From: Sphingomonas sp. CL5.1
Lineage (GTDB): Bacteria > Pseudomonadota > Alphaproteobacteria > Sphingomonadales > Sphingomonadaceae
Direction: 5' to 3'
Length of the DNA stretch: 64,000 nucleotides
NCBI RefSeq assembly: GCF_013344685.1
Contig: NZ_CP050137.1
Location: 3,465,001 to 3,529,000 of the forward strand
Shown piece by piece: positions 1-64,000 of the stretch. The position numbers and the translations under genes were made by a program. The notes beneath the pieces were generated by a model that searched no databases, had not been told where the DNA came from, and was given only the letters and a program-made list of their open reading frames with translations. Position 1 is the stretch's first letter, and every line of letters begins with the position of its first letter.

Positions 1-330
1 TCGAACGCCATGCTGCTGCCCGCCGTCACCGCCTGGTCGGCGCCCGCCGCGCTCCATCGCTACGCCGATTGCGCGCGGGCGATGGAAGTCGCCGACGCGG
101 CCGAAAGCGACCAAACGGCGGTCGCGCGGCTGCTCGATGAGCTGACGGCGCTCAACCGTGACCTGAAAGTGCCGGGGCCGGCGGCATGGGGCATCGAGGG
201 TGCGCGCTGGGATGCGCTCGTCCCGACCATGTGCGCGCAGGCGGCAGCCTCAGGCTCCCCCGCCAACAACCCGCGCGTGCCCGATGCGGAGGAGATGGCG
301 ATGCTCTACGCGCGGGTGTGGGCGGGGTAA
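1..330 (+). CDS. iron-containing alcohol dehydrogenase, C-terminal part
   Basis: Open at the left edge; about 109 residues are visible, and the frame is open from base 1, so the first ATG at 10 is internal. The visible part has the all-helical C-terminal pattern of group III (Fe-dependent) alcohol dehydrogenases: a small-residue/NAMLLP stretch at the edge, a helix with a tyrosine and regularly spaced alanines, then the NPR-x-PD-x-EEM-x-x-LYARVW ending. The metal-binding and NAD-binding parts would lie left of the window, so substrate (simple alcohol or maleylacetate) cannot be told. It converges on the minus-strand monooxygenase 22 bases away. Family assignment is from the C-terminal pattern only. 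Confidence 0.6.
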   Translation, partial: SNAMLLPAVTAWSAPAALHRYADCARAMEVADAAESDQTAVARLLDELTALNRDLKVPGPAAWGIEGARWDALVPTMCAQAAASGSPANNPRVPDAEEMAMLYARVWAG

Positions 331-352
331 GCCCCCGCTCCTTCCTTCGGGA

Positions 353-1426
353 TCAAGGCGCCAGCGGCCCATGGTTCATGCGCGGCAGGACGTGCCGGGC
401 GAACAGATCGGCCTCGGCGGCATGCGGATAGCCGGAGAGGATGAAGGCATCGATGCCCATCGCGCGATAGCGATCGAGCTTGGCGAGCACCTGATCCGGA
501 TCGCCGACGATCGCCGCGCCGCAACCCGAGCGGGCACGGCCGACGCCGGTCCAGAGATTGTCCTCGACATAGCCGTCGTCCGAAGCCGCCTCGCGCAGGG
601 CGACCTGCGCGTTGACGCCGAATGACTGCGAATCGAGCGACTTGGCCTTGATCGCCGCGCCCTTTTCGGTGTCGAGCCGCGACAGCAGCCTGTCGGCGGC
701 GGCGCGCGCATCGGCCTCGGTCTCGCGCACGACGACATGCGCGCGATAGCCGAACCTGAGCGTGCGTCCGTAACTCGCGGCGCGCGCGGTCATGTCGGCG
801 ATGATCTCCTTCACCGCCTCCTCGCGATCCGGCCACATCAGGAAAACGTCGCAGCCGCGCGCGGCGGCGTCGCGCGCCGCGGGGGAGAGGCCCCCGAAAT
901 AGAGCGGCGGCGCCTTGCCGGAGACCATGCCGATGCGTGGCGGATCGAGCTTCAGCTTCCAGAATTCGCCGTCATGGTCGAGCGGCTCGCCGTTGAGCAG
1001 GACCTTGAGGATATGCATCGCCTCGACCGTGCGGCGGTAGCGCGATTCGGAGTCCAGCATCTCGCCCGGCATGTCCGACGAGATGATGTTGACCGTCAGC
1101 CGCCCGCCGAGGATGCGGTCGATCGTCGCGATCTGGCGCGCGAGCTGTGGTGGCCAGCTTTCGCCGATGCGCACCGCCATCAGCAGCCGGATGCGCTTCA
1201 CCAACGTCGCGACCGCCGCCGCGAAGGCGGTGGTGTCGATGCCGAGCGCATAGCCGGAGGGCAGCAGGATATTGTCGAACCCGAGCGTGTCCGCCTGCAT
1301 CACGATATCGCGGCAATGCTCCCAGCTCGATTTGAGCAACGGATCATGGACGCCGAGGAATTCGTAATCGTCGTCGCACAACGCCGAAAACCAGCTTACT
1401 TCGCACGGAGTCGTCGCGGCATTCAT
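353..1426 (-). CDS. LLM-class flavin-dependent monooxygenase (SsuD-like)
   Basis: 357 residues, the usual size for luciferase-like TIM-barrel monooxygenases that use reduced FMN from a separate reductase. Visible family marks are the N-terminal EVSWFSALC strand, a DIVMQADTLGFD helix, the RIRLLMAVRIGESWPPQLARQ segment split around residues 95-115, and the NIISSDMPGEML strand typical of the alkanesulfonate monooxygenase branch. The ATG at 1426 is preferred over an upstream ATG at 1483 because GGGGAGAA sits 7 bases before it and it overlaps the stop of the aldo/keto reductase by ATGA. It is the last gene of an MFS - aldo/keto reductase - monooxygenase operon. A substrate such as a sulfonate or a cyclic ketone is possible; none is proven. 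No partner flavin reductase is adjacent. Confidence 0.85.
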   Translation of the reverse strand: MNAATTPCEVSWFSALCDDDYEFLGVHDPLLKSSWEHCRDIVMQADTLGFDNILLPSGYALGIDTTAFAAAVATLVKRIRLLMAVRIGESWPPQLARQIATIDRILGGRLTVNIISSDMPGEMLDSESRYRRTVEAMHILKVLLNGEPLDHDGEFWKLKLDPPRIGMVSGKAPPLYFGGLSPAARDAAARGCDVFLMWPDREEAVKEIIADMTARAASYGRTLRFGYRAHVVVRETEADARAAADRLLSRLDTEKGAAIKAKSLDSQSFGVNAQVALREAASDDGYVEDNLWTGVGRARSGCGAAIVGDPDQVLAKLDRYRAMGIDAFILSGYPHAAEADLFARHVLPRMNHGPLAP

Positions 1427-2343
1427 GGCAGTTTCTCCCCCATCGACGTTTGCAGGACGGCATACCATTCGGCGCGCGTCCATCGCGGCGCGAACGCCTG
1501 CGGAATCTCGCGGATGCGCGTGACATTCTGCGTGCCGACGATCGGAATCGGGCGCGCCGGATGCGCCATCACCCAGCTATAGGTGGCGGCGGCGCGCGAG
1601 ACGTCATATTCGCCAGCCTTCGCATCCAGCAGCGAAGCCACGGCGCGCGTGCGCTCATCGGCCGGATCGCCGAGCCGACCGCCGCCCAATGGCGACCAGG
1701 CAAGGAACCCCATCCCGCATTCCATGGATTGATCGAGGATGCCGTCGAACAGCGGATCGAGGTGGAGCGGCGAAAATTCGCTCTGGTGGCTGACCAATGG
1801 CACGGGAAGAAACCTGGCGAGCGCCGCCGTCTGCGACGGCGTGAAATTCGACACGCCGATCGCGCCGATCTTGCCGGCGCGATGCGCATCCTCAAGCGCG
1901 CGCGCGATTTCCTGCGGATGGGTGAGCAGGTCGGGGCGGTGTATCTGCCACAATTCGACATGTTCGGTGCGCAGGCGCCTGAGCGAAATATCGATCGCGG
2001 AGGCGAGATAGGCGGCGCTGCTGTCATAGGGAACGCCGAGAATGATCCCGCCCTTGGTCGCGAGCACCATCCTCTCGCGCAATTGGGGGGCCTCCGCGAA
2101 GACTTCGCCGAGCAGCGCTTCGGCCGAGCCGAAGCCGCCGGGTGTGTCGCAGCCGTAGATGTCGGCGGTGTCGAACAACGTCACCCCCGCCTCGAAGGCG
2201 GCATCGACACGCGCGCGCGCCGTCGCCACGTCGGCGCCAGCGAAGCGCCACATCCCCCAGGCGATCGGCGAGACCTCATGCCCGGCGAGGGACAGGCTGG
2301 CGGGAGCGGGAAGGTTTTCTGACATCGCTGTCATATACTCCAT
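1423..2343 (-). CDS. aldo/keto reductase
   Basis: About 306 residues, a full-length NADPH-dependent (alpha/beta)8 oxidoreductase. The catalytic tetrad is complete: Asp58 and Tyr63 in FDTADIYG, Lys97 in LATKGG, His135 in QIHRPD (numbering from the ATG at 2343). The substrate-side GVSNF motif and the C-terminal IPIVGTQN cofactor segment are also present. Two more in-frame ATGs at 2334 and 2325 are possible starts; a GGAG lies only 3-4 bases before 2334. It sits between the MFS transporter (41-base gap) and the flavin monooxygenase (4-base overlap), so the three are probably cotranscribed and the enzyme likely reduces a carbonyl in the imported compound or its oxidation product. Confidence 0.88.
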   Translation of the reverse strand: MEYMTAMSENLPAPASLSLAGHEVSPIAWGMWRFAGADVATARARVDAAFEAGVTLFDTADIYGCDTPGGFGSAEALLGEVFAEAPQLRERMVLATKGGIILGVPYDSSAAYLASAIDISLRRLRTEHVELWQIHRPDLLTHPQEIARALEDAHRAGKIGAIGVSNFTPSQTAALARFLPVPLVSHQSEFSPLHLDPLFDGILDQSMECGMGFLAWSPLGGGRLGDPADERTRAVASLLDAKAGEYDVSRAAATYSWVMAHPARPIPIVGTQNVTRIREIPQAFAPRWTRAEWYAVLQTSMGEKLP

Positions 2344-2384
2344 GGGATCGAGACTGGGAAGCGGCTTTTCACGGGAGTGGCCGG

Positions 2385-3629
2385 TCAGTGAGCGAAAACA
2401 GGGACGTCGCCGCCGCGATCCTCATCGATCGCGACGATGCGCGGCAGGATGAGATGGATCACCGTCAGCGCGACGAGATAGGTCACGGCGCAGATGAGCA
2501 TCATCGGCATATAGCCGTGTCCGCTATCCAGCGACCAACCCGCGAACTCGATCATCGCCATGCCGGAAAGGTTGCCGGCGAAGGCGCCGATGCCGATCGC
2601 CGAACCGACGATGCGCGCCGGAAACACATCGGTCGTCAGTCCGAACAGATTGGTCGAGAAGCCCTGATGCGCGAACAGCGCGAGGCCGAGGATCAGCGCC
2701 GCCAGCCAGGCGCTGCTCACCCCGATCAGCAGAGGCACGGGCAGGATGAACAGCGCATAGACGAGCATCGTCGTCTTGCGCGCGGCGTTGACGCTCCAGC
2801 CGCGCGCCATCAAGCCGGCCGGCAGGAAGCCGCTGGTGACGCCGCCGATCGCCGCCATGAGATAGACGAACGCCACCGGCAACCCGAGCGTGCCCTGCGT
2901 CAACCCGAAGACGCGATGGAACAGATCGGGCATGAAGAAGAGCAGGAACCACCATACATGATCGGTCAGCGCCTTGCCGGCGATCACCGCCCATTGCCGA
3001 CGATCCGACAGCAGGCTGCTCCACGGAATCCTCGTTTCGGGCGTATCGGCCGCACCCGGCTGCTCCGGGATCCGCACCGCGAACCAGACGACTACCCAGA
3101 CCAGCCCCAGCCCGCCCGCGATCAGAAAGGTCGCCTGCCAACCCCACATCAACGCCATCAGCGGGATCAGCAGCGGCGTCAGGATCGCGCCGATATTCGG
3201 GGCGATCCCGCCAAGGCCGAGGACGATCGAACGCTCCCTGGTGTCGAAATAGGTCGCGGCGGTCTTCAGCGCGGCGGGAGTGCCGATCGATTCCGCCGCG
3301 CCGAGCACCGCGCGCGAGGTGACGAAGCCCGCGACGGTCGTGACGAAGGCATGCGCCATGCCCGCAAGGCTCCATACCCCCACCCCGATCGCGAAACCGA
3401 CGCGCAGGCCGACCTTGTCGATGAACCAGCCGGTGCCGAGAAAGGCGAGCGCCGCCGCGAACTGGAAGGCAGAGGCCATGTGGCTGTAATCGCGGTCGCT
3501 CCAGCCGAACGCGGTTTGCAGGGTCGGCTTCAGCAACGCGAGAATCTGGCGATCGACATAGTTGAGGACGATGGCGACGAACACCAGCCCCACCAGCAGC
3601 CAGCGTCGCTTGTCGGCGATATGAGCCAC
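2385..3629 (-). CDS. MFS transporter (anion:cation symporter-like)
   Basis: 414 residues with about 12 hydrophobic segments, starting with a typical first helix (LVGLVFVAIVLNYVDRQIL) that carries the NYxDRQ motif of the hexuronate/phthalate (ACS) branch of the major facilitator superfamily. The loop 2-3 region has the D-K-x-G-x-R pattern (FIDKVGLR). Inner-membrane uptake of an organic acid is the family expectation. It is the first gene of the operon with the aldo/keto reductase and the flavin monooxygenase, and a LacI-type regulator lies immediately upstream on the same strand, which suggests substrate-inducible uptake. Specific solute unknown. Confidence 0.85.
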   Translation of the reverse strand: MAHIADKRRWLLVGLVFVAIVLNYVDRQILALLKPTLQTAFGWSDRDYSHMASAFQFAAALAFLGTGWFIDKVGLRVGFAIGVGVWSLAGMAHAFVTTVAGFVTSRAVLGAAESIGTPAALKTAATYFDTRERSIVLGLGGIAPNIGAILTPLLIPLMALMWGWQATFLIAGGLGLVWVVVWFAVRIPEQPGAADTPETRIPWSSLLSDRRQWAVIAGKALTDHVWWFLLFFMPDLFHRVFGLTQGTLGLPVAFVYLMAAIGGVTSGFLPAGLMARGWSVNAARKTTMLVYALFILPVPLLIGVSSAWLAALILGLALFAHQGFSTNLFGLTTDVFPARIVGSAIGIGAFAGNLSGMAMIEFAGWSLDSGHGYMPMMLICAVTYLVALTVIHLILPRIVAIDEDRGGDVPVFAH

Positions 3630-3670
3630 CCCGCTCTCCTCGAATCCCTATGTCTTGCCCGATGAGATAA

Positions 3671-3695
3671 CGCTGTCATATCCGATTGGACAGCG
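3671..3695. promoter_or_regulatory. inverted repeat upstream of the MFS operon
   Basis: CGCTGTC and GACAGCG are perfect 7-base inverted arms separated by 11 bases, placed 42-66 bases before the MFS start and after the LacI stop. It could be the operator for the LacI-type protein encoded next door, although classic LacI operators have a shorter central spacer with a CG centre; a weak terminator of the lacI gene is the alternative. No T-run follows. Confidence 0.3.
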
Positions 3696-3728
3696 ATTTT
3701 CTTTTCGTTGCCATCGGAAGTGGCCGGA

Positions 3729-4730
3729 TCAGCGCAGGGGCGCCGTCGAGCCGCGCACGATCAGTTCGTGCGGAAGCTGGCGCCGCTCGATCCGCTCATC
3801 GAATGCCAGCAGCAGGTCGGCGGCGGCATAGCCAAGATCGCGGATCGGCTGACGGATCGTCGTGAGCGCCGGCCACACGACCTGCGCGAGATCGGTGTCG
3901 TCGAACCCGGCAACCGACAATTGCTCCGGCACCGCAATCCCCATGCGATGCGCGGCGGCGAGCACGCCCGCCGCCATCTCGTCGCTGCTCGCGAAGATCG
4001 CGGTCGGCGGCTCTTCGAGCGCCAGCAGCGCCTCCGCCGCCGCCGCGCCGGACTGGAAATCGAAATGGCCGGGGAAGACGAGCGCGGCGTCGAAACCGAT
4101 GCCCGCGCGCTGCAATGCCTGTCGATAGCCGGTCAGGCGCTGGCCGCTGGCGAAATAATTGGCATGGCCGGTGACGAGCGCGATGCGGCGATGGCCGAGC
4201 GAGATCAGATAGGCGGTCATGTCGTCGGCCGCCTGCACATTGTCGATATACACCGCCGACGTCGCCGTCAGATCGGTCCCCGGCTGGACGCGCACGACCG
4301 GGATCTTGCGCCGGAACAGCTCGGCCAGAGCGGTGCCGACATCGGTCACCGGCGGGGTCATGATGATGCCGTCGAGTTGCGCCTGGTCGATCAGCGCCCC
4401 GATATCGTCGACGAGACCGGGCGAATTGATGTCGCACGGCTGAATGATCATGCGGAAACTGGCCTCGCGGCAGCGCTGCCCCACACCGGCCTGCATGTTG
4501 AAGATATAATATGGGCTGGGGTTGTCGTGGATCAGCCCGATCTGGAACGATCGCCGCCCCGCCAGCGTGCGCGCGGCGAGGCTGGGGTGATAGTTGAGCC
4601 GCGCCACCGCTTCCTCGACGCGGCGCCGCATGTCGTCGCTGACATACCGCTCCTTGTTGAGCACGCGCGACACCGTCTTGATCGACACCCCCGCCACGCG
4701 CGAGACATCCTTGATCGTCGATCGGGTCAT
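3729..4730 (-). CDS. LacI-family transcriptional regulator
   Basis: 333 residues, standard length. Residues about 4-24 (TIKDVSRVAGVSIKTVSRVLN) form the LacI helix-turn-helix, followed by the hinge helix region NYHPSLAARTLAGRRS. The rest is a periplasmic-binding-protein-like effector domain with the family GFDDTDLAQVVWPALTTIRQP ending region (split at the D/L). It probably represses the MFS - aldo/keto reductase - monooxygenase operon directly downstream and is released by a sugar-like or organic-acid effector. Effector unknown. The 235 bases upstream (4731-4965) hold no gene that I can support. Confidence 0.92.
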   Translation of the reverse strand: MTRSTIKDVSRVAGVSIKTVSRVLNKERYVSDDMRRRVEEAVARLNYHPSLAARTLAGRRSFQIGLIHDNPSPYYIFNMQAGVGQRCREASFRMIIQPCDINSPGLVDDIGALIDQAQLDGIIMTPPVTDVGTALAELFRRKIPVVRVQPGTDLTATSAVYIDNVQAADDMTAYLISLGHRRIALVTGHANYFASGQRLTGYRQALQRAGIGFDAALVFPGHFDFQSGAAAAEALLALEEPPTAIFASSDEMAAGVLAAAHRMGIAVPEQLSVAGFDDTDLAQVVWPALTTIRQPIRDLGYAAADLLLAFDERIERRQLPHELIVRGSTAPLR

Positions 4731-4965
4731 GCGCGGTTATGCTCCGTGATGCGAACCTCGAACAGCCGTCCATCGTTGCGGCGCGGCCGACGTATAGATT
4801 GCATGACGGGTGTGTCGAGCCGCCATTCCCGCTATCGCGGCGATGGCGCTCCCGGACCGGCGACGCGCGCGCGATCGCCGGGCGGCGGCGCGCCTCACAA
4901 CCACCCGGCGATCCGATCCGCGCGCGTTCCGCCGGCGCTGACGCTGGACCGACATCATCGCCCGC

Positions 4966-5724
4966 TCAGATCGTCGTGAATCCTCCGTCGACGACGAATT
5001 CCGCGCCCGTCACGTAAGAGGCTTCGTCGCTGGCGAGGAACAGGACGACGTTCGCCACCTCCTCCGGCCGGCCGACGCGGCCCAGCGGGACCTTGGCGAG
5101 GATATGCGGCAGCACCGCCTCATCCGACACCAGATAGTCGCTTTGCGGCGTATGGATGATGCCGGGATGCACCGAGTTGACGCGGATGTTGCGGCTCGCG
5201 AAATCCGCCGCCGCCGCCTTGGTCAGCAGCCGGTTCGCCCCTTTCGACGGCGAATAGGCCGGGTGCAGGTTGGGGAAGGCGATCAGCCCGGCGATCGATG
5301 ACATGTTGACGATCGCGCCACCGCCCGCGCGCTCCATATGCGGCGTCACCGCCTTGATGCCGAGGAACTGGCTGTTGAGATTGAGGTTGACGATCGCATT
5401 GAAACTTTCGAGCGTCGCCTGTTCCCAGGTGTCGGGCTCGCCGGGCAGGCCGGCGTTGTTCACCAGGATATCGATCCGCCCATGATCGCGGACCACCGCC
5501 TCGACGACGCCGGCCCATTGCGCCGCATCGGTGACATCGAGCGTCGCGGACGTCACCGGCCGCCCCTCGGCCTTCAAGGCGCCGGCCAGCGCCGCCACCG
5601 CTTCGCCGCGAATGTCGGTGGCGATCACCGTCGCGCCTTCGTGGGCGAAGCGGCGCGCGGCCGCCGCGCCCATGCCGCTCGCCGCGCCGGTGATGATCGC
5701 CACTTTTCCCTGAAGCCTGCCCAT
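4966..5724 (-). CDS. SDR-family NAD(P)-dependent oxidoreductase
   Basis: 252 residues, classical short-chain dehydrogenase. TGAASGMG at residues 12-19 is the cofactor loop, an Asp follows beta-2 (ATDIRG, favouring NAD), then NNAG, the catalytic Ser in NMSSIAG, YSPSK with Tyr and Lys, and the C-terminal DGGFTTI. The ATG at 5724 is chosen over an earlier one at 5850 because GGAGAAGG precedes it and the extension is not family-like. A 20-bp palindrome shared with other operons of this window lies 54-73 bases upstream. It stands alone on its transcript or is first gene before the LacI gene; likely oxidises an alcohol intermediate. Confidence 0.9.
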   Translation of the reverse strand: MGRLQGKVAIITGAASGMGAAAARRFAHEGATVIATDIRGEAVAALAGALKAEGRPVTSATLDVTDAAQWAGVVEAVVRDHGRIDILVNNAGLPGEPDTWEQATLESFNAIVNLNLNSQFLGIKAVTPHMERAGGGAIVNMSSIAGLIAFPNLHPAYSPSKGANRLLTKAAAADFASRNIRVNSVHPGIIHTPQSDYLVSDEAVLPHILAKVPLGRVGRPEEVANVVLFLASDEASYVTGAEFVVDGGFTTI

Positions 5725-5777
5725 CCTGCCTTCTCCTTCATGCGCCCTTCTGGCTAGCGGGGGCGTCAGGAGAGGAA

Positions 5778-5797
5778 TGCCCCCATCAATGGGGGCA
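5778..5797. promoter_or_regulatory. 20-bp palindrome, site A (TGYCCCYA-N4-TRGGGRCA)
   Basis: TGCCCCCA-TCAA-TGGGGGCA: the arms are perfect inverted repeats extending to 9 bases each side of a 2-base centre. Centre lies 64 bases before the SDR start at 5724. The same degenerate palindrome recurs at 13239, 30421 and 30457, with a close match at 26110, always between genes. Operator function is inferred. Confidence 0.6.
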
Positions 5798-5821
5798 CGA
5801 TTCCGAGAGATTTCCGGCGTT

Positions 5822-6175
5822 TCAGCCGCACTTGTCCGCCACCGCCTCACGCCGGTCGGTCAATTCCTCGAAGAAGCAGACGAAACGATCCTCCGCCAGC
5901 GCATCGCTGATCGGCATCGCCGCCGTGCCGGCCGTCGCCTTGAGCGCGGCAACCAGCCCTTCCAGATCGTCGGTCTCGCAATCATAGATCGCGAGATATT
6001 CCCACGGGAAAGGCCCGTCGCCACGCTGCGCCTCGGTCCGCGCGAAGCGCTGCCCGCCGACGACGCCGGGGAGTTTCAGGACGTCCGGGATATGGACGTC
6101 GGTGTACCAGCGGTTGAACTCCTCGCCCCGCCCCTCGACGGCATTGGTCATCACCATCAGCTTGCAGCGCCGCAT
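5822..6175 (-). CDS. EthD-like / dimeric alpha-beta barrel small protein
   Basis: 117 residues. The start MRRCKLMVMTNAVEGRGEEFN, with the following NRWYTDVHIPDVLKLPGVVGG, is the ferredoxin-like fold pattern of EthD/DUF4286-type dimeric barrels (a WY-x-x-VHIPD strand-loop with the conserved His). The ATG at 6175 lies 12 bases after the stop of the LysR gene, so the two are cotranscribed; an upstream in-frame ATG at 6388 would overlap the LysR gene and is rejected. Proteins of this family often accompany oxygenases in aromatic and alicyclic degradation and may isomerise, cyclise or lyse labile intermediates. No catalytic assignment can be made. Confidence 0.75.
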   Translation of the reverse strand: MRRCKLMVMTNAVEGRGEEFNRWYTDVHIPDVLKLPGVVGGQRFARTEAQRGDGPFPWEYLAIYDCETDDLEGLVAALKATAGTAAMPISDALAEDRFVCFFEELTDRREAVADKCG

Positions 6176-6186
6176 CGCCCGCCGCC

Positions 6187-7134
6187 TTACTCGCCGACGG
6201 CGAGCGCGTGCTGATCGCGCCCGTCCTCGGTATATGCGGCCCGCCCGGTGAGCTGCCGCATCAGCAACTCGGCGGCGGAGGACAATGGCTTGCCGGCCGG
6301 CGTCGCAATCTCGAACTGGCGCACAGCCCATGGCTCGGCGATCGCCACTGTCGCGATCCGCTCGAAATCCTCGATCGAAAGCATGCACTCGGGCTGGATC
6401 GTCACGCCGAGGCCGAACTCGACCAGGCTGCGCGCCGCCTCGACGCTGCTGACGTTATAGGCCGGCTCCAGCTCCCGCCCCAATGCGCGGGTCGCCTCGC
6501 GCAGCCGCTGCATCAGCGACGTATCGGGATGGATTCCGATCAGCTTCTCCTCCAGCAGATCGTCCAGCGTGACGCTGCTCTTCTCGGAAAAGGCATGGCC
6601 GATCGGATAGACCGCGACCAACTTGTCCGATCGATAGGGAATGGTGGTCAGCCCGCTACGATCGACATCATGCAGCGAGATGAATACCGCGATGTCGACC
6701 TCCCCGTTGCGCACCGCGCGCAGGTTCGCGGGATTGAAGCCCTCCTGGATATCGACGTCGATGAACGGGAAGTTGCGCTTGAACTCGCCGAGTTCGCGCG
6801 CGATGTGCTGGATGATGATCGCCGGCGTCGCGCCCACGCGCACATGGCCGCGCTCGCCGGTGGAGAATTCGCTCAACTCGCGCCGCGCATCCTCCAGGCT
6901 GCTGAACATCTGCTTCAGGCGATGCGCCAGCACCTGCCCGGCGTGGCTGGGCACCACGCCCTTCGGATTGCGTTCGAGCAACTTGATGCCGACGGTTTCC
7001 TCAAGATCGTGAATGCGCTTGGTCGCGGCGGAGGCGGCGATGTTCTCCAGCGCGGCAGCGCGCCCGATCTGGCGTTCTTCAATGGCCGCGAGGAACAGAC
7101 GCAGGGTAAGCAAATCCACCTTGCGGATGAGCAT
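6187..7134 (-). CDS. LysR-family transcriptional regulator
   Basis: 315 residues from ATG 7134 (MLIRKVDLLTLRLF), preceded by GGAGTGAG; an ATG at 7224 would add 30 unlike residues. The N-terminal winged helix-turn-helix is clear (GRAAALENIAASAATKRIHDLE), followed by the LLERNPKGVVPSHAG wing and a two-lobed effector domain (VRVGATPAI onward). It resembles the second LysR at 18231-19229 in the unusual GQIGRAAA-x-ENIA-x-S-x-ATKRI helix, so the two are paralogues. It leads an operon with the EthD-like gene. LysR proteins of this branch are often linked to aromatic catabolism; the inducer is unknown. Confidence 0.9.
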   Translation of the reverse strand: MLIRKVDLLTLRLFLAAIEERQIGRAAALENIAASAATKRIHDLEETVGIKLLERNPKGVVPSHAGQVLAHRLKQMFSSLEDARRELSEFSTGERGHVRVGATPAIIIQHIARELGEFKRNFPFIDVDIQEGFNPANLRAVRNGEVDIAVFISLHDVDRSGLTTIPYRSDKLVAVYPIGHAFSEKSSVTLDDLLEEKLIGIHPDTSLMQRLREATRALGRELEPAYNVSSVEAARSLVEFGLGVTIQPECMLSIEDFERIATVAIAEPWAVRQFEIATPAGKPLSSAAELLMRQLTGRAAYTEDGRDQHALAVGE

Positions 7135-7203
7135 GTGGACGCTCACTCCGTTCACGTCGCCGCCTCTCCTTTTGTAATGTTTGAAGTCGACGATCACATT
7201 ACG

Positions 7204-7223
7204 TTCTCCCCCCATAGGGGTCA
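7204..7223. promoter_or_regulatory. degenerate relative of the 20-bp palindrome
   Basis: TCCCCCCATAGGGGTCA lies about 79 bases before the LysR start at 7134. It keeps the C-run/TA/G-run-CA pattern of the palindrome at 5778, 13239 and 30421 but lacks the 4-base centre, so spacing differs. Listed only as a possible weak site. Confidence 0.25.
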
Positions 7224-7228
7224 ACGGC

Positions 7229-7251
7229 TCCGCCGGGCCACGCCCGGCGGA
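7229..7251 (-). terminator. hairpin after TonB receptor gene
   Basis: TCCGCCGGGC and GCCCGGCGGA form a perfect 10-bp stem with a 3-base loop, beginning 11 bases past the receptor stop at 7262 (minus strand). No strong T-run follows, so it may be a GC-hairpin terminator without a classical U-tract. Confidence 0.55.
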
Positions 7252-7261
7252 AACCGCACGG

Positions 7262-9715
7262 TCAGAAGGATATTGCGAAGGTCACGCCATAGGTCGCGGG
7301 CATGCCGGCGAAGCGCGTGACGGTGTCGTAACCGGAAACAACATTGGTCCAGTAATAACTGTTGAAGATGTTCTTGCCCCAGACGAACGCGCGCCAGCGG
7401 TTGTCGGCGCTTTTTATGCCGATCTGCCCATCGACCAGCGCATAGCTGCCGATGCCATAGACATCGGTCACGCCGGGCGCCTTCGCCGTGACGGCCGCCG
7501 GGGTGGTGTCGCCGCCGACCACCGAGATCGTATCCGAACGATAGGTGATCGACGCCCCGACGAAGCCGGCCAGGGAATTGCCCAACGGCTGCTCGAAATC
7601 CGTCGACACCGCGATCTGGTGCTTGGGCGTGAACGGTATCCGCGTGCCGGCGAAGTTCACGTTGGGCGTGCCGCCCGCATCGACGCCGACGTAGCGATCG
7701 ATCCTGGAGTCCAGATACGTATAGGCGGCATTGACGCTGAAGTGCCGCGTGGGGTGGATGGACGCCTCCAGCTCGAAACCCGTAATGTGCGACTTGGGAA
7801 TGTTCTGGATCACGTCGAGCTGGCCGAACACCGGATCGAGGAACTTGGTCCGCAACTGCTTGTCTGAATAATCGTAATAGAATCCGGCGCCGTTGAGTTG
7901 CAGCGTGCGATTGAGCAGCGTCGCCTTGAACCCGCCTTCATAGGAAAGCACCGATTCCTGACGCACCGGGTCGTACTGGCCGAACACCGTGCCGTTGACG
8001 GTCGGGAAGCTGCCCGCCTTGTAGCCTTTCGACACGTTGGCATAGAGCAGGATGCCGGGCCGGGGCTTGAAGTCGATGCCCGCGCGCCACGAGACGTTGT
8101 CCTCATGCAACGTGTTGTTCACCCGGCCCGGCGCGTACAGCGGAAGCGACGGATCGACGGCTGTCGGCGGCTGGGTGGTGCTGACGTTCATCGTGACGCA
8201 GGTGCCCGGCTGGTAAGGGCCGGTGAGGTTCGGATTGCCGCTCAGCAGGTTGGAGAAGAAATGGAGCAGGTTGCCCGCATAATAGGGCGCTTCCGTATCC
8301 GTTTCGCAGAACGAATATTTGTCCTTCGAATTGGTGTAGCGGACGCCCCCCTTCAGGGTCAGGTTGGGCAGGATGTCATATTCGAGGTTCCCGAACGCGG
8401 CATAGTTGGTCAGCGTCTGGTCGCTGGTGCCCACGGTGGTCTCGAACGGCTCGCCGAAGACCGTGCCGAAATACAGGTTCGCCGAGGTGTAGCTATATTG
8501 GTTGCCCAGCGCCTGATGAACGATGCTGCGCTCGTAATTGCCCCCGATCACATAGCGTAACGCGCTCGACCCGCCATTCGACAGGCGTAGTTCCTGCGTG
8601 AAAGATTTGATCGATCCGTCGTCGAGCGGGATTTCGAAGACGTTGAGCGCGGAGGCGTCGAAGTCCGTCCCGGCATGTTCGCGATAGCGGACGTAATTGC
8701 TCAGCGAGGTGAGCGTGCCGATCCCACCGATATCGAACTCGGCGCGAAGGGCGGCCTGGTACATGTAATTGTCCCGGAACGGCACCTTATGGTTGGGATA
8801 ATACCAGGAACTCTGCGACCAGTCGCTCGCGCGCGGATTCAGCGGCGTGAACGGCGCATTCTCGACCGCGGGGGGCACCCAGCCGATCTGTTGCGGCTGG
8901 AGCGCGATATATTGCGCGCCCTGCGTCTCGCCATTGTCCTTCCAGCCGTTGAGGTTGAGCGTGAACCGCGCCGAACTGGAAGGCTCATACGATAGGATCA
9001 GGCGCCCCTCGTAATTCTCCGCCTTGCCGTTGCGGTCACCGGGGCGGCTGGTGCTGTATTGCCAGCCGTCGGCGCGCTCGAAACGGCCCGCCAGCCGGGC
9101 GCTCAACGTGTCGGTCAACGGGCCGCTGACATAGCCCTCGCCGATCACCTGGTTGAAGCGGCCGTAGCTGAGGCTTGCGCCGGCCTTGAGCGTGTCGGTC
9201 GGCTTGGCCGCGATATAGTTGATCGCGCCGCCCGTCGCATTCTCGCCGAACAGGGTGCCCTGCGGCCCCTTGAGCACCTCGATCCGCTCGAGATCGAACG
9301 CCGAATGCTGTGTCAGCGCCGGAAAGGCCAGCGGCTGCTCGTCGATATAGACGCTGACCGACGGATAGGCCGCCAGCGAGGTCTCGTAGAAGCCGACGCC
9401 GCGCAACGTATAGACCGGCGCGCCGGTGATGCCCTGAGTGAACGACAGGCCCGGCACGCTTTGCGCGACGTCCTGAAGGCTGCTGATCTGCTTCTGTTGC
9501 AGGTCCTGCGCGCCGAGCACCGCCACCGACAGGCCGACATCGTTGAGCTTCTGCTCGCGCTTGTTGGCGGTGACGACGATATCGCCGATCGTGCCCTGTT
9601 GCACGGCGGGCGCATCGTTCGCCGCGGCCACTCCGGTCTGGGCAAGCGCCATCGAATGCCAACCGATCGCAAGCGCGCTGACGGCGGCATATGCCCCAAT
9701 CCTGATACCAGACAT
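7262..9715 (-). CDS. TonB-dependent outer-membrane receptor
   Basis: 817 residues. A signal peptide ends at SMALA-Q near residue 25. The plug domain starts with GDIVVTANKREQKLNDVG and contains the VPGLSF, LRGVG and ERIEVLKGPQGTLFGENATGGAINYI motifs; the rest is a 22-strand barrel ending in a terminal Phe (TFAISF). Sequence is close to the receptor at 27132-29498 throughout, including the EDNVSW-x-AG-x-D-x-KPRPGIL and KGYKAGSFP stretches, so these are paralogues. The Sphingomonad-type receptors of this class import plant or xenobiotic ligands as well as siderophores. Neighbours (aldehyde dehydrogenase, nitronate monooxygenase-like) point to a carbon substrate rather than iron. Ligand unknown. 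Confidence 0.93.
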   Translation of the reverse strand: MSGIRIGAYAAVSALAIGWHSMALAQTGVAAANDAPAVQQGTIGDIVVTANKREQKLNDVGLSVAVLGAQDLQQKQISSLQDVAQSVPGLSFTQGITGAPVYTLRGVGFYETSLAAYPSVSVYIDEQPLAFPALTQHSAFDLERIEVLKGPQGTLFGENATGGAINYIAAKPTDTLKAGASLSYGRFNQVIGEGYVSGPLTDTLSARLAGRFERADGWQYSTSRPGDRNGKAENYEGRLILSYEPSSSARFTLNLNGWKDNGETQGAQYIALQPQQIGWVPPAVENAPFTPLNPRASDWSQSSWYYPNHKVPFRDNYMYQAALRAEFDIGGIGTLTSLSNYVRYREHAGTDFDASALNVFEIPLDDGSIKSFTQELRLSNGGSSALRYVIGGNYERSIVHQALGNQYSYTSANLYFGTVFGEPFETTVGTSDQTLTNYAAFGNLEYDILPNLTLKGGVRYTNSKDKYSFCETDTEAPYYAGNLLHFFSNLLSGNPNLTGPYQPGTCVTMNVSTTQPPTAVDPSLPLYAPGRVNNTLHEDNVSWRAGIDFKPRPGILLYANVSKGYKAGSFPTVNGTVFGQYDPVRQESVLSYEGGFKATLLNRTLQLNGAGFYYDYSDKQLRTKFLDPVFGQLDVIQNIPKSHITGFELEASIHPTRHFSVNAAYTYLDSRIDRYVGVDAGGTPNVNFAGTRIPFTPKHQIAVSTDFEQPLGNSLAGFVGASITYRSDTISVVGGDTTPAAVTAKAPGVTDVYGIGSYALVDGQIGIKSADNRWRAFVWGKNIFNSYYWTNVVSGYDTVTRFAGMPATYGVTFAISF

Positions 9716-9852
9716 CTTCCTCTCCTCAGGGATATGTTATGATTTCCATGCGGATGCCTGAGGCGACCAGTTCCGACCCGCCCCAGCCATCGATTGCCCG
9801 CCCCTTTGCGGTTTCGTGGAGGAACGGACCCCCGCCGCTCCCCGTGATTGCT

Positions 9853-10935
9853 TCACCCGAAGCTGACGCGCTCCGCCTGCGATTTGAGCGTCGTGACCGT
9901 CTCGTCGATCAGCCGGCGCAGCACGTCCGCCGCGGGCGGCAGGTCGCGGATCAGGCCCGAACCCTGCCCGGCCGGCAGCGGCTGGAGATCCTTGAGGTCC
10001 GCCTCCGCCGCCGCGAAGCGCGCCGGCGCGATGACGATGCGCTGCAACGGATAGGGCAGCATCTCGTTCTCCCTGCCCTCCCACACCTCGGTGAAGCGGT
10101 TCTGGAGCTGGCGGACGTAAAGCCCGTCAAACAGCAGCGAGCGGATCGTGGTGTCGTTCTTCGCCTCGACCAATGACTGCTTGTAGTTCGGGCCGACGCT
10201 CGATTCCTCGCTGCCGATGAAACGGGTGCCGACCCACACGCCCTGCGCGCCCTGCGTCAGCACCGCCGCGATCTGCGCGCCGGTGACGATGCCGCCGGCC
10301 GCGACGACGGGAACGGTCGCGAACTCCAGCACCTCCGCCAGCAGGGTGATGAGACCGACATCGCCGGTATGGCCGCCGCCCTCGGTGCCCTGCACCACCA
10401 CCACGTCCGTGCCGTTGCGGATCGCCGCCGCCGCATGGGAGGCGCGGCCGACGATGCTGATCGTCTTGACGCCACGTTCATGGCAGGCGTCCACCACCCA
10501 TTTCGGCGTGCCGAGCGCGCAGGCGATCACCTCGACATTGTGCCTGAAGCAGATCTCCAGCTTGGCTTTGGCGTCCTCGATGCCCATCGCCTGATCGTCG
10601 GCGGGCTTCACCTCGACGCCCTGCGCGCGGATCTCGGCCTCCAGCTCGGCGATCGGGCCGGGCAGCGACGGCAGTTCCACCTCGCCCTTGTCCTTTGGCG
10701 CGCGCAGCGGGAAACCGATATCGACGCAGATCGGCTTCTTCGTGCGGCCGCGAGCGAGGATGATCTCCTGCTCCACCCGCTCCGGCGTGGGCGAGATCGC
10801 GGCGATCGTGCCCAGCCCGCCGGCTTCGGACACCGCCGCCGCAAGCGGGCCGAAAGCAACGCCGCCCATGCCCGCCTGGAGAATCGGATATTCGATATTG
10901 AGCAGATCGCACAGCGGCGTTTTCAACTTTGGCAC
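9853..10935 (-). CDS. nitronate monooxygenase-like FMN enzyme
   Basis: 360 residues from a GTG at 10935 that has AGGAGA 7 bases upstream; the ATG at 10983 has no ribosome site. The (beta/alpha)8 FMN fold is clear: YPILQAGMGGVA at the start, VDIGFPLRAPKD, the FMN phosphate loop VVQGTEGGGHTGD, VVAAGGIVTGAQIAAVLTQGA (split at V) and GTRFIGSEESS. The GGGHTG motif is the class mark of 2-nitropropane dioxygenase-type proteins. In such clusters members may act as enoate or alpha,beta-ketone-oxidising enzymes rather than on nitronates, so reaction is open. 244 bases separate it from the cupin gene upstream; it may share the transcript of the aldehyde dehydrogenase operon. Confidence 0.82.
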   Translation of the reverse strand: MPKLKTPLCDLLNIEYPILQAGMGGVAFGPLAAAVSEAGGLGTIAAISPTPERVEQEIILARGRTKKPICVDIGFPLRAPKDKGEVELPSLPGPIAELEAEIRAQGVEVKPADDQAMGIEDAKAKLEICFRHNVEVIACALGTPKWVVDACHERGVKTISIVGRASHAAAAIRNGTDVVVVQGTEGGGHTGDVGLITLLAEVLEFATVPVVAAGGIVTGAQIAAVLTQGAQGVWVGTRFIGSEESSVGPNYKQSLVEAKNDTTIRSLLFDGLYVRQLQNRFTEVWEGRENEMLPYPLQRIVIAPARFAAAEADLKDLQPLPAGQGSGLIRDLPPAADVLRRLIDETVTTLKSQAERVSFG

Positions 10936-11179
10936 GGAAAATCTCCTGTAATCGCGACGACGATCACCACCGCTAAAGGTCAAGCGATCGATTTCTTCGT
11001 GGGGATGATTACGCGCGATCCGGGAGCGTCCAATTTTTCATTCGCGAACTGCCGCTTCATCGACGGCGAATTCTGCACGCCATCTTTGCGCGACGGCTGA
11101 TTACAACGACTCCATCGCCGCCGACCACGTTTGCCGGCGGCGTTCATCCACGCCAGTTTCGGGTTCGGACGAGGGTCGA

Positions 11180-11665
11180 TCAGTCCTGCGTGAACTGGGT
11201 GAAACTCTCGTCGAAATAGCTGCCGGTGCCGAGCGGCGCGGCACGCACGAGCGCGGCGAACATCGTCGCCGGCTTGCCGTCCAGCGCGCGCCAGCTATGC
11301 GGCACACCGCGATCGACGAGGATATCGCCGGTTCCCAGCTCGACCGTCCCCGCCTCCAGCGACAGTTCGATGCGGCCGCTCAATATGATGAGATAGTCGA
11401 TCGTGTCGGTCGCATGCCATGCGGCGGCGGTGTCCGGTTCGACCCGGAACATCACGGCGAAGCTGGATTTCCCGAAGGTGGACACGCCGAACGGGCCGGC
11501 GGCCTCCTCCCGGCCGCGATTGTCGACCGGGAAATCCCCGGTCTGCCAGATGATCGCCGGCGACGACTGGCATCCCGGAATATCGCCGAGGCTGGTGTCG
11601 GATATGACGCAGGACTTGCCGTTCTCGTTGAGCCCGGTGACGATGCGGCGGTTTGTGAAGGTCAT
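11180..11665 (-). CDS. cupin-domain protein
   Basis: 161 residues with one conserved beta-barrel cupin: motif 1 around AWHATDTIDYLIILSG-RIEL and motif 2 around LVDRGVPHSWRA. The His of HATDT, the Glu/Asp side of motif 1 and the His of VPHSW could bind a metal, though motif 1 has Asp-Thr-Ile-Asp where many cupins have a second His. The first 60 residues form a partly conserved N-terminal arm. It starts 14 bases after the aldehyde dehydrogenase stop and is therefore in its operon. Small cupins in such operons act as isomerases, lyases or dioxygenases; none can be assigned. Confidence 0.8.
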   Translation of the reverse strand: MTFTNRRIVTGLNENGKSCVISDTSLGDIPGCQSSPAIIWQTGDFPVDNRGREEAAGPFGVSTFGKSSFAVMFRVEPDTAAAWHATDTIDYLIILSGRIELSLEAGTVELGTGDILVDRGVPHSWRALDGKPATMFAALVRAAPLGTGSYFDESFTQFTQD

Positions 11666-11679
11666 GCCGATCCCCCCGC

Positions 11680-13167
11680 TCAGCCCAGCCTGGGCTCGCC
11701 TTCGAGGATGATGGTCTTGGCTTCGAGGAACGGCATCAGCCCCTCGGTGCCGCCCTCGCGGCCGATCCCCGACTGCTTGAAGCCGCCGAACGCGATCGAG
11801 AAGTCCGTGCGGAACCAGTTGTGGCCCACCGTGCCCGCCTGAAGCTGGCGCGCGACCTGATAGGCGCGCGTCGCGTCGTTGGTGAACACCGACGAGTTCA
11901 GCCCGAACAGCGTGTCGTTGGCGATCTCGACCGCATGCTCCTCGCTATCGGCCGGGATGATGCTGACGACCGGGCCGAAAATCTCCTCGCGCGCGATCGT
12001 CATGCGGTTGTCGACGTTCGCGAAGACGGTCGGCTCGACGAAATAGCCGCGATTGAGATGCGCCGGACGGCCGCCGCCGGTCGCGACCGTCGCGCCCTCC
12101 TCGCGGCCCTTGGCGATATAGCCCTCGACGCGGTCGCGCTGCCGCGCCATCGCCAGCGGCCCCATGCCGACCGAGGCGTCGGCCGGATCGCCCACCCGGA
12201 TCGCCTTGAACGCCTCCGCCATCGCCTCGGCGAAGGCGTCGTGGCGGTGCTTCGAGATCACCAGCCGGGTGAGCGAGGAGCAGACCTGCCCGCTCAGCAT
12301 CGGGGCATAGGCGGCGATATGCGAGGCGGCTTCCTCCACATCGTAATCGTCGAGGATCACCGCCGCCGACTTGCCGCCCAGCTCCAGCGTGCAGCGCGCG
12401 ATGCGCTCGCCGCAGATCGAGGCGATCTTCTTCCCCGCCACGCTCGATCCGGTGAAGGTGATCTTGTCGATGGCGGGATTGCGCACCAGCAGCTCGGACA
12501 CCTCGCGATCGGCGGTGACGACGTTGAGCACCCCCGCCGGCAGGCCGATCGCCTTCGCGATCTCGCCGAAGACCAGCGGGCCGCCCGGTGATTCCGGCGA
12601 CGCCTTGAGCACCACGGTGCAGCCCGCGATCAGCGCCGGCGCGCACTTCCACGCGGCGAGGTTCGCCGCGCCGTTCCACGGCACGATCGCGCCGACCACG
12701 CCGACCGGCTCGCGGACGAGGAAGCTCGCCACCGCGCCCGGCGAATGCAGCGCCTCGTGCCGCTCGACCCACTGGAAGGTCTCGGCCAGCCCGGCGTAAT
12801 AGTCGAAGATCTCCGGCACGCCGCCCATGAACGCATCGGCGACCGGACGCGTCACGCCCACCTCGGACGTCCAGATGCTGCTGATGTCGGCAAGCCGCCG
12901 GCGCAGCTCCGCCGCGAAGGCGCGCAGATAGGTGGCGCGCTCGGCATGCGTCATGCGCGGCCACGGCCCCTTGTCGAAGGCATGCCGCGCGGCGGCAACG
13001 GCGCGGTTCATGTCGTCCGCCTGCGCTTCCGCCACCCGAAGGAACAGCTCCTCGGTCGCCGGATTGATGACGTCGATCCGGGCGTCGCTCGACGGCGCCA
13101 CCCAGTCGCCGCCGATGAAGAACTGGTCGGGCCGCTCGAGAAGGTCGGTGACGGAAGCGGTGGACAT
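11680..13167 (-). CDS. aldehyde dehydrogenase (NAD(P)+)
   Basis: 495 residues, full length. Present are the IGGDWVAPSS start, IVPWNGAANLAAWKCAPAL (cofactor side), FTGSSVAGKKI, the general base Glu in LELGGKSA, and the catalytic Cys in SGQVCSSLTRL, then the EEIFGPV and GGFKQSGIGREGG motifs. ATG 13167 has GAGGAGAG 7 bases upstream; the ATG at 13221 is less likely. Oxidises an aldehyde to the acid in the cytoplasm. First gene of an operon with the cupin. The shared 20-bp palindrome (13239-13258) is centred 81 bases upstream, tying it to the Rieske and SDR operons. Confidence 0.93.
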   Translation of the reverse strand: MSTASVTDLLERPDQFFIGGDWVAPSSDARIDVINPATEELFLRVAEAQADDMNRAVAAARHAFDKGPWPRMTHAERATYLRAFAAELRRRLADISSIWTSEVGVTRPVADAFMGGVPEIFDYYAGLAETFQWVERHEALHSPGAVASFLVREPVGVVGAIVPWNGAANLAAWKCAPALIAGCTVVLKASPESPGGPLVFGEIAKAIGLPAGVLNVVTADREVSELLVRNPAIDKITFTGSSVAGKKIASICGERIARCTLELGGKSAAVILDDYDVEEAASHIAAYAPMLSGQVCSSLTRLVISKHRHDAFAEAMAEAFKAIRVGDPADASVGMGPLAMARQRDRVEGYIAKGREEGATVATGGGRPAHLNRGYFVEPTVFANVDNRMTIAREEIFGPVVSIIPADSEEHAVEIANDTLFGLNSSVFTNDATRAYQVARQLQAGTVGHNWFRTDFSIAFGGFKQSGIGREGGTEGLMPFLEAKTIILEGEPRLG

Positions 13168-13238
13168 GATATCTCTCCTCGGACTCGCGAAAGGCACATC
13201 GCTCGGCGGTGGTTCTATCACCGCGACTCAACGGCCGA

Positions 13239-13258
13239 TGCCCCCATATCTAGGGACA
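13239..13258. promoter_or_regulatory. 20-bp palindrome, site C
   Basis: TGCCCCCA-TATC-TAGGGACA matches TGYCCCYA-N4-TRGGGRCA at every defined position. It is 72-91 bases before the aldehyde dehydrogenase ATG and outside any gene. Likely an operator of that operon. Confidence 0.6.
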
Positions 13259-13375
13259 TGATGCGAGAGCCGGGTCTTCTTCACCCGACCGGATCAGATG
13301 ATGATCGCCCGGATAATATCGACATGGCTTCCGCCGAGGAGACAATCGCGACGCCGGCCCTACCCTCGTCGATCG

Positions 13376-14362
13376 TCAGTGATCGCTCACTTCGGCGATC
13401 ACCGCTTTGGCTTTGGCGATGGCATCGGCCGTCTTGAGCTTCCCGGCCTCGATATCGTCGGCATAGCTCATCAGGCGCTCGCCCGAGGCCGAACCCGTGT
13501 CCGCGACCTCGGCCACCTTCACCCCCTTGTTTCGGGCGATCGCCTCGTCCCAGAAGCCGCGCACCGCCGCCCAATAATCCCTGGTCGCGGCCCAATAGGC
13601 ATCCGCCGCCGCCACATCGAACCGATCATCCTTCGAGTAGGTGTTCAGCACCGATTCCTGCACGAAGGGGACCAGCTTGCCGTCGACCAGCCCCATCTTG
13701 ATATTGTCCTGCCAATGGATCCAGCCGTCAGGCGACGGGGAGTGGCGGTTGATGCCCAGATAGCGGTCGTAAGGCGGATGGCGCACGGCATCGCGGCGCG
13801 CCAACGGACGCCACGTCCAGCTCGATCGCCAGCGCCGCACGCCGCCTTCGTCGGTCCACTGGCCCCAGCCGCCGTAGCGCGGGGAATCGTCGGTCTGCCA
13901 CACGGTCTGCGACCAGCGGCCCTTGCGCATCGCGGCGGGCACGTCCTCCAGCTTCCACGCGCCCTGCCCGGCATAGGTCAGCACCGTGGCGGGCTCATAT
14001 GCCCAATCCTGCCGCCAATGCTTGATGACGAAGGTCTTGCCCTTGTCGTCGCTGACCACCAGCAGATGCTGGAGCATGATCGCGCGGCCGGTGTCGGCGA
14101 TCACGCGGACCACCTCATGCCCGCCCGACACCTTGGCCGGGATCGGCGTGTAGTCGGCACGCCACGGCGTGGTCTCGCGCATGTCGAACGTCACCTTGAA
14201 CGTGCCCGCCATCGCGAGGATCGAGGCGCGATCGGCCTCGAACGCGGCCTTGGCGTCGGCGGCCGAGCGCGCGGCGACAGGGCCGTCCGCCAGCGCGGGC
14301 GCGGGTGTCGCGCCGGCAAGGACGGTCGCGGCGAGCAGCAGGATCGGGAGATGCTTTTTCAT
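13376..14362 (-). CDS. DUF6607-family secreted protein
   Basis: 328 residues from ATG 14362 (MKKHLPILLLAATVLAG then AGATPAPALA), a clear signal peptide; the longer ATG at 14515 would run into the receptor gene. The mature part is rich in tryptophan (RQDWAYEP, WRSSWTWRPLARRD, DGWIHWQDN) and matches the DUF6607 pattern as I know it, a family often found next to TonB receptors for heme or iron. It begins 11 bases after the stop of the heme-type receptor, so the two are cotranscribed. Likely periplasmic or surface-exposed; no enzymatic motif is seen. Confidence 0.75.
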   Translation of the reverse strand: MKKHLPILLLAATVLAGATPAPALADGPVAARSAADAKAAFEADRASILAMAGTFKVTFDMRETTPWRADYTPIPAKVSGGHEVVRVIADTGRAIMLQHLLVVSDDKGKTFVIKHWRQDWAYEPATVLTYAGQGAWKLEDVPAAMRKGRWSQTVWQTDDSPRYGGWGQWTDEGGVRRWRSSWTWRPLARRDAVRHPPYDRYLGINRHSPSPDGWIHWQDNIKMGLVDGKLVPFVQESVLNTYSKDDRFDVAAADAYWAATRDYWAAVRGFWDEAIARNKGVKVAEVADTGSASGERLMSYADDIEAGKLKTADAIAKAKAVIAEVSDH

Positions 14363-14373
14363 ATAATTACCCC

Positions 14374-16683
14374 TTAGAATCTTACGCTGATGGAGACGGA
14401 CGCATTGCGCCCCGGCTGGGTATAGGCGCCGGCCACGGCGGGATCGGTGTAGGTCGCCGGGCTGGTCGGTGGCGTCACGGCGGTCATCGCCAGCCCGCGC
14501 ACGTCGCTCCACCACGCATATCTGGCGTCGAGCAGGTTGAAGACGCCCGCGCGCACCGTGACCATCTCGCCCAGCTTCAGATAGGCGGTCGCATCGAGGA
14601 TGGTGAACGCGCCGGGCCGGTAACAGGGCGCGCCGCCGCAGACGCCGACGGCGTCGCTCGCCTCCTTCCGCGCCGAATGGGTCATCACGAGCTGGCCGCC
14701 GAACCTCTTGCCGGGATCGTCATAGCCGACGCCCATGACGAGCTTGAGCGGATCGATCGACGCGAGCGGCGACTTCACGCCATCCGGATCGGTGACGGTC
14801 CCTTCCGAATAGCTGATCGCCATTCGCCCGGAGAAGCCGCGCGTATCCGCCAGCGTCAGGCTGCCTTCCGCCCCCTTGATGCGGACGCGGTTGAGGTTGA
14901 TGAATTGATACACCGCCGGATCGCCCGGCGTGAAGCTGCCGCCCACCACCTCCTGGTCGATGAAGCCCTTGTAGCTGCCGGTGAACGCGGTGGCGGCGAA
15001 GCGGATCGCATCGCTGCCGATGCGGACGCCGGCTTCCCATGTCTCGCTCGTCTCGGGGCGCAGATCGGGATTCGGCACCGAGGTATAGCCATAGGCCGGG
15101 TTGGAGAAGAACTGGTTCACCTGCGTCGGCGACGGCGCCTTGAACCCTTGCGCATAGTTGACGAAGATGTTGGCGCCCGGCGCGATCGACAGCAGCGCGC
15201 CCAGCTTGGGCGACACGCGGGAGCCGTCCTGCCTCGCGCTCGGCATCGCCGGGGTAAGCGCGTCGGGCTTGGGCGTCAGCTTGTAATAATCGAACCGCAC
15301 CGCCGGAAAGAGGCGCAGGGCGCCGCCGAGCAGTTCGACCGTATCGGCGAGATAGACGCCGCCCAGCGTATAGTCGGTCGGCGGGAAGGCGCGGGTCGGG
15401 AACACGTCGGGCGGCGAAGGCACGGTGCCATCGCGCATGCCGCTCTGCCGGGTCACGCTTAAATCGCCGCCATAGGCCAGCGTGTTGACCATGCCGCCGG
15501 CCGTGAACGCGCTGCGCAATTCGGCACTGACGCCCCAGACCCTGTTGTCGAACGTGTTGATGCGGGTGCGATCGGCGGCGGTGTTGCGATCCTCGGCGCT
15601 GAACTGCCGGTTCTTCGCCCATTGATACCAGCCGGTCAGCTGCGCGAAGTCGATGAAGCCGTCGCCTTGCCAGCGCCAGTCGAGCGCCGCGCGGTCGCGG
15701 CTGGTGCGGTCGCGCGCGGTCAGGCCGATCACGGCGGTGGCGGGCAGGACGGCGGGCGGCGACGGCGGGACGGCGATGCCGCTCAGCACATCGGTGGCGA
15801 CGTGATCGTCATAATGGTCGTAGGTCAGGCGAATGCGATTGTGGTTGTCGGGCGCCCAGACGATCTTGCCCAGCACCGCGTTCGATCGCGTGTCCTGCGG
15901 ATTCGCTGCCGTGCGGCTGGCGTTGGGCGCGTCGTTCGATCCGTCGGTCTTGTATTCATGGCCGTCGCGGCGGGTGTAGGCGATCATCGCCGACCATTGC
16001 CCGGACCGGCCGGCCACGATCCCCGTCTCGGCGAACTGGTCGTCCGACGAATCATAAGCGGCACGCGCGAGGCCGCCATAATCCCTGTCCTTCAGGAAAT
16101 CGGCCGGATCGCTGGTGGTGAAGCTGACCGCGCCGGCAAGGCCGTCCGACCCGTAAAGCGCCGAAGCCGGGCCGCGCAGGATCTCCACCGACTTGACGAT
16201 GCCGAGATCGACATAATCCCCCCGTCCCGCCGATTGCGCGCCGAATTCGAAACCGTCGGGCACGCGGACGCCATCGACCTGGATCAGCACGCGATTGCCC
16301 TCCAGCCCCCGGATGTTGAACCCGGAATTGGCGTCGCGGCCGGTCGCGCCCAACGCCGCGCCGAAGCGGGTTGGCGCGCGGCGGACGCTGACGCCCGGCT
16401 CGAAGCGCACGAGGTCCTTGATGTCGCCGGCGAGTTGATCGGCGATCTGGCCGGCGTCGATCACGGTGACGGTGGCGGGCACCTCGCTCGCTGGAGTGGG
16501 GATGCGCGTGCCGGTCACGACGATCGGGTCGCGCGCCTGCCCGTCGTCACCGGCGGCCGCCGCCGGTTGCGCATCCTCCAGCGGGCGTGCCGCGGCCGAC
16601 GTGGCGACCGCGAGTGCCAGCAATGCCACGCCGGACAAGGCCATTCGCACGGCGCCCGCATTGTTGGTACTGCCGTAGATCAT
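14374..16683 (-). CDS. TonB-dependent heme/hemoglobin-type receptor
   Basis: 769 residues. Signal peptide ends near ATSAAA-RP. Plug motifs: DPIVVTGTRIPTPASEVP, DLVRFEPGVSVRR, NIRGLEGNRVLIQVDGVRVPD (split), and EILRGPASALYGSDGLAGAVSF, the pattern of the hemoglobin/transferrin/lactoferrin receptor group. The NPDLRPETSETWEAG segment matches the NPNL region of heme receptors; a nearby FRAP-like element is not clear. C-terminal Phe in SVSIRF. It differs in type from the four catabolic-style receptors of the window. With the DUF6607 gene downstream and the ferredoxin reductase and Fur box upstream it forms an iron/heme acquisition block. Confidence 0.9.
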   Translation of the reverse strand: MIYGSTNNAGAVRMALSGVALLALAVATSAAARPLEDAQPAAAAGDDGQARDPIVVTGTRIPTPASEVPATVTVIDAGQIADQLAGDIKDLVRFEPGVSVRRAPTRFGAALGATGRDANSGFNIRGLEGNRVLIQVDGVRVPDGFEFGAQSAGRGDYVDLGIVKSVEILRGPASALYGSDGLAGAVSFTTSDPADFLKDRDYGGLARAAYDSSDDQFAETGIVAGRSGQWSAMIAYTRRDGHEYKTDGSNDAPNASRTAANPQDTRSNAVLGKIVWAPDNHNRIRLTYDHYDDHVATDVLSGIAVPPSPPAVLPATAVIGLTARDRTSRDRAALDWRWQGDGFIDFAQLTGWYQWAKNRQFSAEDRNTAADRTRINTFDNRVWGVSAELRSAFTAGGMVNTLAYGGDLSVTRQSGMRDGTVPSPPDVFPTRAFPPTDYTLGGVYLADTVELLGGALRLFPAVRFDYYKLTPKPDALTPAMPSARQDGSRVSPKLGALLSIAPGANIFVNYAQGFKAPSPTQVNQFFSNPAYGYTSVPNPDLRPETSETWEAGVRIGSDAIRFAATAFTGSYKGFIDQEVVGGSFTPGDPAVYQFINLNRVRIKGAEGSLTLADTRGFSGRMAISYSEGTVTDPDGVKSPLASIDPLKLVMGVGYDDPGKRFGGQLVMTHSARKEASDAVGVCGGAPCYRPGAFTILDATAYLKLGEMVTVRAGVFNLLDARYAWWSDVRGLAMTAVTPPTSPATYTDPAVAGAYTQPGRNASVSISVRF

Positions 16684-16781
16684 GTCTTTTCCCTTTTGGT
16701 TATACGCTAATGATAGTTAATCGCGAATCCTGCGCGGCATGGTTCCGTCGCCGAACGGTCAGCCCGACGCCAGATCCCGCT

Positions 16782-17594
16782 TCAATCGACGAAGGCGCGC
16801 TCGATCACGAACTGCCCCGGCCGCGATACGGCGCCCTCGGTGAAGCCGAGGGTGGCGAGGCGCTGGGCGAATTCGCGGATCATCGCGGTCGATCCGCACA
16901 ACATGACCCGATCCATGCCGGGATCGAGCCGTGGCGGCCCCGCCACGCTCGCGCTGAACAGTCTGCCGCTGTCGAGCAGGTTGCCGATCCGGCCCTGCGT
17001 GTGGAACGGCTCGCGCGTGACGGTAGGCAGGTAATGAAGCTGGAGCAGCGCCTGATCGCGCACCAGCGGATCGTCGGCGAGTTGCGCGGTCAGCGTGTCG
17101 CGCCATGCTAGGTCGCTCACCCGCCGGACGCTGTGCACCACTACGACCTGCGCGAACCGGTCGTAGATTTCGGGATCGCGGATGATGCTGAGGAACGGCG
17201 CGAGGCCGGTGCCGGTCGAGAACAGGAACAGGCGCCGGCCCGGCAGCAGCGCGTCGCTGACCAACGTGCCGGTCGGCTTGCGGCCGAGATAGAGTTGCTC
17301 GCCCGGCGCGATCGCCTGAAGCCGCGAGGTGAGCGGGCCGTCCGCGACTTTGATCGACAGGAATTCCAGTTCCTCGGCCCATGACGGGCTGGCGATCGAA
17401 TAAGCGCGCAGCAGCGGCCGCCCTTCGACCGGCAAGCCGAGCATCACGAACTCGCCAGAGCGGAAGCGGAAGCTGGCCGGGCGCGCCAGCGCGAAGCTGA
17501 ACAGATGCTCGTTCCAATGGCGCACCCACAGCACGTTCTGGGCATGGAAGCTGGCATGGGGCGGAAGCCGCCCGTCGGTGAAGTGCATGGTCAC
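16782..17594 (-). CDS. fpr: ferredoxin-NADP reductase
   Basis: 270 residues, typical of bacterial Fpr. The FAD-binding RPLLRAYSIAS sits near residues 59-69, a GEFVMLGLPVEGR strand before it, the NADPH-site STGTGLAPFLSIIRDPE follows, and the chain ends in FVIERAFVD, the usual Fpr tail that lies near FAD. It delivers electrons from NADPH to ferredoxin or flavodoxin, and in heme-uptake regions can supply heme-degrading enzymes. It overlaps the upstream orphan gene by ATGA (17591-17594), so they are translated together. The Fur box at 18074 most likely controls both. Confidence 0.93.
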   Translation of the reverse strand: MTMHFTDGRLPPHASFHAQNVLWVRHWNEHLFSFALARPASFRFRSGEFVMLGLPVEGRPLLRAYSIASPSWAEELEFLSIKVADGPLTSRLQAIAPGEQLYLGRKPTGTLVSDALLPGRRLFLFSTGTGLAPFLSIIRDPEIYDRFAQVVVVHSVRRVSDLAWRDTLTAQLADDPLVRDQALLQLHYLPTVTREPFHTQGRIGNLLDSGRLFSASVAGPPRLDPGMDRVMLCGSTAMIREFAQRLATLGFTEGAVSRPGQFVIERAFVD

Positions 17595-18034
17595 GGCCGC
17601 GCCTCGTCCGATGGGATGATGGCGTCGCGTGGGTCGATCGCGGCGAGGACCGCCGCGACGCGCGATACCGCCGTCGCCAGGGTGCCAGCCGCGTGCGGCT
17701 GAACGAACTGGCTGGCGAGTTGCCGGACCTGCGATCCCGTCCCGTCCACGCCGGTCGCGAACAGGGCGAGCAGCCGCGCCTCGTCATCACCGACCGCCCC
17801 GGCACAGGGCGGCGCGAACCGTAGCCTGACCAATGCCTCGGCGTTGAGGACCGCCATCGCCATGTTGAAGTCGGGCAAGGCAGGCTCCACGCCCTCGTAG
17901 CGGAAAGCGGCGGCCCCGGCGGCGCACGGGCAGCGCCCGGCCGCGACCGCGCGGACCCAGTGCCGCATCGACGCGATCAGCAGGCGGTCATGGCGATGGA
18001 GCGTGTCGATCGGGCGATCAAGATAGCGGTACAA
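17591..18034 (-). CDS. orphan protein of the fpr/heme operon
   Basis: 147 residues, not recognised. It is mostly helical in appearance and rich in Ala/Arg, with a short Cys-Pro-Cys (residues about 35-37) and a further single Cys, no signal peptide and no membrane segment. Translation is coupled to fpr by a 4-base overlap and it is the first gene after the Fur box, so it is probably made under iron limitation. The HRHDRLLIASMRHWVRA helix near the start recalls proteins that accompany Fpr in sphingomonads, but I cannot name a family. A heme chaperone or regulator role would be a guess. Confidence 0.65.
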   Translation of the reverse strand: MYRYLDRPIDTLHRHDRLLIASMRHWVRAVAAGRCPCAAGAAAFRYEGVEPALPDFNMAMAVLNAEALVRLRFAPPCAGAVGDDEARLLALFATGVDGTGSQVRQLASQFVQPHAAGTLATAVSRVAAVLAAIDPRDAIIPSDEARP

Positions 18035-18073
18035 TGGATGGCTCCCACGGCGATTGGGTTGCCATATCTATAA

Positions 18074-18088
18074 TGATATTGATTCTCA
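18074..18088. promoter_or_regulatory. Fur box
   Basis: TGATATT-G-ATTCTCA matches the 7-1-7 Fur operator TGATAAT-N-ATTATCA at 12 of 14 arm positions, and the flanking bases extend an AT-rich imperfect palindrome. It lies 40-54 bases before the ATG of the orphan-fpr operon at 18034. Iron-dependent repression is the expected behaviour. It may also reach the divergent LysR gene. Confidence 0.7.
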
Positions 18089-18230
18089 ATAACGAATTTA
18101 ACCGACCTGTTCAGCCCGCTTGGCGCGATGCACGATGCACGCCCGCCATCCGGGACTGGAGGACGCGCCGAAGTTCATTTGTGCTGGCATCGACAAAAAG
18201 AACCACCGACTACCGGGGAACGCTTTAGCG

Positions 18231-19229
18231 ATGCTGACGTCGGGGACGCGGCACTCTAGAAGCGGTTTTGCCGACATAGCTGAAGGTCGGTGCAGGCCCA
18301 AACCGAAGGCGTCGAAAAATGGGCAGTTCAATCAGATACATCTGATCCGTCGGATCGATCTTTTCACCCTGCGACTCTTCGTATCGGTCGTGGAGGAGGG
18401 GCAGATCGGGCGCGCCGCCGCGCGGGAGAACATCGCGCCGTCGACCGCGACTAAGCGCATCCAGGATCTGGAGGCGATCGCCGGAATCGAACTGCTCGAT
18501 CGCAGCGCGAAAGGCGTCGTGCCAAGCGCCGCGGGCGCCGTGGTGCTGCGCCACGCGCGCGATATCGTCGGCAGCATCGAAGCGCTGCGCGCGGAAATCG
18601 CGGCGTTCAACGACGGTCGCGAAGGCAAGGTCACCATCGCATCGGCCCGCTCGATCATCGATCCCTTCCTGACCGGCGAACTCAGCGGCTTCGCCCGCGA
18701 TTTCCCGCTGGTCGAGCTGGATGTGCACGAAGTCGAGAATGGCGAGATCGTCGAGATGGTCGGGCGGGGCGACGCGGACATCGGCGTGTTCGCCCAGGAA
18801 GCACGGCTCGATCTCGAGGGGTTGCACATCCTGCCGTTCCGCGAGGACAGGCTGGTCGTGATCGTTCCGAAATCCCATCCCCTTAGCCGGCGTGGCAGCA
18901 TCGGGTTCGGCGAATTGATGTCGGAAAATATCGTCGCGCTGAAGGCGCTGACCGGGGCGTTCGCGGCGGCCGCGAAGCGTGCGGGCGTCCGTTTCGATCC
19001 CCGCGTCAGCGTCAAGAGTCCCAGCCTGGCCGTCAATCTCGTGTGCGACGGCTTCGGCGTCGCGATCCTGCCCGAAGGGATGCTGAGCCGCGAGCATTCT
19101 GAAAATGTTTCCAGCGTCGGCCTGGACGAAACCTGGGCACGACGCGTCATCCAGATCGCCGTCGCGCGCAACCGGCCGCTCAATCCGGTCGCCGATCATT
19201 TTCTGAGCAGGTTGACGGCTATATCCTGA
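18231..19229 (+). CDS. LysR-family transcriptional regulator
   Basis: About 332 residues from the ATG at 18231; an ATG at 18120 is also in frame. Neither start is well supported, because family members begin only 2-6 residues before the LIRRIDLFTLRLF segment and no ATG, GTG or TTG lies there. The helix-turn-helix EGQIGRAAARENIAPSTATKR (split after E) and the wing LLDRSAKGVVPSAAG are intact, and the effector domain is complete to the end. It is a paralogue of the LysR at 6187-7134. Divergent from the fpr operon and convergent with MmgE/PrpD, so target genes are not obvious from position. Confidence 0.88.
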   Translation: MLTSGTRHSRSGFADIAEGRCRPKPKASKNGQFNQIHLIRRIDLFTLRLFVSVVEEGQIGRAAARENIAPSTATKRIQDLEAIAGIELLDRSAKGVVPSAAGAVVLRHARDIVGSIEALRAEIAAFNDGREGKVTIASARSIIDPFLTGELSGFARDFPLVELDVHEVENGEIVEMVGRGDADIGVFAQEARLDLEGLHILPFREDRLVVIVPKSHPLSRRGSIGFGELMSENIVALKALTGAFAAAAKRAGVRFDPRVSVKSPSLAVNLVCDGFGVAILPEGMLSREHSENVSSVGLDETWARRVIQIAVARNRPLNPVADHFLSRLTAIS

Positions 19230-19247
19230 CGCCCGGCAACCGGCCCT

Positions 19248-20642
19248 TCACGCCGCATTTCCCGTGACCGCCGCCAGCAATGCGGCGGCGTCGCGAGAAT
19301 CGTCCCATATCGCGTCGGCAAGCGCGGCGCCTGACGGCAAATCGCCCCGAAGCGCCAGTCCGTCGCCTTTCGCCAGTATCTGCGCGCGGCTCATCGGGTT
19401 GCGCGTGGTGCCGACACTGTCGACCACCATCGCCGTCCGCGTCGTGCCGTCGTTGAAACGGATCGTCGCGCTCGTCGCGAACTGCTTGGGATAATATCTG
19501 CGCTCCAGCTCCGCGTCGATCTCGAACCGGACCTTGGCGGCAATGTCGAGGATCGCCGGATCGTCCAGGAAATCCTCTCCATAAACATCATAGCGGGTCG
19601 GCCCGTAGGCCAGCGTCGCGCCGACGACATAGGGGCAGCTATATTGCGCGGTCATGGTCGACCGGGCAGGCGTCATATGCTGGTCGGCGATCAACCGTGG
19701 CCCGGTTATCAGGATATCCGCGATATCATCGGTCGCGACGCTGAAATCGTCGGTGATCCGCGCCAGCGCGTCGATCGTCGAATGAAACAGGCGGCAGCAA
19801 GAATAAGGCTTGAGGCTGATGACATGGATCTGAAATTCCTCGCCCGGCGTCACCTGCCTCGGCGCGCCGCCGAACATGCCGGCGACGCCGTAAGTGCCGT
19901 CGACCGACCGATGCGGCGCGGTCATGGCCGGCAGCTGCGCGAATTGCGCCGCCAGCACCCCGTTGCGCGCGCCGAGCCCGGCGTGGAGCCGTTTCACCTC
20001 GCCGCCGCGCGATTCGACCGAGAATGGCATCGAACCGCACGCTTGCGACAGCGCATGACCCCAGGCGGTCGCCAGCATCTCCTCATCCACCGGCTTGCGC
20101 TGCTCGAAGGCATAGAGGCTGAGGCAGGCCGTCGCGGCGCCGAACGAGCCGAACACCGATGTCGGGTGAAAGCCGTTATGGACGGTGTCCATGCCGCCGG
20201 CCGCGCATCCGATCAGCGCCATCGCTTCATAGCCGGCGGCAATGGCGCGAAAGAGCTCCGCCTGCGAAGCGCCCGTGGCGGCCCCCACCGCGAGCGCGGC
20301 GGGGATCACGACGCAACCGGGATGGCTGGCCGTCTCGTCATGGGTATCGTCCAGTTCATAGCTGTGCCCGGCGGTGCCGAAAACGAGCGCCGCCACGGAC
20401 GGCTCGGCGCGCCACTTCCCGCCGAGCACCCAGCTGGAGCCAGTGCCGGCGAAGCGCGCCGACCATTGCGCAAGCTCCCGCGCCGCGGGACGGGTGCTGC
20501 CCCATAGCGAAACGACGAAACAATCGAGGAGCAGACGCCGAACAGCCTCGATGTCGCGGGGCTGAAGATCGCCGTTGGCGATTTTGGCGACATGGCGCAG
20601 CAAATCGACGGTCTGATTGGACGCGCCCGCAATTTCCTCCAC
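19248..20642 (-). CDS. MmgE/PrpD-family protein
   Basis: 464 residues, full length for the 2-methylcitrate dehydratase/immune-responsive-gene-1 fold. Marks are the LLLDCFVVSLWG helix, the GTAGHSYELDDTHDETASHPGC active-site region (split at L) with HSYELDD and SHPG, NGFHPTSVFGSFGAA, and KPYSCCRLFHSTIDA where the family has KPYPCCR-x-xH. Members include citrate/aconitate-type hydro-lyases and decarboxylases; within this catabolic block it more likely dehydrates or isomerises a branched acid intermediate. It lies 169 bases downstream of DUF35 on the same strand and may end that operon. Not necessarily PrpD, since no prpB/prpC are here. Confidence 0.88.
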   Translation of the reverse strand: MEEIAGASNQTVDLLRHVAKIANGDLQPRDIEAVRRLLLDCFVVSLWGSTRPAARELAQWSARFAGTGSSWVLGGKWRAEPSVAALVFGTAGHSYELDDTHDETASHPGCVVIPAALAVGAATGASQAELFRAIAAGYEAMALIGCAAGGMDTVHNGFHPTSVFGSFGAATACLSLYAFEQRKPVDEEMLATAWGHALSQACGSMPFSVESRGGEVKRLHAGLGARNGVLAAQFAQLPAMTAPHRSVDGTYGVAGMFGGAPRQVTPGEEFQIHVISLKPYSCCRLFHSTIDALARITDDFSVATDDIADILITGPRLIADQHMTPARSTMTAQYSCPYVVGATLAYGPTRYDVYGEDFLDDPAILDIAAKVRFEIDAELERRYYPKQFATSATIRFNDGTTRTAMVVDSVGTTRNPMSRAQILAKGDGLALRGDLPSGAALADAIWDDSRDAAALLAAVTGNAA

Positions 20643-20811
20643 GACATCCGCTCCTTCCGCCCCGGATCGGGTTCGCCCATCGGCGCGATATGGCTAGGTC
20701 GGATAATGCCAGCCGCCAATTTGCGATTTTCGAAGTGGCGGTTCGAGCAGCTCGAACAGGCCGAGCACGCTCGACCGGCGACCGACAATCCCCGCGCCGC
20801 GCCAGGACATC

Positions 20812-21225
20812 TCAGGCGATCACGAAGACCGGCAATCGCTGCCCTCCGCGCCGGATCATTCGCGCCTCGACGCGCAATCCGATCTTCAGCAATTCCGGCG
20901 GCGCGTCGATCTGGGCGAACAGATAATAGCCCTCGTCCATCTCGACGAAACCGACCGAATAGGGCGCGATCGATGCGAAGCTCGGCGTCGGCCCGCGCAT
21001 CACGGTGCTGAAGGAATAGAGCGCGCCGTGCCCGGCGGACTGTCGCCATTCGAGCCTGATCTCGTTGCAATGCGGGCAGGCCGAATGGGCCGGCCACACC
21101 GGCTGGTCGCAGGCGGCGCAATGTTGAAATCGAATCTCGCCCGCTTCCAGCCCCTCCCAATAGGGTTCGGCGTCGAGGAGCCGGTATGGCTGTGGCCAGC
21201 CCTCATGCAATTGCGTTCGCGTCAT
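20812..21225 (-). CDS. DUF35 zinc-ribbon/OB-fold acyl-CoA-binding protein
   Basis: 137 residues from ATG 21225, with GGAG 8 bases upstream; longer in-frame ATGs overlap the thiolase-like gene. Four cysteines in CAAC-x(n)-CPHC near residues 35-55 make the rubredoxin-like zinc ribbon; an OB fold follows (GALYSFSTVMRGPTPSF, APYSVGFVEMDEG). Such proteins (for example the DUF35 part of ChsH2 in steroid side-chain degradation) bind thiolase-fold partners. Here the partner is immediately upstream, 16 bases away. This supports a two-subunit aldolase or thiolase complex working on an acyl-CoA. Confidence 0.88.
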   Translation of the reverse strand: MTRTQLHEGWPQPYRLLDAEPYWEGLEAGEIRFQHCAACDQPVWPAHSACPHCNEIRLEWRQSAGHGALYSFSTVMRGPTPSFASIAPYSVGFVEMDEGYYLFAQIDAPPELLKIGLRVEARMIRRGGQRLPVFVIA

Positions 21226-21241
21226 CGCTATCGCTCCGTCA

Positions 21242-22453
21242 TCAACTGCCGGTGGAGAGCAGCAACACGCTACCGGCCGCCAGCATCCCGCCCGCGCCCT
21301 GGACCAGCACGGTCTTGGGCCGCCGCGCGGGCGCCAGCCCCAGCGGTTGTCCGCGAAGCTGCCGCACCGCCTCGACGATGCTGTCCATGTTGCAGGAGAT
21401 TCCCGGCTGACCGAACGAGAGCCAGCCACCGTTGGTGTCGGTGGGCAGATCGCCGTCGATCCCCGTGCGTCCTTCGCGATAGAGATCGATGCCGCGTCCT
21501 TTCCTCGCGAAGCCCAAGTCCTCCATGATGATCGGCCCCATGTGAGCGAAATTCACTGAAATCTGCGCCATGTCGACATCCTCCCGCGACAGGCCCGACA
21601 TGGCGAACGCCTCGTCGGCGGCAACCGCCGTCGCCGTGTGGACCAGATTGGGCATCGGGCCGAGTTGCGGAAACTTGCAGGTCCGCATGTTCATGCGATC
21701 GGTCAGATATTCGTGCGTCGTCGCTGACCCGTAACCCAGCAGGTAGATCGGATTTCGGACCTCCCGGGCGCGTTCGACCGACGTCACGATCACCGCGCCG
21801 CCGGTGCCGCCGCCCCAGGTCGAGCACATCCAGCGCCGTAGCGGGGTGGCTACATAGGGGGACGAGAGCACCGTGGCGCGGTCGATCTCGCCGAATCTCG
21901 CCTTGGCCGCGCGGGGGTGACGCGCCCCCCAGCGCTGGTTGGCGACCGCCACGTCCGCGAGCGCCTCCTCGGTCACGCCGAATTCGTGAAGATAGCGACA
22001 GGCCGCCTGCGCATAGAGCGCGGGGATCGGTGCGCCATAAGGAATTTCGACCTGTGGCTCGGCGTCGGCCTCCGCGCCCATCGCGACGGCGTCCACGAAC
22101 AGCTCGGTTGCGTCGCTTTGCAGGCACAGGACATAATCGGCCTGACCGGCGCCGATCATCTCGGCGGCGACGGCCAGCGTCGCCGTCAGGCCGGCACCGT
22201 GCAGGGTGATCTCGCTGTTACGACGGACCGGCATGTGCATGTGCGAGATGAAGATGTTGCTCCACTGCGATCTCTTGTCCGCCCAGGGCGAGCGCCCGGT
22301 ATAGACCGCATCGATCCGGTCCTTCGTGATCCCCGCATCGGCGAGCGCGTTGCGTGTCGCCTCGACGGCCAGTTGCAGCGGGTCCTTGCGATCGTCGCCG
22401 GAGGCATAGGCATCCCCCATCCCGACGATCGCGGCCACGGGTTTCGGCGACAT
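21242..22453 (-). CDS. thiolase-fold protein lacking thiolase catalytic residues (Ltp2-like)
   Basis: 403 residues of thiolase fold (VAAIVGMGDAYASGDDRKDP start, WGGGTGGAVIVTS, MAQISVNF). Three places where SCP-x-type thiolases have catalytic residues are changed: the nucleophile Cys region reads TLHGAGLTATLA with no Cys, the GHP-type His region reads LSFGQPGI with Gln, and the C-terminal Cys-GG region reads VQGAGGM. Actinobacterial Ltp2 retro-aldolases are also thiolase-fold proteins without these residues and need a DUF35 partner, which is exactly the gene 16 bases downstream. An aldol-type chain cleavage of a beta-hydroxyacyl-CoA is therefore more likely than thiolysis. MaoC stands 4 bases upstream. 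Confidence 0.85.
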   Translation of the reverse strand: MSPKPVAAIVGMGDAYASGDDRKDPLQLAVEATRNALADAGITKDRIDAVYTGRSPWADKRSQWSNIFISHMHMPVRRNSEITLHGAGLTATLAVAAEMIGAGQADYVLCLQSDATELFVDAVAMGAEADAEPQVEIPYGAPIPALYAQAACRYLHEFGVTEEALADVAVANQRWGARHPRAAKARFGEIDRATVLSSPYVATPLRRWMCSTWGGGTGGAVIVTSVERAREVRNPIYLLGYGSATTHEYLTDRMNMRTCKFPQLGPMPNLVHTATAVAADEAFAMSGLSREDVDMAQISVNFAHMGPIIMEDLGFARKGRGIDLYREGRTGIDGDLPTDTNGGWLSFGQPGISCNMDSIVEAVRQLRGQPLGLAPARRPKTVLVQGAGGMLAAGSVLLLSTGS

Positions 22454-22457
22454 CCGT

Positions 22458-22955
22458 TCAGTCCTTGAGGTCGGGCAGCGACGCCGCGATCAACGCGTCG
22501 AGATCCTCGCGCCTGCGCAGCATCAGCAGGCTCCATTCGGCCTGCTGGACCGTGACGCCATCCTGATTGACCGCCTTCATCAGGAACTTGATGACGCCGT
22601 ATTTGTCGTCCTTCTCCTTCTTCCCGATCACTTCGCACACCGCGTAGATGGTGTCGCCGATATCGACCGGCGCGAGGAACCGCATGTTGTCGATGCCGTA
22701 ATTCGCCTGGATGCCAAGGCCGAACTGGATCAGCCCGGTCACGATCGCATAGGTCAGTGACCCCTGCACCAGGCGTCGGCCGAACCGTGTCCTGACGGCA
22801 TAATGGGTGTTGGAGTGGATCTCGATCCAGTTGCCCGTCAGCGCGCAGAAATTGACCACGTCCGTTTCGGTGACGGTGCGTCCGCCCGAGCGGAATATCT
22901 GGCCGACCTCCAGCTCGTCGCAGGTCTGGTCGATACGATTGTTGATGAGGCTCAT
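22458..22955 (-). CDS. MaoC-like hydratase/dehydratase
   Basis: 165 residues from ATG 22955; earlier in-frame starts overlap the acyl-CoA dehydrogenase. Hot-dog fold with VGQIFRSGGRTVTETDVVNF, then the hydratase-2 loop reading GNWIEIHSNTHYA and FGRRLVQGSLTYAI. In typical R-hydratases the loop is GDxNPxH: here the His is kept but the Asp is Asn, so the catalytic pair is altered. In mycobacterial ChsH1/ChsH2 one subunit likewise lacks the dyad. It may be a binding subunit or use a modified mechanism. It is second in the operon acyl-CoA dehydrogenase - MaoC - thiolase-fold - DUF35. Confidence 0.85.
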   Translation of the reverse strand: MSLINNRIDQTCDELEVGQIFRSGGRTVTETDVVNFCALTGNWIEIHSNTHYAVRTRFGRRLVQGSLTYAIVTGLIQFGLGIQANYGIDNMRFLAPVDIGDTIYAVCEVIGKKEKDDKYGVIKFLMKAVNQDGVTVQQAEWSLLMLRRREDLDALIAASLPDLKD

Positions 22956-22984
22956 GGCGATGCCCTTCCCTGAGGTTCCGGCGA

Positions 22985-24130
22985 TCAAAGACGCATCGAC
23001 CTGGCGATGATGGTCTTCTGGATCTGCGAGGTTCCGCCGCCGATCGTCGACTGGACGCTTTCGCGCAGATAGCGCTCCATGTCCGCCTCGGGCAGGTTGG
23101 CGTGGCCGCCCAGCACCTGCATGCCGGTCAACGCGCAATGCTTGAGCGTCTCCGAGCCGTAGAGCTTCGCCATCGACACTTCGCGGCTCGCGGGAAGGCC
23201 CGCCGCCAGCATCGCCGCCGCCCGATAGACGAGGAGGCGGGCGGCATCGACCTGCGTCTGGCAGTCGGCCAGCATATGGCGGAGCACCTGGAAGTCCCAG
23301 ATCGGGCGGCCGAACTGCTCGCGCTCATGGGCATATTGCACGGCCTTTGACACCGCCGTCTGGGCATTGCCGGTATAGGCGCCAGCCACCGAGCAGCGCT
23401 CCAGTTCGAGATGCTCGACGATGATCTTCCAGCCTTCACCCTCCTTGCCGAGCAAGGCATCGCCCGGCACCTTGACCTCGTCGAGGAAGATCTCGGTCGT
23501 GCCGGTCGCATGGCGCGACAACGTCGGCAGCTTGTTGATGACGAGGCCCGGCGTGTCGTTCGGGATCAACAGGATCGAAAGACCACCGTGCTTGTCATCG
23601 GGGTCGGTGCGGACGAGCATCGCGATGACCACGTCGGTCGCGGCGGCGCCCGAACACCATAGTTTCTGGCCGGTGACGATCCAGTCGCCATTTTCGTCGC
23701 GCCGCGCCCGCGTCCTGGTGCTCGCCGCGTCGGAACCGGCGCCGAGCTCGGAGATCGACACCGAGAAACGGATCTTCCCGTCGATGAAAGGCCGGATATA
23801 TTTCGCCTTCTGTTCGGCGGTGCCGAATTTGGCGATGTTCATCGCGGTGAAGGTCGGGACGAGGATAGCCGCAGCGAAGTCGAACCCGAACTTGCCCAGC
23901 CCCTCCGCCATCAGCGTATAATCGAAAATATTGCCGCCGGCGCCGCCATCCGCTTCCTTGAAAAGAAGCCCAAGCCATCCCTGTCTGGCGATCTTCTCAT
24001 ACGCCTCATAGGGATAGTTGCGGTGCATGTCGCATTCGCGGACATATTCGACCGTCACCTCGCTATCCATGAAACGATTGACCGTCTCCAGCCATGTCGC
24101 CTGCTCATCGCTGAGGAAATTGGATTGCAT
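22985..24130 (-). CDS. acyl-CoA dehydrogenase
   Basis: 381 residues from ATG 24130 (MQSNFLSDEQ), with GGAGAG 6 bases upstream; upstream ATGs at 24154 and 24160 lack one. Three-domain FAD flavoprotein: N-terminal helices to GWLGLLFKEADGGAGG, middle beta domain with SVSISELGAGSDAAS and KLWCSGAAATDV, and a C-terminal bundle with REQFGRPIWDFQVLRHMLAD. The last motif reads IGGGTSQIQK, so the Glu that serves as base in medium-chain enzymes (YEGTSQIQ) is Gly; the base would have to come from another helix, as in long-chain and isovaleryl enzymes, or from a partner subunit. Introduces the double bond ahead of MaoC and the thiolase-fold protein. Confidence 0.9.
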   Translation of the reverse strand: MQSNFLSDEQATWLETVNRFMDSEVTVEYVRECDMHRNYPYEAYEKIARQGWLGLLFKEADGGAGGNIFDYTLMAEGLGKFGFDFAAAILVPTFTAMNIAKFGTAEQKAKYIRPFIDGKIRFSVSISELGAGSDAASTRTRARRDENGDWIVTGQKLWCSGAAATDVVIAMLVRTDPDDKHGGLSILLIPNDTPGLVINKLPTLSRHATGTTEIFLDEVKVPGDALLGKEGEGWKIIVEHLELERCSVAGAYTGNAQTAVSKAVQYAHEREQFGRPIWDFQVLRHMLADCQTQVDAARLLVYRAAAMLAAGLPASREVSMAKLYGSETLKHCALTGMQVLGGHANLPEADMERYLRESVQSTIGGGTSQIQKTIIARSMRL

Positions 24131-24208
24131 GCCGAACTCTCCGTTTGTGGTCATCGGCATTGGCGGTTCGCCGCACCGATATTCGATGCCTTGAACAGCT
24201 ATCCCCGC

Positions 24209-24241
24209 CTGTTTCGAAACCAAGTGATCATTTCGGAACAG
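24209..24241. promoter_or_regulatory. inverted repeat upstream of the acyl-CoA dehydrogenase operon
   Basis: CTGTTTCGAAA and TTTCGGAACAG are inverted arms matching at 10 of 11 positions with an 11-base spacer, centred about 95 bases before the ATG at 24130. A third GGTTTCGA lies just right of it. Possible operator for a dimeric regulator; unrelated in sequence to the 20-bp C/G palindrome. Confidence 0.35.
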
Positions 24242-24409
24242 CGGTTTCGAGAGAATCGAATGAGGGCGAAGATGTCGAAGATCGACGAACCAGAGGAAAT
24301 CAAACACGCGCGGCACAGCGGCGAGCGCCCGAAAAGGGATCGCGCTTGATATGCTCGATCACTCTTCGGACGCTCGCCGCCGTGCCAAAGCCGGCGGAGT
24401 CAGTATTTG

Positions 24410-25654
24410 TCAGCTCAACGCGTCGGCGACCCTCGCGGAGCGCGTCCATTTATCGACCTGCTCCAGCGAATGGCGGACGAGAACCTCGCCTTCGTGGAGA
24501 TAGACGAACGACTTCGCCCCGGATTCCATCCCGCTTTGCGTGCTCTCGATATTCGCAAGATCCTCAAGGAAGGCGTCGGCGATCGTCGCGGTGAAATGTT
24601 CGAGTTGCAACCGTTCACGCACGCTGGACGCCTTGGGCTGATAGAAGCGCGCCTCCCACGACGAGGTGTTGCGGGTGCGCGGCCAGAATTCGTGCGTCCA
24701 GAAGCGGCTCGCCGAAATCTGGATGTGCCAGTTGGGGAAGATCCAGTTGACGTCGCTCGACCAGTCCGCGCGTTTCGAGGGATTGACGCGCGGATGCTCG
24801 GCGAGCGGGTTCACCTGCCCTTCCTGCTGCGTTCCCGTCACCGTCTGGTTCGCGGGATAGAGCCAGCGCACCACCGTCCAGTTCGCCGGCGGGGCGTAGC
24901 CGGTGTTGAGCCACCCGGCGAGCGAGCGATGCGGCCCGAAGGAGCCGGCGTCGATCGGCCGGCTGCACGGATTTTCCTTGCCGGCATAGACCGGCGCCAG
25001 CGTTTTCGGATGGATCGACTGGATGTGGTAGAATTCGCTGAAATTGTCGGCGAGGCACTTCCAGTTCGCCTTGATCTCGCCGGTCAGGATCAGGCAATTG
25101 TCGGCGTGGGGATAGGGGATATTGGCGAACTGCTCGCCGAACGGGCCGAGGAATTGCTTCAGCGTCACTTCCGGCTGCGGCTGGAGGTTGATGAAGATCC
25201 AGCCGTCCCATAAGTCGCACGCCACAGGCGTCAGCCCGCATTTCTTCTTGTCGAAATCGAAGAAGCCACCTTCGTCGGGCACGCCGATCAGTTCGCCGGT
25301 GTTCTTGTATGTCCAGCTATGATAGCGGCAGGTGAAGCGGCTCGCCTTGCCCTCCTTGTCCATCACGACATGGTTGCCGCGATGCGAGCAGACATTGTGG
25401 AAGGCGCGGATCTTGCCGTCCTTCGCGCGGGTGACGATCACCGATACGTTGAGCACCGGGATTTCCTTGACGAAATACTGGCCCGGTTCGGGAATGCGCT
25501 CCTCGCGACCCGCGATCAGCCACGCGCGGCGGAAGATGCGCTCGCGCTCCAGCTCATATTGCTCGGGATCGGTATAGAGGCTGGCCGGCATCGGGCCGCC
25601 CGAGACGCCGACAAGGTCCGCGAGCCTCGGGCTGATCTTGCTCAGTTCATTCAC
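24410..25654 (-). CDS. Rieske non-heme iron oxygenase, alpha subunit
   Basis: 414 residues from a GTG at 25654 with GGGAGAG 6 bases upstream; the ATG at 25981 overlaps the next gene. The Rieske 2Fe-2S site is complete: Cys89-x-His91 (CSHRGNH) and Cys109-x2-His112 (CRYHSWTY). The mononuclear iron site shows in DNFSEFYHIQSIHPKT with both histidines and the bridging Asp. It hydroxylates or dealkylates a ring or side chain using electrons from a ferredoxin, and no dedicated ferredoxin or reductase is adjacent. The Fpr at 16782 is a conceivable donor. It follows the 112-aa orphan by 38 bases. Confidence 0.93.
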   Translation of the reverse strand: MNELSKISPRLADLVGVSGGPMPASLYTDPEQYELERERIFRRAWLIAGREERIPEPGQYFVKEIPVLNVSVIVTRAKDGKIRAFHNVCSHRGNHVVMDKEGKASRFTCRYHSWTYKNTGELIGVPDEGGFFDFDKKKCGLTPVACDLWDGWIFINLQPQPEVTLKQFLGPFGEQFANIPYPHADNCLILTGEIKANWKCLADNFSEFYHIQSIHPKTLAPVYAGKENPCSRPIDAGSFGPHRSLAGWLNTGYAPPANWTVVRWLYPANQTVTGTQQEGQVNPLAEHPRVNPSKRADWSSDVNWIFPNWHIQISASRFWTHEFWPRTRNTSSWEARFYQPKASSVRERLQLEHFTATIADAFLEDLANIESTQSGMESGAKSFVYLHEGEVLVRHSLEQVDKWTRSARVADALS

Positions 25655-25692
25655 GTCAACTCTCCCAATATCCGAAATGTCCTGGCGACCGC

Positions 25693-26031
25693 TCAACCAT
25701 AGGGTTGCAGGCCGCTCCCGATCTTCAGCGTGTGCGGCCAGGGCGAGTAAGGCACGCGCGACGCCTGATGCAGCTCGACAGCGATCGCCGCCTGCATCAG
25801 CGCGAGCAGCAGGCGGAACAGGCAGGCGACGTCGTCGGGCATGTCGTCGAGCGGATATTGCTCGACATAAGCGGTGGCCTCCTCCATCCGGGCGGTCATC
25901 GCCTCGTAGAAGCGGACGATGTCCTTGTATTCGGCGCCCGCGCGACGGTTCCAGCGATCGTTGGAGGTGGGAACGTCCCAATAATCGACGAATATCTCAA
26001 GATCTTCAAAGCCAGCGGGTAGTCTGCCCAT
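25693..26031 (-). CDS. orphan 112-aa protein preceding the Rieske oxygenase
   Basis: 112 residues, not recognised. It appears helical, acidic and aromatic-rich (DLEIFVDYWDVPTSNDRWNR, DIVRFYEAMTARMEEATAYVEQYPLDDMPDD split), with no signal peptide, no cysteine pair and no obvious fold motif. It starts the operon that contains the Rieske oxygenase, 38 bases ahead of it, and the shared palindrome is centred about 88 bases upstream. The residue pattern recalls small proteins found next to aromatic-ring oxygenases in sphingomonads. An assembly or accessory role is possible but unsupported. Confidence 0.7.
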   Translation of the reverse strand: MGRLPAGFEDLEIFVDYWDVPTSNDRWNRRAGAEYKDIVRFYEAMTARMEEATAYVEQYPLDDMPDDVACLFRLLLALMQAAIAVELHQASRVPYSPWPHTLKIGSGLQPYG

Positions 26032-26109
26032 TTCCGGTCATCCTCAATTGCGGGCCGCGCGAACGGCCTCTGTTTGAGGAAAAGGCTATGGAGCGAGGGG
26101 GCCGGCAAC

Positions 26110-26129
26110 AATCCCCACGCTGGGGGACA
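26110..26129. promoter_or_regulatory. 20-bp palindrome, site D (close match)
   Basis: AATCCCCA-CGCT-GGGGGACA matches TGYCCCYA-N4-TRGGGRCA at 13 of 16 defined positions. It is 79-98 bases before the 112-aa/Rieske operon and just after the LuxR-type gene stop. A 6-bp GC hairpin (26131-26145) next to it could be that gene's terminator. Confidence 0.45.
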
Positions 26130-26147
26130 AGGGCGCGCCGCGCGCCG

Positions 26148-27008
26148 TCAGGACAGGGCGATGCTGGGGCCGGAGAAGCCGAGCGCCACGTCACCGCAAT
26201 GCCGCAGATACCATAGCAGCAGTTCATGATGGCAACCGATGCCGAGCCGCCCGTAGAGCCGCTTGCGGTGCGTATTGACCGTCTCCGTGCTGATGCCGAG
26301 ATCGCTGGCGACGCAGCTCGCGCTCAGCCCGTAGAGCAGGCGCGCGGCCACCTGCATCTCGCGATGCGACAGGCCGACTTCGTTCAGCGAGAGATATTGC
26401 TCGATCAGCGGCAGCGTCGTGAGCGATTCGACCAGCCGCCGGCTCTGGCCGACGATCTCGACATGCTTGGCGACGATCGGGAAGAGGCTGGAAAACGCGC
26501 GGTCGATGCCCGGCAGATTGTCGACCGCCGTCACGCTGCGCGAGGCGGATCGCATCACGCTGAAGCCGATGACGCCGCCCGCCGTCCGCCCGCATATCAT
26601 CAGCCGCTCGATCAGCTTCTGGCTGCGGTAGAAATCGCGCAGGTCGCTGGTCGGCGCGTCGCAGGTCGCCATGCGGTAGAAGGTCGGCAGCTCGCATTGC
26701 AGCCGGCTGCCCTCCCCCATCTCACGGTCGTCGCGCCATAGGTCGCGCGCCATATAGACCTGCGCCTGCTGCCGCGCGGCGTTGCGATCGTGAAGGCTGA
26801 GACCGCAGGAAATATCCGGCCGGCCATCCTCCAGCCGGAAGAAGTGCAGCGAATCCGCCCCGCATATCTGGTCGAGGAAGGCCAGCAACTCACGTTGCAG
26901 ATCGCTGCGGCCGATCGCGCCGAAAAGCCGATCGTAAGCGCCGCCCATCGCGGGCGTCAGATCGACGACGGGGTTGACCCGCATAGCTGCTCCGATGCCT
27001 TGCGCCAT
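26148..27008 (-). CDS. LuxR-type (GerE helix-turn-helix) transcriptional regulator
   Basis: 286 residues from ATG 27008, preceded by GGAGAGG; an ATG at 27047 is less likely. The last 60 residues are a GerE/LuxR DNA-binding domain: LSHREMQVAARLLYGLSASCVASDLGISTETVNTHRKRLYGRLGI (split at L). The N-terminal 190 residues show no autoinducer-domain tryptophans and match nothing I know; they probably sense a ligand. A degenerate copy lies at 33523-34368. It sits between the Rieske operon and a TonB receptor, and LuxR-class proteins bind 18-20 bp palindromes, so it is my first candidate for reading the 20-bp element of this window. Confidence 0.87.
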   Translation of the reverse strand: MAQGIGAAMRVNPVVDLTPAMGGAYDRLFGAIGRSDLQRELLAFLDQICGADSLHFFRLEDGRPDISCGLSLHDRNAARQQAQVYMARDLWRDDREMGEGSRLQCELPTFYRMATCDAPTSDLRDFYRSQKLIERLMICGRTAGGVIGFSVMRSASRSVTAVDNLPGIDRAFSSLFPIVAKHVEIVGQSRRLVESLTTLPLIEQYLSLNEVGLSHREMQVAARLLYGLSASCVASDLGISTETVNTHRKRLYGRLGIGCHHELLLWYLRHCGDVALGFSGPSIALS

Positions 27009-27131
27009 CGCATCCTCTCCGCCGCATATTCGTGCCGGCATCCGCATTGTAACCCCTTTCGGGCGAATGTCACGCAGGTCCGGCGAAAAATCGAACGGTT
27101 GGCCGATTGATTGTGATGCGAAGGGGCGCCG

Positions 27132-29498
27132 CTACAGCCGGAACGACAGGCTGACGCCGTAGGTGGCGGGCATCCCGGCGAACCGCGCCACAGCGTCGGA
27201 CGACGTGATCGCGTTGTTCCAATAATATTGGTTGAAGATATTCTTGCCGAACACCGACACCCGCCACCGGCCGTCCGCGCTGGCGATCCCGGCGCGGGCG
27301 TCGACCAGCACATAGCCGTCGATGCCCTGCAACTTAAAGGTCGACGGGATCGCGTTCGCGGCATTCACGTCGCCGCCGACCACCGCGATCGTATCCGAAC
27401 GCATGTTCGCGCTCGCGCCGACGAACGCCTTCAGCCGGTCGGATATCGGGAATTCATAGTCGAGGTTCGAGGAAAGCTGATATTTCGGCGCGAACGGCAT
27501 CCGCGTATCGGCGAAGTCGGCTGGAAGCCCGCCGCCGCTGATCCCGGTGAAGCGATCGATCTTCGCGTCGAGCCAGGTGAAGCCGTTGGCGAAAGTCAGC
27601 CCATGGGTCGGACGCAACGTGAACTCCAGTTCGAAGCCCTTGATCGACGATTTCGGCACGTTGACCAGCGCATCCTGGATGCCGAAGAAGGACTGCACCT
27701 TCGAGCGAAGCTGCTTGTTCAGATAATCATAATAAAAGCCGGCGGCATTCACCTGCAACGCGCCGTCGAGCAGCGACGCCTTGGCGCCCGCTTCATATGC
27801 GGTGACCGATTCCTGCTTCACCGCGCGATACTGGACGAAGCTGGTCGCCGACACCGCCGGGAAGCTGCCCGCCTTGTAGCCGCGACTGACGTTGGCATAG
27901 AACAGCAGGCCGGGCCGCGGCTTGTAATCCAGGCCCGCCATCCACGAGACGTTATCCTCGGTCAGCGTATCCTTATATTGGCCCGGCGCGCCGGGCGGCA
28001 CGCCGTTGATCGTCGCGCCAAGATCGTTGCCCGCGAAACAATCCCCGGCATGGAAAGTGCCATAGGCGCCGCCGAACACCACATCGTAGAGGAACGGCCC
28101 GGTTCCCTTCGGGTCGCCGGTCAGATCGGTGTTGCAGATCGTCGCGCTGCTCTGCGCCTTGGTGTAGCGCGCGCCGGCCTTGAAGGTCAGCGTGCTGGCA
28201 AGATCGTATTCACCGTTCGCGAAAAAGGCGAAGCTCGTGAGCTTCTGGTAATTGCTGTAATGCGCGCGATCGAGGTTGTAACCGAATACGGTGAACACCG
28301 TTTCGTTGACCGACGTATAGCGATAATCGAAATCGGCGACCTGATCGACCTTGTTATTGGAATAATTGCCGCCGACCACCCAGCGGAACGGCCTGGACGC
28401 GCCGTTGCTCAGCCGCAATTCCTGAAAGAAGCTGCGGATCGAGCCGTCGCTGATGAGGTCGTTCACCGTATAGGGCAGGCCGTCGCGATCCGCACCCTGC
28501 CGCTGGTTGAATTGCAGGTAAGAGGTGAGCGAGGTCAGCGTGACGTGATCGGCAAGGTCGATGTCGCCGCGCAGCGACGCCTGCCAGAAATCGCTGTCGC
28601 CGAACGGCACGAAGCCCGCCACCGGCCCGCCCCAGTCGGCCGCGCGCGGCGTGGCCGGCGAAAAGGGCACGGTGGGGATGATCGGGTTGGCGATCGGGTT
28701 CTGCTGGACATAGCCGATATATTGCGGCGCCTCGGTATCGCTCTTGTCCTTCCAGCCGTTGACGTTGAGGCTGAAGCGCGCGCCGGACGTCGGCTCCCAG
28801 TCGATCAGCAGGCGGCCCATGTAATTGCGCACCTTGCCGTTGCGGTCATTCGGGCGACTGTTGCTGATCTGCCAGCCGTCCATCGTCTCGACGCGGCCGG
28901 AGACACGGGCCTTGAGCGTGCTGCTGAGCGGGCCGCTGACGAACGCCTCGCCATTGGCCTCGTTGAACCGGCCATAAGTGAGGTTGCCCCCGGCGGAAAG
29001 CTCGTCGGTCGGCTTGGCGGCGATGAAGTTGATCGCGCCGCCGGTGGAGTTCTGGCCGAACAACGTGCCCTGCGGTCCTTTCAGCACCTCGACCCGCTCA
29101 AGGTCATAGGCCGAATGCACCGCCAGCGCCCCGAACGGCAACGGCGCCTCGTCGACATAGACCGAGACGGTCGGATAGGCCGCCAGCGAGGATTCGATGA
29201 ACCCGACGCCGCGCAGCGTGAGGATCGGCGTGCCGTTCTCCGAATTGGCGAACGACAGGCCGGGCACGGCCTGCGCGATATCCTTGAGGTCATTGATCTG
29301 TCGCGCCGCCAGCGCGTCGCCGCCGAGCACCGCGACGGTCGAACCGACGTCGGAAAGCTTCTGCTCGCGCTTGTTGGCGGTGACGATGATATCGGCGACG
29401 GCGGCCGGCGCGGCGTCGGCGGTCTGGGCGACGGCCGGCATCGAGGTGGCGACCGCCGCGAGTCCGGCGCTGATCGACAGGAATGTCGCGGATTTCAT
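27132..29498 (-). CDS. TonB-dependent outer-membrane receptor
   Basis: 788 residues. Signal peptide cleaves near MPAVAQ-T. The plug begins with ADIIVTANKREQKLSDVGS, then VPGLSF, LTLRGVGFIESSLAAYP, ERVEVLKGPQGTLFGQNSTGGAINFI. The barrel ends in SLSFRL, a Leu instead of the usual Phe. It is a paralogue of the receptor at 7262-9715, similar along its full length. Begins 33 bases after the SDR at 29532-30290 and is therefore in one operon with it, behind the paired palindromes at 30421/30457. Likely imports the substrate or an intermediate of the catabolic block. Confidence 0.93.
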   Translation of the reverse strand: MKSATFLSISAGLAAVATSMPAVAQTADAAPAAVADIIVTANKREQKLSDVGSTVAVLGGDALAARQINDLKDIAQAVPGLSFANSENGTPILTLRGVGFIESSLAAYPTVSVYVDEAPLPFGALAVHSAYDLERVEVLKGPQGTLFGQNSTGGAINFIAAKPTDELSAGGNLTYGRFNEANGEAFVSGPLSSTLKARVSGRVETMDGWQISNSRPNDRNGKVRNYMGRLLIDWEPTSGARFSLNVNGWKDKSDTEAPQYIGYVQQNPIANPIIPTVPFSPATPRAADWGGPVAGFVPFGDSDFWQASLRGDIDLADHVTLTSLTSYLQFNQRQGADRDGLPYTVNDLISDGSIRSFFQELRLSNGASRPFRWVVGGNYSNNKVDQVADFDYRYTSVNETVFTVFGYNLDRAHYSNYQKLTSFAFFANGEYDLASTLTFKAGARYTKAQSSATICNTDLTGDPKGTGPFLYDVVFGGAYGTFHAGDCFAGNDLGATINGVPPGAPGQYKDTLTEDNVSWMAGLDYKPRPGLLFYANVSRGYKAGSFPAVSATSFVQYRAVKQESVTAYEAGAKASLLDGALQVNAAGFYYDYLNKQLRSKVQSFFGIQDALVNVPKSSIKGFELEFTLRPTHGLTFANGFTWLDAKIDRFTGISGGGLPADFADTRMPFAPKYQLSSNLDYEFPISDRLKAFVGASANMRSDTIAVVGGDVNAANAIPSTFKLQGIDGYVLVDARAGIASADGRWRVSVFGKNIFNQYYWNNAITSSDAVARFAGMPATYGVSLSFRL

Positions 29499-29531
29499 AA
29501 AACTCTCCCTGGTTCTGTTTTGCGGAATCGC

Positions 29532-30290
29532 TCAGTAAAGCGTGTAGCCGCCGTCCACCGGCAGGGTGACGCCGGTGACGAACGACGGCTCGTCGGACAG
29601 CAGCCACATCGCCGCGCGTGCCTGCTCCACCGGCTCGGCGGCGCGGCGCAGGGCGTGCTTGTCCTCCAGCGTCTTCACATAGTCCGGGTTCGCCGCGACA
29701 TATTCCATGTAGAGCGGCGTGCGCGTCGCGGACGGGGCGATCGCGTTCACCCGGATGTTCCTCTCGCCATATTCCGCCGCCGCCGCGCGGGTAAGCCCGG
29801 TGATGGCGTGCTTGGAGGCGGAATAGGCGGCGAGCTGGCTGTCGTAGATCAGCGCGCTGACCGACGATGTATTGACGATCGCCCCACCGCCGACGCGCAA
29901 CATCGCCTGGATCTCATATTTCATGCACAGAAACGTGCCGAAGGCATTGACGCCGAACACCCGCTGGAACTCCGCGAACGTCATGTCCGCGAGCAGGCCC
30001 GGCGCGTTGGCGATGCCGGCATTGTTGAACGCGCCGTCGAGCCGCCCGTAGCGCCGCTCCGCCGCCTCGACCATCGCCGCGACATCCTCCTCACGCGAGA
30101 TATCGGCGCGGACGAACTGGACGTTCAGCCCCTGCCGGTCCAGCTCATCGGCCAGCGCCGTGCCGCGCTCCACATTGAAGTCGGCAGCCGTCACCAGCGC
30201 GCCATGCGCGGCGAACAGCCGGACGGCGGCCTCGCCGATCCCGCTGGCGCCGCCCGTCACGACGATCGAACGCCCCTCGATACCCGCCAT
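29532..30290 (-). CDS. SDR-family NAD(P)-dependent oxidoreductase
   Basis: 252 residues; ATG 30290 with GGAGAGA 5 bases before. Classical SDR: GIEGRSIVVTGGASGIGEAA with TGxxxGIG, Asp (ADFNVE) for NAD preference, NNAG, NTSSVSALIYD with the catalytic Ser, YSASK with Tyr/Lys, and the end TLPVDGGYTLY. It is the first gene of an operon with the TonB receptor. Two full matches to the shared palindrome lie 131-150 and 167-186 bases upstream. It is not closely similar to the SDR at 4966 in the substrate loop, so substrates probably differ. Confidence 0.9.
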   Translation of the reverse strand: MAGIEGRSIVVTGGASGIGEAAVRLFAAHGALVTAADFNVERGTALADELDRQGLNVQFVRADISREEDVAAMVEAAERRYGRLDGAFNNAGIANAPGLLADMTFAEFQRVFGVNAFGTFLCMKYEIQAMLRVGGGAIVNTSSVSALIYDSQLAAYSASKHAITGLTRAAAAEYGERNIRVNAIAPSATRTPLYMEYVAANPDYVKTLEDKHALRRAAEPVEQARAAMWLLSDEPSFVTGVTLPVDGGYTLY

Positions 30291-30420
30291 CAATCTCTCC
30301 TCAAGTCGCGTCCATCAGGCGCGGGCCGGCCGCGTTGCGCCGTTTTCAGCGCATCGATTCCAACGAGTAGCCGGCCGAAACCTCTGATCAACGCGGTTAA
30401 CATTGGCCAATAGCGGCCGA

Positions 30421-30440
30421 TGCCCCCAACGTTGGGGACA
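30421..30440. promoter_or_regulatory. 20-bp palindrome, site E1
   Basis: TGCCCCCA-ACGT-TGGGGACA, with a 14-base perfect inner palindrome CCCCAACGTTGGGG. It lies in the 354-base divergent region between the SDR (30290) and the TonB receptor (30645), which otherwise holds no gene. Its partner E2 is 36 bases away centre to centre. Confidence 0.65.
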
Positions 30441-30456
30441 TACCGGCTTGCGGCGC

Positions 30457-30476
30457 TGTCCCTACCGATGGGGGCA
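30457..30476. promoter_or_regulatory. 20-bp palindrome, site E2
   Basis: TGTCCCTA-CCGA-TGGGGGCA matches the degenerate palindrome at every defined position. The centre is 177 bases before the SDR and 178 before the receptor, so it could serve either promoter. The region to its right (30500-30640) is AT-richer and likely holds the receptor promoter. Confidence 0.6.
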
Positions 30477-30644
30477 GACCGAAGGGTCTAAACAAGCCAT
30501 CAATGACAATAATACTAAACGCTTTACAGGTTCGCGCGACTTGAATGGGCCACCCGTCCAACAACCGCCTCGAGAACAATTGGAAGCAGGGAACACCTGA
30601 TACCCACAATATTATAAAATAATGATATTCCGGAGGGGCATATA

Positions 30645-32816
30645 GTGCAAATTTCCACACTTCTCTGTGGCACCGCCATATTGATCTGTTCCGATCAGGC
30701 GCTCGCCGAATCTCCCGCGGCCGTGGCCGACAAGGCAACGCAGGCGACCAGCGCGCCGGTCAGCGGGGACGATGTCGTCGTCACGGCGCAGCGCCGCTCG
30801 GAGCGGCTGGTCGACGTCCCAATCTCGGTGAACGCCGTGAGTACGGACGAGATGGACGTCAAGCAGATCAACTCGGTCTTCGATCTCGGCAAATCGGTGA
30901 CGAGCCTGCGTTTCGAGGGGCAGGCCCCCGTCTTCATGCCGACGCTGCGCGGCATCGGCACGCTGGTGATCGGCGGCGCGCTCGACGCCAGCGTCCCGGT
31001 CTATCTGGACGGGGCCTATCTTCCCAATACGCGCGGCATGAATTTCGATCTGCCCAACGTCAATGGAATGCAGGTGCTGAAAGGGCCACAGGGCACCCTG
31101 TTCGGCCGCAATTCGACCGGTGGCGCGATCCTGATCACCACGTCCGGGCCATCGGACACGCTCACCGGGCGTTTCAAGGTCGGTTACGGCGAATTCAATG
31201 ACCTGAAGCTCTCCGGCTATCTCTCCGGGCCGATCTCGGACAATATCGCAGCGGGCCTCGCTGTCAGCTATCGCCATTCTAACGGCTATACGAAAAACAT
31301 CGTCACCGGATCGAACAACGATGCTCCAGCCCGGATGTTCGATATCCGCCCGGACATCAGGTTCACCAACAACGACGGGTTCAGCCTGCGCCTGATCTAC
31401 GAGCATAGCTATGCGTTCGACGCCACCGCGCTCGGGCTGAACAATCCGGACGGCTATGCGCTACTCGTCGCCATGCCGGACCTCGTGCCTGGGACGCATG
31501 CGATCGTGGCGCACAAGCCTTGGGAAACCGCCGCTGATCTCAAGCCGGTCAATCGCAACGTCGGCGACAGTGGCCTCGCCATCATCGACTGGGAAATCAG
31601 CGATTCGCTCAAGTTGAAAAACACCGTGAACTATCGTCACGACCGCAATGATTTCGCCGCGGACGCTGATCAATCAGACATTGCGCTCGTTCACGTCGGC
31701 GGCAGCGAGATCTACAAGACTTTTTCGAACGAGCTGACCGTTAATGGGAAGAACGGCAATCTCGACTGGGTTTCCGGTGTCTATTATTATAACGGCGTGA
31801 CGCAGGATGCCGATCCGAGGAATCTCATCTTCGGCGTCTCCACGCCCGGCAATCTTCAGCGGATCAAAACGCAAACCTTCGCCGTCTTCGTCGATGGCAC
31901 TTATGAGGTGACGCCCGGCCTGTTTCTGACCGCCGGTGGCCGATACAGCACCGAGCGCAAGGATATCAGGCTACGCGATGGTGCGACCGGAGATCCGGTG
32001 GCGCTGCCGAACGACGAGCCGTCGAACTTTCGCTGGAACAGCTTCACCCCGCGCGCGGCGATCCGTTACCAGATTGACGCCGGGACCAACGTCTATGCCT
32101 CGTACAGCCGCGGCTACAAAACCGGAACCTATGCCGGCTCACCGCCGCTGCTGGTCAGGCCGGAACATATCAACGCCTATGAGATCGGCTTCAAGCACAG
32201 CTCGCCGATGTTCACCATGAATGCCGCGACATTCTATTACGATTACAAGGATATGCAGGTATCCGCAGTCGACGTGCTCAGCAACCAGACCAAGGCTGTG
32301 AACGCCGAAAAGGCGCGAACCTATGGCGCGGAACTGGAAATGACCTTCCATCCGATTCCGGCGTGGCGCCTATCGGTATCCGGCGCCTATCTCAACGCGA
32401 AGTTCACTCGCTTCGACAATGCGCCTTATTTCGAGCAGGTTGGCGGCGGAAGCTGGCAAACCGTCGCCAGGAGCGCGAACGACACATGGATGCCGCGCTC
32501 CCCGAAATGGACCGCCAATATCGCCACCAGCTACGATATCGATATCGGCTCCGGCATCATCCAGTTCGCCGCCAACGCCAATGCGTCGAGCAAGCTGTAT
32601 AATGTCGCGAGCGAGGAATTTCCGCTAAATAGTTATGCTGAAGTCGGCGCGAACGTATCGTACACGACCGCCGACAAACATTGGCGCGCCGAATTTTACG
32701 TGACCAACCTCACTAACAACGCGCGGCCCGTGCAATTACAGGGCGGCCCGGTCGGCACCTATGCGATCTGGGCGCCGCCGCGCACGGTTGGCGGCTCGCT
32801 CTCGTATAATTTCTGA
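30645..32816 (+). CDS. TonB-dependent outer-membrane receptor
   Basis: 723 residues from a GTG start with GGAGGGG 7 bases upstream. Signal peptide ends near ALA-ESP. Plug motifs DVVVTAQRRSERLVDVP, VMQ-type PTLRGIGTL, GMQVLKGPQGTLFGRNSTGGAI; the barrel has SRGYKTGTYAGSPP and ends with SLSYNF (terminal Phe). A different subtype from the receptors at 7262 and 27132. It is followed at 41 bases by the secreted NTF2-like protein. It is divergent from the SDR/receptor operon across the two palindromes, which suggests coregulation. GC is visibly lower at its start than in neighbours. Confidence 0.92.
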   Translation: MQISTLLCGTAILICSDQALAESPAAVADKATQATSAPVSGDDVVVTAQRRSERLVDVPISVNAVSTDEMDVKQINSVFDLGKSVTSLRFEGQAPVFMPTLRGIGTLVIGGALDASVPVYLDGAYLPNTRGMNFDLPNVNGMQVLKGPQGTLFGRNSTGGAILITTSGPSDTLTGRFKVGYGEFNDLKLSGYLSGPISDNIAAGLAVSYRHSNGYTKNIVTGSNNDAPARMFDIRPDIRFTNNDGFSLRLIYEHSYAFDATALGLNNPDGYALLVAMPDLVPGTHAIVAHKPWETAADLKPVNRNVGDSGLAIIDWEISDSLKLKNTVNYRHDRNDFAADADQSDIALVHVGGSEIYKTFSNELTVNGKNGNLDWVSGVYYYNGVTQDADPRNLIFGVSTPGNLQRIKTQTFAVFVDGTYEVTPGLFLTAGGRYSTERKDIRLRDGATGDPVALPNDEPSNFRWNSFTPRAAIRYQIDAGTNVYASYSRGYKTGTYAGSPPLLVRPEHINAYEIGFKHSSPMFTMNAATFYYDYKDMQVSAVDVLSNQTKAVNAEKARTYGAELEMTFHPIPAWRLSVSGAYLNAKFTRFDNAPYFEQVGGGSWQTVARSANDTWMPRSPKWTANIATSYDIDIGSGIIQFAANANASSKLYNVASEEFPLNSYAEVGANVSYTTADKHWRAEFYVTNLTNNARPVQLQGGPVGTYAIWAPPRTVGGSLSYNF

Positions 32817-32857
32817 AGCGCACGTTCCTATTTCTTAATCACCCAGGAGAGAAGCCC

Positions 32858-33415
32858 ATGACCGTTCTTTCAAGATATCTTTGCGGCGGCGGCGCGGCGA
32901 TCGCGCTCGCTGCATGCACCGCAATCCCTGCCTTCGCCCAGACCGTGCCGACACCGCCCAAGGTCGAATTGAAAGGGGTGGAACGATTGCTGGCGATGGA
33001 GGAGATGAAAAATCTCCGACTGACTTTCTGCCGCTCGCTCGACAGCCATGACTGGAAGGCGCTCCGCTCGACGATGTCGGACAATTTCGAGCTGTATTTC
33101 GCGGACAACAGTGGCCCGAACGGCGCAGCCACGCGCCCACCGCTCGAGAGGAACAGCGCGGATGGCTTCGTCGATCTCGCGAAGCAACTACTCAGCCAGG
33201 GCAAATCCATCCATATCTGCACAATGCCGCAGTTCGAATATGTCGGCACCGATCGCGCCCGGGCGCTCTGGTTCATCAACGGTTACGGCCAGATCGGGAC
33301 ACAGAACGGCCTTGGGTTCGAGCGGGTTGTGGAAGATTATGTAAAGGTCAACGGCAAGTGGCTGATCCGCAAGGCCGATGCGCGGATCGAAGCGAATGTG
33401 ATCTTCTCGAAATAA
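32858..33415 (+). CDS. secreted NTF2/SnoaL-like protein
   Basis: 185 residues. A signal peptide (IALAACTAIPAFA-Q, cleavage near residue 28) precedes a domain of the nuclear-transport-factor-2/SnoaL type: a helix EEMKNLRLTFCRSLDSHDWK (start of the cone), then DNFELYF, FVDLAKQLL, and beta strands YGQIGTQNGLGFERVVEDYVKV (split). Enzymes of this fold are hydratases, isomerases or dehydratases; a scytalone-dehydratase-like architecture with a catalytic His/Asp pair is possible, with His and Asp in SHDWK. Periplasmic location, next to a TonB receptor, suggests it binds or converts the imported compound. Confidence 0.82.
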   Translation: MTVLSRYLCGGGAAIALAACTAIPAFAQTVPTPPKVELKGVERLLAMEEMKNLRLTFCRSLDSHDWKALRSTMSDNFELYFADNSGPNGAATRPPLERNSADGFVDLAKQLLSQGKSIHICTMPQFEYVGTDRARALWFINGYGQIGTQNGLGFERVVEDYVKVNGKWLIRKADARIEANVIFSK

Positions 33416-33478
33416 CGCCATCAGGCGGGCGCAATGGGTTTTCCCGATCGGGTCCGCCTCCGGGGGCAAAAGGGGGCG

Positions 33479-33510
33479 TCACCGCGTGACCTCGACTGGT
33501 CACGCGGTGA
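33479..33510. terminator. hairpin between convergent genes
   Basis: TCACCGCGTGACC and GGTCACGCGGTGA are perfect 13-base arms with a 6-base loop, 64 bases past the NTF2-like stop and just before the end of the LuxR pseudogene on the other strand. No T-run follows either way. It is probably a bidirectional terminator. Confidence 0.55.
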
Positions 33511-33522
33511 TACGCCGTCTGC

Positions 33523-34368
33523 TCAATGATATCGTGGCGCCGCCCGCAAATAACAGGTGCCGGAAGACTGCAGCAGATACCAGTTTAACACCTCGCGGAA
33601 GCCCGCGAGATGAACCGGCGATAGAAACGCTTCTTGTAACTGATCGGCGTTTCATAAGGCGATCGACAGGTCAAGCGCGGCACCCTCGCAGGCCATGCCG
33701 TACGACATCCGCGCCACCACCTGCCCTTCACGCCGCAGTATATCGTGCCCAGACAGCGCGATGCACTCCTCGATCAACGCGAGCGACGACAAAGCCGACG
33801 AAACGATATGGCATTCGCTCACCAGCGCATAATGCCACCCCAGCAACGGAAAGGCGATTTCCCCGATCATACCTATCTGTGACCGCTCCGCGCCGCGCGC
33901 GTGTGGGTGCGCACGATGCTGAGGTCGAGAAGCCCGTCCGCTCCCCAGCCATAAACCACCACGCGCTCATGAATCGATTTGTCGTCGTAGAAAAGCTTCA
34001 GTTTCCCGCGTTTCGGAATGATCGATATCGAGCCTGGTCAATATCGGCGCCGTCGCGTCCCAACGGCCGCCCGCATCAATGGTCGGATCGAACTGTCACA
34101 TTTGCCGTTGCAGATACACCGCGCTCTACTCCTGCACGCTGCGGCCGCTGTCCTCCGCTACCGACAACAGCATCTGGGGCTGCTCGGCGGGGAAATGGCA
34201 GATATGCACGTATTCCAAATGAAACATCTGCGTGAGGTCGCGAAGCAATTCGTGCTCGAAGCTCGGCCCGCCAACCGCACCGAAAAGCCCGCCCAAGGCG
34301 GCATAGCGTAGCGCGACATCCATCGAGGGCGACGACGCTCCCCGTGCGATCATATTGTCAGGGTCCAT
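33523..34368 (-). pseudogene. LuxR-type regulator, decayed copy
   Basis: Read on the minus strand from ATG 34368 (GGGGAAAG upstream), the remnant follows the intact regulator at 26148-27008 piece by piece: LRYAALGGLFGAVGG versus GAYDRLFGAIG, FYDDKSIHERVVVYG versus FYRSQKLIERLMICG, IEECIALSGHDILRREGQVV versus IEQYLSLNEVGLSHREMQVA, then ETPISYKKRFYRRF versus ETVNTHRKRLYGRL, and EVLNWYLLQ versus ELLLWYL. It needs at least three frame changes and has in-frame stops near 34126 and 34099. Not a functional protein. It sits beside the third TonB receptor as the intact copy sits beside the second. Confidence 0.85.
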
Positions 34369-34545
34369 GATCACTTTCCCCTGCCATCCGTTTTTCTCGC
34401 GGGTGGTCCGACCAATCGAAGCATCGCCCGATGGGCTTGTTGATGGATTGACCCCTGTCCCGTCTATCCATTGACGCGTAAGTCTATTCTGGGCACGATA
34501 AAAATTCAATCGATGGTTAGATTTTGTAGGCGAACGACGGCGGCG

Positions 34546-35439
34546 CTAACCGTGATAGCGCAGGGTCTCCAGTAGCGCGCCTAGGGCGGGTGGGCGTTGC
34601 CGACGGCTCGGATAATAAAGATGATAGCCTTCGAACGTCTTGCGACAATCGGCCAGCATCTCGATCAATTCTCCCGCCTCGATATGCGGCTCGACATAGT
34701 CTCGCGGCAGATAGGCCAGGCCAAAGCCGGCGAGACAGGCTTGCCGGACCTGGGCGATACTCGTGAACACCAACCTGCCGGGATTGGTCACCCGCAGATC
34801 CTTCCCCGCTTTGGTGAAGGTCCATGGCAGCAGTTCACCATGGGTGGGAAGTCGGAGGTTGATGCACGGATAATCCGACAAGTCGGGCGGCCGCTTCGGA
34901 CGCGCGCGACCATCGAGGCATGATGGCGCGCCGACCACGGCCATCGGCATGTCCGGGGCGATCCGCACCGCGATCATATCCTTCGACACCAGATTTCCGC
35001 GACGCACGCCGACGTCGAAATGCCCACGCGCCAAGTCGGTGCGACCGTAATCGGTGCTCAGTTCGATATTGATCTCCGGGAATGTCGTCAGAAATCGTTC
35101 GAGCGCGGGCCAGATGACGGAATGGATGGCATATTCGTCCGCCGATATCCGGATCGTGCCCGATGGCCGGTCGAGCAGGTTGCCGAGTTGCGCGATGCCG
35201 AGATCGATCTCCTCCAGCGCCGGAACCACGCGCGCCAGCAGGCGCTGACCGGCTTCGGTCGCCGATACGTTTCGCGTGGTACGGTTGAGCAGGCGAATAC
35301 CGATCCGCTCCTCCAGATGCCGGACGGTCTGGCTGAGCGCGGATTGCGAAACGCCCAAGCGGGCTGCGGCGCGCGTGAAGCTGCGCTCGCTCGCCACGAC
35401 GACGAACGCGTTCAGATCACGCAGGCTGCCGCCGATCAT
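34546..35439 (-). CDS. LysR-family transcriptional regulator
   Basis: 297 residues. HTH near residues 18-40 (SFTRAAARLGVSQSALSQTVRHL), wing LLNRTTRNVSATEAGQRLL, effector domain onward (TIRISADEYAIHS). Standard LysR with the ALSQTVRHLEERIGIRLL block of the CrgA/DsdC-type branch. It is divergent from the alpha/beta hydrolase at 35555 with 115 bases between, the usual arrangement for a LysR regulator and its target. Inducer unknown. It is not closely related to the two other LysR proteins of the window. Confidence 0.93.
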   Translation of the reverse strand: MIGGSLRDLNAFVVVASERSFTRAAARLGVSQSALSQTVRHLEERIGIRLLNRTTRNVSATEAGQRLLARVVPALEEIDLGIAQLGNLLDRPSGTIRISADEYAIHSVIWPALERFLTTFPEINIELSTDYGRTDLARGHFDVGVRRGNLVSKDMIAVRIAPDMPMAVVGAPSCLDGRARPKRPPDLSDYPCINLRLPTHGELLPWTFTKAGKDLRVTNPGRLVFTSIAQVRQACLAGFGLAYLPRDYVEPHIEAGELIEMLADCRKTFEGYHLYYPSRRQRPPALGALLETLRYHG

Positions 35440-35459
35440 TCAGAACTCCTGCTAATGAC

Positions 35460-35492
35460 TGCATTCATATCACCCAATCTAACCATAATGCA
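35460..35492. promoter_or_regulatory. possible LysR binding region
   Basis: In the divergent region TGCATT (35460-35465) and AATGCA (35487-35492) form inverted arms 21 bases apart in an AT-rich stretch. This is a plausible but weak LysR-type site; arms are only 6 bases. Confidence 0.25.
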
Positions 35493-35554
35493 CGCGGCGC
35501 GCTATTTCCCATCGGCACTCACCCGCCCGATTTGCTGGGTATCTGGAGAATGAC

Positions 35555-36481
35555 ATGAAGAAGTCCGTGACTTTTCGTAACAAATCCTGGGATGTCGCCG
35601 CCGACCTTCATCTGCCCGCCGATTTCGATCCGGCGCGGAAGTATCGCGCGTTGGTAGTCGCGCATCCGATCAGCAGTTGCAAGGAACAGACGGCGGGGAT
35701 TTATGCCGCCAGACTGGTTGAGGCAGGATTCGTCGCGCTTGCCTTCGATGCTTCAACGCAGGGCGCAAGCGGCGGCGACGGCAAGTATCTGGAGGAACCC
35801 GCGACACGCGTGGAGGATTTCCGTTGCGCGGTGGACTATCTCGTCACGCTCGATTTCGTCGACGAGGACCGGATCGGCGTGCTCGGCATCTGCGGCGGCG
35901 GCGGCTACGCCGTCAACGCCGCGATGACCGAGCGCCGGTTCAAGGCGGTCGCCACCGTGGTCGGCGCGAACTATGGCCGCGTGATGCGCGAAGCCGATCT
36001 TTCGCCCGACGCCGCGATCACGGCGCTAGAGGGAATTGGAAGGCAGCGTACCGCCGAGGCGCGCGGCGGCGCAGTCGCCATCACCAATTATTGCCCGCCG
36101 TCGAGATCGGCGCTGGAAGCGGCTGGCATCACGGACATCGATGTGGTCGAGGCAGTGGATTATTATACGACGCCGCGCGGGCAGCATCCAGGCTCGACCA
36201 ATCAACTGAAGATCACCAGCACCGGCGCAGCATTCGGCTGGGACGCGTTCCATCTCGCGGAGAAGCTGCTAACCCAACCGCTGCAGATCATCATCGGCGG
36301 CGGACGACCGGGGGCGTTCGGCTCGTTCCGCGATGGCTACGAACTGTTCGCCAAGGCGCGTTCGGAGACGAAGAATCTCTTTATCGTCCCCGGCGCTACG
36401 CACTACGACCTGTACGACCAGCCGGCGTTCGTTGGCCCTGCGGCCGAGAAGCTCATCGCGTTCTATACCACCAATCTGTGA
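35555..36481 (+). CDS. alpha/beta hydrolase (dienelactone hydrolase-like)
   Basis: 308 residues. The nucleophile elbow reads LGICGGGGYAV, so the catalytic residue is Cys113 as in dienelactone hydrolases rather than the usual Ser; Asp is expected in the following strand region and the His is in PGATHYDLYD. Oxyanion-side HPISSCKEQ follows strand 3. Substrates in this branch are lactones or esters, sometimes cephalosporin-like. It is divergent from the LysR gene, its probable regulator. Start ATG is good, with GGAGAATGAC a few bases upstream. Confidence 0.85.
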   Translation: MKKSVTFRNKSWDVAADLHLPADFDPARKYRALVVAHPISSCKEQTAGIYAARLVEAGFVALAFDASTQGASGGDGKYLEEPATRVEDFRCAVDYLVTLDFVDEDRIGVLGICGGGGYAVNAAMTERRFKAVATVVGANYGRVMREADLSPDAAITALEGIGRQRTAEARGGAVAITNYCPPSRSALEAAGITDIDVVEAVDYYTTPRGQHPGSTNQLKITSTGAAFGWDAFHLAEKLLTQPLQIIIGGGRPGAFGSFRDGYELFAKARSETKNLFIVPGATHYDLYDQPAFVGPAAEKLIAFYTTNL

Positions 36482-36491
36482 CACGGCCATT

Positions 36492-36520
36492 GCGCATCCG
36501 GGGCCGCTCTCCGGATGCGC
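36492..36520 (+). terminator. hairpin after the hydrolase gene
   Basis: GCGCATCCGG and CCGGATGCGC form a perfect 10-bp stem with a 9-base loop, 10 bases past the hydrolase stop. No clear T-run. Confidence 0.6.
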
Positions 36521-36544
36521 TGGCCCATCGCGACAGCGCTCCGA

Positions 36545-36990
36545 CTAGTTATGCTGCCGATCGAGCCACGCGACGACACGTCCGATGCCCTCCGCGATCG
36601 ATACCTTCGATTCCCAGCCGATCAGCCTGCGCGCAGCGTCGCGCGAGAACTCCTGCCTGCGCGAAACCGGCAGCGCGAGCCGGGTTAGATCAGTACGAAA
36701 CATGGGCTTCAGACCCGAACCCGCTGCCGCGATTACCTGCCCGACGATCTCGCGCTGCGAGGTGTCCGCGCCCGTGTCGCTGGCGGAGCTTTCCATGCCC
36801 ATCAGGTTGGCGCGCGCGGCGCGGTGCGCCACACCAGTTGGCTGGCGTAATAGTGATAGGCGCCTCCATGGGGCGAGCGCCATGATCGCCGAATCGAGCA
36901 AGCCCGCCACCGGCATGCTCCGCGCGTCCGTCCGACTAAGCGGTTAATATCAGATATTTTCAAACGGCTGCAAGGCTGAATTTCTGACAC
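36545..36990 (-). pseudogene. NAD-dependent epimerase/dehydratase remnant (C-terminal)
   Basis: The 65 C-terminal residues are recognisable as an extended-SDR sugar-nucleotide-epimerase tail (RRQEFSRDAARRLIGWESKV, then SIAEGIGRVVAWLDRQ). Upstream on the minus strand the pattern is lost after about 55 more residues, with a frame change near 36830, and no N-terminal Rossmann motif is found. Nothing intact can be translated. Confidence 0.6.
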
Positions 36991-37073
36991 TCATCGATAC
37001 CCGCTACTTGAGTTTCGAACAAACCGCCGTCAGAAATATGGAAGTTATTGTGAGCGCCCGTCAGACAGGGACA

Positions 37074-37085
37074 GTCTCCGGAGAC
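37074..37085. promoter_or_regulatory. 12-base palindrome before tetR
   Basis: GTCTCCGGAGAC is a perfect palindrome 17-29 bases before the TetR start at 37103. A position between promoter and start suits an autorepressor operator, but the arms are short. Confidence 0.35.
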
Positions 37086-37102
37086 AGATCGAAGGAAGAG
37101 CA

Positions 37103-37813
37103 TTGGCTGACGCGAATCCGCCGATTAGGGAGAAAAAGCAGCGTAAGGGCGATGTGACGCGCGGTGCGATCCTCGCCGCCGCCGCGCGGCGCTTCACCGA
37201 AAAGGGCTATGCCGATTGTTCGCTGCGCGACATCGCGGCGCTGAGCGGTCTCAAGGCGGGAAGCGTCTATTACCATTTCCCATCCAAGGAGGTATTGCTC
37301 GACGAAGTGCTAATGGCGGGCATCGAACGACTGACCAAGACGATCGTGGCGCAGATCGAAGCTCTCGGCCCGAAAGCCTCCGCGACGCAGCAATTCCGCG
37401 CGATGATCCATGCCCACATCACCTGCTTCCTCGACGTGCGCGACGACGCCAACACCTATCTGCGCATCTATGAATATCTGCCACCGGTGATGAAGCGCCG
37501 GACGCGCAGCAACCGACTGGAATATGCGCAAATCTGGTTCGACGCCTTCGACCGCGGCGTGCAGAACGGAGAATTCTCATCGACCGTCGACCGCATCACC
37601 TTCATTTCGTTCCTGCTTGATTCTATGAACGGCGTGATCGAGTGGTTCCGCCCATCGCGCGCCACGATCGACGGCGTATGTGATATGATCGAGGCGACGA
37701 TACTCGAAAGCATCATGACGCGCGACGCGCGCAACACTCCCACACCGGGACGGCGCGCGCCCGCTCGCCAATCTCTGCGCCCACCTTATCGCGTGGGAAC
37801 TGCCGTCAATTAA
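37103..37813 (+). CDS. TetR-family transcriptional regulator
   Basis: 236 residues from a TTG start with GGAAGAG 5 bases before. HTH: ARRFTEKGYADCSLRDIAALSGLKAGSVYYHFPSKEVLLDEV (split at the G-Y), typical TetR. The rest is a ligand-binding helical bundle. It is 99 bases before the CoA-racemase gene on the same strand and may repress it; the 12-base palindrome in front of it would suit autoregulation. The C-terminal 30 residues are Pro/Arg rich and probably unstructured. Effector unknown. Confidence 0.9.
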   Translation: MADANPPIREKKQRKGDVTRGAILAAAARRFTEKGYADCSLRDIAALSGLKAGSVYYHFPSKEVLLDEVLMAGIERLTKTIVAQIEALGPKASATQQFRAMIHAHITCFLDVRDDANTYLRIYEYLPPVMKRRTRSNRLEYAQIWFDAFDRGVQNGEFSSTVDRITFISFLLDSMNGVIEWFRPSRATIDGVCDMIEATILESIMTRDARNTPTPGRRAPARQSLRPPYRVGTAVN

Positions 37814-37912
37814 ATTTCTAACGGTCGGCCGATTAATATTGCAACTTCATTGGCATAGAATACACTCGTGCGATAGGTGGCAAAGTCGCCGCGGCTTTCG
37901 GGAGAACGATGC

Positions 37913-39082
37913 GTGACGGGGCCGCTCACCGGGTTAAAAGTGATCGAGATCGCCGGGCTTGGCCCCACGCCGTCCTGCGGAATGATGCTCGGCGACATGG
38001 GCGCGGACATCATTCGCGTCGATCGCGTCGTAAAAGCCGATCTAGCTTTGGAATTGCCGACCAGATTCAACCTTCGCGACCGCAACAAGCGCTCGGTTGC
38101 CATCGACCTGAAACAGCGCGCAGGTCTCGCCGCGCTGCTCAAGCTGGTCGAACGAGCGGACGTGCTGATCGAGGGATTCCGACCCGGTGTCGCCGAACGA
38201 ATGGGATTTGGCCCGGAAGTTTGCCTTGTCCGCCGGCCACAACTCGTCTTCGCACGCGCGACCGGCTGGGGACAGGAAGGCCCGCTCGCGCAGGACGCAG
38301 GGCATGACATCAATTATGTCGCGCTAACCGGCGTGCTCGACATGATCGGGCCAGCTGGCGGCGATCCGGTGGTGCCGCTCAACTTGCTCGGTGATTATGC
38401 CGGGGGCGCGGCCTATCTTGCGTTCGGCATCATGTGCGCGGTGTTCGAGGCGCAGCAATCCGGGCAAGGACAAGTCGTGGACGGCGCGATCGTCGACGGC
38501 GTGACCGGACTATTGACGATGTTCCATGCCATGCGGCAGGCGGGGCATCTGAATGCCAGACGAGGTGCGAACCTGCTCGACGGCGGCGCTCCATTCTACA
38601 CCACCTATCGGACGAAGGACGGAAAGTCCGTCGCAATCGGTGCGCTAGAGGGACGCTTCTATCGCACGTTGGTCGAAAAACTGGGATTGAACACGGCAAT
38701 CCTTGCCAACCGCAACGATCGTGCGCAATGGCCGGCGCTCCGCGCGCTGTTCGCCGACATTTTTGCTCGTCGCACGCGCGACGAATGGATTCAGCATTTC
38801 GCCGATTGCCCGGACGCATGCTTCTCCCCGGTCCTGTCCCTCGATGAGGCCGGTAGCCATCCCCACAATCGTGCGCGCGGCGCACTCGTTCGTTTCGACG
38901 ACCTCGACCACCCTCGCCCTGCTCCTCGCCTGTCGCGAACGCCGGGGGGCATATATGGTGCTCCGCCCCGGATCGGCGAGCAAACACGGGAAATCCTTAC
39001 CGGCTGGGGGTTGGACGAGACCGCAATCCAGCAGGGACTGGAAAGCGGTGCGTTCCTCGACACCGGCAGCCGGCGCGACTAA
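37913..39082 (+). CDS. alpha-methylacyl-CoA racemase-type CoA-transferase III enzyme
   Basis: 389 residues from GTG 37913 with GGGAGAA 8 bases upstream. Class III CoA-transferase fold. Three residues that form the racemase active centre in the mycobacterial enzyme (His126, Asp156, Glu241) occur here as His131 in AGHDINY, Asp161 in NLLGDYAGG and Glu246 in GALEGRFY, the same spacing shifted by 5. So an alpha-methylacyl-CoA racemase is favoured over a formyl-CoA-type transferase. It would interconvert R and S forms of 2-methyl-branched acyl-CoAs (isoprenoid or steroid side chain) before an acyl-CoA dehydrogenase. Confidence 0.82.
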   Translation: MTGPLTGLKVIEIAGLGPTPSCGMMLGDMGADIIRVDRVVKADLALELPTRFNLRDRNKRSVAIDLKQRAGLAALLKLVERADVLIEGFRPGVAERMGFGPEVCLVRRPQLVFARATGWGQEGPLAQDAGHDINYVALTGVLDMIGPAGGDPVVPLNLLGDYAGGAAYLAFGIMCAVFEAQQSGQGQVVDGAIVDGVTGLLTMFHAMRQAGHLNARRGANLLDGGAPFYTTYRTKDGKSVAIGALEGRFYRTLVEKLGLNTAILANRNDRAQWPALRALFADIFARRTRDEWIQHFADCPDACFSPVLSLDEAGSHPHNRARGALVRFDDLDHPRPAPRLSRTPGGIYGAPPRIGEQTREILTGWGLDETAIQQGLESGAFLDTGSRRD

Positions 39083-39097
39083 TCGCCGGCGGCGCGA

Positions 39098-39300
39098 TCA
39101 GAATCGAAAGAAGCGCGAGGCGTTGCCGTTCTTCATCGCCTCCTGTTCGTTGATCGAATAAGGCGTGATGATCCGGGCATAGGTGTCGAACAATTCTCGA
39201 ACGTTCCCGGATAAAGCGAATCCACTGACCAGTCTAAACCGAAGAAGCAGCGATACGTGCCACAGAATTCGAGGCAGCTTTCAATCAGCCACCCGAACGA
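39098..39300 (-). pseudogene. amidohydrolase-2 remnant (C-terminal)
   Basis: Minus-strand frames give GWLIESCLEFCGTYRCFFGL-DWSVDSLYPG and, after a frame change, ELFDTYARIITPYSINEQEA-MKNGNASRFFRF with a stop at 39098. This is the C-terminal end of a TIM-barrel metal-dependent hydrolase, broken by at least one frameshift. The N-terminal part is absent. Confidence 0.7.
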
Positions 39301-39489
39301 ATTGAAGGTCCAGTGATGACCGCGCCAAGGTCGACGCGATCGAAATCGCGCACGTCAACCCTATCTCGAACAAAGAGTTTCAGGGTTAACGGTCGGCTAA
39401 AGTGGTTCTCGGCCGATCTCAATCGATAAAGATTTCGCCCGCGAGCCGAGCGCGGCGCGATCGTCGGTATCTCGGCGCTGTGGTGGTTC

Positions 39490-40299
39490 CACGCCACTAC
39501 GCGATCACCGTGAGATGCGCAGCAAGGGCGGATGTCTGGGTCCATACCGCGCCGCAAGGCTACTGCGTTCACCGCTCCGCAAAAGGACCGGATTTCGAGC
39601 AGCAGCTGGACGACCGGCACCACATCGACAGTTTCCAGACGGACCGCGCCGGTGACTAGACCACCGGTCACGAACACGCGATATCCTTGAACAAGTGAAA
39701 GCTCGACGGGCACTTCGATGCTGTCGGCGGCTTCATCTTCCTGCCGGAACACCAGCAACGGAAAATCCAGGTCGAACAGCGCCATCGGACCGTGGCGGAC
39801 CTCGGCGGCGTTGAACGCCTCCGCATGGAGCGCGCACGTCTCCTTCAACTTAAGCGCCGCTTCCGCCGCGATCGAAAGGCCGCACCGCGCCCGATGACGT
39901 ACAGGCCACGCATCGGCTAACGCTTCGGCCAGCACGCCCCGGTCCAGCGCCCACGTCGCGCCAGGAAGCCCGGGTACCTCAGCAAGCCAAAGGAAGCCGT
40001 CCCGGGGCCAGCAAGCTCGTCAGATAGAGGCCAGCGAACAGGCTACGGATATAGCTTTTCGTCGCCGTCACGCTTCGCTTGGTCCCGGCGTGCGGTGGCA
40101 CCGGGAAGTCCGCCAACGTGGCCAGCGGAGATTCCATGTCGTTCACCATGGCGACAACACGTACGCCGTTCCACCGGATGGCCTCGATCGCCCAGAGCAG
40201 ATCGGTGGATCGATCCCGCGCTTGTAGCGGCAGCCGCCACTCCCGAGGATGGCCTGACATCTGGCCTAATGATGGTTGGCGTCGCCCAAACGGCGGCAT
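39490..40299 (-). pseudogene. SIS-domain sugar isomerase/deaminase remnant
   Basis: Two minus-strand pieces match AgaS/GlmS-type SIS proteins: DLLWAIEAIRWNGVRVVAMV-NDMESPLATLADF and HAGTKRSVTATKSYI near 40240-40060, then in another frame AAEAALKLKETCALHAEAF-NAAEVRHGPMALFDLDFPLLVF near 39880-39720. N-terminal 70-80 residues are missing at the 40300 end, and frames change. The gene is dead. It is followed (39300-39480) by more decayed sequence that I cannot name. Confidence 0.75.
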
Positions 40300-40373
40300 C
40301 CCTGAATCTATTCGTTGCGGATGTGTCAGTAATGAAGAGCTTGACTCACATATATCGAATGGGTGAATAAACG

Positions 40374-40386
40374 CACCTAATCGTAA
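40374..40386. promoter_or_regulatory. CACCTRATCGTAA element before the TonB receptor
   Basis: CACCTAATCGTAA lies 37-49 bases before the receptor start at 40423. The same 13-base element (one base different) occurs at 45581-45593, before the Baeyer-Villiger gene of the same cluster, inside an inverted repeat. Likely a shared operator. Confidence 0.4.
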
Positions 40387-40422
40387 CAGACCCTATTCGG
40401 GGCGCATGGGGAGGACGGCTAA

Positions 40423-42777
40423 ATGAGCAGGTCGAGCAGCGTTTCGCGCATTTGTCTCCTGTATGCGGCAGGCTTCGGCGCGCTGGGTATTGCGTCGGGC
40501 GCAAACGCCCAAAGCCAGCCGGCGCAAGCGAGCCAGAGCGGCGCGACGGAGGAGCAGAAGGCCCAGGCCGCGCGGGAAACGGGCGACATCGTCGTCACGG
40601 CGCAGCGCCGCGAACAGTCGATACAATCCGTGCCCGCCAGCATCACCGCCTTCGGTCAGGCCGCCATCACCTCGCTGGCGATATCGAACGTCAACGACAT
40701 CACCCGCCTGACGCCCGGCCTCGTCATAAGCCGCGCGAGCGGGGAAGGCAGTTCGACGTCGATCGCGATCCGCGGCATCGCATCGCTCGTCGGCACCTCG
40801 CCCACCGCGATCTATATCGACGACACCCCCATCCAGGTCCGGTTGCTGGGCGCCGGTCAGGCGGCCGGCTCCGCTTATCCGGCCGTGTTCGACCTCGAGC
40901 GGATCGAGGTACTCAAGGGGCCGCAGGGTACGCTGTTCGGCGCATCGTCGGAGGGCGGCACGGTGCGATTCATCACGCCGTCCCCGGATCTTAACCAATG
41001 GGGCGGCCATGCCCGGGCCGAGGTGTCGGCGGTCCAGTCGGGCGGGATGGGCTATCAGTTCGGCGTCGCCGCCGGCGGCCCGATCGTCGAGGACAGACTG
41101 GCCGTCCGGCTCAGCGCCTATGCCCAGCGCGACGGCGGCTGGATCGATCACCAGCCATATGGCGGGGGCGCCAGCGAGAGGAACGTCAACGATGCCGAAA
41201 CGCAGGCGATCAGCGCCGCCTTGCTATGGCGTCCGGTCGAGGGCCTTTCCATCACCCCCAGCATCTTCTGGCAGCAGCAACAGACGGGAGCGGGCGCGTT
41301 CTTCTGGCGCAACCTGTCCGATCCCGATCAGCACCGCTTCGTCAGCGGATATCTCAGCACCGATCCGAGCCACGACAGCTTCGTGCTTCCGGCATTGAAG
41401 ATGCAATGGGATCAGGGCGACGTCAGCATCATTACCAATACCTCATGGCTGGACCATAGGCTGCGGGGGCATCGTGACTATACGTTCGCGATTCAGGAGG
41501 TGTTGACGGGCAACTACACCGGCCCGAACGCGCCCTCCACCACCTATCTGTCCAACCCGCAAAAGCAGTTCGTGCAAGAATTGCGCGTGCAGGGGCGCAG
41601 CCTCGACGGACGACTCAACTGGGTAATCGGCGGCTTCTACCAGGTGTCCCGGCAGCGGGCTTACCAGAGCGTCGTCTCGCCGACGCTGGGAGACCTGATC
41701 CAGAATCTCTACGGCGTACCGATCGAACTCGCCCTCGGCTCGCCGCTGCTTCCCGGAGGCGTGGCCTATGCCGGCACCGATGAATCGCGGGACACGCAGA
41801 TCGCGGGCTTCGCCCAGGTCGATTTCAAGGTTCTGCCGAAGCTGACCCTCACCCTCGGCATCCGTCAGGCGCATTCGGGGTTCCGTTTCACCAACGCGCA
41901 AAGCGGTCCGTTCAACGGCGGGAACAGCGCGGCGACCGGGAAAGCATCGCAGAATGACACGCTCCCCAAATTCAGCGTGACCTATGAAGCGACCGATAAT
42001 GTGCGCCTCTACGCTACCGCTGCGAAGGGTTTCCGCCCCGGCGGCGCGAACGCCCCAGTGACCACATTATGCGGCCCGGACCTGCAACTGGTGGGACGCA
42101 CGAACAGTCCGCGGACCTATTCCTCCGATACCGTATGGAGCTACGAAGCTGGCGCCAAGGGCGAGGTGTTTGACCACCGGCTGGTGTGGGACGTGAGCGC
42201 CTATGTGATCCGGTGGCGCAACATCCAGAACCAGGTGGCCCTGCCCCATTGCGGCTTCAGCTACATCGACAATCTCGGCAAGGCCGAGAGCCGCGGCTTC
42301 GAGGCGCAGGCACGGGTCCGGCCTGTCGAGGGCCTGACCGCCGCATTTTCCCTGAGCTACACCGACGCGCGATATACCCAGACGATCCCCAGCGTATCGG
42401 GGAACCTCGTCACCGACGGCCAGTTGCTCAATGCCGCGCCGTGGCAGCTTTCGTTCGCGCTCGATTACGAGGCGCGGGCGGATTTCGGTGGGTTCCGCCC
42501 CTATTTCCACGCCGACAATCAATATAGTTCGACCTTCCTGATGGACGATCCGGCCAATGCGCTGTTCAATTCGGTGACGCGGCGCAACGGCGGCGTGAGC
42601 CTGGTCGCGGCTCGCATCGGATTGCGGCGCGACAACCTCGACATATCGGTCTTCGCCAAGAACCTGCTCGATACCCACCCCATCACTTATACGAAGTGGA
42701 CGGTCGGATCGGGCCTCTATGCCGACACCACGGTCGCCCCGCGCACGCTCGGCGTGACCATCACCAGCAATTTCTGA
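40423..42777 (+). CDS. TonB-dependent outer-membrane receptor
   Basis: 784 residues. Signal peptide ends at ANA-QS near residue 29. Plug: GDIVVTAQRREQSIQSVPAS, LTPGLVISRASGEG, SIAIRGIASLVG, ERIEVLKGPQGTLFGASSEG-GTVRFI. Barrel ends TITSNF (terminal Phe). It differs from the three other catabolic-type receptors and starts a plus-strand cluster with an amidase, an MFS transporter, a BVMO and a double TetR regulator. The ligand might be an amide- or ester-containing plant or xenobiotic compound that the downstream enzymes open; inferred only from context. Confidence 0.93.
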   Translation: MSRSSSVSRICLLYAAGFGALGIASGANAQSQPAQASQSGATEEQKAQAARETGDIVVTAQRREQSIQSVPASITAFGQAAITSLAISNVNDITRLTPGLVISRASGEGSSTSIAIRGIASLVGTSPTAIYIDDTPIQVRLLGAGQAAGSAYPAVFDLERIEVLKGPQGTLFGASSEGGTVRFITPSPDLNQWGGHARAEVSAVQSGGMGYQFGVAAGGPIVEDRLAVRLSAYAQRDGGWIDHQPYGGGASERNVNDAETQAISAALLWRPVEGLSITPSIFWQQQQTGAGAFFWRNLSDPDQHRFVSGYLSTDPSHDSFVLPALKMQWDQGDVSIITNTSWLDHRLRGHRDYTFAIQEVLTGNYTGPNAPSTTYLSNPQKQFVQELRVQGRSLDGRLNWVIGGFYQVSRQRAYQSVVSPTLGDLIQNLYGVPIELALGSPLLPGGVAYAGTDESRDTQIAGFAQVDFKVLPKLTLTLGIRQAHSGFRFTNAQSGPFNGGNSAATGKASQNDTLPKFSVTYEATDNVRLYATAAKGFRPGGANAPVTTLCGPDLQLVGRTNSPRTYSSDTVWSYEAGAKGEVFDHRLVWDVSAYVIRWRNIQNQVALPHCGFSYIDNLGKAESRGFEAQARVRPVEGLTAAFSLSYTDARYTQTIPSVSGNLVTDGQLLNAAPWQLSFALDYEARADFGGFRPYFHADNQYSSTFLMDDPANALFNSVTRRNGGVSLVAARIGLRRDNLDISVFAKNLLDTHPITYTKWTVGSGLYADTTVAPRTLGVTITSNF

Positions 42778-42814
42778 GCGAGGTCATCGCTCTTTCGACA
42801 AGGCGCGGGAACAG

Positions 42815-44254
42815 ATGAGCATGAAAGCGGAAAAGGTGCGCGTGGAATTCGAGCGGCCCGGCGTATCGGCATTCGACGATCCGCTGGCCCAGCTAGATGC
42901 GGTGGCGACGGCCGACTATATAAGACGCGGCGATCTCGACACGGCCGAGGTGATGGAAGCGACGATCGCGCGGGCGGAGCGCTTGCAACCGTCGCTCAAT
43001 TTCCTGGTCAGCACCGATTTCGATCGCGCGCGAAAGGCAGCGGCCGGCGCGAAACGTGCCGGCCCCTTTGCCGGCGTGCCGATGCTGGTGAAGGATCTGT
43101 CCGACGCCATCGGCTTCACGACCGGCCACGGCGCGCGGTTCGCGCAAGGCGGGCCGAAGGCGACGAGCCAGCTTCCGTTCGTCGACGCGATGGAGGTGGC
43201 CGGCTTCACATTGTTCGGCAAGAGCGGCGCACCCGAATTCGGCATGATGCCCACCACCGAGTCCAATGCGACCGGGCCGGCGCGCAACCCGTGGAACCCG
43301 GCCTTCTCGACCGGCGGATCGTCTGGCGGCGCGGCGGCGGCCGTGGCGGCGGGCGTGATTCCAGTCGCCCATGCGACCGATGGCGGCGGTTCGATCCGCA
43401 TCCCCGCTTCGTGCTGCGGTCTGTTCGGCCTCAAGCCGGCGCGGCAGCGGACCGTGCTGGCCGAAGTCCCCGACGAATCCCCTATCCAGATCGCGGTCGG
43501 GCTATGCGTGTCGCGAACGGTGCGCGATACCGCGACCTTCCTCGATGTCGTCGAGCGCAAAGGCAGCGATGCCATGCTGCCCCCGGTCGGGCTGGTGACG
43601 GCCCCACTCGGGCGTCGGCTCAAAGTGGGATTGCTGCTGACGGGATTCGGCGGTCAGATACCCCACCCCGAGGTCACGGCGGCGATCGAGCAAACGGCGG
43701 CGCTGGTCGAGACCCTGGGCCATGATGTCGAGCCGGCCGTCTGGCCCTTCGGACAGGAGTTCTTCACCGCCTTCATGAAGATGGCGGGATCGGGCCTGGC
43801 GCATACGGTCAGGGAGCTTGAAGAAAGCCTCGGGCGGACGCTCGATGAGCAATTGGTCGAACCCTATACGCTGGCGCTTGCCGAGCTGCATGGACGCGAT
43901 CCCGCAGCGGCTGCGGCGGCGATCGAGGACGTCGCGCGATACAGCCGGGTCTTCACCGAATGGCTGAACGGCTATGACGTCGTCCTCAGCCCCGTGCTGA
44001 GCGATCCGCCGACGCCGATCGGTCATTTCGCTCCGGGGCTGCCTTACGAGCTGATGCAGGAACGGCTCGATCGCTACATCGCCTTCACGCCGCCGCACAA
44101 TGCCGCCGGCGTGGCGAGCATGTCCGTGCCGCTCTCGCTGACTTCCGAGGGCCTGCCGGTGGGGAGCCAGTTCGCCGCCGGAGCGGGCGGCGAACGCCTC
44201 CTGCTGGAACTCGCCTATCAACTCGAGGAAGCAAGTCCCTGGACCTGCCGATGA
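42815..44254 (+). CDS. amidase (amidase-signature family)
   Basis: 479 residues. The Ser-cisSer-Lys machinery is in place: Lys93 in MLVKDLSD, GGSSGG at 167-172, and GGSIRIPAS at about 191-199 with the nucleophilic Ser193. FPx and GLKPARQRT fit the family. It hydrolyses a carboxamide or related C-N bond; some members act on aryl or cyclic substrates. It starts 38 bases after the receptor and overlaps the MFS gene by ATGA. No signal peptide, so it acts after the substrate has reached the cytoplasm. Confidence 0.9.
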   Translation: MSMKAEKVRVEFERPGVSAFDDPLAQLDAVATADYIRRGDLDTAEVMEATIARAERLQPSLNFLVSTDFDRARKAAAGAKRAGPFAGVPMLVKDLSDAIGFTTGHGARFAQGGPKATSQLPFVDAMEVAGFTLFGKSGAPEFGMMPTTESNATGPARNPWNPAFSTGGSSGGAAAAVAAGVIPVAHATDGGGSIRIPASCCGLFGLKPARQRTVLAEVPDESPIQIAVGLCVSRTVRDTATFLDVVERKGSDAMLPPVGLVTAPLGRRLKVGLLLTGFGGQIPHPEVTAAIEQTAALVETLGHDVEPAVWPFGQEFFTAFMKMAGSGLAHTVRELEESLGRTLDEQLVEPYTLALAELHGRDPAAAAAAIEDVARYSRVFTEWLNGYDVVLSPVLSDPPTPIGHFAPGLPYELMQERLDRYIAFTPPHNAAGVASMSVPLSLTSEGLPVGSQFAAGAGGERLLLELAYQLEEASPWTCR

Positions 44255-45525
44255 CGGAGGCGTGGTGCGAGGCGGCGCCCGCGCCCCGGGCCGAATGGCG
44301 CGACGGGTGGCGCGTCCTGCTCGCCTCGGTTCTCGGCATGGGCTCCGGGATCAGCATGTTCGTCGGCGTCATCGGCTTCTTCATGAAGCCGCTTCAGGCG
44401 GAGTTCGGCTGGGGGCGCGGCGAGCTGGCGCTCGTCGCCTTCGCGCCGCTGCTGACCTCGATGATGCTCCCGCTGTTCGGGATATTGGTCGATCGCTACG
44501 GCGTCGCGCGCTTCGTCGCGCTGGGAACGATGCTGTTCGCTTTGTCCTATGTCGTCCTGTCGGCCATGCCCGACGCGCTGTGGATCTATCTGGGTCTGAT
44601 TGCCTTCATCGGGTTGATCGCCGGCCCGCTGTCCAGCCCGCTGGTTTTCACCCGGCCGCTGATCGTCAGTTTCGAGCGGTGGCGCGGCACGGCGGTATCG
44701 ATCGGGATGAGCGGCGGATACGTGCTGTCGGTCGTGGTCTTCCCGATCCTCGCCGCGACGATCGCGGCATGGGGATGGCGCGCCGGCTTCCTGCTCCTCG
44801 CACCGCTGACGCTGGTGACCGGCGGAGTCGCCGCGTTCCTGCTCCGCGACGATGGCCGCCCCGCCACGACTGGCGCGATGGAAGCGGCGGAAGGCGCGAC
44901 CCTGCACGAAGCTATACGATCGCGGCCGTTCTGGCTGCTGCTCGCCGCGATTATCTTGGGCACGGTGTCCGCGGGCGGCATCGTCGGGCATCTGCAACCT
45001 TTGCTGTCCGACAAGGGCGTCGGCGCGGCCGAGGTCGGCCTCTATGCCTCATTTTTCTCCGCCAGCGTCATCGGCGGCCGGCTGGCGACGGGGGTGCTGC
45101 TCGACCGGCTGTGGCCGGGGCTCGTCGGCTGCGCGTCGCTGATCCTGCCGGTCGCGGGCCTGCTGATCCTCGCCATGCCGGCAAGCAGCGCGCCGGTCCT
45201 GATCGGGAGCATGGCCCTGCTCGGGTTCGGACAGGGGGCGGAGGGAAATCTCATCGGCTATTTCACCGCACGGCTGTTCGGGCACCGCGCCTTCGGCGTC
45301 ATCTACGGCGTGCTGGGGTTTGGCTACGGCGTAGCCTTCTCGATCGGCGGGGTCGCTTTCGGTTACAGCTTCGACCTGATCAACAGCTATTCCGCTGCGC
45401 TGCTGGTCAGCGGCGCGATGTCAGTCGCGGGCGCGTTCGCCATGCTCGGCACCGGGCGGCACGGCGATGCGCTTCCGGCGAGGCGTTCGGATGACCGCAT
45501 CGCCCATTCGGTCCACCGATGCTGA
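44251..45525 (+). CDS. MFS transporter
   Basis: 424 residues, about 12 membrane segments; the first begins at LLASVLGMGSGISMFVGVIG, the loop 2-3 motif is ILVDRYGVAR. The GPLSSPLVFTRPLIVSFERW-RGTAVSIGMSG region after helix 4-5 is characteristic of the oxalate/formate-like monocarboxylate branch. Start overlaps the amidase stop, so they are translationally coupled. It may carry the amidase substrate inward or its product outward. There is no close relation to the MFS protein at 2385. Confidence 0.88.
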   Translation: MTEAWCEAAPAPRAEWRDGWRVLLASVLGMGSGISMFVGVIGFFMKPLQAEFGWGRGELALVAFAPLLTSMMLPLFGILVDRYGVARFVALGTMLFALSYVVLSAMPDALWIYLGLIAFIGLIAGPLSSPLVFTRPLIVSFERWRGTAVSIGMSGGYVLSVVVFPILAATIAAWGWRAGFLLLAPLTLVTGGVAAFLLRDDGRPATTGAMEAAEGATLHEAIRSRPFWLLLAAIILGTVSAGGIVGHLQPLLSDKGVGAAEVGLYASFFSASVIGGRLATGVLLDRLWPGLVGCASLILPVAGLLILAMPASSAPVLIGSMALLGFGQGAEGNLIGYFTARLFGHRAFGVIYGVLGFGYGVAFSIGGVAFGYSFDLINSYSAALLVSGAMSVAGAFAMLGTGRHGDALPARRSDDRIAHSVHRC

Positions 45526-45575
45526 AAGATTCGAGGCAGCACAGCCGAAGGCATATGGCTTACTTATAATTGCCA

Positions 45576-45595
45576 AATTACACCTGATCGTAATT
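45576..45595. promoter_or_regulatory. inverted repeat with CACCTGATCGTAA before the BVMO gene
   Basis: AATTAC-ACCTGATC-GTAATT: perfect 6-base arms around 8 bases, in the 160-base gap before the Baeyer-Villiger gene. Shares CACCTRATCGTAA with 40374-40386. Centre is about 100 bases before the BVMO ATG. Confidence 0.45.
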
Positions 45596-45685
45596 CAAGC
45601 TCATGGGTCAGGCGGGGCCGGGACAGGCGAGCGGTCGGGAAATCGCCGGAAGGCATCGGCGCAACAATTCGGAGAGTGAAACGTC

Positions 45686-47506
45686 ATGGTCACGCAGAAG
45701 GATGCGATCGCCGCGGATTTCGATCTCGATGCGCTACGCGAGAAATACCGTCAGGAACGCGACAAGCGGATCCGTCCCGAAGGCAACGCGCAATATCTCG
45801 AGGTCGAAGGCGAGTTCAGCCACTATCTCGATGATCCCTATGACAATCCGGATTTCACGCGCGGGCCGAGGAACGACGAAATCGAAATCCTTGTCATCGG
45901 CGGCGGCTTCGGCGGGCTGATCGCGGCGTCGCGGCTGCGCCGTGCCGGATTCGAGGATATCCGGATCATCGAGAAGGCCGGCGATTTCGGTGGGACATGG
46001 TATTGGAATCGCTATCCCGGCATCCAGTGCGACACGGAATCCTATATCTACCTGCCGTTCCTTGAAGAGACCGGGTATATCCCGACCGAAAAATATATCC
46101 GCGGATCAGAAATCCGCGAACATGCCGAGCGGATTGCAAGGCATTTCGACCTTTATCGCGACGCCTGCTTCCGCACGATCGTCACGGAGATGCGCTGGTT
46201 GGAGGATGAGGGGAAATGGCTGATCGCCACAAACCGCGACGACCGCATGAAGGCCCGTTTTGTCCTGATGTCCAGCGGCCCGCTGAACCGGCCGAAATTG
46301 CCGGGCATTCCGGGAATCGACGGATTCAGCGGCCATATGTTTCACACCTCCCGGTGGGATTATGCCTATACGGGCGGCAATAGCGCCGGCGCTCTTGCGG
46401 GGCTGGCCGACAAAAGAGTCGCGATCATCGGCACAGGCGCCACCGCCATCCAGTGCGTGCCCTATGTCGCGCGGGACGCGAAGAGGTTGTTCGTGTTCCA
46501 GCGCACACCGTCATCGGTGGATGCTCGCGGCAATCGCCCGACAGACCCGGAGTGGGTGACATCGCTCCAGCCCGGCTGGCAGAAGATACGGATGGAGAAT
46601 TTCAACGCGCTCGTTTCGGGCGTGCCGCAAGATCAGGATCTGGTGAATGACGGCTGGACCGACATAATGCGGAACCTTGCCGGCATCACGCTCCGGCATG
46701 AGGCCGGGGCAACGGACCCCGAGACGCTCGCCGCCCTGACCGAACTCGCCGACTTTCGGAAGATGAACGAGATCCGCGCGCGGGTGGACGCCATCGTCTC
46801 GGACGAGCGGACGGCCGAAGCACTCAAGCCCTGGTATCGCCAATTCTGCAAGCGCCCGACGTTCAACGACGATTATCTCGCCGCTTTCAATCGTCCGAAC
46901 GTGTCGCTCATCGATACGTCGGGGCGTGGCGTGGAGCGGGTCAGCAAGGCGGGGCCGGTGGTCGATGGAATCGAATATCCCGTGGACTGCATCATTTTCG
47001 CGACGGGCTTCGAGATCGGCACGGCCTATACGCGGCGGGCCGGACTGGAAGTTCATGGGCGCAGCGGCAAGACGCTGACGAATCATTGGCAAGACGGCGT
47101 GAAAACGCTGCACGGCTTCTACAGCTATGGCTTCCCGAACTGCTTTCACCTCGGGATAACCCAAGGAACAATCACCACAAATTTCTGCCACATGCTTCTC
47201 GAACAGGCGGATCACGTCACCGCCGTGCTCGATCGCGCGCGCGCTCTCGGGGCGGATATCATTGAACCAACGGAAGCGGCAGAAGCCGAATGGGTGGAAA
47301 CGATCCGACAGACGAAGCTGCGAAACCTCGATTTCCTGGAAGCCTGCACCCCCGGCTATTATAACAACGAAGGGCACCCGGGCGACGGGAACGGCCCGAT
47401 CGACGAGCAATATGGCAGAGGATCGATCGCCTTTTTCGACCTCATCCATCAATGGCGGGCGGAAGGAAGCTTCCAGGGGCTCGGTTTTGGCGTGGCCGGT
47501 GCCTGA
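45686..47506 (+). CDS. Baeyer-Villiger monooxygenase (FAD, NADPH)
   Basis: 606 residues, longer than the 540-residue cyclohexanone type because of a 65-residue N-terminal extension (DFDLDALREKYRQERDKRIR) found in the larger-substrate branch. First FAD Rossmann motif GGGFGG at 72-77, BVMO fingerprint FSGHMFHTSRW at 214-224 (F-x-G-x3-H-x3-W), NADP Rossmann GTGATA at 249-254, a TGF motif near 440. It converts a ketone to an ester or lactone. The extension and the cluster suggest a bulky or cyclic ketone. The upstream amidase and hydrolase would process the lactone or ester. Confidence 0.93.
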   Translation: MVTQKDAIAADFDLDALREKYRQERDKRIRPEGNAQYLEVEGEFSHYLDDPYDNPDFTRGPRNDEIEILVIGGGFGGLIAASRLRRAGFEDIRIIEKAGDFGGTWYWNRYPGIQCDTESYIYLPFLEETGYIPTEKYIRGSEIREHAERIARHFDLYRDACFRTIVTEMRWLEDEGKWLIATNRDDRMKARFVLMSSGPLNRPKLPGIPGIDGFSGHMFHTSRWDYAYTGGNSAGALAGLADKRVAIIGTGATAIQCVPYVARDAKRLFVFQRTPSSVDARGNRPTDPEWVTSLQPGWQKIRMENFNALVSGVPQDQDLVNDGWTDIMRNLAGITLRHEAGATDPETLAALTELADFRKMNEIRARVDAIVSDERTAEALKPWYRQFCKRPTFNDDYLAAFNRPNVSLIDTSGRGVERVSKAGPVVDGIEYPVDCIIFATGFEIGTAYTRRAGLEVHGRSGKTLTNHWQDGVKTLHGFYSYGFPNCFHLGITQGTITTNFCHMLLEQADHVTAVLDRARALGADIIEPTEAAEAEWVETIRQTKLRNLDFLEACTPGYYNNEGHPGDGNGPIDEQYGRGSIAFFDLIHQWRAEGSFQGLGFGVAGA

Positions 47507-47551
47507 CGCTGCCGTCCGACGGGCCTGCCCTTTTCACGGAAATTACCTGCG

Positions 47552-47574
47552 GTTACCAAGCTGCGCCTGGTAAC
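47552..47574. promoter_or_regulatory. inverted repeat before the double-TetR gene
   Basis: GTTACCA and TGGTAAC are perfect 7-base arms with a 9-base spacer, 15-37 bases before the TTG start at 47589. TetR-type autoregulation is the likely meaning. Confidence 0.45.
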
Positions 47575-47588
47575 GGGGGAAATCTGTC

Positions 47589-48830
47589 TTGGCCCAAAAA
47601 AAGCGAAGCGACGGCAATCGTCTTGGGTGGGAGACGCTCGTCGTCGTCGCCTCGAAGCATCTCAACACGATGGGCGTTTCCGTCGAATGGTTCTCGGAAA
47701 TCGCCAGGGACCTGCGCGTCACCAGACCGGCGCTTTATTCCTATGTCAGCGATCGCGACGACCTGCTCTTCAAATGCTACAAGAGATCGTGCGACGTCCT
47801 TGTCGATACGTTAGACGCCGCCGCTGCCGCGACCGACGATCCTCTCCGGATACTCGACAACTTCCTGACGGCCGCCATCTCAGGCGCGCAGCGGGAAGTC
47901 GCGGCGCTGAGCGAAATCGATGTCCTTCCGCAAGAGAGGCAGGCGATCATCCGGTCGCAGCATGAAGCCCTGGTCACCGCCGTCGCCGTGATCGTCCGGC
48001 GCGGCATCGACAGCGGGCAGTTTCGCGCAGTCGATCCGCAGATCGTCGCGCTGTCGATCATCGGCATGATCACCTATGCCCCGCTGGCGCGCCGTTGGTT
48101 GCTGCAAAGCGCCCACCCGCAGCAGGCCAATGGTGCGAGGGAGCTCCTGTTCCACGGGTTGGCGGCTTCTCCGGAACCCGATCTGAGCCAACCCTTTCCG
48201 TCGCTGAATACCGGCCCGGCAAGGATCGACCTGTTCGATCGCGCGGCGCTGGAGGAGGCTCGCCGGGAAACGATCCTCGTAGCCGCCTCGCTGCTGTTCA
48301 ACCGCCGCGGCGTTGGCGGGACGCGTGTCGACGACGTAGCGGCCGCGCTCGGGATCAGCAAGCGCACCATCTATCATTATGTGGGGCAGAAGGACGCGCT
48401 GCTGGATGCCTGTATCGAGCGGGCCTATAAATTCTATTTCTCCGGCCTGTATATGGCGCAGCGCTCGCCGGGCTCGCGCCTCACCGCTATCTACGGCGTG
48501 ATGAAGGAGATGATCCTGGCGATGAGCGACCCCGACATGGCGATGCTGCTTCCCTATGTCGGCTTCGGTCAGTTGAGCGCCAAGGAACGCCGCAGTGTCA
48601 ACATCCATGCGCAGGAACTGACCGAAGGGTATCGGACGATGCTGGAGAAGGGGCAAAGGGAAGGAAGCATGAGGAATTTCGCGCCCTACGATATCTTATC
48701 AGCTTCACTGCCCGGCATCTTTACATGGGTCGTGAACGACCCGGCGCCGTTCAATCGGGATCGGAGTTATATCGTTGAGGAGATCGCCAGCATCATCGTT
48801 CGCGGAATTATAGTCCGTCAGTCTCGCTGA
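47589..48830 (+). CDS. tandem (double) TetR-family regulator
   Basis: 413 residues from TTG 47589 with GGGGGAAA 6 bases upstream. It holds two complete TetR-type modules in one chain: the first HTH at about 35-60 (WFSEIARDLRVTRPALYSYV), the second at about 240-265 (RVDDVAAALGISKRTIYHYV), each followed by a helical domain. Usual TetR proteins are 190-220 residues and act as dimers; this one is a fused pseudo-dimer, or a monomer with unequal halves. Likely controls the BVMO/receptor cluster and itself. An inverted repeat lies right in front of it. Confidence 0.88.
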   Translation: MAQKKRSDGNRLGWETLVVVASKHLNTMGVSVEWFSEIARDLRVTRPALYSYVSDRDDLLFKCYKRSCDVLVDTLDAAAAATDDPLRILDNFLTAAISGAQREVAALSEIDVLPQERQAIIRSQHEALVTAVAVIVRRGIDSGQFRAVDPQIVALSIIGMITYAPLARRWLLQSAHPQQANGARELLFHGLAASPEPDLSQPFPSLNTGPARIDLFDRAALEEARRETILVAASLLFNRRGVGGTRVDDVAAALGISKRTIYHYVGQKDALLDACIERAYKFYFSGLYMAQRSPGSRLTAIYGVMKEMILAMSDPDMAMLLPYVGFGQLSAKERRSVNIHAQELTEGYRTMLEKGQREGSMRNFAPYDILSASLPGIFTWVVNDPAPFNRDRSYIVEEIASIIVRGIIVRQSR

Positions 48831-49338
48831 TTTTTGTCAGTAACGAATTATTTAATCGCGTTGCAAGTCATTATCTGCCATTTATGCCAATCCCCTATGA
48901 ACTGCGAGCCTTCACAATATCTCGATTGGCTTCTACTAAACCAAACCCACTTGAAAGTTCGGTTCCCGCTACAAATTCTGATGATCTCCGATGAGTCTAT
49001 CTCAAATATGACAATCCCGAATGCTGCAGCACGATCCGTTCCGTACGAGAAGGGATCAAGCTTCTTTGTTCAACGCGCTAGAGAAGCTTTATAGGCTGGC
49101 CAGCTTGGCAATAGGCTATGCGTTGGGGCCGGCCACGCCGATCACCGTTCTTGCAAAAAATATCGGCGCGCCAAAATACGGATAAATAAATTATTAACAT
49201 TATATAATTATTATCGTATGTTATACAAAGACTCAGAGATCATGACTCATGTGGCTTACCAGCCGTGATGTAGTCTGATCCAACATGGATTTGTTGCATA
49301 ACGTAACCGCAGTATGACGGTGGTATTATTGACGAATA
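48831..49338. other. AT-rich gene-free stretch
   Basis: About 500 bases after the double-TetR gene have unusually low GC for the window, with an 86-codon open frame at 48834-49094 that shows no domain, no ribosome site and poor codon use. 49180-49240 is nearly all A/T. The stretch may be imported or decayed DNA; I see no supported gene, RNA or repeat in it. Confidence 0.5.
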
Positions 49339-49520
49339 TTATGCGGCGCGGATTGTGGTTGGAGTTCCGATTTGCGAGAATCGATTGAGGATTGCAGCAC
49401 GGACTTTGAGTTCTGCAATCTGACGATCGAAGGTACGAGATGCGACGCGCTGTCCGAGCAGCTTGAAGCAGTGCATTTTGGTCTTGGCGAGGCTGCGGCG
49501 CTGATAGCCACTCCAATTCT
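49283..49520 (-). mobile_element. IS5-family transposase remnant
   Basis: On the minus strand the frame ending at a TAA at 49339 reads the C-terminal 58 residues of an IS5-family transposase (WSGYQRRSLAKTKMHCFKLL, then GQRVASRTFDRQIAELKVRA). The frame is lost beyond 49515, so only the tail of the element is left. The sequence GATTTGTTGCATAA near 49291-49304 resembles the terminal repeat of such elements. Start of the remnant is approximate. Confidence 0.75.
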
Positions 49521-49679
49521 CCAGTCGCGCTGTCGTCCGACTGGCTTGTGCCGAAACACAGGCTGATCGAGTGACTCAATCTCGAATGGACACGAGCCAG
49601 GGCGATTACGCAGTAAAAAGAGCGGCCCGCAACCGACCTCTTATCCCGCTACAAGCCATTGCTTTCCTAAGGAAAATGT

Positions 49680-49724
49680 CGCGCCCGGAACGATTCGAAC
49701 GTCCGACCCTCAGATTCGTAGTCT
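49680..49724 (-). pseudogene. tRNA-Arg(ACG) 3' fragment, possible att site
   Basis: On the minus strand AGA-CTACGAA-TCTGA (anticodon loop with ACG) continues through GGACG-TTCGAAT-CGTTC (T arm) to CGGGCGC and a discriminator G, the 3' half of an alphaproteobacterial tRNA-Arg. The 5' anticodon stem has an extra A, no matching acceptor strand or D arm precedes it, and ACA replaces CCA. It therefore is not a functional tRNA but looks like a target-site copy left by an integrative element. Confidence 0.6.
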
Positions 49725-49864
49725 TGAAATCTGCCGTTCGTCCACTTCGCGGGCATGCGCTCGTGAACGACTGACGTTGGAGATTTGGCTGCCGTTCCCG
49801 ACGATCAGCGCGAATGGCAGATTTCGCCCAAAGGGGACATCCGATTGCACGATTACCAGCGACG

Positions 49865-50152
49865 TCAGGCGAGCCCGAGCAACCAGTTGGCCAACGACAC
49901 CGGGCGGATCGTCGCTCCGGGCATATGCTCGCTGAGTTCGCGCCGATTGGCTATCAGCCATGCAAGGCAATCGGCGCGGCTTTCGAACAGCGCGAAACGC
50001 GCCCGCGACGGCACCTTCCCTTCTCCATCGACGAGGAACCGGGCATGGGGGCGGCAGCCCGGGGCGGCGATCCAGTCACGGCTCGGGGCCTCCACCGCGG
50101 CCGCCCAATACGGCCTGCGGGGATCGAGCGAATCCACCTGACTTCGATCCAT
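49865..50152 (-). CDS. orphan 95-aa protein
   Basis: 95 residues from ATG 50152 with GGAGAGG 8 bases upstream; an in-frame ATG at 50185 has no such site. Family not recognised: soluble, slightly basic, with a MDRSQVDSLDPRRPYWAAAV start and a WLIANRRELSEHMPGATIRP stretch; no cysteine cluster, signal or membrane segment. It is 92 bases past the katG hairpin terminator on the same strand and may be read at a low level with it. A role in oxidative stress would be a guess. Confidence 0.55.
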   Translation of the reverse strand: MDRSQVDSLDPRRPYWAAAVEAPSRDWIAAPGCRPHARFLVDGEGKVPSRARFALFESRADCLAWLIANRRELSEHMPGATIRPVSLANWLLGLA

Positions 50153-50243
50153 CGAACATCCTCTCCACGGTCGATCGATCCGCAATGCCTCTCATGACGG
50201 GGCGGTGTCGGAAGCGATCGGGAACGATCCGTCTCCGGGATCA

Positions 50244-50282
50244 GGCGCGCCGCGACCGGGAAGTGCCCGGCTGCGGCGCGCC
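50244..50282 (-). terminator. katG terminator hairpin
   Basis: GGCGCGCCGC and GCGGCGCGCC form a perfect 10-bp outer stem, with an inner CCGGG/CCCGG stem around AAGTG, starting 7 bases beyond the katG stop at 50290. Two nested stems make it strong although no T-run is present. Confidence 0.65.
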
Positions 50283-50289
50283 GGTCCCG

Positions 50290-52871
<2,582 letters not shown>

Positions 52872-52902
52872 TGGTGGGCGCGCAGGGATTGAACCTGTGA
52901 CC
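52872..52902 (-). pseudogene. tRNA-Val(GAC)-like 3' fragment with CCA
   Basis: Minus strand GGTCACAGGTTCAATCCCTG-CGCGCCCACCA is the T arm, acceptor 3' strand and CCA end of an alphaproteobacterial tRNA-Val, with one base missing between CCCTG and CGCG. The 5' two thirds are replaced by IS5 transposase sequence from 52903. It is the kind of scar left at tRNA-targeting integration sites or by IS insertion. Confidence 0.6.
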
Positions 52903-53326
52903 AAGGGGCGCTCGAGCCAGGGGATCGGCCGCTCGCGTGGCGGCTGGACGACAAAGATCCACGCACTCGCCGACGTTATCGGACGCCCGTATGCGCTACG
53001 CCAGGCAACGTCAGCGATGTCAGCACGGCGCCCGCGCTCCTCGAACGGGCTGGGCCTATGCGATACCTGCTCGGCGACGAGGGCTATGATGCCGACCGGC
53101 TCCGGCGCTCGCTACGCGACACGGGCACCATCCCGGTTATCCCCGGCCGGCGCATCCGCTACGACAAGGATCGCTATCGCGGCCGTCACCTCATCGAAAA
53201 CACCTTCTGCCGCTTGAAGGATTTCCGCCGCGTTGCCACTCGCTACGATAAACTCGCCGCCAACTTCCTCTCAGGCGTCGCTCTCGCCACCGCCATCGCC
53301 TTCTGACTGTGAATGAGTCTCAGCCC
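52903..53326 (+). mobile_element. IS5-family (IS427-type) transposase, truncated
   Basis: From 52903 the plus strand reads KGRSSQGIGRSRGGWTTKIH, ALADVIGRPYALR, then after a loss of a few bases near 52995 a second frame MRYLLGDEGYDADRLRRSLR to YDKLAANFLSGVALATAIAF, stop at 53306. DDE-fold motifs are present but the N-terminal ORF is gone and the frame is broken. The right end TGAATGAGTCTCAGCCC is followed by TAG, matching IS427-type ends. Confidence 0.8.
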
Positions 53327-53737
53327 TAGAATGAAATTGGACAAGCTCCGTCGCCAACACACCGCGAATGGCGGAAACGGCTAGAAGACGCCCCTGCCCT
53401 CATCGGTCGACGCAAGCGAGGCGAGAACCTGACTAAGGTTAGGGCGATCTCTACCATCAACCGCGACATCGTTCCGTTTCGAGTGGCCTTGGGGCGCGTC
53501 CTGGCTCTTGGCACGCCCAACACAGAAGCGGCATGACAGGAGGCGCTTATTAGGCGCCAATCGGCGTCGCGACCTCTACCTCGAGCGTAGCGAGCGAAGG
53601 AAGCTACTCGACGCAGCGGACGAGGAGTGAGCCCCTTTCTTCATCTGCGATTAAATCGAATTCAACCAGCTTCACCCCGGCGCTCACCGCGAAGGCCGCC
53701 GGCTACGGGGCCGGCGCGCGGTGGATGGAACGCGCCC
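53327..53737. other. gene-free region with an unknown remnant
   Basis: A 58-codon frame with no start (53360-53536, RKRLEDAPALIGRRKRGENL, VRAISTINRDIVPF) is probably a piece of a mobile-element or phage protein I cannot name. The rest down to 53737 shows nothing. Confidence 0.35.
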
Positions 53738-55813
53738 TCAGCGGATCGTGATCGGCAGATCGCGTTTGTCGATCGCGACATTTCCCGCGCGATCGGCGGC
53801 ATAGATGCGGATCGTGTAATCGCCGGGCGGAAGGTCGGCCGGGCTCCAGCCCCCCTCCTCCGCGCGCCCGTGCCGCATGACATTGGTGACGACATAGAGA
53901 AAGCGCGTCCGCTGATCGCTGTGGACCGTATCGCCGCTCGCGGGCGCATAAGCGATCTTCGCCGCGCCGGCGGCGTTCGGCATACGATCGAATTCGAGCA
54001 TGATGCGCGGCTGTTCGAAACCGGGCATCGCGGTGCCATCGGCCTTCAGGATCTGGAACCCCGCCTTGTACAAACCAAGGCGGCGGCGCGCGGCGTTATT
54101 GTCCACCTGGTCCCAGGCTTCGACGACGATGCTGACATCGCCGCCAGTCGCCGGGAGGACCAAGCGCCCCTTGTCGGTCGCGGTCAGCCGCTGGCCCGCG
54201 CCATCGAGGATATGCACATTCTCGATCCGCGGCGCGACATGATCGCTGAAGCCGGGAAAGCGCAGCAACAGCGCATTGACCTTGGCGCGCGGCGGCCCGA
54301 GCTCGAGATGGACATGCGCCATGCGGTTGATCGTGCCGAGCGGATCGCCGACCCGGAAATGCGCACCGCGCCTGATCCGCACCCGAGCGACACGGCCCTG
54401 CGCATCGCGAATGACGGCGAAGCGTGCCGGATCGAGCGATACGCCGGCATCCGTGCGGCCGACGCGCATGTGGATATAGGTCAATTCATCGATGCGCAGG
54501 CCCTCGTTCAGCCCCTCCAGCCCCCAATTGGGTATCGGATCGCGCACCGTCTCGTCGGCGGATGCGACGACCGTCGTGCCCATCGGCGAGCTGATATCGA
54601 GCCCGGCGTGCAGGTGATCGCGGCTTTCGCCCCGATAATTGCCGCGCACCTCCCCGAGATCGCCGACCACTTCATGCCAACTCAGCTGCGGGCGGACCGG
54701 CCACGGAACGATCGACGCCCCGACCAGCGTCGGCGGCGCAGGTTGCGGCAGCGCGGCTGGCGCGGCCTCCGCACGGCGTAGCGCAAGCTTGCGGATCGCA
54801 TAGGCCGAGGCATCGGCGATATAGAGCGCTCCCGCCCGATCGACCGCGAGCCCGGCGGGGCCGATCAGCGCGAGCGCGACATTGCCTTCGATCATCGATC
54901 CCGGCCCCGCCAGCACTTGCAACGCTCCCGTGGGCGACATCTGCACGATGCGGCCGCGCTGGAAGGAGGCGATATAGACGAACCCGTCATGCGTCGGCGC
55001 CAATCCAGTCACGCCCTTGAGCAGCCCGCCACCATCGCTCGGGTCGCTATGCGCAACCGTCGAAACCTGACCGTCGGGCGTGACCCTGCGCAGCGCGTCA
55101 TTGCCGGTATCCGCGACGAGCAGCGCGCCTTGCCGATCGAGCGCGATTCCGGTCGGCGTATCGAACGCCGCCGCCGCGCCCTGCCCGTCGGCGAAACCCG
55201 GCGCATCCTGCCCCGCCAGCGTCCGCACCTGACCGTCAGGCGCGATCAGGCGGATGCGGTCATTGTAGCTGTCCGCGACATAGATATTTCCCTTGCCGTC
55301 GACCGCGACGCCGATCGGGCCGCTGAACCGCGCCTGCGCCGCGGCGCCGTCGCGATAGCCCGAGGTTCCGTCTCCGGCGATCGTCGTAACCGTGCCGTCC
55401 GGGCTGATGCGGCGGATCGTGTTGGCGCCGGTATCCGCGACGAAGACATTCCCCGCGCGATCGAGCGCGAGGCCGGACGGCGTGTCGAACGATCCGGGCA
55501 AGGTCGTGACATTGCCGTCGGAATCGATCTTGCGGACGCGGCCGGGCGCGCCGGCATCGGCAACATAAAGCGCACCGCGCGGATCGATCGCGATCGCGAA
55601 CGGGTCGCCGAAACGCGCGTTCGCTGGCTCGCCATCGGCAAAGCCGCGCACGCCGGAACCCGCCATATTCGTCAGCGTCGCGGGCCAGCCGAACCGGGTC
55701 GGCGCCGGCGCGAACCAGCCCTGTTTCACCAGCAGCCAGATCCCGCCTCCGGTTATGGCCAGAATGAGCAGGCCAAGGACCAGAGCGAATTTGCGGGGTG
55801 ATTTACTCAACAT
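53738..55813 (-). CDS. NHL beta-propeller plus M23-type peptidase protein
   Basis: About 691 residues (ATG 55813; a GTG at 55840 is possible). One N-terminal membrane segment ([20 protein letters not shown]) anchors it, followed by about six NHL-type repeats ([27 protein letters not shown] split, then [20 protein letters not shown] and similar) from about 45 to 345. Next is a LytM/M23-like domain with [23 protein letters not shown] and HVHLELG, i.e. the HxxxD, H and HxH zinc ligands. A C-terminal beta domain follows. NHL propellers bind partners or ligands. The fusion to an M23 peptidase is unusual and suggests a periplasmic, target-recruited peptidase. Confidence 0.85.
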
Positions 55814-56044
55814 CAGGCTCGCGCCTTTGCCGCAACCCACACCGCGATCTCAACAGGAGATTGTCCGAATAATGCGCCGAGCGTCAGGCGCCGGTGGCTG
55901 GCGGCGATCGGCGGAGCATGCGCCCGCACGCGCCGATACGTAATTGCCGTCCACCCACGCATCCGGGACCGCCGCGTCCTATCGCCGGGCCGCGGTGAAG
56001 GCCAATTCGCCAGCGTTGTCTGGCGAACCGGCACCCCCTATCGC

Positions 56045-56380
56045 ATGCGGATGAGCTACGCCTTTCTCGCCATCGCCATCGTCTCGGAAGTGATCGGCAC
56101 GTCGTTCCTCAAACAGTCCGAGGGGTTCACCCGCCTCGTGCCGACCCTGATTATGGGGATTTGCTATGTCGTGGCTTTCTACTTCCTCTCGCTGACGCTT
56201 CGCCACATCCCGACCGGGGTGGCCTACGCGATCTGGTCGGGCGTGGGGATCGTGCTGATCGCCGCGATCGCCTGGATCGTCCAGGGGCAGAAGCTCGATG
56301 CCGCCGCGCTGATCGGCATGGCGCTCATCATCGCCGGGGTCGTGGTGATGAACCTGTTTTCCGCCACCACCGGCCACTGA
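56045..56380 (+). CDS. SMR-family multidrug efflux protein (EmrE-like)
   Basis: 111 residues, four membrane helices. The essential Glu is at residue 14 in [13 protein letters not shown]; then [40 protein letters not shown] and [15 protein letters not shown]. Length and the GxxYAxW loop fit Smr/EmrE/SugE proteins that export quaternary cations with protons. ATG 56045 or 56051 may start it. It stands alone before the DUF885 gene, 64 bases away on the same strand. Confidence 0.92.
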
Positions 56381-56444
56381 ACATTGCCTCCGGCGGCGGA
56401 TCGCGTTTACCCATGCGCGATTGCCATCCCGGGGGAGTAAACCG

Positions 56445-58268
56445 ATGAATCGCCGCTCGTTTCTTGGCCACGCCAGTATCGCCGCCCTGGCCGCCGGCCT
56501 GCCGGCCGTCGCTCACGCCACAGCCGCCGCCACCGCAACCGGCAGCGGCGATGCGAGGCTCCACGCCCTGCTCGATCGGATTTTCGCCGACCGGCTGGTC
56601 AGCAACCCCGAAGGCGCTACCCGGCTCGGGCTCGATACCGGCAAGAACGCCGCGCTGAAGTCGCAGCTCGAGGGGCGCGGCGCGCTCGATGCCGCGCGCA
56701 ATCTCACCCGCGCCAAGAGCGAGTTCGCCGCGATCCGGGCGATCGATCCGGCGACGCTCGGCGAGGACGCGCGGCTCGATTTCGATGTCGTCACCTGGCA
56801 GCTCGAACGCAGCATCGCCGGACAGGAGCGGTTCCACTATGGCTCTAACGGCGGGCGCTTCTCGCCCTATCTGCTGAGCCAGCTGACGGGCGCCTATCAG
56901 GATATCCCCGATTTTCTCGATACCCAGCATCGCGTGAAGGATGCGGCCGATGCCGACGCCTATCTGGCGCGGCTCGGCGCCTTTGCCACAGTGCTCGATC
57001 AGGAGACCGAGCAGCAGCGCATCGATGCCGGCAAAGGGGTGTTCGCGCCCGATTATATTCTCGACACCACGCTCAAGCAGTTCGCCGCGCTGCGTGACAG
57101 GCCCGCGGCGGAAACCGGCCTCGTCACCGGCTTTGCGGAAAAGCTGAAGAAGGCCTGGCTGCCGCCGGAACGCGCGACGCAGGCCGCCAGCCTGGTAGCG
57201 GACAAGGTGTTCCCCGCGCTCGATCGGCAGCGCGCGCTGGTCAAGGAATTGCGCGGCAAGGCGGTGCATGACGCCGGCGTGTGGCGCCTGCCGGACGGCG
57301 ATGCCTATTACGCCGCCGCCGCCGAAGCCGCGACCACCGCGCAACTGACCGGCGACGAGATCCACAAGCTCGGGCTGGAGCAGGTCGCGGAAATCAGCGC
57401 GCGGATCGACGGCATCCTGAAAACCCAGGGAATGACGCAGGGCACCGTCGGCGCCCGGCTGGTCGCGCTCAACGAGCGGCCGGATCAGGTCTTTCCCAAT
57501 ACCGACGAGGGCCGCGCCGCGCTGCTCGAACAGCTCAACCAGCAGATCCGCCGGATGGCGCCACGGCTGCCCGAGCAATTCGCCACTCTCCCCAAGGCCC
57601 CGGTCGAGGTGCGCCGCGTACCCCCGGCGATCCAGGCCGACGCACCGGGCGGCTATTATCAGAACGCCTCGCTCGATGGCTCGCGTCCGGGCATCTATTA
57701 CATCAACCTGCGCGACACGTTCGACCGGCCCAAGTTCGGCCTCGCCACACTGACTCACCACGAGGCGATCCCGGGGCACCATCTGCAGGTGATGCTGGCG
57801 CTCGAATCCAAGGATATCCCGCTGATCCGCCGGCGCGGTTTCTTCAGCGGCTATTCGGAAGGCTGGGCGCTCTATTCGGAGCAACTGGCGGACGAAATGG
57901 GGATGTTCGCGGGCGATCCGCTCGGACAGGTCGGCTATCTCCAGTCGCTGCTGTTCCGTGCGACGCGGCTGGTGGTTGATTCTGGGATGCACGCCAAGCG
58001 CTGGAGCCGCGAGAAGGCGACAGACTATCTCATCGCCATCACCGGCATCGCGCGCGGCCGCAGCCAGGGCGAGATCGATCGCTACACGGTCTGGCCGGGC
58101 CAGGCGTGCAGCTACAAGATCGGCCACACCGTCTGGACCAAGTTGCGCGACGAGGCCCGTGCCAAGGCCGGCGCGAACTGGGACCCGCGCGCCTTCCATT
58201 CGGTGCTGCTGAAGGGCGCGATGCCGCTCACCGTATTGGAAAAACTGGTCCGCGCGCGCATGGCATGA
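56445..58268 (+). CDS. DUF885-family exported peptidase-like protein
   Basis: 607 residues from ATG 56445 (GGGGGAG 8 bases before). The N-terminus MNRRSFLGHASIAALAAGLP is a twin-arginine signal, cut near VAHA-TA. The DUF885 active region at 438-446 reads HHEAIPGHH, a zinc-type motif, followed by the GYSEGWALYSEQLADEMG helix. Members resemble metallo-carboxypeptidases; substrate unknown, periplasmic folded export is expected from the Tat signal. A strong hairpin follows the stop. Confidence 0.9.
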   Translation: MNRRSFLGHASIAALAAGLPAVAHATAAATATGSGDARLHALLDRIFADRLVSNPEGATRLGLDTGKNAALKSQLEGRGALDAARNLTRAKSEFAAIRAIDPATLGEDARLDFDVVTWQLERSIAGQERFHYGSNGGRFSPYLLSQLTGAYQDIPDFLDTQHRVKDAADADAYLARLGAFATVLDQETEQQRIDAGKGVFAPDYILDTTLKQFAALRDRPAAETGLVTGFAEKLKKAWLPPERATQAASLVADKVFPALDRQRALVKELRGKAVHDAGVWRLPDGDAYYAAAAEAATTAQLTGDEIHKLGLEQVAEISARIDGILKTQGMTQGTVGARLVALNERPDQVFPNTDEGRAALLEQLNQQIRRMAPRLPEQFATLPKAPVEVRRVPPAIQADAPGGYYQNASLDGSRPGIYYINLRDTFDRPKFGLATLTHHEAIPGHHLQVMLALESKDIPLIRRRGFFSGYSEGWALYSEQLADEMGMFAGDPLGQVGYLQSLLFRATRLVVDSGMHAKRWSREKATDYLIAITGIARGRSQGEIDRYTVWPGQACSYKIGHTVWTKLRDEARAKAGANWDPRAFHSVLLKGAMPLTVLEKLVRARMA

Positions 58269-58274
58269 CGCGTT

Positions 58275-58302
58275 CGGGCGGGGGATTTCCCTCCCCCGCC
58301 CG
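58275..58302 (+). terminator. terminator hairpin after DUF885 gene
   Basis: CGGGCGGGGGA and TCCCCCGCCCG form a perfect 11-bp stem with a 6-base loop, 7 bases past the stop at 58268. Confidence 0.7.
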
Positions 58303-58310
58303 GCTACACG

Positions 58311-58403
58311 TCAAGGCGCGACGTCGCCCGCCTTCGCCGCGATCGGCCGGGCATAATCGACCAGCGAGATCAGCAGCTTGCCCGGCGCCAACGCCTGCGG
58401 CAT
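58311..58403 (-). pseudogene. short C-terminal gene fragment
   Basis: A 30-codon minus-strand frame (PQALAPGKLLISLVDYARPI) begins at an ATG at 58403 and stops at 58311. It looks like the tail of a longer lost protein; no family can be assigned, and no ribosome site is seen. Confidence 0.25.
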
Positions 58404-58469
58404 GCCACTATATTACCGATAATTCAGAACATATCGCCGTTTTTGAAACGCGTTTTCGTCCCTCGCCAT

Positions 58470-59450
58470 TCAACTGCGGCGGATACGGGCACGGGCGAGC
58501 CGCCGGTCCTCCAGCGAGTAATAAAGCCAGATCTCACGATCGACCATGACGGTCGAGGCGGCGAAGGCTATATCGGGAGCGGAGCGGTCCGGGACGGGCG
58601 GCGGCGTGATCAGGGGCTGGATGCCGCGCGCTATCACGCCGCCATAGTCGCGATCGAACGCCACCCAGCCTATTCGCCAGCGCGCATCGTGTGTCGCACC
58701 ATTGTAGAACATCACGGGCAGAGCCTCCGGGTGCGTCAACAGCGGGCCGGTCGACAAATGCCAGTCGTCCCAATTGTTCTCGCGAGGGAGCAACGGCGGG
58801 GGCATTTCGATCCAGGGACCGGCGACGCCCGCGCCGATCGCGAGCCCGATCCGCGAGGATTCCTCCACCGCATATTCGTAGAACAGCCGCCATTGCCCGT
58901 CGCTGGCGCGCTCGACCGTCGCCTCCTTGGTATTCCCGCGTGATTTCGAGGAGGCGAGCGCGATCCCGTGCTTTTCCAGCCGGTCTATCGCCGTCCCGCT
59001 CGCGTAGCACAGATCGCCATGCGCCATGTCGGCGAGCACCCCCGTATAATAAACGACATAACCGCCATCGAGATCAATCACCACGGTGGGGTCTTCCACC
59101 CCGCCCGCATCGCTCACATCGGGACCGGGGACGATGACCGGGCGCGGAAGCATCGCGAAGCTCACGCCATCGTCGCTCCATCCCGCCCAGATCTGGCCGG
59201 TATCGGTAAGCGGGGCGCCCGCCGCGACCACCGCGCGCACCATCATGCCGAACCGCCCGTTCGGGTCACGCCAGACGAAAGGGCTCATCAGATCGCGGGC
59301 CAGCAGCTCCGGCGGTCCATCGATCGACACGTCCTCGATCTGCTGGACGTTGAAATCGAGGGTGACGCCATTGGGCGCAACGGTGTCGCGAACCGGCGGA
59401 TCTGGTAACGCAGCGGTTGCCTTGTCTTGGGAAAGCGGCATCCCGGTCAC
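58470..59450 (-). CDS. glycoside hydrolase/phosphorylase, GH130-like beta-propeller
   Basis: 326 residues from a GTG at 59450 overlapping the SDR stop by GTGA (or ATG 59441). Five-bladed propeller signatures of GH130: GGVEDPTVVIDLDGGYVVYY with the catalytic-region Asp, GNTKEATVERASDGQWRLFY, and NWDDWHLSTGPLLTHPEALP. The last blade ends SLEDRRLARARIR. GH130 enzymes are mannoside phosphorylases or hydrolases; here no other sugar genes surround it. The SDR in front is translationally coupled, so the pair may oxidise and cleave a glycoside. Confidence 0.72.
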   Translation of the reverse strand: MTGMPLSQDKATAALPDPPVRDTVAPNGVTLDFNVQQIEDVSIDGPPELLARDLMSPFVWRDPNGRFGMMVRAVVAAGAPLTDTGQIWAGWSDDGVSFAMLPRPVIVPGPDVSDAGGVEDPTVVIDLDGGYVVYYTGVLADMAHGDLCYASGTAIDRLEKHGIALASSKSRGNTKEATVERASDGQWRLFYEYAVEESSRIGLAIGAGVAGPWIEMPPPLLPRENNWDDWHLSTGPLLTHPEALPVMFYNGATHDARWRIGWVAFDRDYGGVIARGIQPLITPPPVPDRSAPDIAFAASTVMVDREIWLYYSLEDRRLARARIRRS

Positions 59451-60211
59451 GCACCCAATCCCCGCATCAGCGACAGGCCCCCATCGATCACCATTTGCGC
59501 GCCGGTGATATAATTTGCCTTCGTCGAGGCAAGGAACACCGCAAGGTCAGCGACTTCGTCCGCGGTGCCCGCCCGGCCCAGCGGGATGTTCCGTTCCAGC
59601 GATCGACGATAGGTCGCGTCTGTTTCGGCGTGCGCATTCATTGGCGTGAGGATCATCCCCGGCGCGATGGCGTTGACCCGCACGCCATTGGGCGCCTCCT
59701 CAATCGCCAGGGTCTCCACCAGCCGCGAGAGGCCGCCCTTCGCCGCGCAATAATCGGCGCCACCGGCACGGACGGCATAGGCATGGATCGACGAAATATG
59801 GATGATCGCGGCCGGGGCGCTCCCGGCGCCGCGCGCCCTGAGGAAGCGCCGCGATGTGAGAAATGCGCCAGTAAGGTCGGTCGAGAGCAGATTTTCCCAC
59901 TGGGGCAACGCCATGTCGCGCACGAGCACGCCACTCATGTTTCGCCCAGCCGAATTGACCAGCACGGAAACGGTGCCCCAACGCTCCTCGATCGCGATGA
60001 ACGCCTGATCGACCGACTGTTCGCTATCAACGTGGCATTGCACGATCATGGCGTCCCCGCCCGCAGCCACGACAGCGGCCGCGCTGACGCGTGCCGCATC
60101 CTCATCCGCATAATAACCAATGGCGACACGGTCGCCCTCGGCACCGAAAGCCACCGCGCACGCCGCGCCGATGCCCGATTCAGCCCCCGTCACCAACACC
60201 GTTCGCGGCAT
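59447..60211 (-). CDS. SDR-family NAD(P)-dependent oxidoreductase
   Basis: 254 residues. TGAESGIGAAC cofactor loop, NSAGRNMSG (NSAG in place of NNAG), the catalytic Ser in HISSIHAYA, YCAAKGG with Tyr/Lys, end ITGAQMVIDGGLSLMRGL. The Asp after beta-2 region has YYADED (NADP-compatible). Its stop overlaps the start of the GH130-like gene. It is not a close relative of the SDRs at 4966 and 29532. A glycerol or sugar alcohol type of substrate is likely from the pair but open. Confidence 0.87.
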   Translation of the reverse strand: MPRTVLVTGAESGIGAACAVAFGAEGDRVAIGYYADEDAARVSAAAVVAAGGDAMIVQCHVDSEQSVDQAFIAIEERWGTVSVLVNSAGRNMSGVLVRDMALPQWENLLSTDLTGAFLTSRRFLRARGAGSAPAAIIHISSIHAYAVRAGGADYCAAKGGLSRLVETLAIEEAPNGVRVNAIAPGMILTPMNAHAETDATYRRSLERNIPLGRAGTADEVADLAVFLASTKANYITGAQMVIDGGLSLMRGLGA

Positions 60212-60295
60212 GATAATTCTATCCCACGCTCATCCTTGCGCACGATAACGCGGCGCGGGCTGTCCGGTTCAGCGTCAACGGAAACAGCGCACGTT

Positions 60296-60472
60296 TCAAG
60301 AACGCCGGCCAAGAATCACATAGGTGATACCAAATATGGTGACGATCACGATATTTGCCATCAGCCTTCTCCGGAAATCGTTCCGAAAGAAGAAAAAGTC
60401 GGCGACGATTATGAAGGCAATCATCATCGGAATCAGAAATATCGCGAAGTTACTCACCTTCCAATCTTCCAT
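60296..60472 (-). CDS. small two-helix membrane protein, 58 aa
   Basis: 58 residues in an otherwise gene-free, AT-rich gap. After MEDWKVSNFA come two strongly hydrophobic segments, IFLIPMMIAFIIVADFFFF and MANIVIVTIFGITYVILG, separated by the basic RNDFRRRL, so both ends or the loop face the cytoplasm. No good ribosome site is seen before ATG 60472, and codon use is AT-biased like the neighbouring tetR end. It may be a small membrane regulator or toxin-like peptide, or a chance frame; the two helices favour a real gene. Confidence 0.45.
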   Translation of the reverse strand: MEDWKVSNFAIFLIPMMIAFIIVADFFFFRNDFRRRLMANIVIVTIFGITYVILGRRS

Positions 60473-60569
60473 GGCTAATTGAAGGACGTTAATTTATTTC
60501 CATCATCGTTGACCAAGCAATCGTTCCCTCAATCCTCGCCTACTTTCTCCGTGCACATATATCAATATA

Positions 60570-61193
60570 TTATGAAGTACTATTATAAATCGGCAAAAAT
60601 AACGAAGGAATCAAGAATTTTCGGAGAAAATCTCTATTTCTCTCCTCGTCGTCATGATCGTAGTGAGAATAAAATCTGAGAGATAGCTGAATTCTCGTGA
60701 TCCACTCGGCATATTCTTTCAGGGTGACATTTTTTCTTATTCTTCCCTCTCGCACGGCCTGCTCGAAAATCAGCGCGCAATAATCCTCACCCAGAAGCTT
60801 GAATTCATCCGCATAGAAAGCCAGTCGATTGAGCGATGCGACGTCATGATCGAACAGCATTTGCAATATGCGGATTCTCGGCGCTTCCCTTAGCCAATAT
60901 ATCATGGGCTCGATCGCCTTGTCCTCCAATGAGGAAAATGACGCCGCGACTTCTTTCAACTTCAGAACAAGATCGGCAATTTCCCGCGAAATCAACGCGA
61001 CTAATATGGCATCAAAATCGTTGAAGTGCCGATAAAGCGTTGCCCTGCCGATCCCGGCTTCAGTCGCAATGTCGCTCATGGCCACGCGCTCGAGTCCGAT
61101 GCGCGTGCAGCATTGCATCGCGGCGTCGAGAATCGCCGTGCGCGTCTTCCCCCGCCTGCCTCCGTGATCGCCGCCTGACCTGTCGCTCGCCAT
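60570..61193 (-). CDS. TetR-family transcriptional regulator
   Basis: 207 residues. HTH GLERVAMSDIATEAGIGRATLYRHFNDF (split at I) in the first 60 residues, then a ligand-binding helical part. GC falls sharply in the last third of the gene. It starts 12 bases after the carboxylase gene on the same strand, so both are on one transcript, and the perfect inverted repeat at 62758-62788 in front of the carboxylase is the natural operator for it. Ligand probably an acyl-CoA-type or hydrophobic compound. Confidence 0.9.
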   Translation of the reverse strand: MASDRSGGDHGGRRGKTRTAILDAAMQCCTRIGLERVAMSDIATEAGIGRATLYRHFNDFDAILVALISREIADLVLKLKEVAASFSSLEDKAIEPMIYWLREAPRIRILQMLFDHDVASLNRLAFYADEFKLLGEDYCALIFEQAVREGRIRKNVTLKEYAEWITRIQLSLRFYSHYDHDDEERNRDFLRKFLIPSLFLPIYNSTS

Positions 61194-61205
61194 TTCGACT
61201 CCGGC

Positions 61206-62711
61206 TTATGGCGTGACGCCGCCGGGTCTCGGCTCCGACGGCCTGTCCAGCCGCGCCGACACTAACGACAGGCCGTCGAGCAGGGCATTCCTCAATTCGC
61301 GAGGATCGATCACCGCGTCATAGACCATCTTGTCACTCATTGCCCAAGCGCCCGCCGTCTGCTCGGCGATCGCCCTTGCGCGCGCGGCTTCCCCAAGCCC
61401 GGCCGCCGCCGCGCCGCTCGCCGCCGGCATCGCCCCAAGACTGATCGCGGGGAAGGCGAGGGTCAGCGTCTGCCCGTCGAACGGGTTCATCCCCATGATC
61501 GAGGAGCCGAATCCGAACGCCTTGCGCAAGGTGACATGCAGCTTCGGCGTACGCAGTCGGTGCTGGACGGTGAACATGCGGGCGGCGCTACGCAGCACGC
61601 CAGCCCGCTCGGATGCGGTTCCGGGCAACACGCCTGGATTGTCCGCGAGGAAGATGACGGGCAGATGGAAGGCATCCGCCACCTCCAGAAAATGCGCGGC
61701 TTTCTGCGCCGCCGCCGAATCGACCGCTCCGGCGCGCACCGCGGGATTGTTGGCGACGATCGCGACACTTCGTCCGCCAAGTCGCGCCAGCGCGGTGACG
61801 AGCGTCCCGCCAAAGTCGGGCTGCACCTCCAGCACAGCGCCCTCGTCAGCGAGCATGCGCAGCAACACGCGTGCGTCGAACGGGATGCGCGGATCGGGAT
61901 GGATAAGATCCAGAATGCCATCGAGCATTCGCGGCTGCATATCCGGCCCTTCCGTTCTGGAAGATCCCTCCCACGCGTTGCGCGGGAAATAGGACAGATA
62001 GGATCGCGCCATGGCGATGGCGGCGGAATCGTCGGTGACAAGATTATGCGCGAGCCCGGAAGCCTTCACATGCACCGCCGGCCCGCCCAGTTCCTCCTTC
62101 GTCGCGGTTTCGCCGAGCGCGGCCTTCACGATCGGCGGCCCGGCCGCGAACAGCGAGGCGGCTTCGGTCATCACGACGAAATCGCTGAGCGGCGCGGTCA
62201 GCGCGCCATGTCCCGCCGAAGGCCCCATCACGAGGCAGACCATCGGCACCAACCCGGACAATTCCACGAGCGCCTGAAGATCACCCGGAGCGGGCGTGGA
62301 ATGCTCATTCGTCAGGCGGTGTCCGGCGCCCTCAAGCATGAATACGAGCGGCACCCGCTCCTGTCGGGCAAGTTGCGCCAGTCGATAGCGCTTTGCGGAA
62401 CCCGCGTCGCCAATCGACCCGGCCAACACCGTGAAATCCTCGATCCCCGCCAGTACGGGCCCGCCGTCGATCCGGCCGAATCCGGCAATCAGGCCGTCCG
62501 CCGGCGCGGAGGCTTCCCCACCCTCGCTCAGGTTGCCTGCAAAGGCGCCTAGCTCGACGAAATTCCCCTCATCGAACAGCGCCGCCGCGCGCTCCCGGGC
62601 GTTCAATTTCCCGGCGCGCCGGTGACGATCAAGGCGTTCCGGTCCACCCATCGCCGTGGCGAAATCGCGCTTGCGCTGGAGTTCGCCGAGAATGGCGTCC
62701 CAATTGCCCAA
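61206..62711 (-). CDS. acyl-CoA carboxylase beta (carboxyltransferase) subunit
   Basis: 501 residues from a TTG at 62711 preceded by GGAAGGGAAGGAAG; a longer TTG at 62759 adds 16 odd residues. Crotonase-like carboxyltransferase pair: AMGGPERLDRHRRAGKLNAR start, GSIGDAGSAKR, GGPAVHVKASGLAH, the second half with FLADNPGVLPGTASERAG, and MGMNPFDGQTLTLAFPAISL. Resembles propionyl/methylcrotonyl/geranyl-CoA carboxylase beta subunits. No biotin-carrier alpha subunit is in the window, so it needs one from elsewhere. It would fix CO2 onto a branched acyl-CoA, fitting isoprenoid-type degradation. Confidence 0.88.
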   Translation of the reverse strand: MGNWDAILGELQRKRDFATAMGGPERLDRHRRAGKLNARERAAALFDEGNFVELGAFAGNLSEGGEASAPADGLIAGFGRIDGGPVLAGIEDFTVLAGSIGDAGSAKRYRLAQLARQERVPLVFMLEGAGHRLTNEHSTPAPGDLQALVELSGLVPMVCLVMGPSAGHGALTAPLSDFVVMTEAASLFAAGPPIVKAALGETATKEELGGPAVHVKASGLAHNLVTDDSAAIAMARSYLSYFPRNAWEGSSRTEGPDMQPRMLDGILDLIHPDPRIPFDARVLLRMLADEGAVLEVQPDFGGTLVTALARLGGRSVAIVANNPAVRAGAVDSAAAQKAAHFLEVADAFHLPVIFLADNPGVLPGTASERAGVLRSAARMFTVQHRLRTPKLHVTLRKAFGFGSSIMGMNPFDGQTLTLAFPAISLGAMPAASGAAAAGLGEAARARAIAEQTAGAWAMSDKMVYDAVIDPRELRNALLDGLSLVSARLDRPSEPRPGGVTP

Positions 62712-62757
62712 TGGCTTCCTTCCCTTCCAGCCCGCTTCGGTCTCTTTATGAGACAAC

Positions 62758-62788
62758 AATGAGACATTCGCAATAAAAATGTCTCATT
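62758..62788. promoter_or_regulatory. perfect 11-bp inverted repeat, likely TetR operator
   Basis: AATGAGACATT (62758-62768) and AATGTCTCATT (62778-62788) are perfect inverted arms around 9 bases. A third TGAGACA direct copy lies at 62749-62755. Position is between the SDR stop and the carboxylase-tetR start, 47 bases before TTG 62711. AT-rich for this genome, which makes it stand out. Confidence 0.6.
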
Positions 62789-62812
62789 ATCGCGCGATGA
62801 AAAGAATTTTTC

Positions 62813-63646
62813 CTAACGCCGGGGAGTCGGAAGATGCCCCCCATCGACATAGATGGTCTGCCCGGTGATCCATTCGCCCTGATCGCTGCACAGGAACGTC
62901 ACGAGGTGCGCGATATCCTCACCTGTGCCTGCACGCCCCAGCGAAATATAGGCGGAGACCATGTCATCCCACACCTTGCCGCGCGGCACGTCGTCGAGCC
63001 GGCTCGTCTCCACGATGCCGGGCGCGACGACATTCACCCGGATTTTCTTCGGCCCCAGTTCGCGCGCCATGATGGTCGTCAGGCCGTTGATGGCCACCTT
63101 GGTGGTTGCGTAAGCGCCGGTATCGGGGGCAAGCAACTGGGCCGCCAGCGACGAGATATTGATGATCGCGCCGCCGTTGCCCTGTTCACTCATTTGCCGA
63201 GCAAAGGCGCGGGACATATAGAACGTCCCGTTCAGATTGACATTCATCACCCTTTGCCATGTGTCGATCGACAATTCGGTGACGGGCACACGATCGTTGC
63301 CGCGCGTTGCGCCGGCATTGTTCACGAGGAAATCCACGCGGCCGAATTCGTTGACGATGCGCGCGAGCAGCGTCTCGACCGCCTCCGGGTCGCTCACATC
63401 CGAAACCACCGGCAGTGCGCGACGCCCGAGCTGGCGGATTTCATCCGCCACCGATTCGATATCGCGCCAGTTCGCTTCGCGTTCGTCCTCGGGATAGGCC
63501 TCGGGCGGCCGCCCCGTGCCCGTCAGCACCACGTCGCAACCGGCCTGCGCCAGTACCCTCGCGATCGGTCGTCCAATGCTGCGCATCCGACCGGCGCCGG
63601 TGACCACCGCCACCTTTCCCTCAAAGCCGGTCAGTGCATAGGTCAT
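62813..63646 (-). CDS. SDR-family NAD(P)-dependent oxidoreductase
   Basis: 277 residues from ATG 63646 (AAGGAAG upstream; GTG 63682 has no site). Cofactor loop VTGAGRMRSIGRPIA carries an unusual six-residue insertion between the glycines, as in FabI-like or 7-alpha-hydroxysteroid branches. NNAG, NISSLAAQ with catalytic Ser, YATTKVA with Tyr/Lys, end TGQTIYVDGGHLPTP. It is the first gene before the carboxylase-tetR operon but the inverted repeat separates them. Substrate open. Confidence 0.87.
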   Translation of the reverse strand: MTYALTGFEGKVAVVTGAGRMRSIGRPIARVLAQAGCDVVLTGTGRPPEAYPEDEREANWRDIESVADEIRQLGRRALPVVSDVSDPEAVETLLARIVNEFGRVDFLVNNAGATRGNDRVPVTELSIDTWQRVMNVNLNGTFYMSRAFARQMSEQGNGGAIINISSLAAQLLAPDTGAYATTKVAINGLTTIMARELGPKKIRVNVVAPGIVETSRLDDVPRGKVWDDMVSAYISLGRAGTGEDIAHLVTFLCSDQGEWITGQTIYVDGGHLPTPRR

Positions 63647-63714
63647 GTCGGTTTCTTCCTTTTCCCGATCATTAGTGGCCACAAGGAATTAAAGATGCTG
63701 AGGTCAAGTAAATT

Positions 63715-64000
63715 TCAATTCGCCTTATAGACTGAGCGTGCGGACGCGGCACCGTTTTTCGAGTCCAAGCAGAAGCGTGAAAGGTCGCGCGCCACCGTTA
63801 CCGGGCCGACGAATGTCGATCGGGCGCGCGACAACAGGGTCGGCTCTACCGCGGCCGTCGGCCCGACGACGCTCAGGTGGGTTAACACCAGCGCATGTGC
63901 GGCGACAGCGGTGGCCATCGCCCCGGCCTGCTCCGGCGACAGGTGGTGGCTCGATCCCGTGGAGGTCGAGATCGGTATCCTGTCCAACAGTATCGCGCGG
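63715..64000 (-). CDS. MBL-fold metallo-hydrolase, C-terminal part
   Basis: Open at the right edge; about 95 residues visible, ending at 63715. SSHHLSPEQAGAMATAVAAH and LVLTHLSVVG hold the His of the metallo-beta-lactamase fold, then FVGPVTVARDLSRFCLDSKN. The TTG at 63987 is not a start; the frame continues into the edge. Zinc-dependent hydrolase (arylsulfatase, lactonase or RNase Z-like branch); the active-site HxHxDH would lie outside the window. Confidence 0.65.
   Translation of the reverse strand, partial: RAILLDRIPISTSTGSSHHLSPEQAGAMATAVAAHALVLTHLSVVGPTAAVEPTLLSRARSTFVGPVTVARDLSRFCLDSKNGAASARSVYKAN

Follow-up and report, generated by a model that had tools for sequence, protein, structure and literature searches.

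A candidate lux-box-like operator of LuxR-type regulators in two catabolic gene clusters of Sphingomonas sp. CL5.1

The lux box, at which LuxR of Vibrio fischeri acts, has its centre near -42.5 according to the part of PMC7585371 consulted. LuxR solos, including those of the plant-associated OryR/XccR type, are regulators without a neighbouring luxI, and the survey among the sources on them (PMC4338825, PMC4288048) links changed ligand-pocket residues to possible non-AHL ligands; PMC4288048 identified homologues by the Pfam domain PF03472. Control of a degradation pathway by a LuxR-type protein is exemplified by TeiR of Comamonas testosteroni, which excerpts of PMC8700777 describe as a positive regulator of testosterone degradation. 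Those excerpts also name EdcR as a catabolic repressor of sphingomonads, and a further one, the IclR-type PheR, also affects TonB-dependent receptors, as stated in excerpts of PMC13273656.

The system proposed here shares features with each of these. The palindrome is, like the lux box, a 20-bp dyad, and its computed centre would lie near -43; the candidate regulator has the predicted fold of the ligand and DNA-binding domains of LuxR and other quorum-sensing LuxR proteins. However, the half-site is TGYCCC, which differs from the lux-box half-site. Unlike the LuxR systems, the palindrome accompanies catabolic genes, there is no luxI in the two clusters concerned, and the ligand domain lies outside PF03472. 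The lack of a neighbouring luxI is shared with the LuxR solos, from which the present case differs in having several paralogues in catabolic clusters with one operator. The resemblance to TeiR lies in LuxR-type control of a degradation pathway, predicted here from sequence, and that to PheR and EdcR in the control of sphingomonad catabolic genes; both of the latter are repressors, unlike the regulator as proposed, and PheR is of another family with other operators. EdcR likewise belongs to the IclR family. No description of a TGYCCC-type operator was found in the open-licence literature on LuxR-type control of sphingomonad or steroid degradation, as far as the text accessible in these sources extends. 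Two candidate matches were discarded on the parts of their sources consulted: the CrbR motif is a different sequence, and the GTCCC/GGGAC letters in the account of PedR2, in which no motif was found, were primers.

The window is a 64,000-nt stretch of Sphingomonas sp. CL5.1 (NZ_CP050137.1, positions 3,465,001 to 3,529,000). A sequence-only reading had proposed that the palindrome TGYCCCYA-N4-TRGGGRCA marks one catabolic regulon here, with four full matches and one close match lying only between genes. The window scan returned exact matches at 5778, 13239, 30421 and 30457, together with a weak match at 26110 with three mismatches, and all five sites proved to be intergenic, each upstream of one of the operons that had been named (5/5 against the called genes, whose starts come from a simple gene caller). 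Site A (5778..5797, no strand assigned to this or the other palindromes; TGCCCCCATCAATGGGGGCA) stands 53 nt before its presumed target, the gene for an SDR oxidoreductase (4966..5724, minus strand), and a -10-like hexamer, TAGCCA (5751..5756, minus strand), begins 22 nt past it. Site B (13239..13258) lies 71 nt upstream of an aldehyde dehydrogenase gene (11680..13167, minus strand), downstream of which is a cupin gene (11180..11665, minus strand); here too a -10-like hexamer, TAGAAC (13212..13217, minus strand), begins 22 nt past the site. This aldehyde dehydrogenase is 88% identical to a homologue in the second cluster described below, itself behind a one-mismatch site. Sites D (30421..30440) and E (30457..30476) form the reported pair between divergent operons, with starts 36 bases apart. 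On the side of site D, with a -10-like TAACCG at 30394-30399, are an SDR gene (29532..30290, minus strand; its product matches a second-cluster protein at 251 of 252 residues) and, downstream, a TonB-dependent receptor gene (27132..29498, minus strand), while the side of site E leads to another TonB-dependent receptor gene (30645..32816, plus strand; alternative start 30723 possible) and then to a gene for a SnoaL-like protein (32858..33415, plus strand).

Site C (26110..26129) lies 18 nt beyond a LuxR-type regulator gene on its 3' side (26148..27047, minus strand) and 78 nt upstream of the gene for a 112-aa protein (25693..26031, minus strand), which is without a Pfam or NCBIfam match, has homologues in Sphingobium sp. 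C100 and genome G030, and shares an operon with the gene for a Rieske ring-hydroxylating oxygenase alpha subunit (24410..25654, minus strand). A -10-like TAGCCT (26083..26088, minus strand) begins 22 nt past the site, and the identical hexamer occurs at equal distance in C100, where a weaker counterpart, GTTCCCCCATCATAGGGATT, read by eye and matching at 8 of 12 core positions, stands between the orthologues of the LuxR-type and 112-aa genes. As a member of the regulon, site C is unconvincing by its sequence match alone, but the -10 geometry and the C100 counterpart at the equivalent place make it credible. In the window, only the four exact sites exceed a site-matrix score of 11, with 26110 below that value; the haem and BVMO regions are thus free of the palindrome, as had been claimed.

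The window by itself is too weak a chance test for the three-mismatch pattern, which was discarded for that purpose: five matches were found against 1.27 expected, and five were reached in 4 of 100 shuffles. The complete genome, 4.57 Mb in two contigs, contains nine exact sites, of which four are those of the window and the other five lie at C1:2,832,917-2,880,669, versus none for the same pattern read backwards, which upholds the earlier claim of recurrence beyond chance. Instead of being scattered in unrelated genes, all nine are confined to two catabolic clusters approximately 0.6 Mb apart. The idea of a single catabolic regulon therefore stands as regards an operator shared by several operons, but the regulon extends beyond the window. 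Relaxing the pattern to two mismatches gave 14 matches versus 11 in the backwards control, so two-mismatch matches are near chance; beyond the exact sites, the 14 comprise one-mismatch sites at 2876593 and 2882512 and a two-mismatch site at 2876665 in the second cluster (C1:2.83-2.88 Mb) and, elsewhere in the genome, only C1:1825527 and C2:14919.

The exact palindrome is absent from 60 relatives (36 of them of the same genus), among which a LuxR relative was found only in G030, and it occurs in five of 396 genomes of the order: nine times in the CL5.1 genome, twice in Sphingobium sp. C100 (G258) and once in each of three others. Judged by these three single-match genomes, about 0.01 matches would be expected by chance in the CL5.1 genome (total bases estimated). 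The exact motif and a LuxR relative (E <=1e-20) are each present in five of the 396 genomes and coincide in two (hypergeometric P 0.0013).

The sites of the second cluster are found upstream of a beta-propeller (lactonase-like) protein gene and of another TonB receptor gene, in the interval that separates a TonB receptor gene from an aldehyde dehydrogenase gene, and upstream of an SDR gene, where they form a pair spaced by 38 bases; the one-mismatch sites precede two further aldehyde dehydrogenase genes. Since genes for acyl-CoA dehydrogenase, CoA transferases, MaoC, HpcH/HpaI, MmgE/PrpD, enoyl-CoA hydratase and CoA-ligase proteins lie in the neighbourhood, the cluster likely specifies a CoA-linked catabolic route. 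Many genes of this neighbourhood have homologues in Sphingobium sp. C100, in whose two scanned contigs there are eight matrix matches above 11, seven intergenic and one inside a gene. From the ribosome-binding site onward, the DNA of the SDR gene at 29532 is 98% identical to that of its copy in the second cluster, yet farther upstream blastn found nothing common to the two other than the palindromes. A recently copied gene thus stands behind two unrelated promoters, each with a palindrome pair.

A preferred distance from the palindrome to a TA emerged. Among 24 site-gene pairs from the two clusters of CL5.1 and from C100, a TA starts at nt 22 in ten and at nt 23 in six, other offsets up to 60 are seen in at most three pairs each, and ten was reached in 0 of 5000 shuffles; the count left out two of the eight C100 matrix matches, the intragenic one and another flanked by convergent genes. 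In the remaining eight pairs, including the TonB direction of site E, a TA is at neither 22 nor 23. The same offset prevails at 12 sites of other species near LuxR relatives, a set from which TKS and MI1205 were dropped and to which G046 was added: nine have a TA at nt 22 on one or both sides (9/14 when the count includes two additional sites in the longer stretch of G046, L114), and the remaining offsets within this set give 0-3/12. For control palindromes away from LuxR genes, the corresponding figure is 4/40; with nt 22 and 23 taken together, the comparison is 11/12 versus 7/40. The controls were taken in listed order and comprise 20 of 47 palindromes in G349, chosen after setting aside the three at its LuxR locus, and 20 of 39 in G389; they may have a low TA rate, as they were not limited to intergenic DNA. 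In a held-out set described below, a TA is at nt 22 in 8 of 10 sites. Exceptions exist: the site 3' of the LuxR gene in G370 is almost the same as 26110 in sequence, yet has no TA at 22, and the palindrome at C2:14919, beside a luxI on the second contig, is without this geometry. If the TA opens a -10 hexamer, the palindrome would span about -53 to -34, and its computed centre near -43 would agree with the placement of the lux box.

The same geometry bears on whether the palindrome might function at the RNA level, forming a terminator or attenuator hairpin, or be the end of a mobile element. It is indeed an inverted repeat, rich in G+C and perfect or nearly so; however, a -10 downstream would put it before the transcript start, where a transcribed hairpin does not fit, and a -10-like TA lies 22 nt downstream in many cases. 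Moreover, no T run directly follows the sites whose flanks were inspected, and the flanking DNA differs between the two SDR promoters. We regard both versions of this explanation as extremely unlikely.

A DNA operator requires a reader, for which the sequence-only reading had named the LuxR-type protein at 26148 (alternative start 26984 possible). Both site-bearing clusters encode relatives of this protein, of which the genome has five besides it: the second cluster contains two, a third lies just outside that cluster, a fourth is at 2.448 Mb, and the fifth is a broken copy in the window (33526..34368, minus strand), which has internal stops and is a relative of an intact second-cluster regulator. 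The genome thus holds five intact members of the family, 26148 included, and one broken copy. A C-terminal GerE (LuxR) helix-turn-helix (PF00196) is present in 10 of 10 family members (E 9.9e-11 for the 26148 protein), and the stretch of the recognition helix is much alike in most of them. The autoinducer-binding domain PF03472 gave no match in any of the 10 at E <=10, a threshold at which the HMMER filters drop most very weak matches. Nevertheless, the predicted fold of the 26148 protein matches the ligand domains of CepR2, VqsR and LasR and full-length QscR, RhlR and SdiA, so the model predicts the fold of quorum-sensing LuxR proteins, autoinducer-binding domain included. In the sequence comparison with SdiA, only the helix-turn-helix aligned, and the ligand domain gave no usable alignment; the nine invariant TraR residues listed in PMC4338825 can accordingly be compared by spacing alone, by which Y98/D107 and E230/G240 could match Y61/D70 and E178/G188.

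As in LuxR solos, no luxI lies beside the 26148-family genes in the two clusters. The four PF00765 (luxI) matches of the genome are all elsewhere and, if cognate, would run counter to the stricter definition of a solo in PMC4338825, which asks for no cognate luxI in the genome. Because it lacks a PF03472 match, the 26148 protein is not filed as a PF03472 LuxR solo, and a survey built on that domain, as the consulted part of PMC4288048 describes, would have missed the family.

Evidence on the reader also came from LuxR relatives outside the two clusters and C100. The first 14 such loci were two in G030, one each in G349, G370 and G389, the paralogue at 2.448 Mb, and those of Peristeroidobacter, Caballeronia, two Burkholderia, Sphingobium TKS, MI1205, Variovorax and Cupriavidus. 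When TGYCCC-Nx-GGGRCA was sought at these loci with at least 11 of 12 positions matching, 18 sites were found at a spacing of 8, versus 19 in total over 12 other spacings (0-5 each), and the core TGTCCC-N8-GGGACA thus recurs at LuxR relatives in other bacteria with a preference for this spacing. Eight of the 14, including the 2.448 Mb paralogue of CL5.1 itself, have no match at spacing 8 under this cut-off. The sites are not all independent, as 10 of the 18 spacing-8 sites come from G349, TKS and MI1205, which represent a single cluster in several copies (DNA identity 79-92%), and L126 and L128 are close copies; Fisher and Poisson values, which assume independence, are therefore no more than indicative for such counts. 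The 11/12 cut-off had been set while the first 14 loci were inspected and was afterwards applied unchanged to 18 held-out loci, obtained from searches of 94 and 195 genomes in two genera (29 loci less 11 previously analysed). At these loci, spacing 8 gave ten sites versus seven in total over the 12 other spacings, and 10 of the 18 loci are without a site at the cut-off.

These loci weigh on the LysR-type regulators that could read the palindrome instead. The window has LysR genes at 6187, which the sequence-only reading had offered as the alternative, and at 18120/18135, and one at 34546, recognised by translation and similarity, near a TonB receptor counted as regulated. LysR-like genes occur in both clusters, and two of the window proteins have close relatives in C100 (82% and 77%); however, the best second-cluster relatives of the three reach only about 27-28%. 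Furthermore, none of the three was detected by tblastn (E <=1e-8) at the G030, G349, Peristeroidobacter, TKS, MI1205 and Variovorax loci, where core palindromes do recur (in G030 at locus G030b). The usual LysR box is T-N11-A within an interrupted dyad and is odd-centred; the palindrome is even-centred, which leaves no place for a symmetric T-N11-A, and does not qualify as such a box. A LysR reader, set aside for want of relatives at the foreign loci, is thus improbable, and 6187 fits worse than the LuxR-type protein. The TetR-type regulator at 37103 might, in turn, read the palindrome as a repressor, as it is kept in three of four motif-bearing segments, and both the second cluster and C100 encode close relatives of it. 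Yet the upstream regions of three TetR genes have no site above the matrix cut-off and have in common, by eye, another word, TAACAACCGTTYGAAA or part of it, and the TKS and MI1205 stretches carry the core palindrome with no TetR annotated. With a different word at its own promoters, a TetR reader was rejected as very improbable.

The comparative evidence therefore favours one operator common to several catabolic operons with a LuxR-type rather than a LysR reader, as first proposed, but given several paralogues the reader is not necessarily 26148 at each site. Very probably, the palindrome is a lux-box-like operator of ligand-responsive LuxR-type activators that would switch on the two catabolic clusters. 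A dimer of the 26148 protein, of the second-cluster paralogues, or of both, with some possible division of labour among them, would bind the 20-bp site, whose centre would lie about 43 bp before the transcription start so as to cover the -35 region, and would recruit RNA polymerase as LuxR does at the lux box (class II activation). The ligand is likely to be a substrate or an intermediate of the pathway, in which case the TonB receptor uptake genes and the SDR, aldehyde dehydrogenase and Rieske oxygenase genes of both clusters would come on together, joining uptake with oxidation. This reading would tie two distant clusters into one response and offers, for a catabolic regulon, a testable operator, promoter position and candidate regulator.

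On balance, we lean towards a broader interpretation, in which these proteins form a LuxR branch with the quorum-sensing fold outside PF03472 that turned from cell-cell signalling to the sensing of pathway compounds, and whose alpha-, beta- and gammaproteobacterial members keep TGTCCC-N8-GGGACA-N21-TA. Variovorax is a betaproteobacterium, and Peristeroidobacter is a gammaproteobacterium. If this holds, the targets of many uncharacterised degradation clusters could be read from sequence by this signature, which would locate targets of a family that a PF03472-based survey would miss; and if the ligands are pathway compounds, a quorum-sensing fold would have been reused for nutrient sensing. At the G030 locus, a palindrome pair 38 bases apart stands between divergent genes, one of which encodes a homologue of the 112-aa protein (43%). 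At the G046 locus, the LuxR gene is followed by TGTCCCCCTTTCAGGGGACA, with a TA at 22 on both sides, and then by genes that appear from their translations to encode hydrolase-like and FAD-monooxygenase-like proteins.

The SDR oxidoreductase gene and the TonB receptor gene downstream of it (positions 27132-30290 of the window) were compared with their copies in a second catabolic cluster approximately 0.6 Mb away on the first contig (C1:2872232-2874026). The two SDR proteins are identical at 251 of 252 residues, and the TonB receptors share 98% identity across 196 residues and 88% across a further 113, the second-cluster copy being short (313 aa). This likeness between the clusters points to a recent duplication or gene conversion.

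Paired palindromes, with starts 36-38 bases apart, were found at three loci: positions 30421 and 30457 of the window, C1:2872109 and 2872147, and 720 and 758 of the extracted locus L049. In all three, the pair lies between two divergent genes. The window also carries a broken LuxR-type gene (33526-34368, minus strand), interrupted by three TGA codons and one TAG within its reading frame; its intact relative in the second cluster, approximately 57% identical, is located near a palindrome pair.

The 112-aa protein (25693-26031) had no match in Pfam or NCBIfam. Its gene adjoins a Rieske oxygenase gene in both the window and Sphingobium sp. C100, and its homologue in another genome of the comparison set, G030, neighbors a palindrome pair.

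A TetR-type gene (37103-37813) adjoins a CoA-transferase gene; both the second cluster and Sphingobium sp. C100 carry close relatives of this TetR-type gene. The word TAACAACCGTTYGAAA, common to the regions upstream of all three genes and only partial in the window, may be the TetR-type protein's own operator.

On the second contig, a luxI homologue lies approximately 100 bp downstream of the palindrome TCTCCCCAGTTCTGGGGATA (C2:14919-14938; position 1380 of extracted locus L147), which is possibly a true lux box with a related sequence.
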